Positions 1 through 64,000 of a stretch of 64,000 nt of DNA are shown here, piece by piece. Source of the DNA: Streptomyces antibioticus. GTDB lineage: Bacteria > Actinomycetota > Actinomycetes > Streptomycetales > Streptomycetaceae. The notes under the pieces are model-generated. The model was given only the letters and a program-made list of their open reading frames with translations, did not search any database and was not told where the DNA came from. Each line of letters begins with the position of its first letter. The stretch's first letter is position 1. Position numbers and translations under genes: made by a program. The stretch is taken from contig NZ_KQ948424.1 in assembly GCF_001514065.1 (NCBI RefSeq), positions 531,568-595,567 of the forward strand, written 5' to 3'.

Positions 1-768
1 GGCGAGGTCGCGGAGCAGCAGCAGGACGGGCAGTCCGGGGGCGGCCGACGGCACGGGCCGCACCTCGACGTCCCGGACGGTGAACGGCTGCTCCCGGCCC
101 AGCCGGGGATCGTCCCGTACGACGGCCAGGAGTTCGGCGGCGAGGGCGTTCAGCGGCTCCGCCCGACCGCCCTCGCCGAGCACGGCCACCCCCCACCCCT
201 GGCTCGCGGCGAGGCCCAGGGCGGCCGCGGAGAGCGCGAAGAGCCGCTGACGTTCACCCAACCGCTCTTCCACCCGGGCGAGTTGGAGCTGGGCGAAGCC
301 GAGCAGATCGCGCTCCCGTTCGCTGAAGTCGGCGCCGGACCTCACCAGCGCGTACCCCTCGACCGCGCCCCCGCCCGATCCGGCCGTCGCCACCAGGTGC
401 CGGCGCAGTCCGAAGGGCCGGAAGTCCAGGTTGTAGCAGTGGGTGCGCTGCCACTGCCGGTCCCCGGCGACATCGCTGACCCGCCAGGCCTGCGAGGTGG
501 GCGTCTCCAGCATGACGTCGGTGAGCGGGTGGTCCAGCGGATGGTCGTAGATCACCATCGGATCGGCGTGGAAGGAGTCCTCGGGCGCGGACAGCGCGAA
601 GACCCCGCTCCCGTCGAGGGAGAGCCGGTACGCCTGCCCCGCGTCGGCCGGGATCAACTCCATCAGCGCCCCCAGCGCCCGCTCCCGCAACTGCCACTCC
701 GACCCGGCGTCTTCCAGCTCGCTCGCGATCCCGAGCACCCGCCGCGCGTCCGCACCGGCGATCTCCAT
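1..768 (-). CDS. GAF-like sensory regulator, C-terminus cut by window edge
   Basis: The open frame starts at an ATG at 768 preceded by GGGAGAGAG at good spacing and stays open to base 1, so 256 residues are visible and the C-terminus is missing. The visible part has the mixed alpha/beta look of a GAF-type ligand domain (residues about 20-160) followed by a helical stretch and a second sheet-rich segment. No catalytic motif is seen. This layout is common in Streptomyces regulators that end in a LuxR-type HTH, but that HTH would lie outside the window, so the assignment is inference. It is divergent from the TetR gene at 947, with about 180 bp between them. Confidence 0.6.
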   Translation of the reverse strand, partial: MEIAGADARRVLGIASELEDAGSEWQLRERALGALMELIPADAGQAYRLSLDGSGVFALSAPEDSFHADPMVIYDHPLDHPLTDVMLETPTSQAWRVSDVAGDRQWQRTHCYNLDFRPFGLRRHLVATAGSGGGAVEGYALVRSGADFSERERDLLGFAQLQLARVEERLGERQRLFALSAAALGLAASQGWGVAVLGEGGRAEPLNALAAELLAVVRDDPRLGREQPFTVRDVEVRPVPSAAPGLPVLLLLRDLA

Positions 769-946
769 ACGCTCTCTCCCGGCGCTGCTCTCGCCATGAG
801 AAGTCCTGAGATGTCCGGGGAAACCCTGAGAAGGACACCCCTGAGAAGACGGTACGGCCTGAGGGCGCCCCGGCAAGCCCGGTCGGCGCGCTGTCGATGG
901 CATCCTGGAGGCATCACGGGGGCGTGCGAGAGAGCAGGTGGGAGCC

Positions 947-1561
947 ATGGTGAGCGCGATCTCACGGGAGACCGCGGGGAACAGTGGGACCCCGGCACCC
1001 CCCGCACCCGCCCGCCCCATGCGCGCCGACGCCCGCCGCAACTACGAACGCCTCCTCACCGAGGCCCGCACGGCCTTCGCCACCCATGGCGCGGAGGCGT
1101 CCCTGGAGGACGTGGCGAGACGCGCGGGCGTGGGCATCGGCACCCTGTACCGCCACTTCCCCAACCGCAACGCCCTGCTGAGCGCGGTCTTCGAGGACGC
1201 GGTGGCGGACCTGCTGGCACGCTCCCGCGAACTGCTGGCCGCCCCGAACCCGTGCACGGCCCTGGTGACATGGCTGCGCGAGATCGTCACGCATGCGGGC
1301 GAATACCGGGGGCTGGCAAGGCAGTTGATGTCGGTGACATCCGACGACACGTCAGCACTGGCACGCTGTAGCGACCCGATCAGGGAGGCGGGCGGCGCAC
1401 TGCTGCGACGAGCACAGGAGGCGGGGGCGGTAAGGGAAGAGGTGGCGATCGCCGACCTGCTCCAACTGACCCATGCGATCGCGTTGGCGGCGGAGGAGGC
1501 ACCGGGAGACGAGCACTTGGCGGACAGACTGTTGCAACTAACGCTGCGTGGACTTACTTAG
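947..1561 (+). CDS. TetR-family transcriptional regulator
   Basis: 204 residues. An N-terminal TetR HTH is clear (about residues 25-70: LEDVARRAGVGIGTLYRHF, the family recognition-helix signature), followed by an all-helical ligand-binding half. The start is ATG 947 or GTG 950; GGTGGGAG upstream suits either. It probably represses a neighbouring gene, most simply itself or the divergent GAF-like regulator, but the ligand cannot be told. The stop codon runs straight into a copy of an interspersed intergenic repeat at 1561-1586. Confidence 0.88.
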   Translation: MVSAISRETAGNSGTPAPPAPARPMRADARRNYERLLTEARTAFATHGAEASLEDVARRAGVGIGTLYRHFPNRNALLSAVFEDAVADLLARSRELLAAPNPCTALVTWLREIVTHAGEYRGLARQLMSVTSDDTSALARCSDPIREAGGALLRRAQEAGAVREEVAIADLLQLTHAIALAAEEAPGDEHLADRLLQLTLRGLT

Positions 1562-1586
1562 GGGCGCGGGGAACTGCGCGACCAGC
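1561..1586 (+). repeat. Interspersed GC-rich intergenic repeat, copy A
   Basis: A 26-base element reading GGGGCGCGGGGAACT then GCGCGACCAGC. The same string recurs exactly at 44085-44110 and in inverted orientation with one mismatch at 55248-55273. All copies sit at the 3' side of genes. The first base overlaps the stop codon of the TetR gene. Confidence 0.75.
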
Positions 1587-1642
1587 CACATACGACCTGC
1601 ACTCGCGCAATTACACGAACCCCTACGGCGACTGGGCCCCCG

Positions 1643-2611
1643 TCAACGCCGCCGCATGTCAGCAACCCGCGCCCGCTGCTGCTGCTCCGGACCGGCATCG
1701 GACGTCAACGTCCTCAACCCGGCCCCCGGAACCTGCCCCCGCCGAGGCCCCGGCAGGGCAACGTCACGGCGCGCTTGGCGCGGGGGGACGGAATCACCCC
1801 CCGAGGCCCCCGATACGCCGGAGTTTCCCGACGCCCCCGCGACAGCGATCTGCACGCCCTGGTCGGCCAGCGCCTGCAACTCCGTACCGGCACGATCGTC
1901 ATGCGCCGGCGGCTCATCCGTCACGAGCCGGGTGATCACATCGGTCGGCACGGTCTGGAACATGGTGTCCGTACCGAGCTTGGTGTGATCGGCGAGCACG
2001 ACGACCTCCGCCGCGGCCTGCACCAACGCCCGGTCGACGGACGCCGACAGCATGTTGGACGTGGACAGCCCGCGCTCGGCGGTGAGACCGCTGCCGGACA
2101 GGAAGGCCCGCGAGACCCGCAGCCCCTGGAGGGACTGCTCGGCACCGGAGCCCACCAGCGCGTAGTTGGAGCCGCGCAGGGTGCCGCCGGTCATCACGAC
2201 CTCCACCCGGTTGGCATGGGCCAACGCCTGTGCCACCAGCAGGGAGTTGGTGACGACGGTCAGCCCGGGTACGCGAGCGAGCCGGCGGGCCAGCTCCTGT
2301 GTCGTCGTACCCGCCCCGACCACGATGGCTTCGCCTTCTTCGACGAAGTTCGCGGCGAGGTCGGCGATGGCCGTCTTCTCGGCGGTCGCGAGATGTGACT
2401 TCTGCGGAAAGCCGGACTCCCGCGTGAACCCGCCCGGCAATACCGCACCGCCATGTCGGCGGTCGAGGAGTCCTTCTGCCTCCAGTGCGCGCACGTCCCG
2501 CCGTACGGTCACTTCGGAGGTCTGGACGACGCGGGCGAGCTCACGGAGCGACACGGCCCCGTTCGCTCGCACCATTTCGAGGATCAATTGGCGACGTTCT
2601 GCAGCGAACAC
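1643..2611 (-). CDS. DeoR-family transcriptional repressor
   Basis: 322 residues from a GTG at 2611. Residues 1-57 form the DeoR HTH (MFAAERRQLILEMV start, then VTVRRDVRALEAEGLLDRRH recognition region). Residues about 75-235 are the DeoR sensor domain related to sugar-phosphate isomerases (IVVGAGTTTQELARRL and LADHTKLGTD motifs are visible). The last 80 residues are low-complexity and Arg/Gly rich, longer than the usual 250-260 residue family length. DeoR proteins usually sense phosphorylated sugars. Its position beside a nucleoside and deoxyribose catabolic region makes it one candidate for the repressor of that region, which is inference only. Confidence 0.88.
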   Translation of the reverse strand: MFAAERRQLILEMVRANGAVSLRELARVVQTSEVTVRRDVRALEAEGLLDRRHGGAVLPGGFTRESGFPQKSHLATAEKTAIADLAANFVEEGEAIVVGAGTTTQELARRLARVPGLTVVTNSLLVAQALAHANRVEVVMTGGTLRGSNYALVGSGAEQSLQGLRVSRAFLSGSGLTAERGLSTSNMLSASVDRALVQAAAEVVVLADHTKLGTDTMFQTVPTDVITRLVTDEPPAHDDRAGTELQALADQGVQIAVAGASGNSGVSGASGGDSVPPRQARRDVALPGPRRGQVPGAGLRTLTSDAGPEQQQRARVADMRRR

Positions 2612-2777
2612 GAAACTGACAGTAACGCGGACGACCGTCTGGTTTCAGCAGTATGCGCCGAATAAACGAAGTTGTTCGCACGGCAGAGCCGGAAGTGGTA
2701 TAGGGCCTAATCGCCCCGACTATGCCGCACGAATGGTCGACAACTCCCTGTGACCAGCGGGGAGTCGGTTTCGGCCG

Positions 2778-4226
2778 TCAGGCGCCGCCGGTTTCCTTCC
2801 GGGTGTGGAGCTGCCGGGCCACCTCCGCGATCGACCCCGAAAGGGAGGGGTACACCGTGAACGCGTTCGCGATCTGTTCGACGGTCAGGTTGTTGTCGAC
2901 GGCGATCGAGATCGGATGGATCAGTTCCGAGGCGCGCGGCGCGACGACCACACCACCGACCACGATGCCGGTGCCCGGACGGCAGAAGATCTTGACGAAG
3001 CCGTCGCGGATGCCCTGCATCTTGGCGCGCGGGTTGCGCAGCAGGGGCAGCTTGACCACCCGGGCGTCGATCTTGCCCGCGTCGACGTCGGCCTGCGTGT
3101 AGCCGACGGTCGCGATCTCCGGGTCGGTGAAGACGTTGGAGGAGACGGTCTTGAGGTTCAGCGGGGCCACCGCGTCGCCCAGGAAGTGGTACATGGCGAT
3201 ACGGCCCTGCATGGCGGCGACGGACGCGAGGGCGAAGACACCGGTCACGTCACCGGCGGCGTACACACCGGGAGCGGTCGTCCGCGACACCTTGTCGGTC
3301 CAGATGTGACCGGAGTCGCGCACCTTGACGCCGGCCTCCTCCAGGCCCAGGCCCGCGCTGTTGGGGATGGCGCCGACGGCCATGAGGCAGTGGCTGCCGG
3401 TGATGACGCGGCCGTCGGAGAGCGTGACCTCGACGCGGTCGCCGACCCGCTTGGCGGCGGCGGCGCGGGAGCGGGCCATGACGTTCATGCCGCGGCGGCG
3501 GAAGACGTCCTCGAGGACGGCGGCGGCGTCCGGGTCCTCGCCGGGCAGCACGCGGTCGCGCGACGACACGAGCGTGACCTTGGAGCCGAGCGCCTGGTAG
3601 GCACCGGCGAACTCGGCACCGGTGACACCGGAACCGACCACGATGAGCTCTTCCGGCAGCTCGGTGAGGTCGTACACCTGCGTCCAGTTGAAGATGCGCT
3701 CGCCGTCGGGCAGGGCGTCGGGCACCTCGCGGGGGTGGCCGCCGGTCGCGATGAGGACGGCGTCGGCGACGAGGGTCTCCTCGGTGCCGTCGGCGGTGCT
3801 CACGATCACCTTGCGGGAGCCGTCCAGGGCCTGCATGCCCTCCAGGCGGCCGCGGCCGCGCATGACCCGGGCGCCGGCCCGCGTGACGGAGGCCGTGATG
3901 TCGTGGGACTGGGCGAGCGCGAGGCGCTTCACACGCCGGTTGACCTTGCCGAGGTCCACGCCCACGACCCGGGCGGCCTGCTCCAGGGGTGGCGTGTCGT
4001 CGGCCACGATGATGCCGAGCTCTTCGTACGACGAGTCGAAGGTGGTCATCACCTCGGCCGTAGCGATAAGGGTCTTCGACGGCACGCAGTCGGTCAGCAC
4101 CGACGCTCCGCCCAGACCGTCGCAGTCGACGACGGTCACCTCCGCGCCGAGCTGCGCCGCTACCAGCGCAGCTTCGTATCCGCCGGGTCCGCCACCGATG
4201 ATCACGATCCGAGTCACGTACCCCAT
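2778..4226 (-). CDS. Flavoprotein disulfide reductase family NAD(P)H dehydrogenase (LpdA-like)
   Basis: 482 residues. An N-terminal FAD-binding dinucleotide fold (IVIIGGGPGGYEAALVAA, residues 7-24), a central NAD(P) fold (LIVVGSGVTGAEFAGAY) and a C-terminal dimerisation domain match dihydrolipoamide dehydrogenase-like proteins. The redox centre is GGASVLTDCVPSK. Residue 42, where the first cysteine of the pair should be, is Ser, and only Cys47 is kept, so it cannot act as a normal lipoamide dehydrogenase. Mycobacterial LpdA (Rv3303c) likewise lacks a complete disulfide and works as an NAD(P)H quinone reductase, so that is the likelier role. The start is ATG 4226; an in-frame GTG lies 9 bases inside. 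Confidence 0.9.
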   Translation of the reverse strand: MGYVTRIVIIGGGPGGYEAALVAAQLGAEVTVVDCDGLGGASVLTDCVPSKTLIATAEVMTTFDSSYEELGIIVADDTPPLEQAARVVGVDLGKVNRRVKRLALAQSHDITASVTRAGARVMRGRGRLEGMQALDGSRKVIVSTADGTEETLVADAVLIATGGHPREVPDALPDGERIFNWTQVYDLTELPEELIVVGSGVTGAEFAGAYQALGSKVTLVSSRDRVLPGEDPDAAAVLEDVFRRRGMNVMARSRAAAAKRVGDRVEVTLSDGRVITGSHCLMAVGAIPNSAGLGLEEAGVKVRDSGHIWTDKVSRTTAPGVYAAGDVTGVFALASVAAMQGRIAMYHFLGDAVAPLNLKTVSSNVFTDPEIATVGYTQADVDAGKIDARVVKLPLLRNPRAKMQGIRDGFVKIFCRPGTGIVVGGVVVAPRASELIHPISIAVDNNLTVEQIANAFTVYPSLSGSIAEVARQLHTRKETGGA

Positions 4227-4321
4227 TGTCCCGCACGCTTCAAGGTGCTACTGCCCGGGCCCCCGCCCGAGACGCCACCGTTACGGGAGTGACGCCGGAT
4301 GCACTGCCGTACCCTCTCCCC

Positions 4322-4759
4322 ATGTCGCTCTACGCCGCCTACGCCGGCAATCTCGACGCCCGGCTGATGACGCGCCGCGCACCGCACTCGCCGCTGCGCG
4401 CCACGGGCTGGCTCAACGGCTGGCGGCTCACCTTCGGCGGCGAGCAGATGGGCTGGGAGGGCGCCCTCGCGACGATCGTCGAGGACCCGCTCGCCCAGGT
4501 GTTCGTCGCGCTGTACGACATCGCCCCGGCCGATGAGGAGTCCCTGGACCGCTGGGAGGGCGTCGGGCTCGGCATCTACCGCCGGATGCGGGTACGGGTG
4601 CACACCCTCGACACCGAGGAGGCGGCCTGGGTGTACGTCCTCGACGCCTACGAGGGCGGGCTGCCCTCGGCCCGGTACCTCGGCGAGATCGCGGACGCGG
4701 CCGAGTCGGCGGGCGCGCCGCACGACTATGTGATGGAACTGCGCAAGCGCCCCTGCTGA
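4322..4759 (+). CDS. Gamma-glutamylcyclotransferase-like fold protein
   Basis: 145 residues. The N-terminus [15 protein letters not shown] is the variant of the YxSN(L/M) loop typical of gamma-glutamylcyclotransferase and AIG2-like proteins. It is followed by the LYDI...LDRWEG segment and YVMELRK near the end, with the expected beta-barrel length. Family members release 5-oxoproline from gamma-glutamyl amines, but many are untested. The ATG at 4322 begins immediately downstream of the divergent LpdA-like gene. The next gene, purine nucleoside phosphorylase, has its own promoter, so the two need not be functionally linked. Confidence 0.82.
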
Positions 4760-4834
4760 CCCGCGCGGCAACCGGAGTCACGCCCTTCGTTGGAAACGAC
4801 AAGACAACGATCGCCATCCCGTTCGCTCTGTCAT

Positions 4835-4864
4835 CTACGCGCGTAGGCCGGAACCGGCTACGCT
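4835..4864 (+). promoter_or_regulatory. Operator palindrome plus -10 of purine nucleoside phosphorylase
   Basis: The perfect 12-bp palindrome CTACGCGCGTAG lies at 4835-4846. TACGCT at 4859-4864 fits the TAnnnT -10 pattern and ends 7 bases before the GTG start at 4872, so the transcript is probably leaderless. The palindrome covers the -35 side, as expected for a repressor site. The same palindrome recurs at 11298, 22998 and 34704, with variants at 35992 and 37505. Confidence 0.75.
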
Positions 4865-4871
4865 CATCCGC

Positions 4872-5696
4872 GTGAACGCATCTCTTCTTCCGGACGACAT
4901 CCAGGGCGACCCGCACGCCGCCGCCGACGCCGCCGCCGCGCGCCTGCGCGAACTGACCGGCGCCGAGACCCACGACGTCGCCCTCGTGATGGGCTCCGGC
5001 TGGGCGCCGGCCGTGGACGCCCTCGGCGCTCCCGACGCCGAGTTCCAGGTCACCGAGCTGCCCGGCTTCCCGCCGCCGGCGGTCGAGGGCCACGGCGGCA
5101 AGATCCGCTCGTACCAGATCGGTGAGAAGCGCGCTCTGGTCTTCCTGGGCCGCACGCACTACTACGAGGGCCGCGGCGTGGCGGCGGTCGCGCACGGCGT
5201 CCGTACGGCGGTGGCGGCGGGCTGCAAGACGATCGTCCTCACCAACGGCTGCGGCGGTCTGCGCGAGGGCATGCGCCCCGGCCAGCCGGTCCTGATCAGC
5301 GACCACATCAACCTCACGGCGACGTCCCCGATCGTCGGCGCGAACTTCGTCGACCTGACGGACCTCTACTCGCCGCGGCTGCGCGCCCTGTGCAAGGAGA
5401 TCGACCCCACCCTCGAAGAGGGCGTGTACGCGCAGTTCCCCGGCCCGCACTACGAGACCCCGGCGGAGATCCGCATGGCCCGCGTCATCGGCGCGGACCT
5501 GGTCGGCATGTCGACGGTCCTGGAGGCCATCGCCGCGCGCGAGGCCGGCGCGGAGGTGCTCGGCATCTCCCTGGTGACGAACCTCGCGGCGGGCATGACG
5601 GGCGAGCCCCTGAACCACGAAGAGGTCCTCCAGGCGGGCCGGGATTCGGCGACGCAGATGGGCGCCCTCCTGGCCCAGGTGCTCGGCCGCATCTGA
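4872..5696 (+). CDS. Purine nucleoside phosphorylase
   Basis: 274 residues, the normal length for trimeric PNP. It splits purine (deoxy)nucleosides with phosphate into base and (deoxy)ribose-1-phosphate in the cytoplasm. The phosphate and ribose signature GRTHYYEG is at residues 93-100, TNGCGG is near 127, and VTNLAAG at 235-241 holds the base-contacting Asn237. The GTG start sits 7 bases after a TACGCT -10 box, which suggests a leaderless message. The palindrome shared with deoC, add and the nucleoside transporter lies in its promoter. A phosphomutase follows on the same strand after an inverted-repeat element. Confidence 0.95.
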
Positions 5697-5701
5697 CCGC
5701 C

Positions 5702-5840
5702 CCAGGGGGCTCCGCCCCCTGGACCCCCGGCCTTCGCCCACCCACCACCCGACTCGGTGGGTCGAAAGGTCCACCTCTTGGCCGACAGTAAACGGGTGGT
5801 GGGTAGGCATAGGCCGGGGGTCTGGGGGCGGAGCCCCAGG
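5702..5840. repeat. 139-bp imperfect inverted repeat element
   Basis: The left arm (5702-5750) and right arm (5794-5840) are near-complete reverse complements of each other, around a 43-base centre. The outer end of each arm can also fold on itself (GGGGGCTCCGCCCCC at the left, GGGGGCGGAGCCCC at the right). It fills the gap between the PNP and phosphomutase genes and has no coding potential. It resembles a MITE-like or terminator-like Streptomyces intergenic element. Confidence 0.7.
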
Positions 5841-5893
5841 GCCGCGAACCCCCACGCACCCGCACCGCACACGACGACGAGAGGCTCACCCCG

Positions 5894-7525
5894 GTGCACG
5901 ACGACCTCATCACCACCGCCAAGACCTGGCTCGCCGAGGACCCCGACCCCGAGACCCGTGACGAACTCGGCAAGCTCATCGAGGCCGGGGACGTCACCGA
6001 GCTCACCGCCCGCTTCAGCGGCACCCTCCAGTTCGGCACCGCGGGCCTGCGAGGCGAACTCGGCGCGGGCCCCATGCGCATGAACCGCGCCGTCGTCATC
6101 CGCGCCGCGGCCGGCCTCGCGGCGTACCTCAAGAAGCAGGGCAGCACCGGCGGCCTCGTCGTCATCGGCTACGACGCCCGCCACAAGTCGGCGGACTTCG
6201 CCCGCGACACCGCCGCCGTCATGACCGGCGCCGGACTCCGCGCCGCCGTCCTCCCCCGCCCCCTCCCCACCCCCGTCCTCGCGTACGCCATAAGGCACCT
6301 CGGCGCGGTCGCCGGCGTGGAGGTCACCGCCAGCCACAACCCGCCCCGCGACAACGGCTACAAGGTCTACCTCGGCGACGGCTCCCAGATCGTGCCGCCC
6401 GCCGACGCGGAGATCGCGGCGGAGATCGACGCGATCGCGAGCCTGCACGACGTCCCCCGCCCGGACGCCGGCTGGGAGACCCTCGACGACGCCGTCCTCG
6501 ACGCCTACCTGGCCCGCACGGACGCCGTACTGGCCGCGGACTCCCCCCGCACCGCCCGCACCGTCTACACGGCGATGCACGGCGTCGGCAAGGACGTCCT
6601 CCTCGCGGCGTTCGCCCGGGCCGGCTTCCCCGCCCCGGAGCTCGTCGCCGAGCAGGCCGACCCGGACCCGGACTTCCCGACCGTCGCCTTCCCCAACCCG
6701 GAGGAGCCCGGCGCGATGGACCTGGCCTTCGCGAAGGCCCGTGCGACGGACCCGGACCTGATCATCGCCAACGACCCGGACGCCGACCGCTGCGCCGTCG
6801 CCGTCAAGGCGAACGGCGACTGGCGGATGCTGCGCGGCGACGAGGTCGGCGCCCTGCTCGCCGCGCACCTGGTCAAGCGCGGAGCGCAGGGCACGTTCGC
6901 CGAGTCGATCGTCTCCTCCTCGCTCCTCGGCCGGATCGCCGAGAAGGCGGGGCTGCCGTACGAGGAGACCCTCACCGGCTTCAAGTGGATCGCCCGGGTG
7001 GACGGTCTGCGATACGGCTACGAGGAGGCCCTCGGCTACTGCGTCGACCCGGACGGCGTACGCGACAAGGACGGCATCACCGCGGCCCTGCTCATCACGG
7101 AACTGGCCTCGCAGCTCAAGGAGGAGGGCCGCACGCTCCTCGACCTGCTGGACGACCTCGCCGTCGAGCACGGTCTGCACGCCACCGACCAGCTCTCGGT
7201 GCGCGTCGAGGATCTGTCGGTCATCGCCGACGCCATGCGGCAGCTGCGCGAGCAGCCGCCCACCGAGCTCGCCGGACTCGCCATCACCAAGGCCGAGGAC
7301 CTCACCCAGGGCACGGACAGGCTCCCGCCCACGGACGGCCTGCGCTACACCCTCGACGGCGCCCGTGTCATCGTCCGCCCCAGCGGCACCGAGCCGAAGC
7401 TGAAGTGCTACCTGGAGGTCGTCGTCCCGGTCGCGACGCACGCCGGCCTCCCGGCGGCCCACGCCAAGGCGACGGACGTACTGGAGACCATCAAGCGGGA
7501 CCTGTCGGCGGCGGCCGGCATCTGA
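5894..7525 (+). CDS. Phosphohexomutase/phosphopentomutase family phospho-sugar mutase
   Basis: 543 residues with all four domains of the alpha-D-phosphohexomutase superfamily. The phosphoserine loop TASHNP carries Ser147. The metal loop NDPDADR supplies Asp294, Asp296 and Asp298. The sugar loop GDEVGALL follows, and the C-terminal phosphate loop is RPSGTEPK. Sequence alone does not separate phosphoglucomutase, phosphomannomutase and phosphopentomutase activity. Its place between PNP and deoC suggests it may interconvert (deoxy)ribose-1-phosphate and -5-phosphate, the step otherwise missing from this nucleoside route. GTG start; a strong hairpin follows the stop. Confidence 0.92.
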   Translation: MHDDLITTAKTWLAEDPDPETRDELGKLIEAGDVTELTARFSGTLQFGTAGLRGELGAGPMRMNRAVVIRAAAGLAAYLKKQGSTGGLVVIGYDARHKSADFARDTAAVMTGAGLRAAVLPRPLPTPVLAYAIRHLGAVAGVEVTASHNPPRDNGYKVYLGDGSQIVPPADAEIAAEIDAIASLHDVPRPDAGWETLDDAVLDAYLARTDAVLAADSPRTARTVYTAMHGVGKDVLLAAFARAGFPAPELVAEQADPDPDFPTVAFPNPEEPGAMDLAFAKARATDPDLIIANDPDADRCAVAVKANGDWRMLRGDEVGALLAAHLVKRGAQGTFAESIVSSSLLGRIAEKAGLPYEETLTGFKWIARVDGLRYGYEEALGYCVDPDGVRDKDGITAALLITELASQLKEEGRTLLDLLDDLAVEHGLHATDQLSVRVEDLSVIADAMRQLREQPPTELAGLAITKAEDLTQGTDRLPPTDGLRYTLDGARVIVRPSGTEPKLKCYLEVVVPVATHAGLPAAHAKATDVLETIKRDLSAAAGI

Positions 7526-7535
7526 CACACCCCTC

Positions 7536-7574
7536 CCGTTGGGGCGCCCCGGACCACTAGGGGCGCCCCAACGG
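7536..7574 (+). terminator. Hairpin terminator after phospho-sugar mutase
   Basis: A perfect 15-bp stem (7536-7550 with 7560-7574, CCGTTGGGGCGCCCC arm) with a 9-base loop lies just after the mutase stop at 7525. No U-run follows, as is usual for Streptomyces. Confidence 0.8.
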
Positions 7575-7621
7575 GTGATTTCGCGCCCGCATCCCACACC
7601 CGCTCCCCCACCCGGGAAACG

Positions 7622-8830
7622 GTGGACGGACAACCGTCCCCCGAGCCCCGGAGCCGCCCCGTGTCCTCGACCGCCCCCAGCATCCCCGGCAGCCGGCGGC
7701 CCGACACCGACACCAAGGCCCGCCCCTTGGCGCCCACCCTGCGCCGGGCCGCCCCCGCCCTCCTCGCCTACGTCGCCGTACGCCTCCTCGGTCTGGTGTT
7801 CCTCGGGTTCTGGGCGCACCGGCAGGGCCACGGCGTCTGGCCGATCCTGGCGACGCAGTGGGACGCGAAGTGGTACCTGGGCATCGCCGACCACGGTTAC
7901 GCGCACACGCTGGGCAGCGCGTACGACGCGAACAACCTGGCCTTCTTCCCGCTCTACCCGGTGCTGGTGAAGGCGGTCGCGGCCGTCACCCCCGGCAGCC
8001 GGGCCACCGTCGGGCTGCTGATCGCCGTCCTCGCCTCGCTCGCCGCGGCCTGGGGGATCTTCGCGGTCGGCGACCGTCTGCACGACCGCCGCGCCGGCAT
8101 CCTGCTCACCACCCTCTGGGCGGCCCTCCCGGTGGGCCTCGTGCAGTGGATGGGCTACACGGAGTCCCTGTTCACGGCGTGCGCCGCCTGGGCCCTGTAC
8201 GCCCTCCTCGCCGACCGCCCGCTCACGGCCGCCTGGCTCGCCGTCCTCGCCGGCCTGACCCGCCCGACCGGCGTCGCGGTCGCCGCCGCGGTGTCGGTGA
8301 CCTGTCTGCTCGCCCTGCGCCGCGGCTTCTCCCCACGGACCCTCACGGCCGCCCTCCTGGCCCCGCTCGGCTGGTGCGGGTACATCGGCTGGGTGGGCCT
8401 GCGGCTGGGCCGCTGGGACGGCTATTTCGCCGTACAGCGGCTGTGGCGCAACGACGTGGACGGCGGCCGTGAGACCCTGCGCCGGTTCCGGGAGCTGCTG
8501 GCCCAGGACTCGACGCCCGAGCTGTTCCTGATCCTGGTGACGGTCACGCTGCTGGCGTCGACGGCGTTGTTCGCCCTGTCGCTCCGAGACCGCCAGCCGC
8601 TCGCCCTGCTCCTCTTCACGGGTGTGCTGCTGACGATCGTCCTGACCAGCGGCGGTGTCTACTTCCCGCGCGCCCGCTTCCTCCTCCCGGCCTTCCCGCT
8701 CCTGCTCCCCCTCGCCGTCCGCCTTCTCCGCCTCCCGGCCCACTACCGCGCGGTGGCGCTGACGGGCGCGGTGCTGGGGTCGGCGTACTGGGGGGCGTAC
8801 ATGGTGCTGGTGTGGCCGAGCGCGCCGTAG
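7622..8830 (+). CDS. Integral membrane GT-C type mannosyltransferase-like protein (PIG-V-like)
   Basis: About 402 residues with 8-10 predicted membrane helices. A first helix near residues 45-65 is followed by the extracytoplasmic loop QWDAKWYLGIADHGY, which resembles the acidic catalytic loop of GT-C polyprenol-phosphate-sugar transferases and PIG-V proteins. FFPLYPVLVKAV after it is another family hallmark. Such enzymes transfer a sugar from a lipid-phosphate carrier outside the membrane; the acceptor here is unknown. The start is uncertain: GTG 7622, or a GTG about 39 bases later. It ends 10 bases from the end of the convergent PH-like gene. Confidence 0.82.
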   Translation: MDGQPSPEPRSRPVSSTAPSIPGSRRPDTDTKARPLAPTLRRAAPALLAYVAVRLLGLVFLGFWAHRQGHGVWPILATQWDAKWYLGIADHGYAHTLGSAYDANNLAFFPLYPVLVKAVAAVTPGSRATVGLLIAVLASLAAAWGIFAVGDRLHDRRAGILLTTLWAALPVGLVQWMGYTESLFTACAAWALYALLADRPLTAAWLAVLAGLTRPTGVAVAAAVSVTCLLALRRGFSPRTLTAALLAPLGWCGYIGWVGLRLGRWDGYFAVQRLWRNDVDGGRETLRRFRELLAQDSTPELFLILVTVTLLASTALFALSLRDRQPLALLLFTGVLLTIVLTSGGVYFPRARFLLPAFPLLLPLAVRLLRLPAHYRAVALTGAVLGSAYWGAYMVLVWPSAP

Positions 8831-8839
8831 CGGCCCCGC

Positions 8840-10474
8840 TCAGGGCATCCAGTACAGGGCCGCCGTCCAGGCGAGGAGCAGCGCCAGCGTGACCGGCCAC
8901 AGGCGGCGGTCCCGCTCCCGTGCGTCGATCTCGCCGGTCGGCCGGACCGCCGGGTCCTTCCACATCGCGGTGATCTCGGCGGCGAGCCGCTCGTGGGGGT
9001 GGACGAAGCCGAGTTTCCGCTCCAGCCATCTCCAGCGCAGGCTGAACGCCTTCCACTCCGCGAAGGTGGCGCGCCGGCTGTCGATCCGCAGCTCGCCGCC
9101 TTTGCAGCGGACGATCCGGATGTGGTCCCAGGCGACGTGCCGGGTGCGCCGCACCCCGTTGAACCACAGCCCGGTGCTGTCCGCGGTGATGCGCCAGCCG
9201 ACCCAGTACGTGAGCAGCCAAGCCCCGCAGAGCGCGAGGGCGGCGCCGAAGCTCCACCGCCACACCCCGGTCTCGCCCCACACGTTCTGGCCGGCCCACA
9301 GCACCACCGCCGTGGCGGTGAGCCGGTCGGGCCACCCGGCTCGCCAGCGCCGCACGGCAACCGGCTTCGGTACCGGGTGTGGCACGACGGCCCGCTTCTC
9401 CTTGGCGAGCGCACGACGTACGGCACCGTCGGACACCGGTCGCACCGGCCCGGTCGAGCACTCGACGAAGGGCGGCGCGTCCGGGTCCTCGTCGGCGGTG
9501 AGGAGCACGATCTCGGCGCCGTCGTAGGGAGCGCCGTAGAGGACGGCCTCGCGCAGCGGCCCGGGAGCGTCGTCGTCGAGCCGGTCGAGAAGGGCGTTCA
9601 GCTCCTCCTCGTCGACCTCCTCGTCCTCGTCGTATTCGTGGGCGTCTTCGTCTTCGTCTTCGTCTTCGTCTTCGTCGAGCTCCAGCGTCGAGACGACGAA
9701 CAGCGGCCGCAGCGCGCCCACGTCGTCGGCGGCGAAGACCTCCGTGTCCACGTCCGCGTTCTCGCGTACCAGCACCCGCAGCACCGGCGCCGGTTCGCGG
9801 CGCAGCGCGACGGCCCGACGGCGGCCCAGCGCGGCGGAGAGCAGGACGGTGAGCCCGAGTCCGGCCACGTACAGGCCCGACGCCGCGACCCCCTCACGGT
9901 CGACGACGTCGTCCCAGACGCCGGAGGTGGCGGCCAGCGTGACCCCGGCCACCGTCACGGCGGAGCCGAACCAGGCCAGCCCCTTCCCGCGCGTCACCGG
10001 CCGCTCGGCGTACGGCACCGGCGCGGTGACGCCCCCGGCCGCCGCGAGCGCCGCCTCGCGCTGCCGCTTGCGGGCGGCGAGCCGCACCTCGGCGGCCCGC
10101 GCGCACAGCCCCGCGAGGACGGCGCAGGCCAGGAGAAGCAGCCAGGAGGGTTCCAGTCCTACGACCATGACGACCGCCGTCGGCGCGGTGAACCGTACGA
10201 CCTCGGGCCGGGCCACCAGCCACACCGGCTGGAGGCCGACGAACGCGGCGAGCACGGGCGGCACGTCGACGTCCGTGACGGCGAGCGCCAGCAGCGCGGC
10301 GCCGTAGCCGAGCAGCACCACCGCCATCACGGTGTCGGTGCGCCGCGGCACCGGTACCCCGCGCGGGGGCAGCGCGTCGGTCCAGCGCCGGGCTTGCTCC
10401 CCGCTCCAGGACGGGCAGCCGTCCGGTATCGCGCTCGTGGGCAGCGGCGACGGCCGCGCAGGATTCGTACTCAT
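8840..10474 (-). CDS. Membrane protein with PH-like C-terminal domain and acidic repeat
   Basis: 544 residues. Two or three membrane segments lie near residues 48-120 and another pair near 165-205. A highly acidic stretch (about residues 268-295, Asp/Glu alternating) follows, then another hydrophobic pair near 395-425. A small PH-like beta domain (GLWFNGVRRTRHVAWDHIRI) sits near 435-465, and a final helix ends the protein. The acidic stretch is encoded by five exact copies of a 6-base unit. The function is not known; Streptomyces has many PH-domain membrane proteins. The neighbouring minus-strand gene also carries such a PH segment, so the pair may form a functional unit. Confidence 0.78.
   Translation of the reverse strand: MSTNPARPSPLPTSAIPDGCPSWSGEQARRWTDALPPRGVPVPRRTDTVMAVVLLGYGAALLALAVTDVDVPPVLAAFVGLQPVWLVARPEVVRFTAPTAVVMVVGLEPSWLLLLACAVLAGLCARAAEVRLAARKRQREAALAAAGGVTAPVPYAERPVTRGKGLAWFGSAVTVAGVTLAATSGVWDDVVDREGVAASGLYVAGLGLTVLLSAALGRRRAVALRREPAPVLRVLVRENADVDTEVFAADDVGALRPLFVVSTLELDEDEDEDEDEDAHEYDEDEEVDEEELNALLDRLDDDAPGPLREAVLYGAPYDGAEIVLLTADEDPDAPPFVECSTGPVRPVSDGAVRRALAKEKRAVVPHPVPKPVAVRRWRAGWPDRLTATAVVLWAGQNVWGETGVWRWSFGAALALCGAWLLTYWVGWRITADSTGLWFNGVRRTRHVAWDHIRIVRCKGGELRIDSRRATFAEWKAFSLRWRWLERKLGFVHPHERLAAEITAMWKDPAVRPTGEIDARERDRRLWPVTLALLLAWTAALYWMP
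9644..9673. repeat. In-frame hexanucleotide microsatellite
   Basis: Five perfect copies of GTCTTC (GAAGAC on the coding strand) lie inside the PH-like membrane protein gene and encode alternating Glu-Asp. Degenerate GTC/CTC triplets extend it on both sides. Gain or loss of units would keep the frame. Confidence 0.85.
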
Positions 10475-10577
10475 CGTCTTCCAGACACTCGGACCACGCC
10501 GGTGGTTGCGGACCTCGGGTCCGGGACGGCCGAGGAACGGGGCAGATCACGGCCCCGCGAGCGGTGAACCGCGCGGG

Positions 10578-11216
10578 TCAGCCGGTCGCGATCAGGATCG
10601 CCAGCAGGACCGCGCCCGCCAGGGCCGGTGCCAGCACCTCGTACGCCCAGCGCACCGACACCTCGCCCTGTGCGCTCTCCGCCTTCTCCCGCGCCTCCCA
10701 CAGCTCCCGCAGCTCGTCCATGACCTTGTCGGTCTCGGCGCGCAGCGGACCGTCGGCGGCGTCGGCGGCGGCAGCGGTGGAGCCGGCGCCCGGGAAGCCG
10801 AGGCCGCCCATTCCCCGGGTACGTCCGCCGGACTCGGCCCGGGCGGTGCGCCGGGCCGCCTTCTTGCGGGCGCGCAGGGACACCGGGATGGCCCAGAGCT
10901 GGAACTTGGTGCCGGACGCGGCGACGACCTCGTTGGAGTAGCTGGAGCGGAACGCGGCGACCTGGCTCCAGGGCAGCACGATCACGCGGAACGGGTTGCG
11001 CACGCGCAGCCGGTCCTGGCCCGCGAAGACGGCCGGGCGCAGGGTGAAGGCGACGACCAGCGGGATCACCAGGATCATCGCGGCGAGCGCCAGCCAGGGG
11101 ACCCGGCCCGAGCCCTGGACCAGGGCGTCGATGCCGAGCCAGGCGGTGATGGCGAGCAGCAGCGCGCCTCCGGCGATGGCCGCGGGTGAGCGGTAGATCC
11201 GGTCCTTGGTCGTCAT
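10578..11216 (-). CDS. PH domain-containing membrane protein
   Basis: 212 residues from ATG 11216. Two membrane helices (about residues 13-32 and 40-60) are followed by a PH-like sheet (DRLRVRNPFRVIVLPWSQVAAF) that is characteristic of Streptomyces DUF-type PH proteins. A charged linker comes next, and a C-terminal helix (VLAPALAGAVLLAILIATG) forms a third membrane segment. A longer start at 11252 is possible, but the extra residues are low-complexity. It lies 103 bases upstream of the larger PH-like gene on the same strand. Function unknown. Confidence 0.8.
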   Translation of the reverse strand: MTTKDRIYRSPAAIAGGALLLAITAWLGIDALVQGSGRVPWLALAAMILVIPLVVAFTLRPAVFAGQDRLRVRNPFRVIVLPWSQVAAFRSSYSNEVVAASGTKFQLWAIPVSLRARKKAARRTARAESGGRTRGMGGLGFPGAGSTAAAADAADGPLRAETDKVMDELRELWEAREKAESAQGEVSVRWAYEVLAPALAGAVLLAILIATG

Positions 11217-11297
11217 GGGGCCGATTGTGCCCGACGGGCCGGCGGCGCTCATACGCGGTGGTGTCCGACGAGATGAGCATCCGGGGGTGTACAGCCG

Positions 11298-11316
11298 CTA
11301 CGCGCGTAGATATGCT
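11298..11316 (+). promoter_or_regulatory. Operator palindrome plus -10 of deoC operon
   Basis: CTACGCGCGTAG at 11298-11309 is followed after one base by the -10 box TATGCT at 11311-11316. The palindrome therefore lies between the -35 and -10 positions. The GTG at 11323 is 7 bases from the -10, so the message is probably leaderless. Confidence 0.78.
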
Positions 11317-11322
11317 CGTGTG

Positions 11323-12288
11323 GTGACCATGCCCACCACTGCATCTCCCGCACACGCTCTTACGGACGTGACCGCGTCCGACAGCACGCTGCGTCGCTTC
11401 CTCCACGGGCTGCCCGGCGTCGACGCGGTCGGCCTGGAGGCGCGCGCCGCCTCCCTCGGCACCCGTTCCATCAAGACCACCGCGAAGGCGTACGCCATCG
11501 ACCTCGCCATCTCGATGGTCGACCTGACGACGCTGGAAGGCGCGGACACCCCGGGCAAGGTCCGGGCGCTCGGCGCCAAGGCGGTCCACCCCGACCCGAC
11601 CGACCGGACGACCCCCGCGACCGCGGCCGTCTGCGTCTATCCCGACATGGTGGCCGCCGCCAAGGAGGCCGTCGCCGGCTCGACCGTGAAGGTCGCCTCG
11701 GTCGCCACCGCCTTCCCGGCGGGCCGCGCCGCCCTCTCCGTGAAGCTGGCCGACGTGCGTGACGCCGTCGCGGCCGGTGCGGACGAGATCGACATGGTCA
11801 TCGACCGCGGGGCGTTCCTCGCGGGCCACTACATGAAGGTGTACGACGAGATCGTCGCCGTGAAGGAGGCCTGCGGGACGTCGGCCCGCCTGAAGGTCAT
11901 CTTCGAGACCGGCGAGCTGTCGACGTACGACAACATCCGGCGGGCGAGCTGGCTCGGCATGCTGGCGGGCGCGGACTTCATCAAGACGTCCACCGGCAAG
12001 GTCGCCGTCAACGCCACCCCCGCCAACACCCTGTTGATGCTGGAGGCCGTACGGGACTTCCGTGCCGCCACCGGCGTCCAGATCGGCGTGAAGCCGGCCG
12101 GCGGCATCCGGACGACGAAGGACGCGATCAAGTTCCTGGTCCTGGTCAACGAGACGGCGGGCGAGGACTGGCTGGACAACCACTGGTTCCGCTTCGGCGC
12201 CTCCTCGCTCCTGAACGACCTGCTGATGCAGCGTCAGAAGCTGGCCACCGGCCGCTACTCCGGCCCCGACTACGTGACGGTGGACTGA
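11323..12288 (+). CDS. deoC: Deoxyribose-phosphate aldolase
   Basis: About 321 residues. It cleaves 2-deoxyribose-5-phosphate to glyceraldehyde-3-phosphate and acetaldehyde, the last step of deoxynucleoside breakdown. The Schiff-base lysine is Lys221 in FIKTSTGK and the partner lysine is Lys257 in GVKPAGGI. The N-terminal extension relative to the 250-residue bacterial enzyme is typical of the actinobacterial form. The GTG at 11323 is chosen because it lies 7 bases after TATGCT (leaderless); ATG 11329 is the alternative. The two aldehyde dehydrogenase-like genes follow at 6-base and overlapping spacing, so one operon would oxidise the acetaldehyde made here. Confidence 0.94.
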   Translation: MTMPTTASPAHALTDVTASDSTLRRFLHGLPGVDAVGLEARAASLGTRSIKTTAKAYAIDLAISMVDLTTLEGADTPGKVRALGAKAVHPDPTDRTTPATAAVCVYPDMVAAAKEAVAGSTVKVASVATAFPAGRAALSVKLADVRDAVAAGADEIDMVIDRGAFLAGHYMKVYDEIVAVKEACGTSARLKVIFETGELSTYDNIRRASWLGMLAGADFIKTSTGKVAVNATPANTLLMLEAVRDFRAATGVQIGVKPAGGIRTTKDAIKFLVLVNETAGEDWLDNHWFRFGASSLLNDLLMQRQKLATGRYSGPDYVTVD

Positions 12289-12293
12289 TCCAC

Positions 12294-13730
12294 ATGGCAT
12301 CTGCATTCGAGTACGCACCGGCGCCCGAGTCCCGCTCCGTCGTCGACATCGCGCCCTCCTACGGCCTGTTCATCGACGGCGAGTTCACGGAAGCCGCCGA
12401 CGGCAAGGTCTTCAAGACGGTCTCGCCGTCCACCGAGGAGGTGCTGTCCGAGATCGCCCAGGCGGGCGAGGCGGACGTCGACCGCGCGGTGGCGGCCGCC
12501 CGCAAGGCCTTCGAGAAGTGGTCGGCGCTGCCCGGCTCCGAGCGCGCCAAGTACCTGTTCCGCATCGCCCGGATCATCCAGGAGCGCAGCCGCGAACTGG
12601 CCGTCCTGGAGACCCTGGACAACGGCAAGCCCATCAAGGAGACCCGCGACGCCGACCTCCCCCTGGTCGCCGCGCACTTCTTCTACTACGCGGGCTGGGC
12701 CGACAAGCTCGACCACGCCGGCTTCGGCGCGAACCCGCGCCCCCTCGGCGTCGCGGGCCAGGTCATCCCCTGGAACTTCCCCCTCCTCATGCTGGCGTGG
12801 AAGATCGCCCCGGCGCTGGCGACCGGCAACACGGTCGTCCTCAAGCCCGCCGAGACCACCCCCCTCTCGGCGCTGTTCTTCGCGGACATCTGCCGCCAGG
12901 CCGGTCTCCCCAAGGGCGTCGTCAACATCCTTCCGGGATACGGCGACACGGGCGCCGCGCTCGTCGCGCACCCGGACGTCAACAAGGTCGCCTTCACCGG
13001 CTCCACGGCCGTCGGCAAGCAGATCGCCCGCACGGTCGCGGGCACGTCGAAGAAGCTGACCCTCGAACTGGGCGGCAAGGGCGCCAACATCGTCTTCGAC
13101 GACGCCCCGATCGACCAGGCCGTCGAGGGCATCGTCAGCGGCATCTTCTTCAACCAGGGCCAGGTCTGCTGCGCGGGCAGCCGCCTCCTCGTCCAGGAGT
13201 CGATCCAGGACGAGCTGCTGGACTCCCTCAAGCGCCGCCTGTCCACGCTCCGCCTCGGCGACCCGCTGGACAAGAACACGGACATCGGCGCGATCAACTC
13301 CGAGGAGCAGCTCGCCCGGATCACCTCGCTCGTCGAGCAGGGCGAGGCGGAGGGCGCCGAGCGCTGGTCCCCGGCCTGCGAACTCCCCTCCTCCGGCTAC
13401 TGGTTCGCCCCGACGCTCTTCACGAACGTCACCCAGGCGCACACCATCGCGCGGGACGAGATCTTCGGCCCGGTGCTGTCGGTGCTGACCTTCCGCACGC
13501 CGGACGAGGCCGTCGCCAAGGCCAACAACAGCCAGTACGGCCTGTCGGCGGGCATCTGGACGGAGAAGGGCTCGCGCATCCTCGCCGTGGCCAACAAGCT
13601 CCGTGCGGGCGTCATCTGGTCCAACACGTTCAACAAGTTCGACCCGACCTCGCCGTTCGGCGGTTACAAGGAGTCGGGCTTCGGCCGCGAGGGCGGCCGC
13701 CACGGCCTGGAGGCGTACCTCGATGTCTGA
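12294..13730 (+). CDS. Aldehyde dehydrogenase
   Basis: 478 residues, full-length NAD(P)-dependent aldehyde dehydrogenase. The cofactor loop VIPWNFPLLM, general base Glu258 in LELGGKG and catalytic Cys292 in NQGQVCCAGSR are all present; FGGYKESGFGREGG near the end is the oligomerisation and cofactor region. It starts 6 bases after deoC and overlaps the next gene by 8 bases, so the three genes are surely co-transcribed under the palindrome-bearing deoC promoter. The natural substrate is plausibly the acetaldehyde released by DeoC, by context only. Confidence 0.93.
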   Translation: MASAFEYAPAPESRSVVDIAPSYGLFIDGEFTEAADGKVFKTVSPSTEEVLSEIAQAGEADVDRAVAAARKAFEKWSALPGSERAKYLFRIARIIQERSRELAVLETLDNGKPIKETRDADLPLVAAHFFYYAGWADKLDHAGFGANPRPLGVAGQVIPWNFPLLMLAWKIAPALATGNTVVLKPAETTPLSALFFADICRQAGLPKGVVNILPGYGDTGAALVAHPDVNKVAFTGSTAVGKQIARTVAGTSKKLTLELGGKGANIVFDDAPIDQAVEGIVSGIFFNQGQVCCAGSRLLVQESIQDELLDSLKRRLSTLRLGDPLDKNTDIGAINSEEQLARITSLVEQGEAEGAERWSPACELPSSGYWFAPTLFTNVTQAHTIARDEIFGPVLSVLTFRTPDEAVAKANNSQYGLSAGIWTEKGSRILAVANKLRAGVIWSNTFNKFDPTSPFGGYKESGFGREGGRHGLEAYLDV

Positions 13731-14607
13731 GCGACTTGCTGTCTTCAAGACCTACAAGCTGTACGTCGGCGGGAAGTTCCCGCGTTCCGAGAGCGGCCGG
13801 GTGTACGAGGTGACCGACTCCAAGGGCAGCTGGCTGGCGAACGCACCTCTTTCGTCCCGCAAGGACGCCCGTGACGCGGTCGTCGCCGCCCGCAAGGCCT
13901 TCGGCGGCTGGGCGGGGGCCACGGCCTACAACCGCGGCCAGATCCTGTACCGCGTCGCCGAGATGCTGGAGGGCCGCAAGGCGCAGTTCGTGCGCGAAGT
14001 GGCCGACGCGGAGGGCCTGTCGAAGTCCAAGGCGGCCGAGCAGGTCGACGCGGCGATCGACCGCTGGGTCTGGTACGCGGGCTGGACCGACAAGATCGCC
14101 CAGGTGATCGGCGGCGCGAACCCGGTGGCGGGCCCGTACTTCAACCTGTCGTCGCCCGAACCGACGGGTGTCGTCGTGGTCCTGGCCCCGCAGGAGTCGT
14201 CGTTCCTCGGCCTGGTCTCGGTCGTCGCCCCGGTCATCGCGACCGGCAACACGGCGATCGTCATCGCGTCCGAGAAGTCCCCGCTGCCCGCCCTCTCCCT
14301 CGGCGAGGTCCTGGCCACCTCGGACCTCCCCGGCGGTGTCGTCAACGTCCTGTCGGGCCGTACGGCGGAGATCGCGACGCCGCTGGCCGCGCACCAGGAC
14401 GTCAACGCGATCGACTTGGCTGGCGCCGATGACGTACTGGCGAAGGAGCTGGAGATCGCGGCGGCGGACAACCTGAAGCGGGTTCTTCGTCCACAGCCTG
14501 TGGATTATTCGGCGACTCCGGGCATCGACCGCATGACGGCGTTCCTGGAGACGAAGACGGTCTGGCACCCCACGGGTTCGCTGGGCGCGTCCGGCTCGTC
14601 GTACTGA
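13723..14607 (+). CDS. Half-size aldehyde dehydrogenase-like protein without catalytic domain
   Basis: 294 residues. It aligns with the N-terminal cofactor-binding half of aldehyde dehydrogenases (YVGGKF start, PLSSRKDARDAVVAARKAFGGW, then TGVVVVLAPQESSFLGLVSV in place of the usual PWNFP loop). It has no catalytic Glu or Cys motif and no second domain. The reading frame is intact, has a clean ATG inside the end of the full-length enzyme gene, and its codon use matches its neighbours, so it is not a decayed gene. The likeliest role is a non-catalytic partner or regulator of the enzyme encoded just upstream. Confidence 0.85.
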   Translation: MSERLAVFKTYKLYVGGKFPRSESGRVYEVTDSKGSWLANAPLSSRKDARDAVVAARKAFGGWAGATAYNRGQILYRVAEMLEGRKAQFVREVADAEGLSKSKAAEQVDAAIDRWVWYAGWTDKIAQVIGGANPVAGPYFNLSSPEPTGVVVVLAPQESSFLGLVSVVAPVIATGNTAIVIASEKSPLPALSLGEVLATSDLPGGVVNVLSGRTAEIATPLAAHQDVNAIDLAGADDVLAKELEIAAADNLKRVLRPQPVDYSATPGIDRMTAFLETKTVWHPTGSLGASGSSY

Positions 14608-14624
14608 CGAGGGCCGCAGAGACC

Positions 14625-14668
14625 GGAGAGCCGCGCCTCCCCTCCGTCCGGGGGAGGCGCGGCTCTCC
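14625..14668. terminator. Bidirectional hairpin terminator
   Basis: A perfect 17-bp stem (14625-14641 with 14652-14668, GGAGAGCCGCGCCTCCC arm) with a 10-base loop lies between the convergent deoC operon and the secreted-protein gene. It can serve both. Confidence 0.82.
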
Positions 14669-14687
14669 GCTGCGCCCAGGGGTGGTC

Positions 14688-15098
14688 TCAGCCGTTGCCG
14701 AGCAGGCCCGTGACCTGTCCGACCACCGGCATGCTCCCGATGGACTGGGCCTGCGCCACCGGTGCCGTGAGCATCTGCGAGGTCAGGGGCTGGAAGTCGG
14801 CCACCTGGGTGCCGAGGCCGTTGTCGAGCGGGTCGACGCCCGTGCCCGCGAGCGGGTTGGGCTTGAGGCCGGCGACCGGGCCGGTGACGTAGCCGACCGT
14901 GCCGGCGATGCCCTGGAGGCCGGCCTGCGGGTCGATCTGGCCCAGGGAGGTGGGGCGGGTGCGGACCAGCTCGTCGACGACCGGCTGGGTGTCCGCGGCG
15001 GCCGACGCGGCGCCTGCGCCCAGGGCCACGCCCGCGGTCGCGAGGGCGGCCAGCGCGCGCTGGGCGGTGGGGGTGGAGGAGGACGCGTGTCGGGCCAT
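14688..15098 (-). CDS. Small secreted protein with Sec signal peptide
   Basis: 136 residues from ATG 15098; GAAGGTGG upstream is the ribosome site, and a GTG at 15110 is too close to it. The first 35 residues form a signal peptide (Arg/His start, hydrophobic run ALAALATAGVALGAG, AASAAAD cleavage region). The mature part is Pro/Gly/Gln rich and lacks cysteines, with LTSQMLTAPVAQAQ and a GLLGNG tail. It resembles the product of the gene at 21318 in layout. Function unknown. Confidence 0.75.
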   Translation of the reverse strand: MARHASSSTPTAQRALAALATAGVALGAGAASAAADTQPVVDELVRTRPTSLGQIDPQAGLQGIAGTVGYVTGPVAGLKPNPLAGTGVDPLDNGLGTQVADFQPLTSQMLTAPVAQAQSIGSMPVVGQVTGLLGNG

Positions 15099-15227
15099 TG
15101 CTGCTGCCACCTTCGACTTGCACAGGGTAATCAGGTCGACACGAAGGGTAGTTGACGTGTGACGCGCGCTTCAAAGCCGACCCGCGGGTTCGTTGAACAG
15201 CAGGTGAATGCCTCACACTGGTGTCCC

Positions 15228-15866
15228 GTGAGTTCCCCTTCGTCCATACCTGCGCGCGTCGTGCTGCTGTGCGGCCCCTCCGGCTCCGGCAAGTCCCTTC
15301 TCGCGGCCCGCTCCGGCCTCCCGGTGCTGCGCCTCGACGACTTCTACAAGGAAGGCGACGACCCGACGCTGCCGCTGGTGGCGGGGAGTTCCGACATCGA
15401 CTGGGACCACCCCGACTCGTGGGACGCGGACGCGGCGGTCGCCGCGCTCACCGAGCTGTGCCGCACGGGCCGTACGGACGTCCCGCAGTACGACATCTCG
15501 CTCAGCGCCATCACCGGCAAGGAGACCGTGGACATCGGGCGGACCCCGCTGTTCATCGCGGAGGGCATCTTCGCCGCCGAGATCGTCACGCGCTGCCGGG
15601 AGATCGGCGTCCTCGCCGACGCGCTGTGTCTGAGCCGCGGCCCCGTGCAGACGTTCCGCCGGCGCTTCCTGCGCGACCTCAAGGAGGGCCGCAAGTCGGT
15701 GCCGTTCCTGCTGCGCCGCGGCTGGCGGCTGATGCGCCTGGAGCGCACGATCATCGCCCGCCAGACGGCACTGGGCGCCCACGCCTGCGACAAGGACGAG
15801 GCACTGGGCCGGCTGGCAGCAGCGGCGGCGGGACGCCGTCCGGCGGCTTCGGCGCAGGCGGGCTGA
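15228..15866 (+). CDS. Uridine kinase-like P-loop NTPase
   Basis: 212 residues from GTG 15228. The Walker A loop GPSGSGKS is at residues 14-21. It is followed by the LDDFYK substrate segment typical of uridine/cytidine kinases and phosphoribulokinases, DWDHPDSWD, and FIAEGIF corresponding to the Walker B strand. A lid region rich in Arg (QTFRRRFLRDLKEGRKS) follows. It would phosphorylate a pyrimidine nucleoside with ATP, matching the nucleoside theme of the region, though no copy of the shared palindrome lies upstream. The start is close to a possible -10, so it may be leaderless. Confidence 0.85.
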   Translation: MSSPSSIPARVVLLCGPSGSGKSLLAARSGLPVLRLDDFYKEGDDPTLPLVAGSSDIDWDHPDSWDADAAVAALTELCRTGRTDVPQYDISLSAITGKETVDIGRTPLFIAEGIFAAEIVTRCREIGVLADALCLSRGPVQTFRRRFLRDLKEGRKSVPFLLRRGWRLMRLERTIIARQTALGAHACDKDEALGRLAAAAAGRRPAASAQAG

Positions 15867-15897
15867 ACGTCTCCGGCGCCGCCACCGTCGTAGCACC

Positions 15898-16230
15898 ATG
15901 ACGACGATCAGATGCGGGGCACTGCTGGTGACGGCCGCGATGCTGGCCCTGGCCGGATGCACGGAGTCGGGCGGCGGCGAGGCCTCCTGCTCGGGACTGG
16001 TGAGGTACGACGGGCGGGGCTATCTGCCCGTCGAGAAGTCCGTCTTCACGGTCGGCGAGCGGCTGGGCACGGCCAGGGTCGAACCCTGTGACGACACCGG
16101 GGACGGCGTGTACAACGGCTCTGCCGAGCGCCGGACGAACGCCTACGCCATCGAGGGCGTGGACCCCACGGAGGGCATCGCGGTCGGGGACAGTCCCGGC
16201 GACGCGGCTCCCCTGGCGGTCCACCGCTGA
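15898..16230 (+). CDS. Small lipoprotein (DUF6281-like)
   Basis: 110 residues. The signal peptide ends in the lipobox LALAGC with the lipidated Cys at residue 21. The mature domain has three further Cys-flanked segments (EASCSGLVRYDGRGYLPV and VEPCDDTG), a pattern seen in small Streptomyces lipoproteins of unknown role. It starts 31 bases after the uridine-kinase-like gene and may be read with it. A strong hairpin follows. Confidence 0.78.
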   Translation: MTTIRCGALLVTAAMLALAGCTESGGGEASCSGLVRYDGRGYLPVEKSVFTVGERLGTARVEPCDDTGDGVYNGSAERRTNAYAIEGVDPTEGIAVGDSPGDAAPLAVHR

Positions 16231-16245
16231 CCGCGCACAAAAAAA

Positions 16246-16280
16246 CGGGGCTGGACGGACCCCCCGGCCCTCCAGCCCCG
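16246..16280 (-). terminator. Intrinsic terminator of sigQ
   Basis: A 10-bp stem (CGGGGCTGGA 16246-16255 with 16271-16280) with a run of seven adenines on its left. On the minus strand the hairpin is followed by a U-run, the classical rho-independent form, so it mainly terminates transcription coming from sigQ. Confidence 0.8.
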
Positions 16281-16283
16281 CTT

Positions 16284-16386
16284 TCCCCCGTTCCCCCGTG
16301 GTGCTTCCCCCGTGAAACCCCCCGGTTACTGCTCCCCCGTACTGCGCACCACCGTTACCGCTCCCCCGTGGTGGTGCATCCCCCGT
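16284..16386. repeat. Array of six TCCCCCGT units
   Basis: TCCCCCGT occurs at 16284, 16292, 16306, 16333, 16361 and 16379, several followed by GGTGGTGC. It occupies the 3' flank of sigQ between the terminator hairpin and the sigQ stop. On the minus strand each unit reads ACGGGGGA. Confidence 0.7.
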
Positions 16387-16406
16387 GGTGGTGCTCCCCC
16401 CAACCC

Positions 16407-17150
16407 TCAGGCGACAAGCTCCCCGAAGGCGTTCTCCTCGTCACGGCCGTGGCTGAGGACCTCGTCCTCGCGCAGCCGGCGGAGCGACCGCCAGATGCTC
16501 GACTTGACCGTGCCGACGCTGATGTCGAGGATCTCCGCGATCTCCGGGTCGGTGCGGCCCTCGTAGTAACGAAGGACCAGCATCGTCCGCTGGAGTTCGG
16601 GCAGCCGGGCCAGCGCCTGCCACAGGACCGCGCGCAGTTCGGTGCCACGCATCGCGTCCGTGTCGCCGGGCGTCTCCGGCAGTTCCTCGGTCGGGTACTC
16701 GTTCAGCTTGCGGCGGCGCCACGCGCTGATGTGCAGGTTCGTCATGGTGCGGCGGAGGTAGCCCCCGACCGCGGCCTTGTCACTGATCCGGTCCCAGGCC
16801 TTGTACGTCGAGAACAGCGCGCTCTGCAGCAGGTCCTCGGCCTCGAAGCGGTCCCCGGTGAGGTGGTAGGCGGTTGCGTACAGGGAGGCACGACGCTCCT
16901 GGACGTAGGCGGTGAACTCCGCCTCCGACAGCGAGCGACGCTCCCCCGAGCCCTCCCCGTACGCCGCACCCCCGTGCGATTCCCCCGTGAAACCGTCAAC
17001 CACCGTCATGTACGCGGTGTGCTGACGCCCGGTGCCGCGAGCGCACCCCCGCCCGCTCACGGCACCGGACTTCTCGGAACCCCGGCCCCCGTTCACGTCG
17101 TGCAGACGCGTGATCACTGCGCTGGTGCTGTTGCTGTGCAGCGTGTTCAT
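16407..17150 (-). CDS. sigQ: ECF-type RNA polymerase sigma factor SigQ
   Basis: 247 residues. Sigma region 2 (residues about 85-150: SLYATAYHLTGDRFEAEDLL, then TMTNLHISAWRRRK) and region 4 (about 170-235: LPELQRTMLVLRYYEGRTDPEIAEIL, GTVKSSIWRSLRRLRE) are complete. The first 60 residues are an unstructured extension; a later Met at about 48 is an alternative start, but the ATG at 17150 has a good GGGGG site. It is divergent from afsQ1 with a perfect AfsQ1 box in between. In S. coelicolor this same arrangement makes SigQ a target of AfsQ1 in antibiotic and nitrogen control. Confidence 0.93.
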   Translation of the reverse strand: MNTLHSNSTSAVITRLHDVNGGRGSEKSGAVSGRGCARGTGRQHTAYMTVVDGFTGESHGGAAYGEGSGERRSLSEAEFTAYVQERRASLYATAYHLTGDRFEAEDLLQSALFSTYKAWDRISDKAAVGGYLRRTMTNLHISAWRRRKLNEYPTEELPETPGDTDAMRGTELRAVLWQALARLPELQRTMLVLRYYEGRTDPEIAEILDISVGTVKSSIWRSLRRLREDEVLSHGRDEENAFGELVA

Positions 17151-17270
17151 CTCGCGCCCCCCGTCGTGGACTTCCGGTGTTCGGCTTGCTCAGGCGCTGG
17201 AGTTCGTTGCCGCTTCCTTGCCTGTGCCGAAAAGCTTGCCCTCGCACCTTCATGGCCGTGTCCGCCGACT

Positions 17271-17286
17271 GTCACAGACCTGTCAC
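17271..17286. promoter_or_regulatory. AfsQ1 binding site
   Basis: GTCAC (17271-17275), six bases, GTCAC (17282-17286). It matches exactly the published AfsQ1 consensus GTnAC-n6-GTnAC. It sits in the sigQ-afsQ1 divergent region, about 120 bp upstream of each start codon. Confidence 0.88.
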
Positions 17287-17394
17287 AGGGGCTTGTCCCA
17301 GGAATCGCACAGGCCGATCACCGAGAGCAGCGGTATGTGCACGTACCCGTACAGGTGTCGAAACCCCACCCCACCATGGGCCAGAATGAGCCCC

Positions 17395-18072
17395 GTGCCT
17401 TCCCTGTTGCTGATCGAGGACGACGACGCCATCCGTACGGCCCTGGAGCTGTCTCTGACGCGCCAGGGTCACCGGGTTGCCACCGCTGCCACCGGCGAGG
17501 ACGGCCTGAAGCTGCTGCGTGAGCAGCGGCCGGACCTGATCGTGCTGGATGTCATGCTGCCCGGCATCGACGGGTTCGAGGTGTGCCGGCGCATCCGGCG
17601 CACGGACCAGTTGCCGATCATTCTGCTGACCGCGCGCAGTGACGACATCGATGTGGTGGTCGGCCTGGAGTCCGGTGCCGACGACTACGTCGTCAAACCC
17701 GTGCAGGGGCGGGTGCTCGACGCCCGTATCCGTGCCGTGCTGCGGCGCGGCGAGCGGGAGGCGAACGACGCGGCGACCTTCGGCAGCCTGGTCATCGACC
17801 GGGCCGCCATGACCGTCACCAAGAACGGCGAGGATCTGCAGCTGACGCCTACGGAACTGCGGCTGCTCCTTGAGCTGAGCCGGCGGCCCGGGCAGGCGCT
17901 CTCCCGGCAGCAACTCCTGCGCCTGGTCTGGGAGCACGACTACCTCGGTGACTCGCGGCTCGTCGACGCCTGTGTGCAGCGGCTGCGCGCCAAGGTCGAG
18001 GACGTGCCGTCCTCCCCGACGCTGATCCGTACGGTCCGTGGTGTCGGCTACCGGCTGGACACGCCTCAGTGA
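17395..18072 (+). CDS. afsQ1: Two-component response regulator AfsQ1
   Basis: 225 residues, OmpR/PhoB type. The receiver domain (residues 1-115) has the acidic pocket EDDD at 7-10, phospho-acceptor Asp52 in LIVLDVMLPG, and the switch residues in LLTARS and the conserved Lys in YVVKPV. The winged-helix DNA-binding domain (about 130-222) ends in LIRTVRGVGYRL. The GTG start at 17395 lies just after a -10-like AGAAT, so it may be leaderless. It overlaps afsQ2 by four bases. AfsQ1 is known to activate secondary metabolism and repress nitrogen assimilation with glutamate. Confidence 0.95.
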   Translation: MPSLLLIEDDDAIRTALELSLTRQGHRVATAATGEDGLKLLREQRPDLIVLDVMLPGIDGFEVCRRIRRTDQLPIILLTARSDDIDVVVGLESGADDYVVKPVQGRVLDARIRAVLRRGEREANDAATFGSLVIDRAAMTVTKNGEDLQLTPTELRLLLELSRRPGQALSRQQLLRLVWEHDYLGDSRLVDACVQRLRAKVEDVPSSPTLIRTVRGVGYRLDTPQ

Positions 18073-19619
18073 CCCAAGCGCAAGGGGGGGTCCGCGGCTG
18101 GGCCGCGGCTCGCAAGGGACATCTGTCGCGGCTGCGTTTCACCAGCCTGCGGCTGCGGCTCGTCGTCGTCTTCGGTCTCGTCGCGCTCACCGCCGCGGTG
18201 TCGGCGTCCGGGATCGCGTACTGGCTGAATCGCGAGGCCGTGCTCACCCGTACCCAGGACGCGGTGCTGCGGGACTTCCAGCAGGAGATGCAGAACCGCG
18301 CGGGCCTGCTGCGCACCCACCCCGAGCAGTACGAACTCCAGCGCACCGCGCGGGAGATGGCGACGAGCAGCCAGCGCTTCAGCGTGCTGCTCGTCGCACA
18401 GGACTCCGACGGCACCGACATCTCCGCCAACTCCGGTGCCCTGAACGGCTTCTCGCTCCAGGACGTGCCCAAGTCGCTGCGCACGGCGGTGAACGAGGAA
18501 CAGAAGGTCGACTCCAACAACAAGTACGCGTACCACCTGTACTGGCAGCGCGTGGTGGAGGACGGCACCCCGTATCTGGTGGCCGGTACGCAGGTCATCA
18601 ACGGCGGCACCACCGGGTACATGCTGAAGTCCCTGGAGCCGGAGGCGAAGGACCTCAACTCCCTTGCCTGGTCGCTGGGGATCGCGACCGGTCTGGCCCT
18701 GATCGGCTCGGCGCTGCTCGCCCAGGCCGCCGCCACGACCGTGCTGAAGCCGGTGCACCGGCTCGGGGTCGCCGCGCGCCGGCTCGGCGAGGGCAAGCTG
18801 GACACCCGGTTGCAGGTGTCCGGGACCGACGAACTCGCCGATCTGTCACGGACGTTCAACGACGCGGCCGAGGCGCTGGAGAAACGGGTCGACGACATGG
18901 CCGGGCGGGACGAGGCGTCCCGGCGGTTCGTGGCGGACATGAGCCATGAGCTGCGCACGCCGCTCACCGCGATCACCGCCGTGACGGAGATCCTGGAGGA
19001 GGAGCTGGAGGCGGAGTCGGGTTCGATGGACCCGATGATCGAGCCGGCGGTGCGCCTTGTGGTCAGCGAGACGCGCCGCCTCAACGACCTCGTCGAGAAC
19101 CTCATGGAGGTCACCCGCTTCGACGCGGGCACGGCCCGTCTCGTCCTGGACGACGTCGACGTCGCCGACCAGATCACCGCCTGCATCGACGCGCGGGCCT
19201 GGCTGGACGCGGTCGACCTGGACGCCGAGCGCGGCATCCACGCCCGCCTCGACCCGCGCCGCCTGGACGTGATCCTGGCGAACCTGATCGGCAACGCCCT
19301 CAAGCACGGCGGCTCGCCGGTGAAGGTGTCGGTGCGGATGGCGGACCACGAGGTCGTCATCGAGGTGCGCGACCACGGGCCCGGCATCCCCGAGGACGTC
19401 CTGCCGCACGTCTTCGACCGCTTCTACAAGGCGAGCGCCTCCCGCCCCCGCTCCGAGGGCAGCGGACTCGGCCTCTCCATCGCCCTGGAGAACGCCCACA
19501 TCCACGGCGGCGAGATCACCGCCGCCAACTCCCCCGAGGGCGGTGCGGTGTTCACGCTGCGGCTGCCCAGGGACGCGTCGGAACTGGCGCAGGAGGGCGA
19601 GGAGAAGAAGAGCACATGA
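18069..19619 (+). CDS. afsQ2: Sensor histidine kinase AfsQ2
   Basis: 516 residues. Membrane helix 1 is near residues 32-56, an extracytoplasmic sensor of about 140 residues follows, and helix 2 is near 198-222. HAMP comes next, then HisKA with phospho-acceptor His293 in ADMSHELRTPLTA. The ATPase domain shows the N box NLIGNALKHG, G1 DHGPGIPE, F box FDRFYKA and G2 GSGLGLSI. The GTG start overlaps the afsQ1 stop (GTGA), and its own stop overlaps the lipoprotein ATG (ATGA), so the three genes are translationally coupled. Confidence 0.95.
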   Translation: MTQAQGGVRGWAAARKGHLSRLRFTSLRLRLVVVFGLVALTAAVSASGIAYWLNREAVLTRTQDAVLRDFQQEMQNRAGLLRTHPEQYELQRTAREMATSSQRFSVLLVAQDSDGTDISANSGALNGFSLQDVPKSLRTAVNEEQKVDSNNKYAYHLYWQRVVEDGTPYLVAGTQVINGGTTGYMLKSLEPEAKDLNSLAWSLGIATGLALIGSALLAQAAATTVLKPVHRLGVAARRLGEGKLDTRLQVSGTDELADLSRTFNDAAEALEKRVDDMAGRDEASRRFVADMSHELRTPLTAITAVTEILEEELEAESGSMDPMIEPAVRLVVSETRRLNDLVENLMEVTRFDAGTARLVLDDVDVADQITACIDARAWLDAVDLDAERGIHARLDPRRLDVILANLIGNALKHGGSPVKVSVRMADHEVVIEVRDHGPGIPEDVLPHVFDRFYKASASRPRSEGSGLGLSIALENAHIHGGEITAANSPEGGAVFTLRLPRDASELAQEGEEKKST

Positions 19620-20230
19620 GCGTACGACCCCCCCTCGCGCTGTCGCTGGCGCTGCCGGTGCTGGCCGCGGTGCTCACCGGGTGCGGTATCCGGGCCACCG
19701 AGGTGCCGACCGACTTCGGTCCCGCGCCCTCCCGGGTGGCCTGCTCCGCCTCCTCGCCGGACATCTCGACGCAGTCCTCGCGCGGGCTGCCGGTGCAGGT
19801 GTTCCTGCTGTGCGGTGCGTCGCTGGTGGCCGTCGACCGGACGGTGAGCGTCGAGGACGGTACGACGGACTCGCGGCGCCGGGTCCAGGTCGCGCAGGAA
19901 CTGCTCAACCAGCTCGCGGCGGCCCCGCCGTCCGGTGAGCGGGAGGCCGGGTACACCACCACGGTCCGCGACGGCATGACGGTGAGCGGGCCGCGCCCCG
20001 AGGACCCCGACGACACCCTGAGGCTCAGCTTCCCGCCGGACGCCCTCACCGACTCCGCGCTCGCCCAGATCGTCTGTACGTTCTCCGACTCGGCGGCGGC
20101 CGAGGGCGACGGCTCGGTCATCCTCGGCGGCCCGGACAAGGCGCCCCTGCGCAGCTACGAGTGCACGGACGACGTCCGAACCGCCCCGAACACCCAGAAG
20201 CCACCGTCCTCGGAGGTCACGAGCGGCTGA
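19616..20230 (+). CDS. Lipoprotein of the afsQ operon
   Basis: 204 residues. A signal peptide with lipobox VLTGC lipidates Cys23. The mature part has a sheet-rich domain similar to GerMN-like sporulation lipoproteins in layout (LPVQVFLLCGASLVAVDR, then RRRVQVAQELLNQL, then LRLSFPPDALTDSALAQIVCTF), although no diagnostic motif is seen. Its ATG overlaps the afsQ2 stop, and a lipoprotein is found at the same place in S. coelicolor. It may modulate signal sensing by AfsQ2 at the membrane surface, by context. Confidence 0.87.
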   Translation: MSVRPPLALSLALPVLAAVLTGCGIRATEVPTDFGPAPSRVACSASSPDISTQSSRGLPVQVFLLCGASLVAVDRTVSVEDGTTDSRRRVQVAQELLNQLAAAPPSGEREAGYTTTVRDGMTVSGPRPEDPDDTLRLSFPPDALTDSALAQIVCTFSDSAAAEGDGSVILGGPDKAPLRSYECTDDVRTAPNTQKPPSSEVTSG

Positions 20231-20378
20231 CGGGCCGGACCGGGCGGTCCACGTACCCCTGGACGGGCGGCCGACAGGCCCAGGTCGGGCGGTCGGGGTA
20301 CCCCTGTGGCGCACGCCTCACCCAGGCGCATCGGGGTATTCCGGAACCGATCGCGCCGGGCCCGGCGTCTTGGGGGGC

Positions 20379-20930
20379 GTGCAGCGCGAAGGCTTCATCG
20401 GCGGCAACGCCGCGATCCGAGTCCGTGCGGCGGGGGGTGTCCTCCTCGTCGCACACCTCGCGTTCGTCGCCTGGTTCACGCTGCGTCCCCTGGATGTGCC
20501 CTGGGTGATGCCGCCCAATCTGACGCCGTTCGCCGGCATCCGGGCCGACCTGGCCCTGGGATGGCCCGGGGCGGCCCGGCGGATCGCCGAGGGCCTGGCC
20601 CTGCTGGCCCCGCTCGGCGTCCTGCTCCCGACCGCCCACGGCAGGCTCGGGGCGTCCCCGCTGGGGTCGCTGATCCGTACGGCGGCCGCCGGCTCCCTGG
20701 TCTCGCTGGGCATCCTGCTCCTCCAGACCGGCGTGCCCGGCCGGGTCCCCGATGTCGACTCGCTGCTCCTCAACACGGCCGGCGTGATGCTCGCCCATGC
20801 CGCGGTCGTCCCGGCGGGCCGGTCCTGGCTGCGCCGCCGCTCCGAGCGCCATGCCCGGACCGCCGTCCTCCAGGAGGAAGCGGCTCAGGGTCGGACCCCG
20901 ACGTTTCCCAGGGTCGGGATCGCACCGTAG
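20379..20930 (+). CDS. VanZ-like membrane protein
   Basis: About 183 residues from GTG 20379, placed after a GGGGGG ribosome site; a TTG at 20370 is less likely. Four hydrophobic segments are arranged as in VanZ-domain proteins: an N-terminal helix AFVAWFTLRPLDVP, NLTPFAGIRADLALG, LLAPLGVLLPTAHG and DVDSLLLNTAGVMLAHA. The NLxPF and D(V/I)DxxLxNxxG motifs are VanZ hallmarks. VanZ gives low-level teicoplanin resistance in enterococci; most Streptomyces members are uncharacterised and may act in envelope maintenance. Confidence 0.85.
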   Translation: MQREGFIGGNAAIRVRAAGGVLLVAHLAFVAWFTLRPLDVPWVMPPNLTPFAGIRADLALGWPGAARRIAEGLALLAPLGVLLPTAHGRLGASPLGSLIRTAAAGSLVSLGILLLQTGVPGRVPDVDSLLLNTAGVMLAHAAVVPAGRSWLRRRSERHARTAVLQEEAAQGRTPTFPRVGIAP

Positions 20931-21031
20931 AGCGACGCTTTGCCCTCTTCGTCTCCGTAGCGTTGAGGGCAGATGAGGCGACCGGACAAGCCGGTGAAGA
21001 AGCCTCCGCGACGCTCACGAAGGAGCAGATG

Positions 21032-21241
21032 ATGAACCGCCTTGCCCGCCCCACCCACGGCCGGATGATCGGCGGAGTGTGCGCCGCGCTGGCTCGGCGC
21101 TTCGGCACCTCCGCGACCACGATGCGGGTGATCTTCCTGCTCTCGTGCCTCCTGCCCGGCCCGCAGTTCCTGCTCTACATCGCCCTGTGGATCCTGTTCC
21201 CGTCCGAGGGCAAGGCCGACCGGACGCAGGCCGCCTGGTAA
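21032..21241 (+). CDS. PspC-domain small membrane protein
   Basis: 69 residues from the second of two adjacent ATGs; AAGGAG at 21020-21025 suits it best. The PspC signature RMIGGVCAALARRFG is followed by one long hydrophobic helix (MRVIFLLSCLLPGPQFLLYIALWILFP) and a short polar tail. PspC proteins take part in membrane-stress responses. It stands alone, upstream of a terminator hairpin. Confidence 0.88.
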   Translation: MNRLARPTHGRMIGGVCAALARRFGTSATTMRVIFLLSCLLPGPQFLLYIALWILFPSEGKADRTQAAW

Positions 21242-21259
21242 CTCCCGTTCGCAGACACG

Positions 21260-21299
21260 CCGATGGGGCGCACCCGGATCAAGGGGTGCGCCCCATCGG
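21260..21299. terminator. Bidirectional hairpin terminator
   Basis: A perfect 16-bp stem (21260-21275 with 21284-21299, CCGATGGGGCGCACCC arm) with an 8-base loop lies between the convergent PspC and secreted-protein genes. Confidence 0.83.
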
Positions 21300-21317
21300 G
21301 GCGTTCGAGGGCGCCGC

Positions 21318-21677
21318 TCAGCCCAGCGGGAGCCCGTTCACCGGCAGGCCGTGCGTGGGCAGACCGGTCTGACCCACCGGGAGACCACCGAGGAGGCCGG
21401 CCACCGGGGCGGTCGGTCCGTCGGCGAGCACCTTCTGGGCGGCAGGCTGCACGGCGGCCAGGCCCGCGGCGACCGCCGGCTGCGCCTGCGACAGGGCCTC
21501 ACCGGCACCGGGCAGCGCCTGGGAGACGTTCTCCGCCGGGAGCGTCTTGGTGACGGTGTCCAGCGCCTGGGAGGCGTCCGGAACAGCCGGGGCGGCGTTC
21601 GCGGCGCCCGCGCCGGCGGCGGCGAAGGCGGCACCGAGGGCGGCGACACCGAGGGTCTTGGCAGCAGACTGCTTCAT
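21318..21677 (-). CDS. Small secreted alanine/proline-rich protein
   Basis: 119 residues. The signal peptide MKQSAAKTLGVAALGAAF ends near AGAANAAPA. The mature chain is Ala/Gln/Pro rich without Cys, contains ALPGAGEALSQAQPAVAAGL, and ends in short Gly-Leu-Pro repeats (GLPVGQTGLPTHGLPVNGLP). GAGGA lies 9 bases before the ATG. It resembles the secreted protein at 14688 in size, signal, composition and Gly/Leu/Pro tail. Function unknown; the repeated tail is the most distinctive part. Confidence 0.75.
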   Translation of the reverse strand: MKQSAAKTLGVAALGAAFAAAGAGAANAAPAVPDASQALDTVTKTLPAENVSQALPGAGEALSQAQPAVAAGLAAVQPAAQKVLADGPTAPVAGLLGGLPVGQTGLPTHGLPVNGLPLG

Positions 21678-21817
21678 GAAATTGCGTCCTCGAAATGGAT
21701 GACGGTGGGTGTGAGCGGTCCACGACCGTAAACATGCCAGGCCACCCGCCGCAAACATCGAAATGCGGACGGATTGTGAATACCCGTCCGCATTCCGATG
21801 CGCACTTTGTCGCCCGA

Positions 21818-22981
21818 TCAGCCCTCTTCCCCGACAGAACCGCTGGTGGAAGCGGTCTGCTGGAACAGCCATTCGGACTTCAGCTCGGCATATCCGGGCT
21901 TGATGACGTCATTGATCATCGCCAGTCGTTCATCGAAAGGAATGAACGCTGATTTCATCGCATTGACGGAGAACCACTGCATGTCGTCGAGCGTGTAGCC
22001 GAATGCTCCGACCAGATGCTCGAATTCACGGCTCATGCTGGTGCCGGACATCAGCCGGTTGTCGGTGTTGACCGTGGCCCGGAAATGCAGCCGCCGCAGC
22101 AGCCCGATCGGGTGCTCGGCATAGGAGGCGGCGGCGCCGGTCTGGAGGTTGGAACTGGGGCACAGCTCCAGCGGGATGCGCTTGTCGCGGACGTACGAGG
22201 CGAGCCGGCCGAGCTTGACACTCCCGTCGTCCTGCACCTCGATGTCGTCGATGATCCGCACCCCGTGGCCGAGCCGGTCGGCGCCGCACCACTGGAGCGC
22301 CTGCCAGATCGACGGCAGCCCGAAGGCCTCCCCGGCGTGGATGGTGAAGTGGTTGTTCTCCCGCTTGAGGTACTCGAAGGCGTCGAGGTGCCGGGTGGGC
22401 GGGAATCCGGCCTCGGCGCCCGCGATGTCGAAGCCGACGACGCCCAGGTCGCGGTAGCGGTTGGCGAGTTCGGCGATCTCCAGCGCGCGGGCGGCGTGCC
22501 GCATGGCGGTGAGGAGGGCACCGACGCGGATGCGGTACCCGTCTTCCCTGGCCCGCCGCTCGCCTTCCCGGAAGCCCTCGTTGACGGCCTCGACGACCTC
22601 TTCGAGGGTCAGCCCCTTCTCCAGGTGCTGTTCGGGCGCGTACCGCACCTCGGCGTAGACGACCCCGTCCGCGGCGAGGTCCTCGGCGCACTCGGCGGCG
22701 ACCCGCACCAGCGCGTCCCGGGTCTGCATCACGCCGACGGTGTGCGAGAAGGTCTCCAAGTACCGTTCCAGCGAACCGGAGTCGGCGGCCTCACGGAACC
22801 AGATGCCGAGCTTGTCGGCGTCGTGCTCGGGGAGTTGGGTGTACCCGGTCTCCCGGGCGAGCTCGACGACGGTGCCGGGACGCAGCCCGCCGTCGAGGTG
22901 ATCGTGCAGCAGAACCTTGGGCGCCCGGCGGATCTGGTCCGAGCTCGGGGTCTTCCCCATCCGGTCAGTCTGGCTCGTCAT
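21818..22981 (-). CDS. add: Adenosine deaminase
   Basis: 387 residues. It hydrolyses (deoxy)adenosine to (deoxy)inosine, feeding purine nucleoside phosphorylase. The metal ligands HDHLDG near residue 27, the substrate loop GFDIAGAE, the third zinc His in [10 protein letters not shown], the catalytic-site His in RLGHGVRI and the terminal NTDNRLMSG Asp motif are all present. The ATG at 22981 lies 6 bases after a TAGAGT -10, so it is probably leaderless. The shared palindrome at 22998-23009 sits immediately upstream in the promoter, linking it to the nucleoside regulon. Confidence 0.95.
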
Positions 22982-22987
22982 TTCCGC

Positions 22988-23009
22988 ACTCTAACTCCTA
23001 CGCGCGTAG
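22988..23009 (-). promoter_or_regulatory. Operator palindrome plus -10 of add
   Basis: CTACGCGCGTAG at 22998-23009. On the minus strand it is followed four bases later by TAGAGT (22993-22988), which fits TAnnnT, then 6 bases to the ATG at 22981. The palindrome lies between the -35 and -10 positions. Confidence 0.77.
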
Positions 23010-23094
23010 ATCGCGCGGTGTACAACACCGCCGATACGTAACGGTGACCGCCCCGACGGGTGGCGTACACCGTTGCTTCTGACACTGTTCTGTC

Positions 23095-23856
23095 ATGGCA
23101 CAGCAATCGACGCCGGTTCGTACGGCCCGGCTGGGGCGGGCACCGGGTCCAGAACCGACGGCGGTGAGCGGCGTGGTGCTGCTGCTCCCCGGCGGCGAGG
23201 AGGTCTCCGAACGCAGACCGTCGCCCATGATGGCCAACGCCGCCGTCCGCGGCCTCGGCCGCCGGCTGGCCCGCGCGGGCCGCGAGGACGGGCTGGCCAC
23301 GCACGTCGTCCACTACCGCTATCGCGGCTGGAACGGCTCGGAGGCCCATCTCGCGCGCGACGCCGCGTGGGCCGCGGACGAGGTCGTACGACGCTACGGC
23401 GATGTCTCCGTGTGCCTCGCCGGAGTCGGGATGGGCGGGCGGGCGGCGCTCCACGCGGGCGGGCACGAGGCCGTCAACTCCGTGGTGGCGCTGGCCCCTT
23501 GGCTGCCGGAGGAGGATGTGGCGGCGCCCCCCGAACCGGTGAAGCAGCTTGCGGGGCGGCGGGTGCTGGTCGTGCACGGCACGCATGACGAACGGACCGA
23601 CCCGGAGCTGTCGTTCCGCCTCGCCGCGCGGGCGAAGAAGGCGAACCGGGATGTGTGCCGGTTCGAAGTGCACGCCGATGGGCACGGGTTGCGGCAGTAC
23701 CGGGAGGAAGTGCTGGCGTTGGCCGAGGACTTCGTGATGGGGGCGTTGTTCGGGCGGCCGTTGTCACGGCCGGTGGAGGATGCGCTCGCGGCTCCGCCGC
23801 CTCTGGGGTTGCGGATGCCGTTGGCTTCTGGGTTCGGGCGGAGTTTGCGGCGGTAG
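23095..23856 (+). CDS. Alpha/beta hydrolase-fold protein, nucleophile serine replaced by glycine
   Basis: 253 residues with the order of an alpha/beta hydrolase: VVLLLPGGEE oxyanion region, THVVHYRYRG strand, nucleophile elbow, VHGTHDERTDP acid loop (Asp), and HADGHGL (His). The elbow reads AGVGMGG, so residue 112, expected to be Ser, is Gly. With no nucleophile it may not be a hydrolase, or another residue may serve. It is divergent from add but lacks a clear palindrome of its own; the two promoters share a 113-base gap. Confidence 0.82.
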   Translation: MAQQSTPVRTARLGRAPGPEPTAVSGVVLLLPGGEEVSERRPSPMMANAAVRGLGRRLARAGREDGLATHVVHYRYRGWNGSEAHLARDAAWAADEVVRRYGDVSVCLAGVGMGGRAALHAGGHEAVNSVVALAPWLPEEDVAAPPEPVKQLAGRRVLVVHGTHDERTDPELSFRLAARAKKANRDVCRFEVHADGHGLRQYREEVLALAEDFVMGALFGRPLSRPVEDALAAPPPLGLRMPLASGFGRSLRR

Positions 23857-23893
23857 GGCTCGGGGGCTGAGGTTGTCTTCGGGCTGCGGGTTC

Positions 23894-23951
23894 GTTGTGG
23901 CTGGTCGCGCCCACGCGGCGGAGCCGCAAATCGATACAGCCCCGCGCCCCT
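23894..23951. repeat. Intergenic repeat-like element, variant form
   Basis: The stretch begins GTTGTGGCTGGTCGCGCCC and ends CAGCCCCGCGCCCC. The ends match the ends of the interspersed element at 1561 and 44085 (inverted), while the centre differs and contains a GCGGCGGAGCCGC hairpin. It fills the gap between convergent genes. Confidence 0.55.
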
Positions 23952-24911
23952 TCAGGGCAACAGACTTCCCCTTCTTGAGAGTAGGAACTTCTTGAAGGCG
24001 GCCACGGGCGGGGTGTCCGGGTGGCCGTCCAGCCATGCCACGCCGATCTCCCGCACCGCCCTCGGAGCCGTGACCGTCAGTTCGGCGACTCCCGGGCGGG
24101 CTACCGCCGGAGGCGGGAGCAGCGCCACGCCCAGACCCGCCGCCACCAAGCCCCTCAGCGTCTCCGCCTCCTCCCCCTCGAAGGCCACCCTCGGGCGGAA
24201 GCCCGCCTCCTTGCACAGGTCGTCGGTGATTCTGCGCAGCCCGTAGCCGGGTTCCAGCGTCACGAAGGTCTCGTCGGCGGCCTCGGCCAGGCGGATGCGT
24301 TTGCGGGAGGCCAGGGGGTGGTCGGCGGGGACGACCAGGCGGAGTTTCTGTTCGTCGAGGCGGCGGGCGACGAGGTCCGGGGCGTCCGGGACCGGGGAGG
24401 TGAGGCAGAGGTCCAGCTCACCGGCCCTGAGCCGCTCGATCATCGCCTCGCCGTAGTTCTGGACGAGGCTGAAGCGGACGCGGGGGTGGTCGGCGCGGAA
24501 GGCGCGGATCAGGCCGGGGACCGTCTCGGAGCCCATGGTGTGGAGGAAGCCGAAGGCGACCTTGCCGGTGGCCGGGTCGGCGTCGGCGCGTACCTCCTCT
24601 GCGGCGCGTTCGATCTCGGCGAGGGCGCGTTCGACGTGGGTGAGGAAGGCGCGGCCGGACGGGGTGAGGGAGACCGTGCGGCCGATGCGGGCGAACAGGT
24701 CGACGCCCAGGTCCTGTTCGAGGCGGACCATCGCGCGGGAGAGCGTGGACTGGGGGACGTTCATCTCCAGGGCGGCCCGGGTGACGTGCTCGGTGCGGGC
24801 GACACCGGCGAAGAAGGCGAGCCGCGGGGCCAGCAGCATCGACATCTCCGACGTGTCTTCTGTGTCACTGGACGGTGACAGGCGGGGCTGTGAGCTGGGT
24901 TGATGCACCAT
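23952..24911 (-). CDS. LysR-family transcriptional regulator
   Basis: 319 residues from ATG 24911, which lies 7 bases after CATAAT and may be leaderless. The N-terminal HTH (residues about 30-90: FAGVARTEHVTRAALEMNVP, STLSRAMVRLEQDLGVDLFAR) is followed by the two-lobed effector domain (FGFLHTMGSETVPGLIRAF, LDLCLTSPVPD, GLGVALLPP). The N-terminus is 20-30 residues longer than the family norm; a Met at the SMLLAPRL segment is an alternative start. It is divergent from an MFS transporter gene, with a LysR-type dyad between them, the usual regulator-target layout. Confidence 0.92.
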   Translation of the reverse strand: MVHQPSSQPRLSPSSDTEDTSEMSMLLAPRLAFFAGVARTEHVTRAALEMNVPQSTLSRAMVRLEQDLGVDLFARIGRTVSLTPSGRAFLTHVERALAEIERAAEEVRADADPATGKVAFGFLHTMGSETVPGLIRAFRADHPRVRFSLVQNYGEAMIERLRAGELDLCLTSPVPDAPDLVARRLDEQKLRLVVPADHPLASRKRIRLAEAADETFVTLEPGYGLRRITDDLCKEAGFRPRVAFEGEEAETLRGLVAAGLGVALLPPPAVARPGVAELTVTAPRAVREIGVAWLDGHPDTPPVAAFKKFLLSRRGSLLP

Positions 24912-24932
24912 GGGAACGATTATGGCGAGTTC

Positions 24933-24947
24933 ATGCATTGGACGCAT
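24933..24947. promoter_or_regulatory. LysR-type T-N11-A dyad
   Basis: ATGC-N7-GCAT (24933-24936 and 24944-24947), containing T24934-N11-A24946. It lies between the two divergent starts and is the expected binding site of the LysR regulator at 23952-24911. Confidence 0.65.
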
Positions 24948-24974
24948 CAACGCAGGTGGTCGTAGCTTCGAGTC

Positions 24975-26243
24975 ATGCCTGCCAGTACCGAGGCGTCCAC
25001 CACCCGCGTGGGCGCCGACCCCGTCGTTCCTGTCGTCGACTCCCGTATGTCCCCGGGCGGCCCCGGTTACCGCCGGATGAGCTTCGCCCTCTTCCTCGCC
25101 GGTGTCGCGACCTTCGCCCTCCTCTACTCCACGCAGGCCCTGCTGCCGCTGATCTCCGACGAGTTCGGGGTGGCGGCGAGCGACGCGAGCTGGACGGTCG
25201 CCGCGGCGACGGGCGGACTGGCCCTGTTCGTGCTTCCCATGAGCGCCCTGTCCGAGCGGTTCGGACGGCGTACGGTCATGACGGCCTCGCTGGCGGTGGC
25301 GGTGACGGTCGGACTCCTCGTCCCCCTCGCGCCCTCCCTGCCGGCGCTGGTCGCGCTGCGCGCCCTTCAGGGCGCCGCGCTGGCGGGTCTCCCTGCTTCG
25401 GCCACCGCGTATCTGGCCGAGGAGGTCCGCCCCAAGGCCCTGATCACGGCCATCGGTCTCTTCGTCGCGGGCAACAGCGTCGGCGGGATGAGCGGCCGGG
25501 TCATCACCGGGTGGGTGGCCCAGGAGTGGGGCTGGCGGGTCGCGCTGGGAGTCATCGGTCTGATCGCGGTCGGCTGCGCGGTGGCGTTCCGGCTGCTGCT
25601 TCCGGCACCGAAGCACTTCGTCGCGGGGTCGCTGCGGCCGCGGGTGCTGGCGGGGACGGTCCGGGACCACCTGGCCAACCCGCTGCTGCGCCGGCTGTAC
25701 GCGATCGGCGCGCTGTTCATGACCGTCTTCGGCGGCGTGTACACGGTGATCGGCTACCGGCTGACGGAGGCGCCGTTCGGGCTTCCGCAGGGCGTCATCG
25801 GCTCGATCTTCCTGATCTACCTGGTGGGCACGGTGTCGGCGTCCACGGCCGGTCGGCTGGTGGGGCGTCTCGGGCGCCGGGGCGCGCTGTACGCGGCGGG
25901 CGCGACGACGGCGACGGGGCTGGTCCTGTCCCTGGCCGACTCCCTCGTGCTGGTCCTGCTGGGCCTGGTCCTGATCACCGGCGGCTTCTTCGCGGGGCAC
26001 GCGGTGGCGTCGTCGGCGGTGAGCAAGACGGCGACGGAGGGGCGTGCGCAGGCGTCCGCGCTCTACCAGTCGGCGTACTACATCGGTTCGAGTGCCGGTT
26101 CCACGGTCGGCGCGCTCGCGTTCCACGCGGGCGGCTGGGCCGGGACGGTGGGGGTCGGGTTGCTGGCGGTACTGGGTGTCGTGACGATCACCCTCCTCGG
26201 AACGCGTGCGGCTCGGGTTCAGCAGCGGCTCCTGACTGCCTGA
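24975..26243 (+). CDS. MFS transporter (drug:H+ antiporter-like)
   Basis: 422 residues with 12 predicted membrane helices. The motif between helices 2 and 3 reads ALSERFGRRTV, the MFS motif A form, and VALRALQGAALAGLPASATAYL is the helix-4 region. The family resembles YnfM-type exporters. The ATG at 24975 follows a TAGCTT -10 at 6 bases, suggesting a leaderless message. It is probably regulated by the divergent LysR protein; the substrate is unknown. Confidence 0.92.
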   Translation: MPASTEASTTRVGADPVVPVVDSRMSPGGPGYRRMSFALFLAGVATFALLYSTQALLPLISDEFGVAASDASWTVAAATGGLALFVLPMSALSERFGRRTVMTASLAVAVTVGLLVPLAPSLPALVALRALQGAALAGLPASATAYLAEEVRPKALITAIGLFVAGNSVGGMSGRVITGWVAQEWGWRVALGVIGLIAVGCAVAFRLLLPAPKHFVAGSLRPRVLAGTVRDHLANPLLRRLYAIGALFMTVFGGVYTVIGYRLTEAPFGLPQGVIGSIFLIYLVGTVSASTAGRLVGRLGRRGALYAAGATTATGLVLSLADSLVLVLLGLVLITGGFFAGHAVASSAVSKTATEGRAQASALYQSAYYIGSSAGSTVGALAFHAGGWAGTVGVGLLAVLGVVTITLLGTRAARVQQRLLTA

Positions 26244-26420
26244 GCCGCACGTCCGCTCGCCTTGTCTTCCCCCTGGTCGAGGTCGGTCGGCCAGGGGGAT
26301 TGGCCGTCTGAACTGCGTGTTTGCCTGCTCCGGGGGCCATTGTCAGTGCCCTGCGATAGCTTCGAACGTGCTGGGCGCGAAGGCGCGACACAGAACGGCC
26401 ACAGGGGTGGGTGGACGACG

Positions 26421-27443
26421 ATGACGGACACGACTACGGCAGACCTCGACATCAGGCTGGAGAAACACCGGGTCGAGCTGACCGGGTACTGCTATCGCAT
26501 GCTCGGTTCCTCCTTCGAGGCCGAGGACGCGGTGCAGGACACGATGGTCCGGGCCTGGCGGAGCTACGAGAAGTTCGAGGGCCGGTCGAGTCTTCGGTCA
26601 TGGCTGTACCGCATCGCGACGAACGTCTGCCTGGACATGTTGTCCGCGGGCAACAAACGTGCCCGGCCCATGGACCTCACCGAGTCCACCCCCCTCGCCC
26701 AGGCCGCCCTCTCCCCCCGCCCGGACCACACCTGGCTGGAGCCGATGCCGGACGCCCGCATCCTGCCCACCGTCGAGGACCCGGCGGAGGCAGCCGTGGC
26801 CAAGGAATCCGTGCGGCTCGCCTTCATGGCCGCCCTGCAGCAACTCCCGCCGAAGCAGCGGGCGGTGCTGATCCTGCGCGAGGTGCTGGCGTGGAAGGCC
26901 AGCGAGGTCGCCGAGCTGCTCGGCACCACGGTCGCGTCGGTGAACAGCGCCCTCCAGCGGGCCCGCGCGACCCTCGCGGAGAGCGACGGGAAGCAGGGCG
27001 CGGAGGCGGTCGTCTCCGACCCGCTGGACGCGGAGCAGCAGAAGCTCCTGGACCGCTATGTGGCGGCGTTCGAGGGCTACGACATGACGGCACTGACGGC
27101 GTTGCTGCACGAGGACGCGATCATGACGATGCCGCCGTTCGACCTGTGGCTGACGGGCCACGACGACATCACCGGCTTCATGACGACGCTCGGCTCGGCC
27201 TGCGAGGGCTCGCGCCTGGTGCCGGTGCAGGTCAACGGTCTGCCGGGCTTCGCTCAGTACAAGCCGGACCCCGAGGAGGGCGGCTGGACGCCCTGGGCGG
27301 TGCAGGTGCTGGAGATCTCAGACGGTCGGCTCACCGGGTTCCACTTCTTCCTGGACACCCAGAGGTGGTTCCCGCTGTTCGGCCTCCCCCTCCATCTCGA
27401 CGCTGTCGAAGCGGAGTCCGACCAGGTCGAGGAGGGCGTGTAG
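26421..27443 (+). CDS. ECF sigma factor with C-terminal SnoaL-like domain
   Basis: 340 residues. Sigma region 2 (residues about 10-80: LTGYCYRMLGSSFEAEDAVQ, SLRSWLYRIATNVCLD) and region 4 (about 130-190: LPPKQRAVLILREVLAWKASEVAELL, VASVNSALQRARATL) are followed by a 130-residue SnoaL/NTF2-like domain (YVAAFEGYDMTALTALLHEDAIMTMPPF). Extended ECF groups with SnoaL tails, such as SigG and SigJ types, have no anti-sigma gene, and the tail is thought to control activity. The last 126 bases overlap the convergent STAS gene. Confidence 0.92.
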   Translation: MTDTTTADLDIRLEKHRVELTGYCYRMLGSSFEAEDAVQDTMVRAWRSYEKFEGRSSLRSWLYRIATNVCLDMLSAGNKRARPMDLTESTPLAQAALSPRPDHTWLEPMPDARILPTVEDPAEAAVAKESVRLAFMAALQQLPPKQRAVLILREVLAWKASEVAELLGTTVASVNSALQRARATLAESDGKQGAEAVVSDPLDAEQQKLLDRYVAAFEGYDMTALTALLHEDAIMTMPPFDLWLTGHDDITGFMTTLGSACEGSRLVPVQVNGLPGFAQYKPDPEEGGWTPWAVQVLEISDGRLTGFHFFLDTQRWFPLFGLPLHLDAVEAESDQVEEGV

Positions 27444-27716
27444 GGCCGGGTCGGGATCGCGCAGTCTGATCCGTCCCCCGGCCCGCCGGGCGGTGAGCTG
27501 AAGCCGCGCGAGCAGGTCCACGACGCCGAGCCCCGGCGGCCCCAGACCGCCGACGTCACAGATCACGACGCCCGCCCCGGTGGCCTCCAGCAGCCCCCGC
27601 ACGTCGTCGCACAGCCCCGCCACCTCGTCCCGGGTGACGGGGCGGGCGAGCACGAGTACGGCGGGTGTCATGGCAGCGTCCACGAGCGGTAGACCGGGCG
27701 GAAGGGCGGAACTCAT
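27318..27716 (-). CDS. STAS-domain protein (anti-sigma factor antagonist-like)
   Basis: 132 residues from ATG 27716; a longer form from 27758 is possible. The STAS fold is seen in VLVLARPVTRDEVAGLCDDV, GAGVVICDVGGLGPPGLGVVDLLARL and the following helices. The usual phosphorylatable Ser or Thr of the D(F/L)S(G/x)V loop is not clear here: the loop is DVGGLG. The C-terminal 40 residues are encoded antisense to the end of the ECF sigma gene. It may act in a partner-switching system, but no kinase is nearby. Confidence 0.8.
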   Translation of the reverse strand: MSSALPPGLPLVDAAMTPAVLVLARPVTRDEVAGLCDDVRGLLEATGAGVVICDVGGLGPPGLGVVDLLARLQLTARRAGGRIRLRDPDPALHALLDLVGLRFDSVEMEGEAEQREPPLGVQEEVEPGEPTV

Positions 27717-27871
27717 CGCAGCCCCGGTGCGAGGACCTGTCGTGGGCGGGCTGTCCACCGACCGGGATCACATTGACCTGCGACCCTTCTGCCCCGGAGG
27801 GTTAGGTGCATGCCCCACATATCGGCACCGCCCCTGATCTCGCACGCCCTTCTCACCGGTGAGGAGGCTCC

Positions 27872-28792
27872 GTGCAGGGAGTGCTGACGGGCTTCGCCGT
27901 GATCGCGGTCGTGATCGGCGTCGGCTATGTCATCGGTCTGCGCGGCTACTTGGGCGACCAGGGCCGTGAGGTGCTGACCAAGCTCGCCTTCCATGTCGCC
28001 TCCCCCGCCCTGCTGTTCACCACCCTGGCGAAGGCCGACCTGTCGGTGGTCTTCTCCAGCCGCCTGCTGGTGACGGCGCTCAGCACGGCAGCGGCCGCGG
28101 GCGTCTTCGTCGCGGTGGGGGTCGTACGGCACTGGGGCGTGGGGCGGACGACGATCGGCGCGCTGTGCTCCAGTTACGTCAACTCCGGGAACCTGGGCAT
28201 CCCGATCGCGGTGTACGTCCTCGGCGATGCCTCGCTGGTGGCTCCGGTGCTGCTGTTCCAGCTGGTCCTCGTCGGACCGATCGCGGTGACGGTCCTGGAT
28301 CTGTCGGGTGACGGCGACAAGGGCCCGCTGTGGCGCCGTCTGCTGACGCCGCTGCGCAATCCGATCGCCGTGGGTTCCCTGGCCGGGGTGCTGGCGGCGG
28401 CGACGGGGGTGCACGTCCCGAGTCCGGTGATGGACCCCCTGACCCTCATCGGCGGCATGTCCGTCCCGGCGGTCCTGCTCGCCTTCGGCATCTCACTGTG
28501 CGGCAGCACGATGCCGGGCAAGGGCCCCGACCGCGCCCCGGTCCTGCTGTCGGTCGCCCTGAAGTCGTTCGGCCAGCCCGCGCTCGCCTGGGCACTCGCG
28601 GCGGGCGTCTTCGGCCTGCGCGGCCACCAACTCCTGGACGTGGTGGTCACGTCGGCCCTCCCGGCCGCGCAGAACCTCTACACGTACGCGTCCCAGTACG
28701 GGGTGGGAGAGCGGCTGGCGCGGGACTCGATCCTGATGTCGACGGTGTTGTCGGTGCCGGTGCTGGTGGTGGTGGCGGCGCTGCTCGGTTGA
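27872..28792 (+). CDS. AEC-family transporter (auxin efflux carrier-like)
   Basis: 306 residues from GTG 27872 after GAGGAGG. Ten membrane helices run in two halves. Hallmarks include the early VGYVIGLRGYL, LCSSYVNSGNLGIPIAVYVLG (the N-x-G/N-LG-P-I motif) and the second-half LLAFGISLCG. AEC proteins move carboxylates or similar anions; the substrate is unknown. It is convergent with deoA, and the hairpin between them can serve both genes. Confidence 0.9.
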   Translation: MQGVLTGFAVIAVVIGVGYVIGLRGYLGDQGREVLTKLAFHVASPALLFTTLAKADLSVVFSSRLLVTALSTAAAAGVFVAVGVVRHWGVGRTTIGALCSSYVNSGNLGIPIAVYVLGDASLVAPVLLFQLVLVGPIAVTVLDLSGDGDKGPLWRRLLTPLRNPIAVGSLAGVLAAATGVHVPSPVMDPLTLIGGMSVPAVLLAFGISLCGSTMPGKGPDRAPVLLSVALKSFGQPALAWALAAGVFGLRGHQLLDVVVTSALPAAQNLYTYASQYGVGERLARDSILMSTVLSVPVLVVVAALLG

Positions 28793-28819
28793 CGCCGGGC
28801 CCACGGCAGGGCACATGGA

Positions 28820-28851
28820 GAAGGGCCGGCGCCCGCAGGCACCGGCCCTTC
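28820..28851. terminator. Hairpin between AEC gene and deoA
   Basis: AAGGGCCGG (28821-28829) pairs with CCGGCCCTT (28842-28850). It is located between two convergent stops, so it probably works in both directions. Confidence 0.75.
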
Positions 28852-28863
28852 CCTCGGCGTGGC

Positions 28864-30147
28864 TCAGGCGATGCGCTCCAGCACCACCGGCGACGCCGTG
28901 AAGTCCGTACCCGCCGCGGCGATGTCGTAGGAACCCTCGATCGCCTGGAGGGCGTACTCGAAGCGTTCCGGGGTGTCCGTGTGGAGGGTCAGGAGGGGCT
29001 GGCCCTCCGTCACCGTGTCGCCGGGCTTGGCGTGCATCTCGATGCCCGCGCCCGCCTGCACCGGGTCCTCCTTGCGGGCGCGGCCCGCGCCGAGGCGCCA
29101 GGCGGCGACGCCGATGTCGTAGGCGTCCAGGCGGGTCAGGACGCCGGAGGCGCCCGCCTTGATCACGTGCTGCTCCTTCGCCACCGGCAGCTCCGCGTCC
29201 GGGTCGCCGCCCTGGGCCGCGATCATCCGGCGCCAGACGTCCATCGCGGAGCCGTCGGCCAGGGCCTTCGCCGGGTCGGCGTCCTTCACGCCCGCCGCGT
29301 CCAGCATCTCGCGGGCCAGGGCGATGGTCAGCTCGACCACGTCCGCCGGGCCGCCGCCCGCCAGGACCTCCACCGACTCGCGGACCTCCAGGGCGTTGCC
29401 CGCCGTGAGGCCGAGGGGGGTCGACATGTCCGTCAGGAGCGCCACTGTCTTCACGCCGTGGTCGGTGCCCAGGCCGACCATCGTCGACGCCAGTTCCCGC
29501 GCGTCCTCGATCGTCTTCATGAAGGCGCCGGAGCCGACCTTCACGTCCAGGACCAGGGAGCCCGTGCCCTCCGCGATCTTCTTGGACATGATCGAGGAGG
29601 CGATGAGGGGGATCGCCTCGACGGTTCCCGTCACGTCGCGCAGGGCGTACAGCTTCTTGTCGGCCGGGGCCAGGCCGTCGCCCGCCGCGCAGATGACCGC
29701 GCCGGTGGTGTCGAGGACGTGCAGCATCTCCTCGTTGGAGAGCAGCGCGCGCCAGCCGGGGATCGACTCCAGCTTGTCCAGGGTGCCGCCGGTGTGGCCG
29801 AGGCCGCGGCCGGAGAGCTGGGGCACGGCCGCGCCACAGGCCGCCACCAGGGGGGCCAGCGGCAGCGTGATCTTGTCGCCGACGCCGCCCGTGGAGTGCT
29901 TGTCCGCCGTCGGCAGGGAGAGGGACGAGAAGTTCATGCGCTCGCCGGACGCGATCATCGCGGCGGTCCAGCGGGAGATCTCGCGGCGGTTCATGCCGTT
30001 GAGGAGGATGGCCATGTTCAGCGCGGCCATCTGGTAGTCGGCGACCTCGCCGCGGGTGTACGCGTCGATGACCCAGTCGATCTGCTCGTCGCTGAGCTCA
30101 CCGCGGTCCCGCTTGGTGCGGATGACGGAGATGGCGTCCATGGCCAT
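28864..30147 (-). CDS. deoA: Thymidine phosphorylase
   Basis: 427 residues. It splits thymidine and deoxyuridine to base and deoxyribose-1-phosphate. The phosphate loop KHSTGGVGDK, the family signature GRGLGHTGGTLDKLESIPG and the pyrimidine-site KIAEGTGSLVLDVKVGSGAF segment are present. ATG 30147 has GGAAGGAA seven bases before it. It is the last gene of a five-gene operon (ABC ATPase, two permeases, cdd, deoA) reading leftwards, with 75 bases between cdd and deoA. The operon promoter carries the shared palindrome. Confidence 0.95.
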   Translation of the reverse strand: MAMDAISVIRTKRDRGELSDEQIDWVIDAYTRGEVADYQMAALNMAILLNGMNRREISRWTAAMIASGERMNFSSLSLPTADKHSTGGVGDKITLPLAPLVAACGAAVPQLSGRGLGHTGGTLDKLESIPGWRALLSNEEMLHVLDTTGAVICAAGDGLAPADKKLYALRDVTGTVEAIPLIASSIMSKKIAEGTGSLVLDVKVGSGAFMKTIEDARELASTMVGLGTDHGVKTVALLTDMSTPLGLTAGNALEVRESVEVLAGGGPADVVELTIALAREMLDAAGVKDADPAKALADGSAMDVWRRMIAAQGGDPDAELPVAKEQHVIKAGASGVLTRLDAYDIGVAAWRLGAGRARKEDPVQAGAGIEMHAKPGDTVTEGQPLLTLHTDTPERFEYALQAIEGSYDIAAAGTDFTASPVVLERIA

Positions 30148-30222
30148 GGATTTCCTTCCGGACGTTCACAGAAATCGCGCGGCCCCCCTGACCGGTTCCG
30201 ATCCAGAGGGGCCGCACGGGAG

Positions 30223-30627
30223 TTACTTGGAGGTGAGGTGCCCCGGCCCGAAGGCCTGCGGCAGCATCTCCGACAGCGGCAGGATTCCCGCCGGTGTCTC
30301 CAGCAGCAGGTCGGGGCCGCCGAACTCGTACAGCAGTTGCCGGCAGCGGCCGCACGGGACGAGGACCTCGCCCCGGCCGTCGACGCAGGTGAAGTGCGTC
30401 AGGCGGCCGCCCCCGGTGCGCTGCAACTCGGAGACCAGCCCGCACTCGGCGCACAGGCCCAGGCCGTAGCTGGCGTTCTCGACGTTGCAGCCGGTGACCG
30501 TGCGGCCGTCGTCGACGAGGGCCGCGACGCCGACCGGGTAGCCCGAGTAGGGGGCGTACGCGTGGCTCATCGCCTCGCGTGCCAGCTCCCTCAGGGACTC
30601 CCAGTCGAAATCGGCGGAGACGGTCAC
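30223..30627 (-). CDS. cdd: Cytidine deaminase
   Basis: 134 residues, the short homotetrameric form. Substrate contacts CNVENASYGL, catalytic Glu and first zinc Cys in LCAECGL, and the two further zinc Cys in VPCGRCRQLL are all seen. It converts (deoxy)cytidine to (deoxy)uridine for thymidine/uridine phosphorolysis by the neighbour deoA. The GTG start overlaps the stop of the upstream permease by four bases, which shows operon coupling to nucleoside uptake. Confidence 0.95.
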   Translation of the reverse strand: MTVSADFDWESLRELAREAMSHAYAPYSGYPVGVAALVDDGRTVTGCNVENASYGLGLCAECGLVSELQRTGGGRLTHFTCVDGRGEVLVPCGRCRQLLYEFGGPDLLLETPAGILPLSEMLPQAFGPGHLTSK

Positions 30628-31886
30628 TTGCCTTGGCCCTTCCGGTACGGCAAGCCGTCCGCCTTCGGCATCCTCAGGCGCTGCGCGGACAGCGACAGGA
30701 CGAGGAGGGTGATGACGTACGGGCTGGCGGTCACGACCTGGTTCGGGACGTCGTCGGTGGTGGCGTACCAGACGAACATCAGGGCCGAGATCGCGGCGGT
30801 GATGGCGGCGGGGACGTACTTCTTCTTCCAGACGAGGTACGCGACGCCGAACACCAGCAGGATCGCGAGCAGCAGGATCAGCGCGTGGACGTTGGTGGTG
30901 CCGCCGCGCAGCTTGAGGCTGTCGGTGTAGCCGAACAGGCCCGCGCCGAGGGCGAGTCCGCCCGGCATCCAGTTACCGAAGATCATCGCGGCGAGACCGA
31001 TGTAGCCGCGGCCGGCCGTCTGGCCGTCGAGGTACACGTTGGACGAGACGATCGACAGGAAGGCACCGCCGAGGCCGGCGAAGCCGCCGGAGACGATCAC
31101 GGCGATGTACTTGTACTTGTAGACGTTGACGCCGAGGGACTCCGCCGCGATCGGGTTCTCGCCGCAGGAGCGCAGCCGCAGTCCGAACGAGGTGCGCCAC
31201 AGCACGTACCAGGTGGCGGGTACGAGGGCGACGGCGACGACGGTGAGCGGCGACAGGTCGGTGATCAGACCGCCGACGAGGCCGGCGATGTCGGAGACCA
31301 GGAACCAGTGCTTCTGGTTGAGGGTCTCCAGCCAGCTGGACAGCCCGGGGATGTCGAAGGTGCCGAGCGAGTCGATCGGCGGGGACTGCTTGGAGGAGCC
31401 CTGCGGGGCGTCCTCGAAGGTGAACTTCGACAGATAGCGGGTGGTGCCGAGGGCCAGGATGTTCAGGGCCACACCGGAGACGATGTGGTTGACGTTGAAG
31501 GTGACCGTGGCGATGGCGTGCAGGACGGCGCCGAGCGCGCCGCCGATGATGCCGACGACGACGCCGGTCCACGGGCCCCACTGGTAGCCGGCCCAGGCGC
31601 CGAACCAGGTGCCGAGGATCATCATGCCCTCGAGGCCGATGTTGACGACGCCCGCCCGCTCGGCCCAGAGACCGCCGAGGCCGGCGAGGCCGATCGGGAC
31701 GGCCGCGCGCAGGGCGGTGGACATCTGGCCGGTGGAGGTGATGCCGTCCGCGCCGGTGATGAGGCGGACGATGGACGTCAGGATCAGGACGCCCGAGATG
31801 ATCAGGAGGAGGACGGGCAGCGACATGCGGCGGCCGCCCTTGCCGGGCTGCTTCGCCGGTGCCTTGGCGATGGTCGCGGTGCTCAT
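30624..31886 (-). CDS. Nucleoside ABC transporter permease 2
   Basis: 420 residues, BPD_transp_2 (LivM/YufQ-like) fold with about ten membrane helices. Conserved segments are AERAGVVNIGLEGMMILGTWFGAW near residue 75-96 and GGFAGLGGAFLSIVSS, RGYIGLAAMIFGNW further on. It forms the membrane channel with the adjacent permease and ATPase. Its ATG shares one base with the stop of the preceding permease, and it overlaps cdd by four bases. An additional 80-residue C-terminal hydrophobic part (KKKYVPAAITAAISAL onwards) is longer than in Bacillus YufQ. Confidence 0.92.
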   Translation of the reverse strand: MSTATIAKAPAKQPGKGGRRMSLPVLLLIISGVLILTSIVRLITGADGITSTGQMSTALRAAVPIGLAGLGGLWAERAGVVNIGLEGMMILGTWFGAWAGYQWGPWTGVVVGIIGGALGAVLHAIATVTFNVNHIVSGVALNILALGTTRYLSKFTFEDAPQGSSKQSPPIDSLGTFDIPGLSSWLETLNQKHWFLVSDIAGLVGGLITDLSPLTVVAVALVPATWYVLWRTSFGLRLRSCGENPIAAESLGVNVYKYKYIAVIVSGGFAGLGGAFLSIVSSNVYLDGQTAGRGYIGLAAMIFGNWMPGGLALGAGLFGYTDSLKLRGGTTNVHALILLLAILLVFGVAYLVWKKKYVPAAITAAISALMFVWYATTDDVPNQVVTASPYVITLLVLSLSAQRLRMPKADGLPYRKGQGK

Positions 31887-33007
31887 CAGACCGCCACCTC
31901 CTTCTTGGTGTTCTGGGCGGCGGCCGCGGCGAGTTCCTCACCGACGCGCTTCTGCTGCCGGCGCAGGCCCCAGGTGCGGACGACCTCGTAGGAGATGACG
32001 ACCGCGAACACGATCAGGCCCTGCATGATCGTGGCGATCTCCTTCTCGTACGGCTCGGGAGTCGCGTAGTCGAGAGCGGGGGACGCCTTGTCGAGGAAGG
32101 CCCACAGCAGGGCGGCGAGCGCGATGCCGCCGGGGTTGTTGCGGCCCAGCAGGGCGATGCCGATCGCGGTGAAGCCGAGGCCGGCCGGGAAGCTGAGGCT
32201 GTACGTGTGGACGTCGCCGAGGAGCAGCGGCAGACCGGAGATGCCGGCGACGGCGCCGGAGATCAGCATCGCGGTGAGGACCATGCGCTTGGCGTTGACG
32301 CCGGAGGCCGCGGCGGCGGTCTCGGAGGCGCCGGTGGCGCGCAGGTCGAAGCCGAAGCGGGTGCGGTTGAGGACGAACCAGTAGCCGATGCCCATGGCGA
32401 TGGCGAGGAAGACCAGGCCGTAGATCTCGCCGACGTCGGAGCCGAGGTCGATGCCGGGGACCCAGCCGGACTCCTTCATCACACCGGTGGTGACGTTGTC
32501 GCCGAGCGGGACGCCCCAGTTGTCGGTGAGGGTGAGGTAGCCGATGAGGCTGGTGGCGATCGAGTTCAGCATGATCGTCGCGACGACCTCGCTGACGCCC
32601 CGGGTGACCTTCAGGACGCCCGCGATACCGGCCCACATGGCGCCGGTGAGCGCGCCGACCAGGAGCAGCAGCGGCACCTGGAGGGCGGCCGGCAGCGCCA
32701 CATGGGCGCCGACCACGGCGGTCATCATGGCGCCGAGGCGGTACTGGCCGTCGACGCCGATGTTGAAGAGGTTCATGCGGAAGCCGAGGGCGACCGCGAG
32801 GGCGGCGATGTAGTACAACGACGCCTGGTTGATGATCAGGACCTGGACGTCGGAATAGCCGGCCTGCTCGATCATCAGCCGGTAGGGCTCGATCGGGCTC
32901 TTGCCGGAGGCGATCAGCACGACCGAGGTCAGCAGGATCGCCGCGACGAGCGCCAGGGCCGGACCGGCCACGGCGAGGAGCAGGCGCTCCTTGTCGAACT
33001 TCTTCAT
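31886..33007 (-). CDS. Nucleoside ABC transporter permease 1
   Basis: 373 residues, YufP-like. Conserved FRMNLFNIGVDGQYRLGAMM is the permease hallmark, followed by VLKVTRGVSEVVATIMLNSIA and GLGFTAIGIALLGRNNPGGI; about nine membrane helices are predicted. The ATG overlaps the ATPase stop by four bases. With the second permease it makes the heterodimeric pore of a BMP-type importer that in other bacteria takes up purine and pyrimidine nucleosides. Confidence 0.92.
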   Translation of the reverse strand: MKKFDKERLLLAVAGPALALVAAILLTSVVLIASGKSPIEPYRLMIEQAGYSDVQVLIINQASLYYIAALAVALGFRMNLFNIGVDGQYRLGAMMTAVVGAHVALPAALQVPLLLLVGALTGAMWAGIAGVLKVTRGVSEVVATIMLNSIATSLIGYLTLTDNWGVPLGDNVTTGVMKESGWVPGIDLGSDVGEIYGLVFLAIAMGIGYWFVLNRTRFGFDLRATGASETAAAASGVNAKRMVLTAMLISGAVAGISGLPLLLGDVHTYSLSFPAGLGFTAIGIALLGRNNPGGIALAALLWAFLDKASPALDYATPEPYEKEIATIMQGLIVFAVVISYEVVRTWGLRRQQKRVGEELAAAAAQNTKKEVAV

Positions 33008-34674
33008 CGGGCCTCGTCCTCCGGGGCGGATTCGGCGGCTGCTTCCGCGCCGTTCTCTACGTGCTCAAGGTGTCCGGATGCGGCACCGGTCATCGCGGAG
33101 CCGAGTTCCTCCGGGGTGATCGTCGCGGGGTTGGCGTCGGCGACCAGCCTGCCGTCGTAGATCACCCGCAGGGTGTCCGACAGGCCGATGAGCTCGTCCA
33201 GGTCGGCGGAGATCAGCAGCACCGCCAGGCCCTCGCGGCGGGCGTCGCGGATGCGGTCCCAGATCTGGGCCTGTGCGCCGACGTCCACACCGCGGGTGGG
33301 GTGGGCGGCGATCAGGAACTTCGGGTCGTGGCTCATCTCGCGGCCGACGATCAGCTTCTGCTGGTTGCCGCCGGACAGGGAGGCGGCGGTGACGTCGATG
33401 CCGGGGGTGCGGACGTCGTACTCCTCGACGATCCGGCGGGTGTCGGCCTGGGCGCCCTTGGGGTTGAGCCAGACGCCCTTGGCGTTGGGGGCCTCGGTGA
33501 CATGGCCGAGGATGCGGTTCTCCCAGAGGGGGGCCTCCAGGAGCAGGCCCTGGCGGTGGCGGTCCTCGGGGATGTAGCCGACGCCGGACTCGCGGCGCTT
33601 GCGGGTGGGCCAGGGGGTGATGTCCTCGCCGAGGAAGGCGATGCTGCCGGAGTCGGCGTTCTTGGTGCCGATCAGCGCGTCGATGAGCTCGGTCTGGCCG
33701 TTGCCCTCGACACCGGCGATGCCCATGACCTCACCGGCGTGGATGGTGAAGGTGACGTCGTCGAGGACCTTCTTGATCTCGCCGCCGGCTTCGACGAGGG
33801 AGCCGGGGCCGACGGGCTCGGCCTCGACGCCCATGGAGGCGCCGCCGCTGGCGTAGACGGTGAGGCCCTTGACCTCGATGACGGCCTTGTCGGTGACGGT
33901 CGACTCGGCGGTCTCGGGGGTGGGCAGTTCGCTGCCGACCATCATCTCGGCGAGCTGACGCGGGGTGGTCTCGGAGGGGACGGCCGTGCCCACGGTGGTG
34001 CCGCGCCGGATGACGGTGATGTCGTCGGCGACGGACAGCACCTCGCCCAGCTTGTGCGAGATGAAGATGACCGACAGGCCCTCGGACTTGAGCTCGCGCA
34101 GGTTGTCGAAGAGCGCGTCGACCTCCTGCGGCACGAGGACCGCGGTGGGCTCGTCGAGGATCAGGGTGCTGGCGCCCCGGTAGAGGACCTTGAGGATCTC
34201 GACGCGCTGGCGCTCGGCGACACCGAGGTCCTCGACGAGGACGTCGGGGCGCACGTTGAGCCCGTAGCGGTCGGAGATCTCCTTGATCTTCTTGCGGGCG
34301 CCGCCGCCGATGCCGTACAGCTTCTCGCTGCCCAGGACCACGTTCTCCAGGACGGTGAGGTTGTCGGCGAGCATGAAGTGCTGGTGGACCATGCCGATGC
34401 CGCGGGAGATGGCGTCGGCGGGGCTGCCGAAGGTCACCTGCGTGCCCGCGACCGCGATGGTGCCCTCGTCCGGCTTCTGCATGCCGTAGAGGATCTTCAT
34501 CAGGGTCGACTTGCCGGCGCCGTTCTCGCCGACGAGGGCGTGGACGGTGCCCTTTCGTACCGTCAGGTGGATGTCGTGGTTGGCGACGACACCCGGGAAC
34601 CGCTTGGTGATCCCCGCCAGCTCGACGGCGATCGTCGACTGATCGGTGAGCGGAGGGCTGCTGGTCGCGTCGAT
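33004..34674 (-). CDS. Nucleoside ABC transporter, duplicated ATP-binding protein with apparent ATC start
   Basis: About 556 residues with two ABC domains in tandem. Domain 1 has Walker A GENGAGKST, signature LGVAERQRVEILK and Walker B LILDEPTAVL. Domain 2 has the degenerate P loop GVEGNGQTEL, signature LSGGNQQK and Walker-B FLIAAHPTRGVD. This is the layout of YufO/NupA and RbsA-type ATPases. No ATG, GTG or TTG is in frame between the upstream stop (34726-34728) and the Met after domain 1 Walker A. AAGGAG lies 8 bases before an ATC at 34674, which is taken as the start. A sequencing indel is the alternative. Confidence 0.88.
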   Translation of the reverse strand: MDATSSPPLTDQSTIAVELAGITKRFPGVVANHDIHLTVRKGTVHALVGENGAGKSTLMKILYGMQKPDEGTIAVAGTQVTFGSPADAISRGIGMVHQHFMLADNLTVLENVVLGSEKLYGIGGGARKKIKEISDRYGLNVRPDVLVEDLGVAERQRVEILKVLYRGASTLILDEPTAVLVPQEVDALFDNLRELKSEGLSVIFISHKLGEVLSVADDITVIRRGTTVGTAVPSETTPRQLAEMMVGSELPTPETAESTVTDKAVIEVKGLTVYASGGASMGVEAEPVGPGSLVEAGGEIKKVLDDVTFTIHAGEVMGIAGVEGNGQTELIDALIGTKNADSGSIAFLGEDITPWPTRKRRESGVGYIPEDRHRQGLLLEAPLWENRILGHVTEAPNAKGVWLNPKGAQADTRRIVEEYDVRTPGIDVTAASLSGGNQQKLIVGREMSHDPKFLIAAHPTRGVDVGAQAQIWDRIRDARREGLAVLLISADLDELIGLSDTLRVIYDGRLVADANPATITPEELGSAMTGAASGHLEHVENGAEAAAESAPEDEAR

Positions 34675-34703
34675 GGCGCACTCTCCTTGTGGAAGGGGCC
34701 ACT

Positions 34704-34740
34704 CTACGCGCGTAGCGCCCCTGCTTTAAATAGTGCCCGG
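34704..34740 (-). promoter_or_regulatory. Operator palindrome and probable promoter of the nucleoside transporter operon
   Basis: The perfect CTACGCGCGTAG at 34704-34715 lies upstream of the ATPase gene. On the minus strand an AT-rich TATTTAAA stretch (about 34727-34734) precedes the palindrome and may be the -10. That would place the operator at or just past the transcription start, unlike the other sites. Confidence 0.7.
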
Positions 34741-34791
34741 ACCTGATCGTCCATTTTCGGCCAACGATCCGTTCCGAGCATTCTGCCGCGC

Positions 34792-34830
34792 GAACGGGGC
34801 GCGGAGAGCCATGGTCTCCGCACCCCGTTC
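34792..34830 (-). terminator. Hairpin terminator after the first BMP lipoprotein gene
   Basis: A 16-bp arm at 34792-34807 pairs with 34815-34830 with one mismatch (GAACGGGGCGCGGAGA arm), with a 7-base loop. It separates the lipoprotein gene from the downstream ABC operon promoter. Confidence 0.8.
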
Positions 34831-34889
34831 CGCGGCCGTAACGCTGCCATTACAGCGCTTATTTGGCCAAGGCCTGTGACCGGGTGGGG

Positions 34890-35936
34890 TCAGGAGGTCT
34901 TCACCTTGATGGAGCCGTCCTTGATGCCCGCGACGGCCTTCTCGATCGCGGCCTGGGTGTCCTTGTTGTCCGCGAAGACCGGGTTGGAGTTCGACAGGCT
35001 CACGCCGCCGTTGGAGAGGCTGCCGCGGATGACGCCGGTCTCCGGCTTGCCGTCCTCGACGGACTTGGCCAGGTCGTAGACCGCGCCCTCGACGTTCTTC
35101 ATGGCGGAGGTCAGGATCGAGGCCTTGTAGGCCTTGAGCGCGTCCTGCTTGTACTGGTCGGAGTCGACGCCGATCGCCCAGATCTTGTGGGCGTTGGCGG
35201 CCTTGATGACGCCCTGGCCGGACAGACCGGCGGCGGCGTAGACGACGTCCGCCTTGTCGTCGATCTGGCCCTCGGCGGCGGCCTCGCCCTTGTCCGGGCT
35301 GGAGAAGCCACCCTCGGCGGCGGTCTCGGTCAGGTACTGCGACTTGACCGTGACGCCCTTCTTGGTGTCCTCGACGCCCTGCTTGAAGCCGGCCTCGAAC
35401 TTGTGGATCAGCGGCACGTCCACACCGCCGATGAAGCCGACCACGTTGGTCTTGGTGGTCTTGGCGGCGGCGACGCCGGCCAGGTAGGAGGCCTGCTCCT
35501 CGGAGAAGACGAGGTCGGCGACGTTGTCGGCCTTGATCTGCTCGTCGTCGACGACGCCGAAGGTGGTCTTCGGGTACTTGGCCGCGACCTCCTTGACGGC
35601 GGGCGCGTAGGCGAAGCCGACACCGATGACCGGGTTGTAGCCCTGCTTGGCCAGGTTCTCCAGGCGCTGAGCCTTGTCCGCGTCCGACTCGCCGTCCTGC
35701 GGCTCGACGGCGTTGGACTTGTAACCGAACTCCTTGTCGGCCTTCTCCATGCCGGCGGTCGCGGCGTCGTTGAAGGACTGGTCGCCCTTGCCGCCGACGT
35801 CGTACGCCAGGGCGAGGCCCAGGTTCTTGCTGTCGCTGTTCGACGACTCGCTGGACGAGCTGCCGCACGCGGACGCGGTCAGGGCAAGGGCTGCGGTTGC
35901 AACGCCTGCAACCGTGATACGGGACACCCGGCGCAT
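34890..35936 (-). CDS. BMP-family nucleoside-binding lipoprotein A
   Basis: 348 residues from ATG 35936 with AAAGGAG upstream. A signal peptide with lipobox ASAC lipidates Cys24. The BMP/PnrA fold is complete: LALAYDVGGKGDQSFNDAA, PVIGVGFAYAPAVKEVAAKYP, ASYLAGVAAAKTTKTNVVGFIGG, GLSGQGVIKAA, WAIGVDSDQY. In PnrA-like proteins the DxSFN Asp/Phe/Asn residues hold the nucleoside, and they are kept here. It delivers ligand to the ABC transporter encoded just downstream. It is about 65% alike to its neighbour copy B by eye. Confidence 0.94.
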   Translation of the reverse strand: MRRVSRITVAGVATAALALTASACGSSSSESSNSDSKNLGLALAYDVGGKGDQSFNDAATAGMEKADKEFGYKSNAVEPQDGESDADKAQRLENLAKQGYNPVIGVGFAYAPAVKEVAAKYPKTTFGVVDDEQIKADNVADLVFSEEQASYLAGVAAAKTTKTNVVGFIGGVDVPLIHKFEAGFKQGVEDTKKGVTVKSQYLTETAAEGGFSSPDKGEAAAEGQIDDKADVVYAAAGLSGQGVIKAANAHKIWAIGVDSDQYKQDALKAYKASILTSAMKNVEGAVYDLAKSVEDGKPETGVIRGSLSNGGVSLSNSNPVFADNKDTQAAIEKAVAGIKDGSIKVKTS

Positions 35937-35987
35937 GGAACGAGACTCCTTTGTGCAAGCGCCCAAACCAGGCGCTGGTTCCGCCGC

Positions 35988-36003
35988 AGCGTAACGCGCG
36001 TAG
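35988..36003 (-). promoter_or_regulatory. Variant operator overlapping -10 of BMP lipoprotein A
   Basis: On the minus strand CTACGCGCGTTA (36003-35992) keeps one arm of the shared palindrome. It runs directly into TACGCT (35993-35988), a TAnnnT -10 box. The operator thus overlaps the -10. The leader to the ATG is about 45 bases. Confidence 0.72.
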
Positions 36004-36081
36004 ACCAGACGGAAAACCCCTTCTGTCCGGTCCGTTATCGAGCTGTGGCCACAGATGCAACACAGACTACGGACAGCAGTA

Positions 36082-36285
36082 CGCCCCTTGCGGGAGGCAA
36101 GGGGCGGGCGTCGAATTCGCGCCGTCCGCCCGAAGGGCGGGCCCTGCCGAGCCTGGTGCGTGCGATCGCAAGGCGCCGGGGCGTCCTCGTGGCGGAGCCA
36201 CGTGGGCGGTCCGGCAACGCGGCGAGCGTGCGTGCCAGGCTCGGCGGGGCAGGCGGGAATTCGACGCCCGCCCCTTCAGGGGCGT
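36082..36285. repeat. Long inverted-repeat element between the two BMP genes
   Basis: A perfect 20-bp inverted repeat (AAGGGGCGGGCGTCGAATTC at 36099-36118; complement at 36257-36276) encloses 138 bases. Inner arms continue to pair imperfectly (GCCTGG with CCAGGC, GTGCGTGCGA with GCGTGCGTGC). Each outer end has its own small hairpin (36082-36106; about 36270-36285). No open frame fits it. It could be a MITE or a very long terminator. Confidence 0.75.
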
Positions 36286-36336
36286 ATGAGCTGCAAGGGC
36301 GCCCGGGCGGGCGTATCCGGGGGTCCCAGTGGGGCC

Positions 36337-37419
36337 TTAGTCGGTGGTCTTGACCGTGACCTTGCCGTCGATGATGTCCTGCTTGGCCTTGTCCACGGCC
36401 GCGACGACATCCGTCATGGCCTTGTACTTCGGGTTGGAGTCGGCGAAGCCGACGCCGCCGGACTTCAGGTCGCCGCGCTGGACGCCGGTGAGGGGCTTGC
36501 CCTCGTAGACGGACTTGGCGAGGTCGTAGACCGCGCCGCCGACGTTCTTGAGGGCCGAGCCGAGGATGTAGTCCTTGTAGCTCTTCAGCGCGCTCTGGTT
36601 GTACTGGTCGGAGTCCACGCCGATGGCCCACACCTTCTTGGAGGCGGCCTCGGAGATCACGCCCTGGCCGGAGAGACCGGCGGCGTGGTAGATGACGTCG
36701 GCGCCCTTCTCGATCTGGCCGCTGGCCGCCGCCTTGCCCTTGTCAGGGCTGGAGAAACCGCCCTCGGCCGGGGTCTCGGTCAGGTACTGCGACTCGATCT
36801 TGATCTTCGGGTCGACGGACTGGACGCCCTGCTTGAAGCCCGCGCCGAACTTGTGGATCAGCGGGATGTCCACGCCGCCGATGAAGCCGACGTGCTTGGC
36901 CTTGGAGGCCTTGGCGGCGGCGACGCCCGCGAGGTAGGAGGCCTGCTCCTCGGAGAAGACCATGTCGGCGACGTTGGCGGCCTTGACCTGCTCGTCGTCG
37001 ATGACGCCGAACGTGATCTTCGGGTACTTCGCGGCGACCTCCTTCACCGCCGGCGCGTAGATGTAACCGACGCCGATGATGGGGTTGTAGCCGGCCTTGG
37101 CGAGCTGCTCCAGGCGCTGGACCTTGTCCGCGTCGGACTCGCCGTCCTGCGGCTCGATGTCCCGGCCGCCGATCTTGAATTCCTTCTCGGCCTTCTCGAA
37201 GCCGGCGTAGGCGGCGTCGTTGAAGGACTGGTCGCCCTTGCCGCCGATGTCGTACGCGAGCCCGATGCCCTTGCCCGAGTACTTGCCGTCCGCCGAGGTG
37301 GACGCCTTGTCACTGTCGGCCTTGGTGCTGGACTCGCCGCACCCGACAGCCGTGAGGGCGATGACCGACGCGGCCACCACTGCTTGAGAGAACCTGGTCC
37401 TCCGAGATATCCGACGCAC
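36337..37419 (-). CDS. BMP-family nucleoside-binding lipoprotein B
   Basis: 360 residues from GTG 37419 with GAAGGGG upstream. Lipobox TAVGC lipidates Cys27. It has the same BMP segments as copy A (LAYDIGGKGDQSFNDAAYAG, PIIGVGYIYAPAVKEVA, GFIGGVDIPLIHKFGAGFKQ, WAIGVDSDQYNQ). The two are tandem paralogues with separate promoters bearing the same variant operator. Different ligand ranges for a shared transporter are plausible. The 5' end of its promoter region is at 37501-37516. Confidence 0.94.
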   Translation of the reverse strand: MRRISRRTRFSQAVVAASVIALTAVGCGESSTKADSDKASTSADGKYSGKGIGLAYDIGGKGDQSFNDAAYAGFEKAEKEFKIGGRDIEPQDGESDADKVQRLEQLAKAGYNPIIGVGYIYAPAVKEVAAKYPKITFGVIDDEQVKAANVADMVFSEEQASYLAGVAAAKASKAKHVGFIGGVDIPLIHKFGAGFKQGVQSVDPKIKIESQYLTETPAEGGFSSPDKGKAAASGQIEKGADVIYHAAGLSGQGVISEAASKKVWAIGVDSDQYNQSALKSYKDYILGSALKNVGGAVYDLAKSVYEGKPLTGVQRGDLKSGGVGFADSNPKYKAMTDVVAAVDKAKQDIIDGKVTVKTTD

Positions 37420-37500
37420 AGCAAGCACCCCTTCATCCCCACGGCACCGTCCTACGGCCCCGCATCCCCAATGTGCCGCCAACGGTGGCGATTTCGGCGC

Positions 37501-37516
37501 ACAGTAACGCGCGTAG
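37501..37516 (-). promoter_or_regulatory. Variant operator overlapping -10 of BMP lipoprotein B
   Basis: CTACGCGCGTTA (37516-37505 on the minus strand) is followed without a gap by TACTGT (37506-37501), a TAnnnT -10 box. The layout is the same as for copy A. Confidence 0.72.
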
Positions 37517-37616
37517 AAGGGGAGGGGAACGGGGTTTCTCGTGGCCGTTATCGAACCGTGCCGACATCGGGTTACGTTCGCGAGAACCCGGTTACGCACG
37601 GGTGACACAAGGGGAC

Positions 37617-37654
37617 GAAGGGGCACCAAAGGTGATGTCGGACCGGTGCCCCTT
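37617..37654 (-). terminator. Hairpin terminator after M20 peptidase gene
   Basis: GAAGGGGCACC (37617-37627) pairs perfectly with GGTGCCCCTTC (37644-37654) across a 16-base loop. It lies just past the M20 stop at 37694 and before the BMP copy B promoter. Confidence 0.75.
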
Positions 37655-37693
37655 CACAAGATCTTTCCGCTACGGCGTGGTTCGTGCACGGCC

Positions 37694-38914
37694 TCAGGAG
37701 GCGCCGTCGAGCAGCGCGGCCGCGGTGAACATCTCCACGCCCACCGTGATGGCCGACTCGTCGGCGTCGAAGTCGCCCTGGTGGAGGTCGCGGACGGTCC
37801 GCTCGCCGGGGGTGCGGACGCCGAGGCGGGCCATGGCGCCCGGGACGTGCTCCAGGTACCAGGAGAAGTCCTCGCCGCCGAGGCTCTGCTCGGTGCCCTC
37901 GACGGACTGCGCCCCGCGCCGCGCGCTCATGGCGTCCCGCAGCAGCTCGGTGACCTCGGGGTCGTTGACGACGGGCGGGACGCCCCGGACGTAGTTGATC
38001 TCGGACTTGGCGCGGTGCAGATTGGCGATCTCGTCGATCGCGGCGACGACGATGTCGGGCGCCTGCCGCCAGGCGTCCAGGTCCAGGCAGCGCACGGTTC
38101 CGGACAGCTCGGCGTGCTGCGGGATGACGTTGGGCGCGTGGCCGGATTCGATGCGTCCCCAGGTCAGGGCGAGTCCGCTACGGCTGTCGACGCGCCGGGC
38201 GACCACGGCCGGCACGTCGACGACGACGCGGGCGGCGGCGGTGACCAGGTCGGTGGTGAGGTGCGGCCGGGCAGTGTGGCCGCCGGGGCCGTCCAGGGAG
38301 ACCTCCAGCCGGTCGCAGGCCGAGGTGATGGCGCCGGTGCGCAGACCGATCCGCCCGGCGTCGACCCTCGGGTCGCAGTGCACGGCGATGATCTTGCCGA
38401 CCCCGTCGAGGACGCCGCACTCGATGGCGTCGGCGGCGCCGCCGGGGAGCACCTCCTCGGCGGGCTGGAAGAGCAGCCGCACGGGCCGGGGCAGCCGGCC
38501 CTGCCGGTGCAGATCGGCGAGGACGAGTCCGGCGCCGAGCACCACGGTCGTGTGCACGTCGTGCCCGCACGCGTGCGCCCGGTCGGGCACGGTGGAGCGG
38601 TACGCGCACTCACTCTTCGTGTCCGGAATGGGCAGGGCGTCGATGTCGGCACGGAGCGCGAGCATCGGCTTGCCGCCGTCCCACTCACCGATGTCACAGA
38701 TGAGCCCGGTGCCTACGGGGAGGACCCGGGGGTGCAGCCCGGCCTTCTCGAGCCGCGCCTTGATGGCCGCGGTCGTGCGGAACTCCTGATTGCCGAGTTC
38801 GGGGTGCATGTGCAAGTCGCGTCGGAACGCGACGAGTTCGGCACGCAGGCTCTCGGGCAGCGTGCCGGGAAGCACGGCTTCCCCGACTGGTTCGGCCTCG
38901 GACTCTTGGGACAT
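37694..38914 (-). CDS. M20-family metallo-amidohydrolase
   Basis: 406 residues from ATG 38914; a GTG at 38926 is possible. The M20D/hippurate hydrolase pattern is present: FRRDLHMHPELGNQEFRT at the N-terminus, LRADIDALPI, the metal Cys/His in AHACGHDVHTTVVLGAG, Glu-Glu FQPAEEVLPGG, the dimerisation lid GPGGHTARPH and final GGEDFSWYLEHVPG. Members cleave N-acyl amino acids or related amides. It has no obvious link to the nucleoside genes beside it and its own 430-base upstream region. Confidence 0.92.
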   Translation of the reverse strand: MSQESEAEPVGEAVLPGTLPESLRAELVAFRRDLHMHPELGNQEFRTTAAIKARLEKAGLHPRVLPVGTGLICDIGEWDGGKPMLALRADIDALPIPDTKSECAYRSTVPDRAHACGHDVHTTVVLGAGLVLADLHRQGRLPRPVRLLFQPAEEVLPGGAADAIECGVLDGVGKIIAVHCDPRVDAGRIGLRTGAITSACDRLEVSLDGPGGHTARPHLTTDLVTAAARVVVDVPAVVARRVDSRSGLALTWGRIESGHAPNVIPQHAELSGTVRCLDLDAWRQAPDIVVAAIDEIANLHRAKSEINYVRGVPPVVNDPEVTELLRDAMSARRGAQSVEGTEQSLGGEDFSWYLEHVPGAMARLGVRTPGERTVRDLHQGDFDADESAITVGVEMFTAAALLDGAS

Positions 38915-39358
38915 CAATTGCTTCACCCTCTGAAGGGTAGGACGCCCGGGTGGCCAACTGACCCTCGATCAACAAAAGTTCAACCCGTTAGGGGAAGAAA
39001 ATCTGGCCGCTGGGCGCATACGTATCGGCTTGGATGGGTAAACTCGCCCGGCTTTCCGGCCGGATGGATCTTGGCGATCCGCGTCGATCGCCGTCGGTCC
39101 ACGGAGCGTGACCGGCGGCTGACCTGCGAATGCCTTGATCGAAGGCTTTCCGGCCACATCCGTCACTCACCCACTCCTCCTGGGATACCACGTCGCGACC
39201 CCGCCCCGTCGGCCTTGTTCACCTGTCGGGACCGCATCACGCCAGGAATCCACCCTGCCTCCACCGAGACGCTTGTTCCGGTCCCGGAATCATCACCGCC
39301 GCGCGACGTTTCCGCCACGCGGGGTGACGATCCGGTGGGACCGGGGCACGCTCCGGGC
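38915..39358. other. Intergenic region, no gene recognised
   Basis: About 440 bases between divergent genes. Bases 38960-39060 are richer in A/T than the surroundings (AGTTCAACCCGTTAGGGG, GAAGAAAATCTGG), as expected for promoters. Short open frames on both strands here have neither ribosome sites nor a family match. Confidence 0.5.
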
Positions 39359-39667
39359 ATGACGATCACGACGGCGCCCCCTCTGGCGGACGGCTGGCAG
39401 GCGTGCGGCTGCGGCGAGGAGAAGATCCCGGGCCTGCTGGCGAGGATCGGCTTCTACGGCACGGTGGGTCTGGGCCTGGCGACGCTGGTCCTGATGATCG
39501 CGGCGGGGTGGGTGCTGGGGGCGGTGGTGTGGCTGGTACGACGGAGGCGGGACCGGTCCGTGCCGGACGAGGAGCGCGGCCCGGCTGGGCTGGCGGGGTT
39601 CACCTGGACGGCGGACGGGGAGGGCGCTCCGTCGGTCACAGCTCCACCCACTCCCCCAGCTCGGTGA
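39359..39667 (+). CDS. Small single-pass membrane protein
   Basis: 102 residues. One clear membrane helix (about residues 33-58, VGLGLATLVLMIAAGWVLGAVVWLV) is followed by a positively charged stop-transfer RRRRDR and a short acidic/polar tail. An N-terminal CGCGEE motif precedes the helix. No family is recognised. Its last 32 bases are antisense to the end of the Imm1-like gene. It is probably a real gene because of the sharp helix and charge pattern, but no strong ribosome site is seen. Confidence 0.55.
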   Translation: MTITTAPPLADGWQACGCGEEKIPGLLARIGFYGTVGLGLATLVLMIAAGWVLGAVVWLVRRRRDRSVPDEERGPAGLAGFTWTADGEGAPSVTAPPTPPAR

Positions 39668-39959
39668 ACGACCCGGTCCGGACGAAGCTCTGCACGACAT
39701 CCCACGCGTGGTCGGCACCCATGACGAAGTACCCCGTGAAGATCGCCAGTTCGTCCAGGACCGGGACCTCGACCGTCTCTCCCCACGGCACGGTGCCGTC
39801 CCCGACGAGCAGGGACACGGTCTCCTCGTCGGTGAAGAGGTGCACGACCGCGTGCCCGGCCCGGAAGGCCAAGGTCAGACAGGGGTACGTACCGCCGCCC
39901 GGCGGGCCCACTTCCAGATGTCCCTGACCGCGGGAACGCAGCCGGCTGAAGTCGTCCAT
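39636..39959 (-). CDS. Imm1-like immunity protein family member
   Basis: 107 residues. The pattern of strands (TYPCLTLAFRAGHAVVHLF, then SLLVGDG), the acidic middle and the ending DHAWDVVQSFVRTGSFTELGEWVEL match the shape of Imm1 immunity proteins, whose C-terminus is typically a helix followed by a W/V-rich strand. Imm1 proteins neutralise polymorphic-toxin deaminases or nucleases. No toxin gene is adjacent, so this is an orphan or the resemblance is only structural. A longer start at about 40007 is possible. Confidence 0.6.
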   Translation of the reverse strand: MDDFSRLRSRGQGHLEVGPPGGGTYPCLTLAFRAGHAVVHLFTDEETVSLLVGDGTVPWGETVEVPVLDELAIFTGYFVMGADHAWDVVQSFVRTGSFTELGEWVEL

Positions 39960-40046
39960 CCGCGCCGCCTCTCCCGCACCGCATCCTTCCCGAACAGGCC
40001 CCATCATCTTCACCCCTCTGTCGTGGCCCGTCGCTAGGGTGCCCCC

Positions 40047-40706
40047 ATGACCGCCGAGCTCCCCGATTTCATACGGGCCACCAGTGCCGCGTACGACACG
40101 ATCGCCGACGACTATGCCGAGCAGTGTGCGGACTGGTCCGGCATCCACACCTTTGACCGGGCCCTGATCAGTGGATTCGCGGAGTTGGTGAAGGAGCGGG
40201 GGCGGGAGCCGGTCGCCGATGTGGGGAGTGGGCCGGGGGTGGTGACCGCCCGGCTGCACGCGCTCGGGGTGCCGGTGTTCGGGATCGATGTCTCGTCGCG
40301 GATGGTGGCGAAGGCCCGGAAGACCTATCCCGAGCTCCGGTTCCATCTCGGGTCCATGACGGCCCTCGACCTGCCGGACGGCACGCTCGGCGGGATCGCC
40401 GCGCTGTACTCGGTCATTCATGTGCCGGATGATCAACTCCCCGGGGTGTTCCAGGAGTTCCGGCGCGTCCTCGCGCCCGGCGGGTATCTGCTGCTCGCCT
40501 TCCAGTACGACGAGGAGAGCGATCACCTGCATCTCGACGAGCGGTTCGGGCATTCCATCTCGCTCGACTACTACTGGCGCAGGCCGGAGGACGTCGTCGA
40601 GCTGCTCACCGCCGCCGGGCTCCAGCTGCACAGCCGTACCGTGCGCGAGCCCCAGGGGCAGGAGAAGTACCGGAAGGCCTACGTCCTCGCCCGCAAGGAC
40701 GGCTAG
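40047..40706 (+). CDS. Class I SAM-dependent methyltransferase
   Basis: 219 residues. Motif I is VADVGSGPGVVTARLHALG (residues about 55-73), followed by GIDVSSRMVAKARK (motif II Asp binding SAM ribose), the LGSMTALDLPDGTLGGI acidic loop and RVLAPGGYLLLAF (motif III region), the classic Methyltransf_11/25 order. YYWRRPEDVVELLTAAG towards the end is the substrate-side helix. The substrate is unknown. It is convergent with the glycosyltransferase at 40720, leaving 13 bases between stops. Confidence 0.9.
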   Translation: MTAELPDFIRATSAAYDTIADDYAEQCADWSGIHTFDRALISGFAELVKERGREPVADVGSGPGVVTARLHALGVPVFGIDVSSRMVAKARKTYPELRFHLGSMTALDLPDGTLGGIAALYSVIHVPDDQLPGVFQEFRRVLAPGGYLLLAFQYDEESDHLHLDERFGHSISLDYYWRRPEDVVELLTAAGLQLHSRTVREPQGQEKYRKAYVLARKDG

Positions 40707-40719
40707 GTCCTCACCGGCG

Positions 40720-41802
40720 TCAGACCGCCGCCACCGCCGACAGTCTCGTCACGTCCCTCGCCGTTCCCGTCACGCCGGACAGGAAGCCCTGCGCCCGCGG
40801 TGAGGCGTTCTCCGTCAGCCACGCCGGGTCGATGTCGCAGACCGCGACCTTGACCTCTGTGCCGGAGAGCGCCAGCGGGAGCGTGTGGACCACGGTGGAC
40901 GGGAAGCTGAGGATCGTACGGCCGATCGGGCCCCTGCGGGCGATCAGCTCCAGGGGGAGGTCCGGGCGGACCACCTCGAGACCCGTCTCCACCGCCAGCC
41001 GGTGCAGCTTCTCCGCGCTCTCGCGGCGGTGGGCGAAGTAGCGGGTGGTGCCGTGCGTCTTGGACAGCAGCTTCACCGCCTCCAGATACGCGTCGCCGTC
41101 CACGACGCCCGTCTCCACCAGCGACGTACCGACCATGTCGGCACCCTTGGTGATACGGGGCGGGCCGAAGCGGGAGCGGGTCCAGGCGAAGGTGTTGGCG
41201 ACCACCGTCACGCCCTCCGGCTTCTCCTGCATCGGCATCGAGGAGAAGATCTCGACCCGGCGGTCGCCGGACGGCGTGAGGCGTTTGCGGGCCACCGACG
41301 ACACCGGGGCGAACACCAGGTCGCGGGGGCCCGGGCGGCCGCCCTTGCGGTGCCAGCGCACCAGGCGTTCGCCGCGGGCCAGCTGGGCCACGAACTCCAT
41401 CGTGGCCGTGCCGTCGTCGACCACCACCAGCTCGCCGGCCCGGGTGATCGTCAGCAGCAGTTGTACGTAGCGCGAGAACGGGTCGCCCAGGACGACCCGG
41501 TCGGCCTTGCGGAGCCTGCCCGCGAGGCCGCCGATCGTCTGGAAGGGGGCCGCGGGACCGCCCCGGGCCTCCTCCCAGCGGACCTCGTGCCCCTCCTCGC
41601 GGGCCAGCTCCGCCATGCGGCGCAGCTGGCCCCGGGTCATCGGGTCGGTCGGGGACAGGACGACGAGGGTGAGCCCCGCGCCCAGGGCATCGCCCGAGGC
41701 AAGCTCGTGCGCATGCGCCCACTCCAGCACGTTCAGCAGCTGTACCGGGCTCTCGACGAACGCGAGAGTGTGGGGGCCGGCTGACCCGGCGCGGCGGCTC
41801 AT
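40720..41802 (-). CDS. Polysialyltransferase-like (GT52/PF07388-type) glycosyltransferase
   Basis: 360 residues. The N-terminus HTLAFVESPVQLLNVLEWAH is the characteristic first strand-helix of bacterial sialyltransferases and polysialyltransferase-like proteins. VVLGDPFSRYVQLLLTI, ELVVVDDGTATMEF (an acidic DDG segment), FAHRRESAEKLHRLA and LSFPSTVVHTLPLAL (the CMP-binding Ser-Thr segment) follow in family order. It would add a nonulosonic acid to an acceptor chain. It is the last gene of the NeuA-HAD / NeuB / transferase operon, 55 bases after the synthase. Confidence 0.78.
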   Translation of the reverse strand: MSRRAGSAGPHTLAFVESPVQLLNVLEWAHAHELASGDALGAGLTLVVLSPTDPMTRGQLRRMAELAREEGHEVRWEEARGGPAAPFQTIGGLAGRLRKADRVVLGDPFSRYVQLLLTITRAGELVVVDDGTATMEFVAQLARGERLVRWHRKGGRPGPRDLVFAPVSSVARKRLTPSGDRRVEIFSSMPMQEKPEGVTVVANTFAWTRSRFGPPRITKGADMVGTSLVETGVVDGDAYLEAVKLLSKTHGTTRYFAHRRESAEKLHRLAVETGLEVVRPDLPLELIARRGPIGRTILSFPSTVVHTLPLALSGTEVKVAVCDIDPAWLTENASPRAQGFLSGVTGTARDVTRLSAVAAV

Positions 41803-41857
41803 CTACGTACGACCGTCCCGTCGTAAGGGAATCAGGGGGATCAAGCAGTCAGGTGCG

Positions 41858-42799
41858 TCAGACCGCGACCGGCTCGCCCGCCGCCGCGGCGATCTCCGCC
41901 TCGGCCACGACACCGGTGACGCGGCGCAGCTTCTTCATCGGGCCGAGCTCGGAGTCGTAGACCTTCTTGACGCCGTCGCCGAGGGAGGCCTCGATCGTGC
42001 GGATGTCGCGGACCAGGCGCTGGAGACCCTGCGGCTCGACGGAGGCGGCCTGGTCGGAGCCCCACATGGCGCGGTCGAGGGTGATGTGGCGCTCGACGAA
42101 GGTGGCGCCCAGGGCGACCGCGGCCAGCGTGGTCTGGAGACCCGTCTCGTGGCCGGAGTAGCCGATCGGGACGTTCGGGTACTCCTCCTGGAGCGTGTTG
42201 ATCACGCGCAGGTTGAGCTCCTCGGCCTTGGCCGGGTAGGTCGAAGTGGCGTGGCAGAGCAGGATGTTGTCGCTGCCCAGGACCTCGACCGCGTGGCGGA
42301 TCTGCTTCGGCGTCGACATGCCGGACGACAGGATGATCGTGCGGCCGGTGGCGCGCAGCGCCTTCAGGAGCTCGTCGTCGGTGAGGGACGCGGAGGCCAC
42401 CTTGTGGGCGGGGACGTCGAACTTCTCCAGGAAGGCGACGGCCTCGGTGTCCCACGGGGAGGCGAACCAGGCGATGCCCTTCTCCTTGCAGTACTCGTCG
42501 ATCTGACGGTACTCGTCCTCGCCGAACTCCACGCGGTGGCGGTAGTCGATGTAGGTCATCCGGCCCCAGGGGGTGTCGCGCTCGATGTCCCACTGGTCGC
42601 GCGGGGTGCAGATCTCGGGGGTGCGCTTCTGGAACTTCACGGCGTCACAGCCGGCCTCGGCGGCCACGTCGATGAGCTTGAAGGCGTTCTCCAGCTCGCC
42701 GTTGTGGTTGATGCCGATCTCGCCGCAGATGTAGACGGGCTGGCCGGGTCCTGCGATGCGCTCGGTACCGAAGGTGCGAAGACGGGAGTTGACAGACAT
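41858..42799 (-). CDS. neuB: Nonulosonate (N-acetylneuraminate/Kdn-9-P) synthase without SAF domain
   Basis: 313 residues. The NeuB TIM-barrel is complete: YICGEIGINHNGELENAFKLI, DAVKFQKRTPE (substrate Lys), WFASPWDTEAVAFLEKFDVPAHKVAS, LSSGMSTPKQI, LLCHATSTYPAKAEELNLRVI, GYSGHETGLQTT. It condenses phosphoenolpyruvate with a mannose derivative. Normal NeuB proteins (about 335-350 residues) end in a SAF domain; here the chain stops after the barrel plus 25 residues. The phosphatase fused to the neighbouring CMP synthetase suggests its product carries a 9-phosphate. It starts 14 bases after that gene. Confidence 0.9.
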   Translation of the reverse strand: MSVNSRLRTFGTERIAGPGQPVYICGEIGINHNGELENAFKLIDVAAEAGCDAVKFQKRTPEICTPRDQWDIERDTPWGRMTYIDYRHRVEFGEDEYRQIDEYCKEKGIAWFASPWDTEAVAFLEKFDVPAHKVASASLTDDELLKALRATGRTIILSSGMSTPKQIRHAVEVLGSDNILLCHATSTYPAKAEELNLRVINTLQEEYPNVPIGYSGHETGLQTTLAAVALGATFVERHITLDRAMWGSDQAASVEPQGLQRLVRDIRTIEASLGDGVKKVYDSELGPMKKLRRVTGVVAEAEIAAAAGEPVAV

Positions 42800-42813
42800 G
42801 GCAGACAATTTCC

Positions 42814-44031
42814 TTACTTGGTGAGGGAGTCGAGAGAGGGGCCGAGGATCCAGCTGGCGATCTCTCGGATCGCGCCGTCGCCACCGGGGAGGGTGGTGAC
42901 CGCACGGGCGGCGCCGCGTACCACGTCGTGGGCGCTCGCGACCGCCACGGGCCAGCCCACGAGGGCGAAGCACGGGAGGTCGTTGACGTCGTTGCCGACG
43001 TAGAGCACGCGCTCGGGCGCGATGCCCTGCTCCTCGCACCACTGCTTGAGGGCGAGGTCCTTCCGGTCGATGCCGTGCAGCACGGGGAGCTGAAGCTTCC
43101 GTGCGCGGGCGGCGACGACCGGGTTCTGCTCCGTGGAGAGGATCAGCATCTTCAGACCCGACTTGCGCAGGGCCGCGATGCCGAGTCCGTCCCCGCGGTG
43201 CACGGAGACGAACTCCTTTCCATCGGCGTCGATCAGCACCCGGTCGTCTGTCTGGGTGCCGTCGAAGTCCAGTACGACCGCGTCGACGTCCGCGAAGGAC
43301 GGCAGGGCGCCGGGGCGGTCCGCGTCGAACAGGGGCGCCAGCGCCCGTGCCCGCGCGAGGTCATGCGGGTCGTCGATCTCCAACACCCGTGCCGGGTCGG
43401 TCCGTACGAGCTCGGTACGGCCGAAGAAGCGGTGCTGGTGCTTGCGGAAGCCGGCCGCGTCCATCGCGTAGGCGGCGCCGGTCTCCAGGAGGTCCTGGGG
43501 GCGGTCCTGACGGCGGGGGCGGTACGACTTGTCGTGGTTGACGCCGTAACCGCCCTCGTCGGACGTCGAGTCGACGTCGTCGCGCCAGATGAAGCCGTGG
43601 AAGGGGGCGACGGTCACCGCGGTGTCGGCCCCGCCCTCGACGACCGCCGCCGCGACCGCCTCGACGTCCTCACGGACGATGAAGGGGCTGGTGCACTGCA
43701 CGAGCATCACCACGTCGACGGCCGCGCCGTGCAGCGCCTCGTGGGTGTCCATGGCGTGCAGCACGGCCGCCTCGGAGGTCGCCGTGTCCCCGGCGATGGC
43801 GGCGGGCCGCAGCACGACCTCGGCGCCGGCCTCACGGGCCGCGGCGGCGATGGCCTGGTCGTCGGTGGAGACGACGACGTCCGTCACGAGCCGGGTCGCC
43901 CGGCACTCCCGCACGGCCCGCGCCACGAGCGGCACACCGCCGACGGGGGCGAGGTTCTTGGCAGGCACACCCTTTGAGCCGCCGCGCGCGGGGATGACCG
44001 CAAGAACGCGGCGTACCGACGGATTGGACAT
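42814..44031 (-). CDS. CMP-nonulosonate synthetase fused to KdsC-like HAD phosphatase
   Basis: 405 residues from ATG 44031; AGGAG lies 9 bases before it. Residues 8-235 are an acylneuraminate cytidylyltransferase: VIPARGGSKGVPAKNL (CTP loop), VSTDDQAIA, VQCTSPFI, GAAYAMDAAGF and LEIDDPHDLARA. Residues 245-395 are a C0-type HAD phosphatase: VVLDFDGTQTDD (nucleophile and acid Asp), ILSTEQNPVV (motif II), RKDLALKQW Lys region and VGNDVNDLPCF (motif IV). One protein would thus dephosphorylate a nonulosonate-9-phosphate and activate it with CTP, as in Kdn pathways. Confidence 0.92.
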   Translation of the reverse strand: MSNPSVRRVLAVIPARGGSKGVPAKNLAPVGGVPLVARAVRECRATRLVTDVVVSTDDQAIAAAAREAGAEVVLRPAAIAGDTATSEAAVLHAMDTHEALHGAAVDVVMLVQCTSPFIVREDVEAVAAAVVEGGADTAVTVAPFHGFIWRDDVDSTSDEGGYGVNHDKSYRPRRQDRPQDLLETGAAYAMDAAGFRKHQHRFFGRTELVRTDPARVLEIDDPHDLARARALAPLFDADRPGALPSFADVDAVVLDFDGTQTDDRVLIDADGKEFVSVHRGDGLGIAALRKSGLKMLILSTEQNPVVAARARKLQLPVLHGIDRKDLALKQWCEEQGIAPERVLYVGNDVNDLPCFALVGWPVAVASAHDVVRGAARAVTTLPGGDGAIREIASWILGPSLDSLTK

Positions 44032-44084
44032 GGCTTGCACTCCTAGCGCAGGGGTAGAGAGGGGGCCGGCGAAGCCGCCCCCTG

Positions 44085-44110
44085 GGGGCGCGGGGAACTG
44101 CGCGACCAGC
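44085..44110 (+). repeat. Interspersed GC-rich intergenic repeat, copy B
   Basis: This 26-base string is identical to the one at 1561-1586 (starts GGGGCGCGGGGAACT, ends GCGCGACCAGC). It lies in the 119-base gap between the DUF6716 glycosyltransferase and the CMP synthetase genes. Confidence 0.75.
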
Positions 44111-44150
44111 CCAGACGGCGCGGCAGCCGGGATACGAGCCGAGGAGGCAC

Positions 44151-45479
44151 TCACAGCTCCCCCATCCGCCGAATGACAGGAGCCACCCGCTGCACCCCGT
44201 GCCGGTAGGCACCCCGAGCCGCGCGGCGCACGATCTGCCGAACCGGACCGGGCTCCCTATCCGCAGCGGGAGCGCCGGGCAGCGGACTGCCGTCGGGGCC
44301 GAGGTGATGACGGGCCAGAATCCCCGGCAGATATCCGGGCGCGGTCGCCGGCGTGTAGTACGGCGTCAGCGGCGGCAGCGCCCCGGCCAGCAGCTTGGCG
44401 ATCCGCTCGCGCGCCGCGTCGAACGCCGTGGCGTACGAACCGTCCGCCACGACCCCCTGCCGGGCCACCCACTCCGGGTCCGGCGACGGCCGGTGGCCCT
44501 CGTCGAGCTGGTCCCAGGAGGCCAGGCACCCCGAGCCCACGAAGTGGTGGTTGCCGAGGACCTCGCGCACGCCCAGGTCGGTGAGGACGACCGTCGGGAT
44601 GCGCCGGTGCAGCGACTCCAGCGCGGCCGTCGAACTGATGGTGACCAGCAGATCGGTCCGGTCCAGAACTTCGCCCATGTTCCCGTACACCAGACGGAAG
44701 TTGGGCGGCGGATCCAGCCGCTGGACCAGCTTCTGGTACGGCTGCTCCTCGATGTGCGTGGTGTGCTCCCCCGGCTTGGAGCGCAGCTTCAGCAGCACCT
44801 CGCGCTCGGGGTGCAACCGGGCGTGCCTGATCAGCCGGTTGAGCAGATAGGTACGGTCCTTGCGGCTGTCCGGCACAGAGGGCTGGACGGCGAACACCAC
44901 GGTGTAGGGGTCGTGTTCACCTTCGTACGCGGCACCGCCCAGGAACGGCAGCGCCACCTCCGTCACCGCCGAGGCGTCGGCGCCGACCCCCTCGTACACG
45001 GACCGGAAACGCTCCGCGTCCTGACGGGAGTTGGCCAGCACCAGATCGGCGCCGTGCCGCAGCAGCAGGCCGTCCGCGAGCTTCTCGTAGACGACGCCGA
45101 CATAGCCGGTGACGACGACGGGGCGATCGGCACGCCCCTCCCACACCCGCTTCAGGCCGTGCAGCATCGCCTGCACGCCCCCGCCCACGAGGGCGAGCAC
45201 GACGATGTCGTACGAGTCCTCGGCCATCGCCCGCAGGAACTCCACCGACGTCACCTCGCGCAGCGACTCGGCCTCGACCCCGACCTCCGCGAGCTGGCGC
45301 GGGGTGGGCGTGGCGCGGCCGCGCAGCAGGAAGCCGCTCAGGCTGAGGGCCTCTTGCGCGTCGTCACGCGGTGCGATGCGATGGGCGGTCAGCGCACCCC
45401 ATTTCCAGCGGGTGTCGGAGTCCGCGAGGACCGCGATTCGCAGCGGCGTCGTTGAAGTTGCTGGCGTACTTGCTGGCAC
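44151..45479 (-). CDS. DUF6716-type putative glycosyltransferase
   Basis: About 442 residues from GTG 45479, 7 bases after a TAGCGT -10 and therefore perhaps leaderless; TTG 45500 is the alternative. A GT-B-like fold is suggested: LRIAVLADSDTRWKWGALTA first strand, a central VVTGYVGVVYEKLADGLLLR, then KLRSKPGEHTTHIEEQPYQK and LLVTISSTAALESLHRRIPTV, which resembles the nucleotide/CMP-sugar pocket of polysialyl- and capsule glycosyltransferases. It begins the leftward part of the polymer cluster and is divergent from the GT2 gene. Confidence 0.8.
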   Translation of the reverse strand: MPASTPATSTTPLRIAVLADSDTRWKWGALTAHRIAPRDDAQEALSLSGFLLRGRATPTPRQLAEVGVEAESLREVTSVEFLRAMAEDSYDIVVLALVGGGVQAMLHGLKRVWEGRADRPVVVTGYVGVVYEKLADGLLLRHGADLVLANSRQDAERFRSVYEGVGADASAVTEVALPFLGGAAYEGEHDPYTVVFAVQPSVPDSRKDRTYLLNRLIRHARLHPEREVLLKLRSKPGEHTTHIEEQPYQKLVQRLDPPPNFRLVYGNMGEVLDRTDLLVTISSTAALESLHRRIPTVVLTDLGVREVLGNHHFVGSGCLASWDQLDEGHRPSPDPEWVARQGVVADGSYATAFDAARERIAKLLAGALPPLTPYYTPATAPGYLPGILARHHLGPDGSPLPGAPAADREPGPVRQIVRRAARGAYRHGVQRVAPVIRRMGEL

Positions 45480-45677
45480 GTCGAAGACGCTAGGAAGCAA
45501 TTCCTAGGTATGGCCCAACCGCGAATCAACGAAAAGTTAACAACAGCCCACCGAGAGCCGAACTGGCCCGCCAAAGCCCCGGAAGTACAAGGGATGCACC
45601 ATTCCGACACATCGAGTTCACCCTCCGTACCATCGGCGTCAAGTTGCCCTGTCGGACGGCCTTCTAGCGTTTCTCGG
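45480..45677. promoter_or_regulatory. Divergent promoter region of the polymer cluster
   Basis: About 200 bases, lower in GC than the genes. Both divergent genes have the same -10-like box TAGCGT seven bases from a GTG start: rightwards at about 45665-45670 for the GT2 gene, and leftwards at about 45487-45492 for the DUF6716 gene. Both transcripts are predicted to be leaderless and to share one sigma factor. Confidence 0.55.
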
Positions 45678-46664
45678 GTGCCAAAGCTTTCCGTGATCGT
45701 GCCGTTCTACAACGTGCAGCAATACGCCCCGGACACCCTCAGAAGTCTGCGGCTCAACGCCCGGAGCGACTTCGAGTTCATCCTCGTCGACGACAAATCG
45801 AAGGATGAAACGCCCGCCATTCTCGAACGGGCGGCCGAGTCGCTTTCGGATGTCGCGCAGGTGAGATATATCCGCCATGAGACGAACGGGGGTCTCGCCA
45901 CCGCCCGCAACACCGGTCTCGACGCGGCGACCGGCGAGTACCTGACCTTCCTGGACGGCGACGACTGGCTCGCGCCGGGCTACTTCGCCGAGCTGGTGGC
46001 CGCCATCGAGGGGCTGGGCTGCGACTTCGTACGGACCGACCATGTGCAGGCGACCGCCCGCGCCCGGTCCGTGCACCGCGCCCCGGTCGGGCTGCGCGGT
46101 GAGGTGCTGAACCCGCGCGACGCGATCCTGCCCGCCGACCGGACGACGTCCGTGGACTACGCGTTCGCGTGGGCGGGGGCGTACCACCGGCGGCTCCTCG
46201 ACAAGGGGCTGCTGCACTTCACGGACGGGCTGCGGACCGCCGAGGACCGGCCCTGGATCTGGAAGCTGCACCGCGAGGCCGAGTCCTTCGCCGTGGTGAA
46301 CCTGCTGGGCGTGTTCTACCGGCGCGGGGTGGCGTCCTCGCTCACGCAGATCGGCGACGCCCGCCAGCTGGACTTCATCCGCGCCTTCGACCAGGTCATC
46401 GAGGAGACGGCCGCCGACCGGGACGCGGACAGGCTGCTCCCCAAGGCCGTGCGTACGTACTGCGCGATCATCGCCCACCATCTCTCCGACGAGGCCAAGT
46501 GGGAGCCGGCCGTCGCCAAGGAGCTGCGGGCGCGCAGTGCGGCGGCGATCAAGCGGATGCCGCAGGACATGCTCGGCGAGGTACTCGACACCATGGACCT
46601 GCGCCGTTCCGCCAAGCTGCGGCGGCTGCGGCGCAGGATCAGCACAGCGAAGGCGGCTGCCTGA
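45678..46664 (+). CDS. Glycosyltransferase family 2
   Basis: 328 residues from GTG 45678. The GT-A nucleotide pocket is in PKLSVIVPFYNVQQYAPDTL and FEFILVDDKSKDETPAIL, the chain-start signature in GGLATARNTGLDAATGEYL, and the DxD metal motif reads FLDGDDWLAPGYF. EDRPWIWKLHREAE supplies the ED catalytic-base-like motif. It resembles CDP- or UDP-sugar transferases of teichoic acid and capsule loci. It lies two bases before the polysialyltransferase-like gene, so they are one operon. Confidence 0.92.
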   Translation: MPKLSVIVPFYNVQQYAPDTLRSLRLNARSDFEFILVDDKSKDETPAILERAAESLSDVAQVRYIRHETNGGLATARNTGLDAATGEYLTFLDGDDWLAPGYFAELVAAIEGLGCDFVRTDHVQATARARSVHRAPVGLRGEVLNPRDAILPADRTTSVDYAFAWAGAYHRRLLDKGLLHFTDGLRTAEDRPWIWKLHREAESFAVVNLLGVFYRRGVASSLTQIGDARQLDFIRAFDQVIEETAADRDADRLLPKAVRTYCAIIAHHLSDEAKWEPAVAKELRARSAAAIKRMPQDMLGEVLDTMDLRRSAKLRRLRRRISTAKAAA

Positions 46665-46665
46665 G

Positions 46666-47994
46666 ATGCCCACGACCCAGATCTTCTGCGCCTCCACGCT
46701 GTACGGGGCGGCCACGCTGGCCGCCGCCGTCGACTCCGACCTCTTCGACGAGGCCGAGCGCCGGGTGCTGCTGGTGTTCAACAACTCGGCGACCCCGGAG
46801 ACCACGCTCCCGCTCGACCGGATGCCCGGCTTCGAGCCGCTGCGCGCCCACTTCGACGCGGTGCTGTCCTGGAACGAGGCCATCCACCCGTTCCACCCCG
46901 GCGCCTGGGCCCCGCGCGCCGACGACGTCCCGCTCTTCGAGCGCTATCTGCGGCTGCTGTGGGGGCTCGGGGACGACCGGGTGGAGCTGGTCCTGGAGTC
47001 CATCCAGGTCACCCCGGCGCTGACCGTGGCCCAGCTGTTCACCGGCGCCCCCGTGCACGTCTACGCGGACGGCCTGATGAGCTACGGCCCGACCCGCAAC
47101 AAGCTCGACCCGCTGGTCGGCACGCGCGTCCGCCGGCTGCTCCACCTGGACCTGGTGCCGGGCCTCACGCCCCTGCTGCTCACCGAGTTCGACGTGCCCG
47201 CCCAGGTCGTCCCGACGGGCGCCTTCCTGAAGGTGCTCCGGGAACTCGCCGACACCGTCGAGGACCTGCCGGTGCTGCCCGACAACGCGGCGCTGCTCCT
47301 CGGCCAGTACCTGTCCGCGCTGAACATCCTCACCGCGGACCAGGAGGAGCACCTGCATGTGCGGATGCTGCGCGGCGCGGTCGACCGCGGGCACCGGTCC
47401 GTGGTGTTCAAGCCACACCCCACCGCACCGGCCCGCTTCAGCCGCGCCCTGGAGACCGAGGCGGAGAGGCTGGGCGTCGACCTGACCGTCCTCGACACCC
47501 CCGTCCTCGCCGAGGTGCTGTTCGAGAAGGCCCGCCCCGGACTGGTCGTCGGTTGCTTCTCCACGGCCCTGTTCACGGCCGCCGAGTTCTACGACCTCCC
47601 GGTCGCCCGCATCGGCACCGAGCTGCTGCTGGACCGGCTGACCCCGTACCAGAACAGCAACCGCGTCCCGGTGGTGCTGGCCGACGCGGTGCTCCCGGAC
47701 CTGGAGCAGCGCAAGGGCGAAGAGCCGTTGCCTGCCGATGAGTTGACCGAGCTGATCGCCGCGGTCGGCTTCACCCAGCAGGACCGGATCTACCCGGCGC
47801 GGCGTGCGACGGCGGAGAAGTACCTCGCCCAGCGGCTGCGCCCGCGCACCCAGCGCTACTTCAGGAAGAAGCGCCTCACCTCCCTGGGCCTGCCCGGCGG
47901 CATCCCGGAGCGGCTGGCGTTCCTGCCGCACAACTCGACGGCCCGCAGGGTCGTCCGGCAGGCCCGGGCGCTGAAGAAGGCCGTGAAGCGCTGA
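46666..47994 (+). CDS. Alpha-2,8-polysialyltransferase-family protein
   Basis: 442 residues. Recognised by PTTQIFCASTLYGAATLAAA (first strand-helix), the YADGLMSYGPTRNKLD acidic/Tyr segment, GQYLSALNILTADQEEHLH, VVFKPHPTAPARFS (HP motif, which binds CMP phosphate in sialyltransferases) and VVGCFSTALFTAAEFYDLPVA (Ser-Thr motif). These are the PF07388 landmarks. It most likely builds a nonulosonate-containing chain from the CMP-sugar made by the leftward operon. It ends with a basic C-terminal tail (RRVVRQARALKKAVKR), which may bind the membrane. Confidence 0.85.
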   Translation: MPTTQIFCASTLYGAATLAAAVDSDLFDEAERRVLLVFNNSATPETTLPLDRMPGFEPLRAHFDAVLSWNEAIHPFHPGAWAPRADDVPLFERYLRLLWGLGDDRVELVLESIQVTPALTVAQLFTGAPVHVYADGLMSYGPTRNKLDPLVGTRVRRLLHLDLVPGLTPLLLTEFDVPAQVVPTGAFLKVLRELADTVEDLPVLPDNAALLLGQYLSALNILTADQEEHLHVRMLRGAVDRGHRSVVFKPHPTAPARFSRALETEAERLGVDLTVLDTPVLAEVLFEKARPGLVVGCFSTALFTAAEFYDLPVARIGTELLLDRLTPYQNSNRVPVVLADAVLPDLEQRKGEEPLPADELTELIAAVGFTQQDRIYPARRATAEKYLAQRLRPRTQRYFRKKRLTSLGLPGGIPERLAFLPHNSTARRVVRQARALKKAVKR

Positions 47995-48132
47995 GCGAAT
48001 CAGGAATGAACTCCCCGGAAAGGGCATGGAAAGGCAGCCTAATCATCGAGTTACTCCGTTGATTCAATGGAGAAGCGGTGTTCGAGGTCCCTAGGATCAC
48101 GGGCACCGCTCTCCGCATCCCGTGAGGCCCTC

Positions 48133-49101
48133 ATGACGAAGCTCGGCCGGCTCTACTCCCTCTTCGACAGCGTCGAGCTGCCGGAGAACCTCCCCTACAC
48201 CCAGTGCAGCACCTGGGAGCTGCAATTCCTGTACCTGGTGGGGCGCCATCACCTCACGGGCCAGGGCCAGATCGTCGAACTCGGCTCGGGGGGCGGCGGG
48301 TCGACGTACGCCCTCGCGCTCGGGCTGAGCGAGAGCCCCGTGTTCGACGCGCGGAAGGGCCGGCTGCACGCGTACGACTTCTTCCGCGTCGGCAAGGGCA
48401 CGTTCGCCTCGGAGAAGTTCTTCGACTCCGGTCACAAGCCGGCCGACGACGACTCCTTCCTGGACGACTTCAAGCGCCGCCTCGGCCCCTTCCTGCCGTT
48501 CCTGGAGATCCACGCGGGCGACCTCTGGCAGACCTCTGATCCCGAGGACACCACTCCGGTGGAGTTCCTGCACATCGACATCGCCAAGACGGCCCGGGTC
48601 TTCCGCTGCGTCTCGGAACGGTTCCTGAGCCGGATGCAGGTCGGCACGGTCGTCCTGCACCAGGACTTCGCCGGTCCCCGGCTGCCGTGGCTGCACCACA
48701 GCACCGGCGCGCTGCTGCCCTACATCGAGATCGCCGGGCCGCCGATCCGCTCCACGCTCGCCTTCGAGGTGACGAAGCCGGTGCCGGCGGACGTCCTCAA
48801 GCGGATCACCGAGGACGACTACACGGTCGACGAGAAGCTCGCGCTGATCTCCGCCGTCCAGGACAGGATCGACCGCGACCACACCGACGGCATCCCCTTC
48901 AAGTCCGTGCTGGAGCTGTCGAAGGCGTACGTCGCCCACTACGACGGGCAGCACCGGCGCGCCTGGTCCATAGCCAAGCCGCTCCAGTCGGACGAGTACC
49001 TGAGCCGCACCCGGGCCGATCACTTCGAGCAGCTGAGGAAGGCGTACGACAAGGAGCCGTCGTTCCTGAACAAGCTGGTACGCAAGACCGTCGGCCGCTG
49101 A
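48133..49101 (+). CDS. TylF-like SAM-dependent methyltransferase 1
   Basis: 322 residues from ATG 48133 with GTGAGG upstream. The N-terminal helical part (YTQCSTWELQFLYLVGRHHL) is followed by motif I IVELGSGGGGSTYALALG, the GRLHAYDFFRVG acidic strand, VEFLHIDIAKTARVFRCV (motif with His-Asp metal/catalytic residues) and VVLHQDFAGPRLPWLHHSTG. TylF/macrocin-type enzymes O-methylate sugars. It may therefore methylate a sugar of the polymer encoded around it. The gene stands alone with a promoter of its own. Confidence 0.82.
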   Translation: MTKLGRLYSLFDSVELPENLPYTQCSTWELQFLYLVGRHHLTGQGQIVELGSGGGGSTYALALGLSESPVFDARKGRLHAYDFFRVGKGTFASEKFFDSGHKPADDDSFLDDFKRRLGPFLPFLEIHAGDLWQTSDPEDTTPVEFLHIDIAKTARVFRCVSERFLSRMQVGTVVLHQDFAGPRLPWLHHSTGALLPYIEIAGPPIRSTLAFEVTKPVPADVLKRITEDDYTVDEKLALISAVQDRIDRDHTDGIPFKSVLELSKAYVAHYDGQHRRAWSIAKPLQSDEYLSRTRADHFEQLRKAYDKEPSFLNKLVRKTVGR

Positions 49102-49118
49102 TTTCGACCCAGTGAGGT

Positions 49119-49146
49119 GCGGGCCCCCTGTGCCGTGGGGGCCCGC
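49119..49146. terminator. Bidirectional hairpin terminator
   Basis: A perfect 10-bp stem (GCGGGCCCCC 49119-49128 with 49137-49146) with an 8-base loop lies between convergent stops of the methyltransferase and the GT8 fusion gene. Confidence 0.78.
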
Positions 49147-49166
49147 GGTCTCTCAGCTTCCCTGGG

Positions 49167-51485
49167 TCACGAGCCCAGGATGACCCGCAGGTCGGCCGCG
49201 TTCGCCTCGGTGACCTTCCACAGTTCCTGCTGGCGGCCGTGGACGTCGGCGACCGTCTTGGGGTGGTCGGCGAGGAGGTCCTTCGCGCGTTCCACCAGCC
49301 TCGCGGCGAGGTGGCGGTCGTGGACCGAGACGCCCCACTCCGGGCGCTGGATGTCCCGCAGGAAGTACGCCATCTTCGGGTGCGAGATCAGGCTGATGAT
49401 CGGCGTGCCGACGCCGAACGGGATCATGCCGGCGTGGCCGCGCATGCCGATGACCAGCTTGGTGCGGGCGTACAGGTCGCGGATCTCGTCGTTCTCGAAG
49501 TCGTACATCGGGATGACGGGCAGCGAGATGCCGTGCTCGCGGCGCAGGTCGAAGGCGATCTTCTCGTCGTCGAGGGAGTGCGCCACGCACTTCACCGTGC
49601 CCAGCTCCCCCAAGTCCCTTATGGCCTGGGCCATCTGGGCGAGGAAGTAGGCGTAGTCGTGGCCGAAGCGGAGGCCCGCGCGGTCGTAGGCGGCGTTGAT
49701 CAGGATCGTGTCGTCCCGCTCGGCCGGGTCCTGCCAGCCCGCGACCAGCTGGCGCATGACCGTGGTGGGGCAGGGCTGGAAGCGGACCTTGTCGTGCAGG
49801 TGCGCGGGCAGCATGGCCCGGACCTTCTCGATCGAGCCGTGGTTGCGCAGGCCGAAGAAGGCGGAGCGCTCGACGAGTTGCAGCAGTGACTCGCGGAAGC
49901 GGTTGGCCCGGTAGGACTGGCCGTCGAAGGCGTTGAAGCCGACGGCGAAGACCGCGATCGGGACGTCGATGCGGTTGAGCAGCGCGTCCGGGACGTTCCA
50001 CTGCCAGGCGCTGTTGCCGTTGGGCATGGTGTCCGGGATGAACAGGCCGCCCCCGCCGATGACCAGGCCCCGGCGGGCGTTGACGCGCTCCAGCGCCGTC
50101 TCGTCGAACAGGCGGTGGGCGTGGACGGAGTGCCAGCGGCGGGACGTGGTGTCGGGGCCGAAGGCGAGGCGGACGGTCTCCGGGAGGAGCTTGTCGCCCG
50201 CGTTGCCCTGCCGGTCCATGTAGAAGGCGACATGGGCGAGTTGGTCCTCGGCGCTGCCCCGCTCCTGGGACGGCACGGCGGCGGCCCGCTGGGCCCACAG
50301 CCGGCTGGGCCGGTGCGTCGGGTCGACGGTGATGCCGGCGGTGGCGTACCGCAGCGCCTCGGTGTTGTCGCCGTGCACCCATGCCATCTGCGCGAGCCGG
50401 GCGTAGGCGGTGGCGGCCCGGTTGGGGGCGGCGGTGGCCAGCAGCAGCCGGCCCTTGGCCTCCTCGTAGCGGGAGACGCTCATCAGGGCGTGGCCGAGGA
50501 CCTCGTGCGGCCAGGCCTCGTCCAGCGGGATGCGGACGCTCTCCAGGACGTCGACGGCGTCCTGGTAGTCGCCGTTCGCGATGTGCGCGGCGGCGACCTT
50601 GCGGGCCACCTCGACATCGCCGGTGCGCCGGACGTGCGGGGTGCCGAAGTGGACGACCAGGTCGTGGTGGAGGCCGCCGCTGGACTCCAGGTAGGCCGCC
50701 TGGAAGTCGGCGTCGGACAGCTCGTACTGCCGCCAGCGGTCCTCCGCCTGGCTGTACCCGGCCTCGCCGCCCTGCCACGGCTTGTGGCGTCCGGTGAAGT
50801 GCAGGATCGCGGTGTCGTCCGGGACGGGCAGGTCACCGGAGAGCCGCCGCTTGACGAAGTTGTAGCGGGGGTCGAGGCGCACGAAGTCGCCGTCGAGGAC
50901 GGCGTTGAGGATGCCCTGGTCGTGCTTGTCGAGCTCGTAGTCGCCGGAGCGCCCGCACTTGTCGAGCTTCGCGCAGAACTCGTCGCTCAGGTACTCGCGC
51001 TGGATGACCAGGAGACCCGAGTTGAGCTTGTGCTGCCCGTAGAAGAACTGCGGGACGGCCGCCAACCCTTCGCGCAGCTCCAGGAGTTCGCGCAGATCAC
51101 CGAGGACGACCATGTCGGTGTCGAGGGTGATGACGGTGTCGTACTCCCGGATGCGGAACACATCGAGGATGAAGTAGGCCTTGCGGACCAGGTAGTTGTC
51201 CTGGTCGCCCTTCTTGTACGCGTCGTAGTGCGTGTCGTTGACGCGCTTGAGGACGATCCGCGGGTGCAGGGCGCGGATCTTGGCCACCGAGCCGGGGCGC
51301 AGGTCGTCGTAGAGGACGACGAAGTCCTCGCACACGCTCGGGTTGGACAGCGCGAGGCTCCTGAGGAGGGTCAGGAAGCCGGGCAGGTAGTTCTCGTCGA
51401 CGTACGACGCGAAGGCGATGCGGCGCTTGCCGGTGAGGGCCGCCGCGTCGGTGACGGGCGCCGCGGTCAGGGTGTTCGTGGTCAT
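49167..51485 (-). CDS. GT8 glycosyltransferase / TPR / polysaccharide pyruvyltransferase fusion
   Basis: 772 residues, three parts. Residues 20-275 are a GT8-like transferase: RIAFASYVDENYLPGFLTLL, metal DTD at about 121-123 (TLDTDMVVLGDL), KLNSGLLVIQREYL, DQGILNAVLDG and ILHFTGRHKPWQ. Residues 300-400 are TPR-like helical repeats (DYQDAVDVLESVRIPLDEAW, SRYEEAKGRLLLATAAPNRA). Residues 413-770 are a CsaB-type pyruvyltransferase: GNAGDKLLPETVRLAFGPD, VIGGGGLFIPD near 471, FFGLRNHGSIEKVRAML and IGMRGHAGMIPFGVGTP. The ATG overlaps the stop of the GT29-like gene by four bases. Confidence 0.88.
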   Translation of the reverse strand: MTTNTLTAAPVTDAAALTGKRRIAFASYVDENYLPGFLTLLRSLALSNPSVCEDFVVLYDDLRPGSVAKIRALHPRIVLKRVNDTHYDAYKKGDQDNYLVRKAYFILDVFRIREYDTVITLDTDMVVLGDLRELLELREGLAAVPQFFYGQHKLNSGLLVIQREYLSDEFCAKLDKCGRSGDYELDKHDQGILNAVLDGDFVRLDPRYNFVKRRLSGDLPVPDDTAILHFTGRHKPWQGGEAGYSQAEDRWRQYELSDADFQAAYLESSGGLHHDLVVHFGTPHVRRTGDVEVARKVAAAHIANGDYQDAVDVLESVRIPLDEAWPHEVLGHALMSVSRYEEAKGRLLLATAAPNRAATAYARLAQMAWVHGDNTEALRYATAGITVDPTHRPSRLWAQRAAAVPSQERGSAEDQLAHVAFYMDRQGNAGDKLLPETVRLAFGPDTTSRRWHSVHAHRLFDETALERVNARRGLVIGGGGLFIPDTMPNGNSAWQWNVPDALLNRIDVPIAVFAVGFNAFDGQSYRANRFRESLLQLVERSAFFGLRNHGSIEKVRAMLPAHLHDKVRFQPCPTTVMRQLVAGWQDPAERDDTILINAAYDRAGLRFGHDYAYFLAQMAQAIRDLGELGTVKCVAHSLDDEKIAFDLRREHGISLPVIPMYDFENDEIRDLYARTKLVIGMRGHAGMIPFGVGTPIISLISHPKMAYFLRDIQRPEWGVSVHDRHLAARLVERAKDLLADHPKTVADVHGRQQELWKVTEANAADLRVILGS

Positions 51486-52945
51486 CGCAGGGAGATCCTC
51501 ATGTCGGTCACGCTCTGGGCCCGCTGCATGACCCATGCCTTCTCGCTGGTGTATTCGTGCACGGACGTGATCGCGAGCTTCATGGCCTCCTGCACGCGGT
51601 AGGCGCCGCTCTCGTAGAAGTCGAACCCGATCAGGTCGAGGGTCGGGCTGACGTCCAGGAAGTCCAGCAGGTAGAGCATGTTGAAGCCGGTGGTCGGGAT
51701 GCCGGACCAGACGTCGGTGCCGAGCTTGCCGATGTTGCGCACGGGCCAGCGCAGCGACTCGTCGCCGAGGAAGGTCTGGGCGCCGGGGACGAGCCGGTTG
51801 CGCAGCGAGTACTTCCAGTCGCCGGAGATCCCGCCGAACACCAGCCGGGTGTCGACCTGCTGGTCCCAGTTGAAGCCGTGCTTGTGGATGGTGGCGTGGA
51901 TGTCGGTGCGGCTGCCGGTGTGCCTCGGGTCGATCCTGTACGAGTTGAAGCGGACGACGATGTCGTACGCGTCGATCTCGGCGCCCATCGAACTGGCGCC
52001 GACGCGCCCGGAGTTGGCGATCAGGCAGATCGACTTGCCGGCGATGCGGTTGCGGAACTCGCCGAGGCTGATCCACTGCACGCCGCCGACGGTGGGGTCG
52101 GCGACGGGGCCGCGCATGCGGTTGCGGCGCTGCTCGGCGTAGAGGGCGAGGGCCTCGGTGAGGGCGGGGAGGTCCGTCTCCTGCGTCATGCGCAGGTCCA
52201 GGTACTGGCTGAGGAGTTCCTGCCGGTCGGCGACCGGGGCGTCCTCGGCGGCCAGGGTGAGGAGCGCTCCCACGAGGCGCGGCTCGGCCTCGGTCCAGTC
52301 TCCTACGGCGTGGGCGGCGAGGCCCTCGGCCCACACGTCGGTGGCGGCGCGCCGGGTGAACTCCTCGGCGCGCGGGTTCTGCCGCCGCAGCAGCGCGAGC
52401 AGTTCGCGCTCCGTCTCGGCGGCGGCGCGCAGTCCGGCGATCTTGGCACGGACGCCGAAGCCGTCGTCGTCGGTGAGGGCGAGGTACTTGTCGTACGCCT
52501 CGACGGCCTCGGTCTCCTCGCCGAGCGCCTCCAGGAGCCGGGCGCGCAGCCGCCAGCCGGCGCGGGAGTTCTTGCGCTGGGCGAGGACGGTGTCGGAGAT
52601 GACGAGGGCGAGGTTCAACTCGTCGTCGTAGCCGCACTCCAGGGCCTTGTTGGCGACGGCGAGGAGAGCGTCGAGGAGCTCGCTGCCGATGCCGTTGGCG
52701 GGGGTGGCGGTGCCCTTGACGGCCCGCTTGAGCAGGGCGGTGGCGCCGCCTGCCGGGGCGGGCGCGGCGCCGGACGTGGCGGTCGTGCCCCACACCACGA
52801 GCAGCTTGCGGAGCTGCTCGGCGAGTTCGACGCGGCGCCGGTCGATGCTGCCGACGACCTTTCCGCTGTGCACCGCGCAGGCGCGCAGGCAGTCGTCCAG
52901 CTCCCCTCCACGCGCACGTGCACGTCTCTTCTGGACCGTCGTCAT
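51482..52945 (-). CDS. GT29-like sialyltransferase with N-terminal helical-repeat domain
   Basis: 487 residues from ATG 52945 with GGGAG five bases upstream. The N-terminal 290 residues are helical and TPR-like (ELLDALLAVANKALECGYDD, WRLRARLLEALGEETEAVEA). Residues 300-345 read ICLIANSGRVGASSMGAEID then YDIVVRFNSY, and 415-440 read IPTTGFNMLYLLDFLD then LDLIGFDFYE. They resemble the L and S sialylmotifs of GT29, the family of animal sialyltransferases. It would use a CMP-nonulosonate. It is translationally coupled to the GT8-pyruvyltransferase fusion. Confidence 0.82.
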   Translation of the reverse strand: MTTVQKRRARARGGELDDCLRACAVHSGKVVGSIDRRRVELAEQLRKLLVVWGTTATSGAAPAPAGGATALLKRAVKGTATPANGIGSELLDALLAVANKALECGYDDELNLALVISDTVLAQRKNSRAGWRLRARLLEALGEETEAVEAYDKYLALTDDDGFGVRAKIAGLRAAAETERELLALLRRQNPRAEEFTRRAATDVWAEGLAAHAVGDWTEAEPRLVGALLTLAAEDAPVADRQELLSQYLDLRMTQETDLPALTEALALYAEQRRNRMRGPVADPTVGGVQWISLGEFRNRIAGKSICLIANSGRVGASSMGAEIDAYDIVVRFNSYRIDPRHTGSRTDIHATIHKHGFNWDQQVDTRLVFGGISGDWKYSLRNRLVPGAQTFLGDESLRWPVRNIGKLGTDVWSGIPTTGFNMLYLLDFLDVSPTLDLIGFDFYESGAYRVQEAMKLAITSVHEYTSEKAWVMQRAQSVTDMRISLR

Positions 52946-53163
52946 GGCACTCCCGTTTTGTCTTCTTACCAAAGCTGAGACGAGTTCTTGTGCTTTACCG
53001 CTTGCGTGGGGGGATTCCGAGGGAATTTAGGAAGCCAAAACGACATCCAGGTGAACTCACCGGGACCGGGCGGCCAATCGTTGGCTCGCCGACCAAGACA
53101 TCCCTGTGATTCGGACTAATGTCCCTGTGTACACCCGTAGGAACAGCTGTCGAGGGGATATCC

Positions 53164-54282
53164 GTGACCACGTTGACCGTCCGCGAGGTGACGGAGACAC
53201 CCGAGCGGCCGGACCCGACGGCTCCCCGGGAGACCCGTCTGCGGGCCCTGGACGGGCTGCGCCTGGTGGCCGCGCTGATGGTGGCCGCGTACCACTACGG
53301 CGGCCGGGGCGGCGATGTCACGACGGCCTGGGGAAGTTCCCCGAAAGACCAGTTCCCGACGCTGCACCAGTATTTCTCGTACGGCTGTCTCGGCGTCCAG
53401 GTCTTTTTCGTGATCAGCGGATTCGTGATCTGCATGAGCGGCTGGGGCAGGCCCCTGAAGTCGTTCTTCGCGTCCCGCGCGTCCCGGTTGCTCCCCGCGT
53501 ACTGGGCAGCGGTCGTCCTGGTCACCGCCGTCTTCGCCCTCCCCGTGGTGGCGTACAAGACGGTGTCGCCGAGCGACGCGCTCGTGAACCTGACGATGCT
53601 CCAGCAGCCGCTCGGCGTCGACCGGGTGCTCGGCGTGTGCTGGACGCTGTGGGCGGAGGTCCGCTTCTACGCCCTGTTCGCCCTGTGCGTGGTCCTGCCC
53701 GGTGCCTCACGCCGCCGGGTGATCCTGTTCTGCGCGGGCTGGACGCTGGCGGCGGCGATCACACAGGCCGCGCACCAGCCGCTCCTCGACGTGGTGCTGA
53801 TGCCCGAGTACGCCCCGTTCTTCATCGGCGGTGTCGGCCTCTACCTCGTCCACCGCGACCGGCGGGACGTGTACGCCTGGGGCATCGTCGGCGTCAGCTT
53901 CCTCATCGGCCAGCACTACGCGGTCCGCGGCCTGTGGAACGCCGGCGACCCGAACGCGTTCGCGCACCGCTCCTCCGCCGGGATCGTCCTCGTGGTCGCG
54001 CTCGGCTTCCTCGCGGTCGCGGCGATCGCGCTGGGCTGGCTCAACTGGGCGAACTGGCGCTGGCTGACGGTGGCCGGGGCGCTGACGTACCCCTTCTACC
54101 TGGTCCACGAGCACCTCGGCTGGGTGGTGATCCACGCCCTGCACATCGGCCTCGGCCTGCCGTCGGCGGAGACCTTCGCGCTGACGGTCACGGCGATGCT
54201 GCTGCTGGCCTGGCTGTTGAACCGGTACGTGGAGAAGCGGCTGACCCCGAAACTGCGTTCGACTCTGGCCAAGGCTCGGTGA
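53164..54282 (+). CDS. Acyltransferase 3 family membrane O-acyltransferase
   Basis: 372 residues from GTG 53164 with GAGGGG upstream; the longer frame from 53119 lacks a site. About ten membrane helices. The family signature RLRALDGLRLVAALMVAAYHYGG has the catalytic His in AAYHY; VFFVISGFVICMSGWGR and ASRLLPAYWAAV follow. Such proteins move acetyl or succinyl groups onto outer polysaccharide sugars. In this cluster it would acylate the nonulosonate polymer. It is divergent from the GT29-like operon and followed by a methyltransferase gene. Confidence 0.92.
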   Translation: MTTLTVREVTETPERPDPTAPRETRLRALDGLRLVAALMVAAYHYGGRGGDVTTAWGSSPKDQFPTLHQYFSYGCLGVQVFFVISGFVICMSGWGRPLKSFFASRASRLLPAYWAAVVLVTAVFALPVVAYKTVSPSDALVNLTMLQQPLGVDRVLGVCWTLWAEVRFYALFALCVVLPGASRRRVILFCAGWTLAAAITQAAHQPLLDVVLMPEYAPFFIGGVGLYLVHRDRRDVYAWGIVGVSFLIGQHYAVRGLWNAGDPNAFAHRSSAGIVLVVALGFLAVAAIALGWLNWANWRWLTVAGALTYPFYLVHEHLGWVVIHALHIGLGLPSAETFALTVTAMLLLAWLLNRYVEKRLTPKLRSTLAKAR

Positions 54283-54346
54283 GGTTGTTCATCTGACGTT
54301 CCGCCGCGGGTCAGTTCGCCCGGCTCAGGCTGAGTAGGAATGTCTC

Positions 54347-55231
54347 ATGGCCAACGCACAGCAGACGTACACGTACCCCGGTGAACTCAGCGACGTACCC
54401 GGCTGGTTCCCGCCGCTCGACCAGATGCTGTTCACCTGGTTCCTGGACCGCCAGCGGCGGCTGGGCGTCCAGGGCGACCTCCTGGAACTCGGCGCCTACA
54501 TGGGCAAGAGCGCGATCCTGCTCGGCCGGTACCGGGGCGCGGGCGAGGAGTTCACCGTCTGCGACCTGTTCGGCGGGGAGGCGCCGGACGGGGCGAACAA
54601 GGCCGAGACGGCGAAGTCGTACGCGTCCCTCACCCGGCAGTCCTTCGAGCGCAACTACCTCTCCTTCCACGACGAGCTGCCCCGCGTCATCGAGGCGCCC
54701 AGCTCCGTCATCTCCTCCGAGGTCGCCCCGAAGACCTGCCGCTTCGTCCACATCGACGCCTCGCACCTGTACGAGCACGTCCGCGACGACATCGGCGCGG
54801 CGCGGGAGTTGCTGGTGCCGGACGGGATCGTCGTCCTCGACGACTTCCGCTCCGAGCACACGCCGGGGGTGTCGGTGGCGGTGTGGGAGGCGGTGCTGAA
54901 CCGGGGGCTGCGGGTCGTCTGCCTCAGCACGCAGAAGCTGTACGGGACCTGGGGTGACCCGGGGGCGGTGCAGGAGGAGCTGCTGGAGATGCTCCGGGGG
55001 CGGCCGGACTGCGGGCTGAGTGTGCAGGAGGCGGCGGGGCAGCGGTTGGTGCGGGCGCGGGCGAAAGGGATGGCGCCGGTGGAGTTTCCCAAGTCACGGC
55101 ATTATGTGGCGCCGGTTCCGGTGGCCGTGGCTCCGAAGCAGCGTCGGTCACCTGTGCGGCGGGTTGCGGTGGATTTGTTGCCGCCGGTTGTTACTCGGGC
55201 AGTGCGGAGGGCTTTGACGGTTCGTGGCTAA
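54347..55231 (+). CDS. TylF-like SAM-dependent methyltransferase 2
   Basis: 294 residues. Motif I is DLLELGAYMGKSAILLGRY (residues about 44-62), followed by EFTVCDLFGGEAPD, CRFVHIDASHLYEHVRDDIG (the HID acid motif shared with the methyltransferase at 48133) and PDGIVVLDDFRSEHTPGV (metal-binding Asp-Asp). The C-terminal 50 residues are basic and Pro/Val rich. ATG 54347 lies after TAGGAAT, perhaps leaderless. The last 41 bases overlap the convergent TetR gene. It likely methylates a hydroxyl on a polymer sugar, by context. Confidence 0.85.
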   Translation: MANAQQTYTYPGELSDVPGWFPPLDQMLFTWFLDRQRRLGVQGDLLELGAYMGKSAILLGRYRGAGEEFTVCDLFGGEAPDGANKAETAKSYASLTRQSFERNYLSFHDELPRVIEAPSSVISSEVAPKTCRFVHIDASHLYEHVRDDIGAARELLVPDGIVVLDDFRSEHTPGVSVAVWEAVLNRGLRVVCLSTQKLYGTWGDPGAVQEELLEMLRGRPDCGLSVQEAAGQRLVRARAKGMAPVEFPKSRHYVAPVPVAVAPKQRRSPVRRVAVDLLPPVVTRAVRRALTVRG

Positions 55232-55892
55232 GTGCGGGTGGGTGGGGGCTGGGCGCGCAGTTCCCCGCGCCCCTTAGGGCGTTCTCCACCCCCGCGATGA
55301 TCAGAGCCAGGCCCTCCTCGAAGTGCTTGTCGTAGTCCGCGAAGACCTCCCTTCCCGCCGCCGCCGACAACGGGAAGTCGGCCATCAGGTGTGCCCGTTC
55401 CTCCACGTCGACCCCCGGCTGCATGCCCTGTTCCTCGGTGACGAAGCCGAGGGTGTAGAAGTACGTCGTCGAGGCCGCGCGGACCGCCTGGGCGAGGGTG
55501 AAGCCGGCCGACGTGAACAGGCGCAGGTTGTCCTCCATCGCCTCCGCGTGCACGAGGCTCGTGAAGCGTGAGCCGCTGAAGACCTTGGCGCCGTCGCGGT
55601 AGCCGAGCAGCGCGGCCCGCAGTCCGCGGTTGGACTTCAGCAACCGCTCCTGCCACGTGTCGCCGGGATCCAGCGGGGTCCCGGCGATCATCCGCCGGTA
55701 CATCTCGGTCGCCATCTCGTCCAGCAGCGCCTGCTTGTCCTTGAAGTGCCAGTACAGGGCGGGCGCCTTGACGTCGAGCTCCTTGGCGATGGCTCGCAGG
55801 GTCAGACCGTCCAAGCCCAGCTCGTTGAGGAGTTTCAGGGCGGTCTCGGCGACCCGTTTGCGGTCGAGGGGCGCGCGGCGTTCCGTACTCAC
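55191..55892 (-). CDS. TetR-family repressor of the adjacent monooxygenase
   Basis: 233 residues from GTG 55892. HTH residues about 10-55 (VAETALKLLNELGLDGLTLR, KELDVKAPALYWHFKDKQAL) have the recognition helix of the TetR class proper, and the C-terminal half matches TetR_C (YRDGAKVFSGSRFTS). Two perfect 15-base operators lie in the 71-base divergent region, one covering the ribosome site of the monooxygenase gene. The C-terminal 30 residues (GAGNCAPSPHPP) are encoded by an interspersed repeat at 55248-55273 and lie antisense to the preceding methyltransferase, so the tail was probably extended. Confidence 0.9.
   Translation of the reverse strand: MSTERRAPLDRKRVAETALKLLNELGLDGLTLRAIAKELDVKAPALYWHFKDKQALLDEMATEMYRRMIAGTPLDPGDTWQERLLKSNRGLRAALLGYRDGAKVFSGSRFTSLVHAEAMEDNLRLFTSAGFTLAQAVRAASTTYFYTLGFVTEEQGMQPGVDVEERAHLMADFPLSAAAGREVFADYDKHFEEGLALIIAGVENALRGAGNCAPSPHPPALSHEPSKPSALPE
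55248..55273 (-). repeat. Interspersed GC-rich intergenic repeat, copy C, inside a coding tail
   Basis: The reverse complement of the copy at 1561-1586 with one mismatch. It forms part of the 3' end of the TetR gene and encodes RGAGNCAP. Confidence 0.7.
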
Positions 55893-55901
55893 GCTTGACA
55901 G

Positions 55902-55916
55902 CTTAACAGCGTTAAG
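55902..55916. promoter_or_regulatory. TetR operator 1
   Basis: CTTAAC-AGC-GTTAAG, a perfect inverted repeat with a 3-base spacer. It is ten bases upstream of the TetR GTG start, so it should block its own transcription. Confidence 0.85.
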
Positions 55917-55938
55917 GGCAGCCTTGTTGGCGACGGCA

Positions 55939-55953
55939 CTTAACGGCGTTAAG
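55939..55953. promoter_or_regulatory. TetR operator 2
   Basis: CTTAAC-GGC-GTTAAG, identical to operator 1 except for one spacer base, centred 37 bp from it. It runs into the AAGGAG ribosome site (55951-55956) of the monooxygenase gene. Confidence 0.85.
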
Positions 55954-55963
55954 GAGATAAGTG

Positions 55964-57358
55964 ATGGATGTACTGATCGTCGGAGCCGGCCCGACCGGAC
56001 TCGCCCTCGGCATCGACCTCGCACGGCGCGGAGTGGCCGCGCTGGTGGTGGAGAAGGCCGACGCCCTGTTCCCCGGCTCGCGCGGCAAGGGCATCCAGCC
56101 GCGCACGATGGAGGTCTTCGACGACCTCGGCGTCCGGGCCGCGATCCGCGCGGCGGGCGGCACCTACCCCGTCGGGATGATCTGGCAGGACGGTGAGCGG
56201 GTCGGCGAGCACCAGATGTTCGACCCGGCCGAGGCGACGGAGGACTCGCCGTACAACGAGCCGTGGATGGTCCCGCAGTGGCGGACGCAGGAGATCCTCG
56301 CGGCGCGGCTGACGGAGCTGGGCGGCGAGGTCGCCTTCGGCCGGGAGGTCACCGGCCTCACGCAGGACGAGGACGGCGTGCGCGTGCACTTCGCGGACGG
56401 CCCTGACCTCCGCGCCCGGTACGTCGTCGCCGCCGACGGTGGCCGCTCGGCGATCCGCCGGGCCCTCGGCATCGCCATGACCGGCGAGACCGTCGACCCG
56501 AACCCGGTACTGGTGGCGGATGTACGGCTGACCGGCCTCGACCGCGAGTACTGGCACGTGTTCCCGCCGCGCGGGGACGGCGACGGCTACCTGGCGATCT
56601 GCCCGCTCGCCGGGACCGAGGACTTCCAGGTGGTGGCCCAGTTCCCGGAGGGCACGGCCGTGGACGTCTCCCTCGAAGGCGTCCGCAAGGTGGTCGCCGA
56701 CCGCTCCCACCTCACCCCGGACGCCGTGACGGAACTCCGCTGGTCCTCCGACTTCCGCCCCCGCCAGGCCCTCGCCGACCGCTTCCGCTCCGGCCGCGTC
56801 TTCCTCGCCGGGGACGCGGCCCACGTCCACTCACCGGCCGGCGGCCAGGGCCTCAACACCAGCGTCCAGGACGCCTACAACCTGGGCTGGAAGCTGGGCG
56901 CGGTGCTCGCGGGCAGCGCGCCGGAGTCCCTCCTCGACACCTACGAGGAGGAGCGCCGCCCCATCGCCGCCCAGATGCTGGGCCTGACGACGAGCGTCCA
57001 CCGGGGCGAGACACGCCGGGGGGACGCGACGCGTCAGCTGGGCCTGGGGTATCGGGACTCGTCCCTGACGGAGGAGACGGGCACACTGCCGGGTCCGCTG
57101 CGGGCGGGTGACCGCGCACCTGACGGGATGCTGGGTGGCGTACGGCTGTTCGACGCGTTCCGCGGGCCGCACTGGACGCTGGTGGCGGTGGGAGCGCAGA
57201 CGCCGGAGGAGCTGCCGGGGTCGGTACGGGTGGTCAGCGGCGCCGATCAGCCGTCGTACGGGACGGGCCTGTTCTTGGTGAGGCCGGACGGTTACGTCGG
57301 TTGGGCGGGCGGGACGGCAGCCGGGCTGAAGAACTACCTGGTATGGGCCGGTCTCTGA
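55964..57358 (+). CDS. FAD-dependent aromatic hydroxylase-type monooxygenase
   Basis: 464 residues from ATG 55964. FAD motif VLIVGAGPTGLALGIDLARRG (residues 3-23), the substrate/FAD DG motif YVVAADGGRSAIRRALG near 155, and the FAD ribityl motif RVFLAGDAAHVHSPAGGQGL near 277-296 define group A flavin monooxygenases (PgaE, RdmE, Rox, TetX relatives). These hydroxylate polyketides or inactivate rifamycins and tetracyclines. Control by a TetR-class repressor with dual operators fits a ligand-induced detoxification role; the compound is unknown. The shortened C-terminal thioredoxin-like domain is present from about 375. Confidence 0.92.
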   Translation: MDVLIVGAGPTGLALGIDLARRGVAALVVEKADALFPGSRGKGIQPRTMEVFDDLGVRAAIRAAGGTYPVGMIWQDGERVGEHQMFDPAEATEDSPYNEPWMVPQWRTQEILAARLTELGGEVAFGREVTGLTQDEDGVRVHFADGPDLRARYVVAADGGRSAIRRALGIAMTGETVDPNPVLVADVRLTGLDREYWHVFPPRGDGDGYLAICPLAGTEDFQVVAQFPEGTAVDVSLEGVRKVVADRSHLTPDAVTELRWSSDFRPRQALADRFRSGRVFLAGDAAHVHSPAGGQGLNTSVQDAYNLGWKLGAVLAGSAPESLLDTYEEERRPIAAQMLGLTTSVHRGETRRGDATRQLGLGYRDSSLTEETGTLPGPLRAGDRAPDGMLGGVRLFDAFRGPHWTLVAVGAQTPEELPGSVRVVSGADQPSYGTGLFLVRPDGYVGWAGGTAAGLKNYLVWAGL

Positions 57359-58006
57359 TCAAGCACTGGCCAGCGACAACTTCACCGCGAACCCCAGGAA
57401 CAACGCCCCCGCAGCCGACGTCGCCCCCGCCGACAACCGCCTCCGCCTCCGGAACGCGTCCGCCAGCCGCGTCCCGCTGAAGATCAGCGCGGTGAGGTAC
57501 AGGAAGCTCGCGGCCTGCGCGAACGCCCCCAGCACCACGAAGGACAGCGCCGGATACGCGTACCCGGGATCGACGAACTGCACGAAGAAGGCGACGAAGA
57601 ACAAGATCGCCTTGGGGTTGAAGAGACTGATGACGAGCGCCCGGCGGTAGGGCCGCTCATAGGCGCCCCCCTCGGACGCCTCCTCGGCACTCGTCTCCTT
57701 CCGCGACCGCCACATCCCCCACGCGGCCCGCAGCATCCCCACCGCCAGCCACGTCAGATACCCGGCGCCCGCGTACTTCACGATCCCGAACAGCACGGCG
57801 TTGGCCTGGAGCAGGGACGCCACTCCCGCCGCCGACAGCGTCATCAGCACGGTGTCCCCGCACCACACGCCGGCCGCCGCGGTGTACCCGGCCCGCACCC
57901 CGCGCCGGGCGGCGACGGACAGGACGTACAGCGAATTGGGACCGGGCAGCAGGACGATCAGGACGAGTCCGGCCAGGTAGGTGGGAAGGTCTATGACACC
58001 GAGCAT
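57359..58006 (-). CDS. LysE/RhtB-family amino-acid exporter
   Basis: 215 residues. Six membrane helices with the family N-terminus LAGLVLIVLLPGPNSLYVLSVAARRGVRAG and the PxGP loop-like LPGPN. A GTRLADAFRRRR loop precedes the last helix. LysE/LeuE proteins export amino acids. It is convergent with and immediately adjacent to the monooxygenase stop, and 19 bases upstream of it on the minus strand lies the end of the mutase gene. Confidence 0.92.
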   Translation of the reverse strand: MLGVIDLPTYLAGLVLIVLLPGPNSLYVLSVAARRGVRAGYTAAAGVWCGDTVLMTLSAAGVASLLQANAVLFGIVKYAGAGYLTWLAVGMLRAAWGMWRSRKETSAEEASEGGAYERPYRRALVISLFNPKAILFFVAFFVQFVDPGYAYPALSFVVLGAFAQAASFLYLTALIFSGTRLADAFRRRRRLSAGATSAAGALFLGFAVKLSLASA

Positions 58007-58024
58007 GCGAAGGAGTGTCGCACG

Positions 58025-59605
58025 CTAGAACGAATGTGAGGGACTGTACGTCCCCCACACCTCCCGCAGCGCGTTGCACACCTCGCCCACCGTCGCCCGC
58101 GCCCGCAGCGCCTCCTTCATCGGGTACAGGACGTTGTCCTCCCCCTCGGCCGCCTTCCGGAGGGCGTCGAGGGCCGAGGTCACCGCCGCCGTGTCCCGTT
58201 CCGCCCGCAGCCGCGCCAGCCGCTGCGCCTGCTGGGCCTCGATCGCGGGGTCGACCCGCAGCGGCTCGTACGGTTCCTCCTCGTCGAGCCGGAAGCGGTT
58301 GACGCCGACGACGATCCGTTCGCCCGCGTCGGTCTCCTGGGCGATCCGGTAGGCGCTGTGCTCGATCTCGTCCTTCTGGAAGCCGTGCTCGATGGCCGCG
58401 ACCGCGCCGCCGAGGTCCTCGACCCGGCGCATCAGGTCGAGGGCCGCCGCCTCCACGTCGTCGGTCATCCTCTCCACGACGTAGGAGCCGGCGAAGGGGT
58501 CCACGGTGGCGGTGACGTCCGTCTCGTGGGCGAGCACCTGCTGGGTCCGCAGCGCGAGCCGCGCGCTCCTGTCGGTGGGGAGGGCGATCGCCTCGTCGAA
58601 GGAGTTGGTGTGCAGGGACTGGGTGCCGCCCAACACCGCGGCCAGGGCCTGGACTCCGACCCGGACGAGGTTCACCTCGGGCTGCTGTGCGGTGAGCTGG
58701 ACGCCGGCCGTCTGGGTGTGGAAGCGGAGCATCATCGACCTGGGGTCGCGGGCGCCGAACTCGTCCCGCATCACGCGGGCCCAGATGCGCCTGGCCGCAC
58801 GGAACTTGGCGACCTCCTCCAGGAGCGTCGTACGCGCCACGAAGAAGAAGGAGAGGCGGGGCGCGAAGTCGTCGACGTCCATCCCGGCCGCGACCGCCGT
58901 GCGCACGTACTCGATGCCGTCCGCGAGCGTGAACGCGATCTCCTGCACGGGGGACGCGCCCGCCTCGGCCATGTGGTAGCCGGAGATCGAGATGGTGTTC
59001 CACTTCGGGATCTCGGCACGGCAGTACTTGAAGATGTCGGCGGTCAGCCGGAGGGACGGCTTCGGCGGGAAGATGTACGTCCCCCGCGCGATGTACTCCT
59101 TCAGCACGTCGTTCTGGATCGTGCCCGTGAGCCGGTCGGCCGGTACGCCCTGTTCCTCGGCGACCAGTTGGTAGAGGAGCAGGAGCAGCGCCGCCGGGGC
59201 GTTGATCGTCATGGACGTGGAGACCTGGTCGAGGGGAATCCCGTCGAACAGCACCCGCATGTCCTCGACCGAGTCGATCGCGACGCCCACCTTGCCGACC
59301 TCGCCGTGCGCGAGGGGGGCGTCGGAGTCGTGGCCCATCTGGGTGGGGAGGTCGAAGGCGACGGAGAGGCCGGTGGTGCCGTGGGCGATGAGCTGCCGGT
59401 AGCGGGCGTTGGACTCGGTGGCCGTGCCGAAGCCGGCGTACTGGCGCATGGTCCAGGGGCGGCCGGTGTACATGGTCGGGTACACGCCCCGGGTGTAGGG
59501 GTAGGCGCCCGGTTCGCCCAGCTTCTCCGCCGGGTCCCAGCCTTCCAGGGACTGCGGCCCGTACACCGGTTCGATGGGCAGTCCCGATTCCGACTCGCGC
59601 GCCAT
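58025..59605 (-). CDS. Acyl-CoA mutase large subunit (methylmalonyl/isobutyryl-CoA mutase family)
   Basis: 526 residues. The MCM TIM-barrel is intact: [20 protein letters not shown] (substrate-tunnel Tyr), [69 protein letters not shown] and [15 protein letters not shown]. There is no C-terminal B12-binding domain (no DxHxxG), so it needs a separate small subunit, as IcmA needs IcmB. No such subunit gene lies in the window. The substrate, whether methylmalonyl-, isobutyryl- or another acyl-CoA, is not decided by sequence alone. ATG 59605 has GGGAGG ten bases before it. Confidence 0.92.
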
Positions 59606-59717
59606 GGTGTGCCGCCTCCCGTCACTGGGGTACTGGTCCCCACAATGCCGCGCCGTTCGCGACGAGTCATCCGCGGGAATCATCTTCGGTGGCGGCGTGA
59701 GACGAGCGGGGGTCGCG

Positions 59718-60533
59718 ATGCGTATCGGGGACATGAGGAGAGTGGTCGCCGCGCTGGTCGTCGCGGCCGTGGTGGGCGGCTGCACCGTGCAGGCGACCGA
59801 CGGCGACGGCAAGGACCGGACGCCGGTGCGCATCGAGCTGCCCGACAGCGCCTCGCCGACGCCGCGCGCAACCACCCCCGCGCCCTCCTCCGGCACGCCG
59901 GCCACGGTTCTCTGGGCCCGCGGCGACACCGGACGGGACATCCGTGAGCTCCAGGCCCGGCTGCGGCAGGTGGCCTGGATCTTCGAGGGGCCGACGGGGA
60001 CGTACGACGACGCGACCGTGAAGGCCGTCAAGGGCTTCCAGGGCAAACGCGGGCTGCCGAAGACCGGCGAGACCGACTCCGTCACCTGGCAGCGGCTGCT
60101 GAGGATGACCCGCGAGCCGGGCAAGTGGGAGCTGTATCTGATGGGCGGGCAGCCCGCCGACGCGCCGGACGCGCGCTGCATGACCGGGCGGGTGCTGTGC
60201 ATCAGCAAGTCCAGCCGGACGTTGCGCTGGATGGTGGACGGCCGGACGCTCACGACACTCCCGGTGCGGTTCGGGACCGAGTACACCCCCACCCGGGAAG
60301 GCGTCTTCCGCGTCTACTGGAAGTCCCGCGACCACTACTCGACGCTCTACCACTCGCCGATGCCGTACGCGATGTTCTTCAGCGGGGGCCAGGCCGTGCA
60401 CTACTCGACGGACTTCGCGGCCCGCGGCTACGCGGGCGGCTCGCACGGCTGCGTCAACGTCCGCGACGAGGCGGCGATCTCGGAGCTCTTCGACGAGGTC
60501 CGCACCGGCGACAAGGTCGTCGTGCACTGGTGA
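59718..60533 (+). CDS. Lipoprotein L,D-transpeptidase with peptidoglycan-binding domain
   Basis: 271 residues from ATG 59718; a second ATG is at 59733. Signal peptide with lipobox VVGGC. A PG_binding_1 repeat ([39 protein letters not shown]) lies near residues 65-125. The YkuD catalytic domain (about 140-271) ends with catalytic Cys245 in [14 protein letters not shown], with HYSTDF upstream carrying the conserved His. It cross-links peptidoglycan 3-3 outside the membrane. A perfect hairpin follows the gene. Confidence 0.93.
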
Positions 60534-60551
60534 CCCGCGGAAGAAGTGTGG

Positions 60552-60590
60552 GGCGCGGGCGGGACCGGGGGAACGTGTCCCGCCCGCGCC
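60552..60590 (+). terminator. Hairpin terminator after L,D-transpeptidase
   Basis: A perfect 14-bp stem (GGCGCGGGCGGGAC 60552-60565 with 60577-60590) with an 11-base loop, 18 bases after the stop. The remaining bases to 60744 hold no recognised gene. Confidence 0.82.
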
Positions 60591-60744
60591 AAATGCACGA
60601 GCCGTGGGTACGGGGGGAACCCCCGGCTCTGTGCGACGGCCGATGACCAGTCGGCTCACTCAGTACTGCGCCGCCGGGCCCGAAAACGTCACACCCCTCC
60701 GGGAAAAACTTCCGCGGGCGCCGGTGCGGAAGGACGCGAAGGTC

Positions 60745-61812
60745 TCAGAGAGCCGAGTACGACGGGCTCGGCTCCGGCTGCGGGGAGGTCGCCGCCCTCC
60801 TCGGCAGCAGCGGGGCGGTCGTGTCGGACTCCGGCGGGGAATAGCCGCCGTCCGGGTCGTGGCGGTTGCCGCCACGGTGGTCTCCGCCCCCTCTGTGGTG
60901 GCCGTCGTCGTCACCCTTGCCATTGCCCCGGCCGCCGCCGTGGCCGTCCCGGTCGTGGTGCCCCTTGCCCTTGCCGCCGTCCCCGTCCTCACCGGGCTGG
61001 GCGTCGGAACGGGTGCCGGAGGAGCTGTCCAGGACGCCCTGGCAGAACTTCCACACCCGTGCCGAACCGCCGGCCAGGCCCTCCAGGGCACGGCGGCGGT
61101 CGGTGGACAGCGCCTTGCCGTCGCGCAGGTCACGGCAGGCCGAGGGCGCCGCGCCCCACCACGCGCCGGGCTTGCCGTCCTTGCCGTCCCGTCCGGTGCC
61201 CGGCGAACTGCTCGCGCCGTCCCGGGCGGTGCCACGGCCGCCGCCCCCCTCCGCGGCACCGGCACTGGAGCCGTCGGGCGTCGGCTCGGCCGCGCCGGTG
61301 CCCTGGGGGGACGGCGAGACGAGCGGGCGGTCCGAGGTCACGGCGGCCGAGACGGAGGCGTTGGGGCCGGGTTCGCCGTCGCCGAACGGGGTCGGCAGCA
61401 GCCCGGCACCGGCTGCGGCGGCCACTCCGCCGGCCATGCCGAAGGCCAGCGCGGCGGCCAGCGCGAGACGGACGGGGCGGTTGCGGCGCGGGCGGCGGCC
61501 GGGCGGGGCCGCGGGTCCGTGCCGTCCGCCGATCCGGATAAGGCCGACGTCGGCGGCGGTGGCCCCGTGCTCCGAGCGCACCGTGCCCGGGCCCCGGTCG
61601 GCGTGCGCCTTGCGGAACGCGGCCAGGGCGGCTTCCTCGCCGGGGAGTTCGGTGGTGCTCGGCGGCGGGTCCACGGACAGCGCGCCCAGGGTCTTGGCGA
61701 GCCGCTCGGCCTCGTCACGGGCGGTGGGCTCGACAGCGTTGTCCAGTGACTCACCGCGCAGCAGCCGTTCCGCCAGCTCCTGGTTCAGCCACTCGTACTG
61801 CTTGTCGGCCAT
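60745..61812 (-). CDS. Anti-sigma-like membrane protein 1 paired with ECF sigma
   Basis: 355 residues. The N-terminal cytoplasmic part (residues 1-105: QYEWLNQELAERLLRGESLD, EAALAAFRKAHAD) has the place and helical look of an anti-sigma domain. One membrane helix (about 118-140, LALAAALAFGMAGGVAAAAG) leads to an outside part with a short Cys-containing domain (ACRDLRDGKALSTDRRRALE, VWKFCQGVL) and a long Gly/His/Asp-rich linker (GKGKGHHDRDGHGGG). ATG 61812 shares one base with the sigma stop. Its resemblance to the protein at 62866 supports a functional sigma/anti-sigma pair. Confidence 0.78.
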   Translation of the reverse strand: MADKQYEWLNQELAERLLRGESLDNAVEPTARDEAERLAKTLGALSVDPPPSTTELPGEEAALAAFRKAHADRGPGTVRSEHGATAADVGLIRIGGRHGPAAPPGRRPRRNRPVRLALAAALAFGMAGGVAAAAGAGLLPTPFGDGEPGPNASVSAAVTSDRPLVSPSPQGTGAAEPTPDGSSAGAAEGGGGRGTARDGASSSPGTGRDGKDGKPGAWWGAAPSACRDLRDGKALSTDRRRALEGLAGGSARVWKFCQGVLDSSSGTRSDAQPGEDGDGGKGKGHHDRDGHGGGRGNGKGDDDGHHRGGGDHRGGNRHDPDGGYSPPESDTTAPLLPRRAATSPQPEPSPSYSAL

Positions 61813-62474
61813 CACATGTCCTTCTGCGTCCGCGGACGCGTATGCGTCACACTCGCGGACGTCACCGCACGGCCCCGCGGTTCTCGTTGGGGCGGCAGGG
61901 CGTCGAGCCCGCCGACCGATTCCGGATCGCTGCCGAGGAGTTCGGCGAGCCGCTTCAGCCCGCGGTGCGCGGCCGTGCGGACGGCTCCCGGCCGCTTGCC
62001 CAGCGTCTCCGCCGCGGTCTTGGCGTCCAGGCCCACCACCACGCGCAGCACGACCGCCTCGGCCTGATCCTGCGGCAGTCGGGCGATCAGGGAGAGGGTG
62101 GTGTCGGTGGCCAGGGCCTCCATGGCCTCGCCCGCGGTGTCGGACTCGGCGGGCTTCCCGGTCAGTTCCGTTTCGTCACCGCCGATGGCCGGGCGGCGGC
62201 CGCGCATGCGTATGTGGTCCAGGGCGCGGTTGCGGGCGATACGGGCGGCCCAGCCGCGGAACCGGTCGGCGTCCCCCTCGAACCGCTCCAGGTCCCGGGC
62301 GATCTGCAGCCATGCCTCGGAGGCGACGTCCTCGGCGTCCGGATCGCCGACCAGCGTCCGGACGTATCCGAGCAGCCGCGGGTGCACGGCGCGGTACACA
62401 GTCCGGAACGCGGTCTCGTCCCCGTCCTGTGCCGCGAGCACCGCGGTGGTCAGCTCCGCGTCATCCCCCAGCAC
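61812..62474 (-). CDS. ECF-type sigma factor 1
   Basis: 220 residues from GTG 62474 with GAGGAA upstream. Sigma region 2 (RLLGYVRTLVGDPDAEDVAS, RFRGWAARIARNRALDHIRM) and region 4 (LPQDQAEAVVLRVVVGLDAK, LGKRPGAVRTAAHRGLKRL) are clear. It is coupled to the membrane protein gene at 60745 and paralogous to the partial sigma at the window end: region 4 differs in only a few residues. No target promoter can be assigned here. Confidence 0.9.
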   Translation of the reverse strand: MLGDDAELTTAVLAAQDGDETAFRTVYRAVHPRLLGYVRTLVGDPDAEDVASEAWLQIARDLERFEGDADRFRGWAARIARNRALDHIRMRGRRPAIGGDETELTGKPAESDTAGEAMEALATDTTLSLIARLPQDQAEAVVLRVVVGLDAKTAAETLGKRPGAVRTAAHRGLKRLAELLGSDPESVGGLDALPPQREPRGRAVTSASVTHTRPRTQKDM

Positions 62475-62586
62475 GCATGGTTCCTCGGTCGATGGTCGCG
62501 GCCCCCCGGGGCCGCCTGCGGTGGTTCCTCGCCTCCCGCCCGGCGCGAAAGGCACGTTACGACCTGAAACCGCTGCTCGTCCATGT

Positions 62587-62635
62587 CCGTACAAGATGCA
62601 ACCACCTCGTGAAGGGGTGGTCGCATCTTGTACGG
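62587..62635. repeat. 20-bp inverted repeat upstream of ECF sigma 1
   Basis: Arms 62587-62606 and 62616-62635 (CCGTACAAGATGCAACCACC against its complement) pair with a single mismatch around a 9-base loop. It lies 113 bases upstream of the sigma start in a 390-base gap. A second hairpin, ACGGGCCGC-CGC-GCGGCCCGT at 62692-62712, lies further upstream and probably terminates the neighbouring module. Confidence 0.75.
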
Positions 62636-62865
62636 AAGCCGGTGGCGGCCCGGGGTGTGACAGAAAACGCACTCATGGCGCTGTAGGAAGTACGGGCCGC
62701 CGCGCGGCCCGTGCCGCGCGACGGCCGGGGCCTCTCCTGTGGGGGGTGGCGGCCCCGGCCGTCTCCGCGTGCGGCATCTGTGTGGGGCCGGGCGCCCGTG
62801 CATGACGCAGGGCGGAGCGGTGTCGCCGGCTCCGTGTCCCGGTCTCCCGGGGTCCTACTTGGGGA

Positions 62866-63642
62866 TTACTGCTTCTTCTTGCCCTTGGCCTGGCCGGGCT
62901 GCTTCTCGCTGTTGCCCGGGGCGGCCGTGGCCGGCGCGCTCGTCGCCGCGTTGCCCTTCTCCGCCGCCCTGCCCTGCTTGTCCGGCCGGTCCTGCGCCAA
63001 CTGCCGTGCGCAGTAGGCCGCGACCTTCTCCTCGCCGCCCGCCGCCGCGATCAGCCGCTGCCAGGCCGTCGAGTCCAGGGCGTTGCCGCGGCCCTGGACC
63101 TTCTCGTAGGAGCGGCAGTGCGCCTCGGTGTCCTGGGCGGTGACCGGGCGGTCGGGGGGTGCGGAGGTGGCGGTGTCCGGGGTGGGGCCCGCCTGCTCGG
63201 AGGTGGAGGCGGCGCTGTGCGGCTGCCGTTCCCGGGCCCGGTCGGCGGCGTCGGAGGAAGAGGAGGAGCCGGAGGTGCCGATCGCGGCGAAGGCGACGCC
63301 GCCGATGGTGAGGCTCGCCACGAGCACGGAGAGGGTGGTCTTCAGCGAGCGGCCGAGCCTGCGCTGCTCCCGGGGCCGCCAGTCGTCGCGGCGGCGGGTG
63401 CGGGCGGCGTGCGCGCCGCTGTCCCGGGCGGCCCGGAACGCGGCGACGGCCCGCTGCTCGCCGTCGCCCCTGGGGAGGACGCGCATGGCGTCGGCCAGGA
63501 ACTGCTCAAGGCCGTCGGTGCCGCGCGTACCGGCCGTTCCGCCGGGGACGCCGGTGCCGTCGTTGCCCTGATGGCCGGGGACGCCGGCGCCTGGGTGCAC
63601 ACGCCGACGGCCGTGGCCCCCGCCGCTCTGCCTTTCACCCAT
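62866..63642 (-). CDS. Anti-sigma-like membrane protein 2
   Basis: 258 residues. The cytoplasmic part ends in a basic stretch (RTRRRDDWRPREQRRLGRSL). A membrane helix (residues about 105-122, LSVLVASLTIGGVAFAAIG) follows, then a Ser/Thr/Pro-rich outside part with the Cys domain HCRSYEKVQGRGNALDSTAW, EEKVAAYCARQL. The two-Cys helical domain after the linker is the feature shared with the protein at 60745. It lies 33 bases downstream of the sigma gene at the window end and is the presumed partner. Confidence 0.78.
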   Translation of the reverse strand: MGERQSGGGHGRRRVHPGAGVPGHQGNDGTGVPGGTAGTRGTDGLEQFLADAMRVLPRGDGEQRAVAAFRAARDSGAHAARTRRRDDWRPREQRRLGRSLKTTLSVLVASLTIGGVAFAAIGTSGSSSSSDAADRARERQPHSAASTSEQAGPTPDTATSAPPDRPVTAQDTEAHCRSYEKVQGRGNALDSTAWQRLIAAAGGEEKVAAYCARQLAQDRPDKQGRAAEKGNAATSAPATAAPGNSEKQPGQAKGKKKQ

Positions 63643-63675
63643 GTCCGTTCCTGTCTCTGTCCGGCCGGTCGTCGT

Positions 63676-64000
63676 TCACTTCGACTCCCCCAGCGTGCGA
63701 GGGTCGTCATCCGTCACACTCTCGACGCCCAGCTGCTGGGCGAGGCGCTTGAGACCCCGGTACGCCGCGGTGCGCACCGCGCCGGGGCGCTTGCCGAGGA
63801 CGCGGGCGGCGGCGGGGCCGTCGAGCCCGACGACCACCCGCAGCAGCACGGCCTCCGCCTGGTCCCGCGGCAGCCCGCGCACCAGCTCCAGGGCGTACTC
63901 GGTGGAGAGCGACTCCAGCGCCTGGTCGTGGGTGCTGTGCGGGCCCGGCAGATCCAGTACGTCCTGTTCGAGGGCGGCCGACCGGGGCCGTACCTTCTGC
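63676..64000 (-). CDS. ECF-type sigma factor 2, N-terminus cut by window edge
   Basis: 108 residues of the C-terminal end are visible; the start lies beyond base 64000. Sigma region 4 reads LPRDQAEAVLLRVVVGLDGP then VLGKRPGAVRTAAYRGLKRL, almost the same as ECF sigma 1. The stop is followed after 33 bases by the membrane protein gene, mirroring the first module. Confidence 0.85.
   Translation of the reverse strand, partial: QKVRPRSAALEQDVLDLPGPHSTHDQALESLSTEYALELVRGLPRDQAEAVLLRVVVGLDGPAAARVLGKRPGAVRTAAYRGLKRLAQQLGVESVTDDDPRTLGESK

Follow-up and report, generated by a model that had tools for sequence, protein, structure and literature searches.

The window examined here, a 64,000-nucleotide stretch of the Streptomyces antibioticus contig NZ_KQ948424.1, carries genes for the uptake and breakdown of nucleosides on both of its strands. 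On the plus strand, the purine nucleoside phosphorylase gene pnp (4872-5696; NCBIfam TIGR01698 above cut-off) is followed by a phosphohexomutase-family gene (5894-7525; Pfam PGM_PMM I-IV) whose product could possibly be a phosphopentomutase, and the deoxyribose-phosphate aldolase gene deoC (11323-12288; TIGR00126 above cut-off), starting at GTG 11323 or ATG 11329, precedes an aldehyde dehydrogenase gene (12294-13730; Pfam Aldedh). The minus strand holds the adenosine deaminase gene add (21818-22981; NF006847 above cut-off) and an operon that runs from the ATPase of a putative nucleoside ABC transporter (33004-34674; NCBIfam ABC ATPase matches below cut-off) through permease 1 (31886-33007, assigned by operon position and conservation) and permease 2 (30624-31886; NF047928, below cut-off) to cdd, encoding cytidine deaminase (30223-30627; NF004064 above cut-off), and deoA, encoding thymidine/pyrimidine-nucleoside phosphorylase (28864-30147; NF004490 above cut-off). 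Two BMP/PnrA-like substrate-binding lipoproteins are encoded upstream on the same strand (34890-35936, NF047927, BMP-type, below cut-off; and 36337-37440, start approximate, Pfam Bmp). A DeoR-family regulator gene (1643-2611, minus strand; Pfam HTH_DeoR and DeoRC) lies near the beginning of the window.

These genes share a 12-bp palindrome, CTACGCGCGTAG. Perfect copies precede pnp (4835-4846), deoC (11298-11309, with the hexamer TATGCT at 11311-11316 beginning one base later), add (22998-23009) and the ABC-cdd-deoA operon (34704-34715), exactly where the first-pass annotation had placed them; for the site at 22998 the position stands, with the correction that the gene it serves is add on the minus strand, at 21818-22981. 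The two copies with one altered arm that had been described before the BMP genes are likewise present, at 35992-36003 and 37505-37516, as TAACGCGCGTAG, or CTACGCGCGTTA when read with the gene. None of 100 dinucleotide shuffles of the window contained a perfect CTACGCGCGTAG. With up to two mismatches allowed, the window yields seven matches, a loose count that is not significant on its own because 11 of the 100 shuffles also reach seven; the seventh match, CTGCGCGCGTCG at 15250, does not lie at a nucleoside gene.

A genome-wide count, one of the checks proposed earlier, found five perfect copies in the 10.1 Mb of the 29 contigs, versus none for a reversed control pattern, and all five are at nucleoside genes. 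The fifth (C10:387406) falls at the beginning of another adenosine deaminase gene, add2 (Pfam A_deaminase), starting 7 bases past the first base of the ATG, and five relatives have a copy of the palindrome at the same gene. The looser pattern CTACGCGCGT occurs at 45 distinct sites (50 strand hits) of this genome, compared with 20 for its reversed control; 12 of the 45 are at the targets argued for here, two are at weak candidates and 31 show no evident link to nucleic acids.

The palindrome is kept throughout the family. All 61 genomes of the genus contain two to six perfect copies, 231 in total versus 37 for the reversed control, and the perfect 12-mer was found in 120 of 121 family genomes and in 16 of 17 genera, which supports the earlier proposal that the uptake and breakdown of nucleosides share one operator. 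In the one genome without a perfect copy, G362, the sites at pnp, deoC and add depart from the palindrome at one or two positions. Loci were compared across 20 family genomes from 15 other genera, each represented by one or two adjacent chunks of at most 20 kb, and in most of them the sites precede pnp, deoC, add, the ABC operon and the BMP genes even where these genes are inverted or have moved. The gaps are partly those of the material: G374 is a short contig with deoR alone, G397 yielded pnp with its site and nothing else, the stretch read for G356 holds no add, and a number of contigs or stretches stop short of the ABC genes. In four genomes (G356, G364, G367 and G376) the ATPase gene is not immediately preceded by a site; the first three of these keep the BMP variant further upstream.

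Upstream regions were scored at up to two mismatches over the family loci, the best 80 of more than 583 matches to a deoA scan, and the own genome. All 80 deoA-scan loci belong to Streptomyces or [Kitasatospora] papulosa, no outgroup operons being among the matches listed; hits below 45% identity were set aside, as were four rows of site-bearing targets with an unaligned N-terminus or short upstream DNA. On this basis a site is located upstream of pnp in 20/20 loci, deoC in 19/19, add in 77/78, the ABC ATPase gene in 82/88 and the BMP genes in 126/126, compared with 0/89 for permease 1 and 2/95 for cdd. Of 95 deoA loci, 32 have weaker variants nearby, 31 of these with one mismatch. The exceptions among the targets are one add promoter (L403) and six ATPase promoters (G356, G357, G364, G367, G376 and L427). 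In four further genomes (G354, G355, G370 and G382) the ATPase is just 43-44% identical and was kept out of the 88 promoters; there, no site directly precedes the ATPase gene and a site with one or two mismatches is found about 1.4-1.5 kb upstream. For five targets, the site carries 1.85-1.98 bits of information per base versus 0.34-0.75 in the flanks, in an alignment on the motif that itself favours the site.

Twenty perfect-site loci of relatives, picked from among the matches listed, comprise five add2 genes, eight of the usual targets, one UshA-like gene, one purSQ region and five loci with no evident link. Outside the family, at least one perfect copy occurs in 10 of 268 genomes. Nine such copies, in seven of these ten genomes (all but G168, G219 and G299), were read in 5- to 8-kb stretches, which contained no homologue of the query genes of the window, of add2 or of the four further targets described below.

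A further observation concerns the start of the ABC ATPase. Translation probably begins at an ATC (34672-34674, minus strand) with 34674 as its first base, upstream of the ATG at 34500, as judged from the comparison of homologues. Of 87 ATPase copies, 84 have an ATC 4-11 bases past a sequence of the AGGAG type, one has ATT in its place, and two were unscored. In 37 of the 84 copies, the stretch leading from the upstream stop codon (or over 150 bases) to the conserved I[TS]KRFPGV motif contains no ATG, GTG or TTG, and the other 47 could possibly use a canonical start further in. A conserved AUC start codon in the nucleoside ABC ATPase is a possible reading of these sequences.

The variant in front of the BMP genes is not a decayed copy. 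CTACGCGCGTTA is present in all 126 BMP promoters, and the altered arm is the rule there. Read with the gene, this arm opens with TAcnnT, a -10-like hexamer, which suggests that operator and promoter share bases at these genes. More generally, palindrome and -10-like hexamer overlap, or the hexamer begins 1 to 4 bases further on, at deoC, add, the BMP genes, ushA and the ABC operon of the window, and the palindrome of pnp could cover a -35. At deoC and add a start codon follows the -10 by 6 bases, which makes a leaderless transcript probable and would leave the site outside the RNA. The proposal that the positions relative to the -10 fit repression agrees with these hexamers, which are consensus matches and hence predicted elements rather than mapped starts; as predicted, the sites overlap or abut core promoters, which is compatible with transcriptional control and suits steric repression.

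Closeness to the -10 in several promoters, together with the alternating CGCGCG core, might also be expected of a promoter element for an alternative sigma factor, or of a DNA-structure element (Z-DNA, methylation), instead of a repressor operator. Such an element appears highly improbable, since the palindrome has two-fold symmetry, its distance to the -10 varies, and it comes after the apparent -10 at a cyclic-phosphodiesterase-like gene and a nuclease gene. Variants at purS such as CTACCCGCGTAG, moreover, break the alternation and yet are conserved.

The last three genes mentioned belong to a set of four further targets, to which a scan of the own genome for one-arm variants pointed. Each of the proteins concerned was sought in 31 genomes of the genus, with matches in 30, 31, 27 and 31 genomes and at most 30 loci kept. 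Within the 500-600 bases upstream, a site with up to two mismatches was found in 30/30 loci of a UshA-like nucleotidase; in 27/30 loci of a secreted ExeM/NucH-like nuclease, ten of which have two sites, with L253, one of the three promoters lacking such a site, offering just 203 upstream bases; in 30/30 loci of a cyclic-phosphodiesterase/3'-nucleotidase-like gene, four of them from a second paralogue group; and in 30/30 loci of the purS/Lsr2-like intergenic region (purSQ). As a control, 90 palindromes with shuffled half-sites gave means of 0.8 to 1.1 of 30 and largest values of 7 to 16. The names of these targets derive from Pfam and NCBIfam: both nucleotidase-like proteins pass the Pfam cut-offs for 5_nucleotid_C and Metallophos, and the NCBIfam matches of these two and of the nuclease are below the curated cut-offs. 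The gene beside purS, matched by no NCBIfam model, is called Lsr2-like from a reading of its sequence. The purS palindrome is situated near a possible -35, and it could instead serve the divergent Lsr2-like gene. The regulon as predicted is wider than the first-pass annotation described.

The purS/Lsr2-like site (L020, about 1501; L284-L313) differs in character from the other one-arm targets: it keeps both outer arms, which they do not, and mostly its positions 5 and 8 vary between species. One-arm sites are also found at the starts of a secreted GmrSD_C-type nuclease gene and an acid phosphatase gene (L316:1501 and L351:1501), both weak candidates, and a similar site at an M4-like protease (L353) may be a coding coincidence.

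Taken together, CTACGCGCGTAG, with its core CTACnCGnGTAG, is very probably an operator that serves one dimeric transcription factor, most probably a repressor, in a family-wide regulon. The sequence comparisons lend good support to a single operator shared by the degradation of nucleic acids and the uptake and catabolism of nucleosides. The regulon would extend from the secreted nuclease and nucleotidases over BMP-type ABC nucleoside uptake to intracellular deamination, phosphorolysis and deoxyribose-phosphate cleavage. Briefly, the protein would bind the palindromes and repress by occluding the core promoters, and a nucleoside-derived metabolite would release it. Candidate signals are the products of the pathway, namely (deoxy)ribose phosphates, nucleosides and bases, any of which could serve. 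That a single unrecognised regulator acts on the nuclease or nucleases, the nucleotidases, uptake and catabolism, and possibly on the Lsr2-like gene or purSQ, with the ATPase started from ATC as a further element, is a fuller reading to which we give an even chance.

The regulator may well be encoded outside the window. Within it, the first-pass annotation had offered the DeoR gene at 1643-2611 as a candidate by position, and this idea gains no support from the site counts: a site with up to two mismatches is upstream of deoR in 0/21 loci and of lpd in 0/20. That this protein is the repressor, released by (deoxy)ribose phosphate, is accordingly unlikely, even with several features in its favour. 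The gene lies about 1.3 kb or less from lpd, in the pnp cluster, in 19 of 20 relatives (the contig of the twentieth ends there); a homologue (E <= 1e-50) is present in 121/121 genomes of the family, in G421 as two separate pieces; the protein has a DeoR-type sensor domain by Pfam; and across 24 family loci the first 60 residues hardly change, with identity over the whole protein falling to 75%. Against it, the protein scores 72.6 bits with the E. coli DeoR equivalog model, whose cut-off is 244, and so falls short of an E. coli DeoR orthologue.

Homologues outside the family add a weak argument against DeoR. At 22 outgroup loci, where the protein is 53-71% identical and has the same or nearly the same helix, the palindrome has no copies at zero or one mismatch and 11 at two mismatches; 60 palindromes with shuffled halves gave 37 on average (4 to 263). 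This lack says little: the loci contain no match to the nucleoside enzymes, so that the absence of a site would be no surprise, and five of the 22 encode an ABC ATPase with about 30% identity to the window's. A different motif, TGATCGG/CCGATCA, is present within 250 bases upstream of deoR at 6 of the 22 outgroup loci, among which are four of the five closest (L109 being the one without it), and at 1 of 24 family loci; upstream of the outgroup genes at L104-L107 it is perhaps their own operator, which is only a hint. The DNA-binding domain of DeoR (first 60 codons, L131-L154), so constant over 16 genera and with no regulon site at its own promoter, may recognise numerous separate targets, or may belong to the regulator after all.

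The window's DeoR gene is presumably SCO4920, and SdrA of S. avermitilis would, as a guess, be an orthologue of its product. SCO4920 is tabulated as a DeoR family regulator (PMC4848846) and is the centre of a network module enriched in sigma factors (PMC3224704). SdrA is a DeoR-family regulator by a title cited in PMC8062868, and thus belongs to the same broad protein family.

The palindrome itself offers a hint of another kind. Across 457 site copies with up to two mismatches, the central CpG is never altered, the next position is variable, the two beyond it are nearly constant, and a site can do without one outer arm, leaving the core CTACnCGnGTAG. Operators of the LacI family, such as those of CcpA and GalR, likewise have an unchanged central CpG followed by a variable position, and the core with its constant CpG is therefore a hint of a LacI-type protein. 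A LacI-family, CytR-like repressor encoded elsewhere is a tentative candidate on these grounds. The third position from the centre, which is usually A/T in LacI-family operators and is C/G in the palindrome, speaks against it. A search of the window and of ten 20-kb pieces of this genome for the helix pattern of LacI-type proteins found no match, and the gene for such a repressor need not be linked. Two more regulators are encoded in the cluster, by a response regulator gene in 15/15 and a LysR-type gene in 14/15 of the compared genomes; the former is presumably AfsQ1-like, and the usual site types of AfsQ1-like and LysR-type regulators differ from the palindrome. A survey of LacI regulons, furthermore, names no nucleoside regulator for Streptomycetaceae in the parts of its main text available to us (PMC4052901).

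The predicted operator is thus a real, family-wide finding, larger in scope than first reported. It yields a purely sequence-based prediction of how the main antibiotic producers turn on their use of nucleic acids as a source of carbon, nitrogen and phosphorus, with secreted enzymes joined to the intracellular pathway under one signal, and the exact 12-base sequence provides a bait for capturing the missing regulator. In the literature searched, covering titles and the beginnings of abstracts and mostly outside subscription papers, no Streptomyces nucleoside operator of this kind was encountered, and the exact 12-mer appeared, by title or abstract start, only in works on DNA structure and GapR. 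Within this literature the operator and its scope appear new, and the kind of system is familiar.

The closest parallel is the CytR/DeoR regulon of E. coli, which jointly controls nucleoside uptake, deoCA, cdd and the phosphorylases. It differs in using two repressors and another operator, and to our knowledge it includes no secreted nuclease or nucleotidases. Among actinobacteria, UriR/RbsR of corynebacteria exert LacI-family control over the use of uridine and ribose, with no link to the palindrome in the accessible parts of PMC4052901. Control of nucleoside transport is also the task of NupR, the nucleoside permease regulator of Bacillus thuringiensis (PMC9430930), which is a GntR/HutC-family protein from another phylum.
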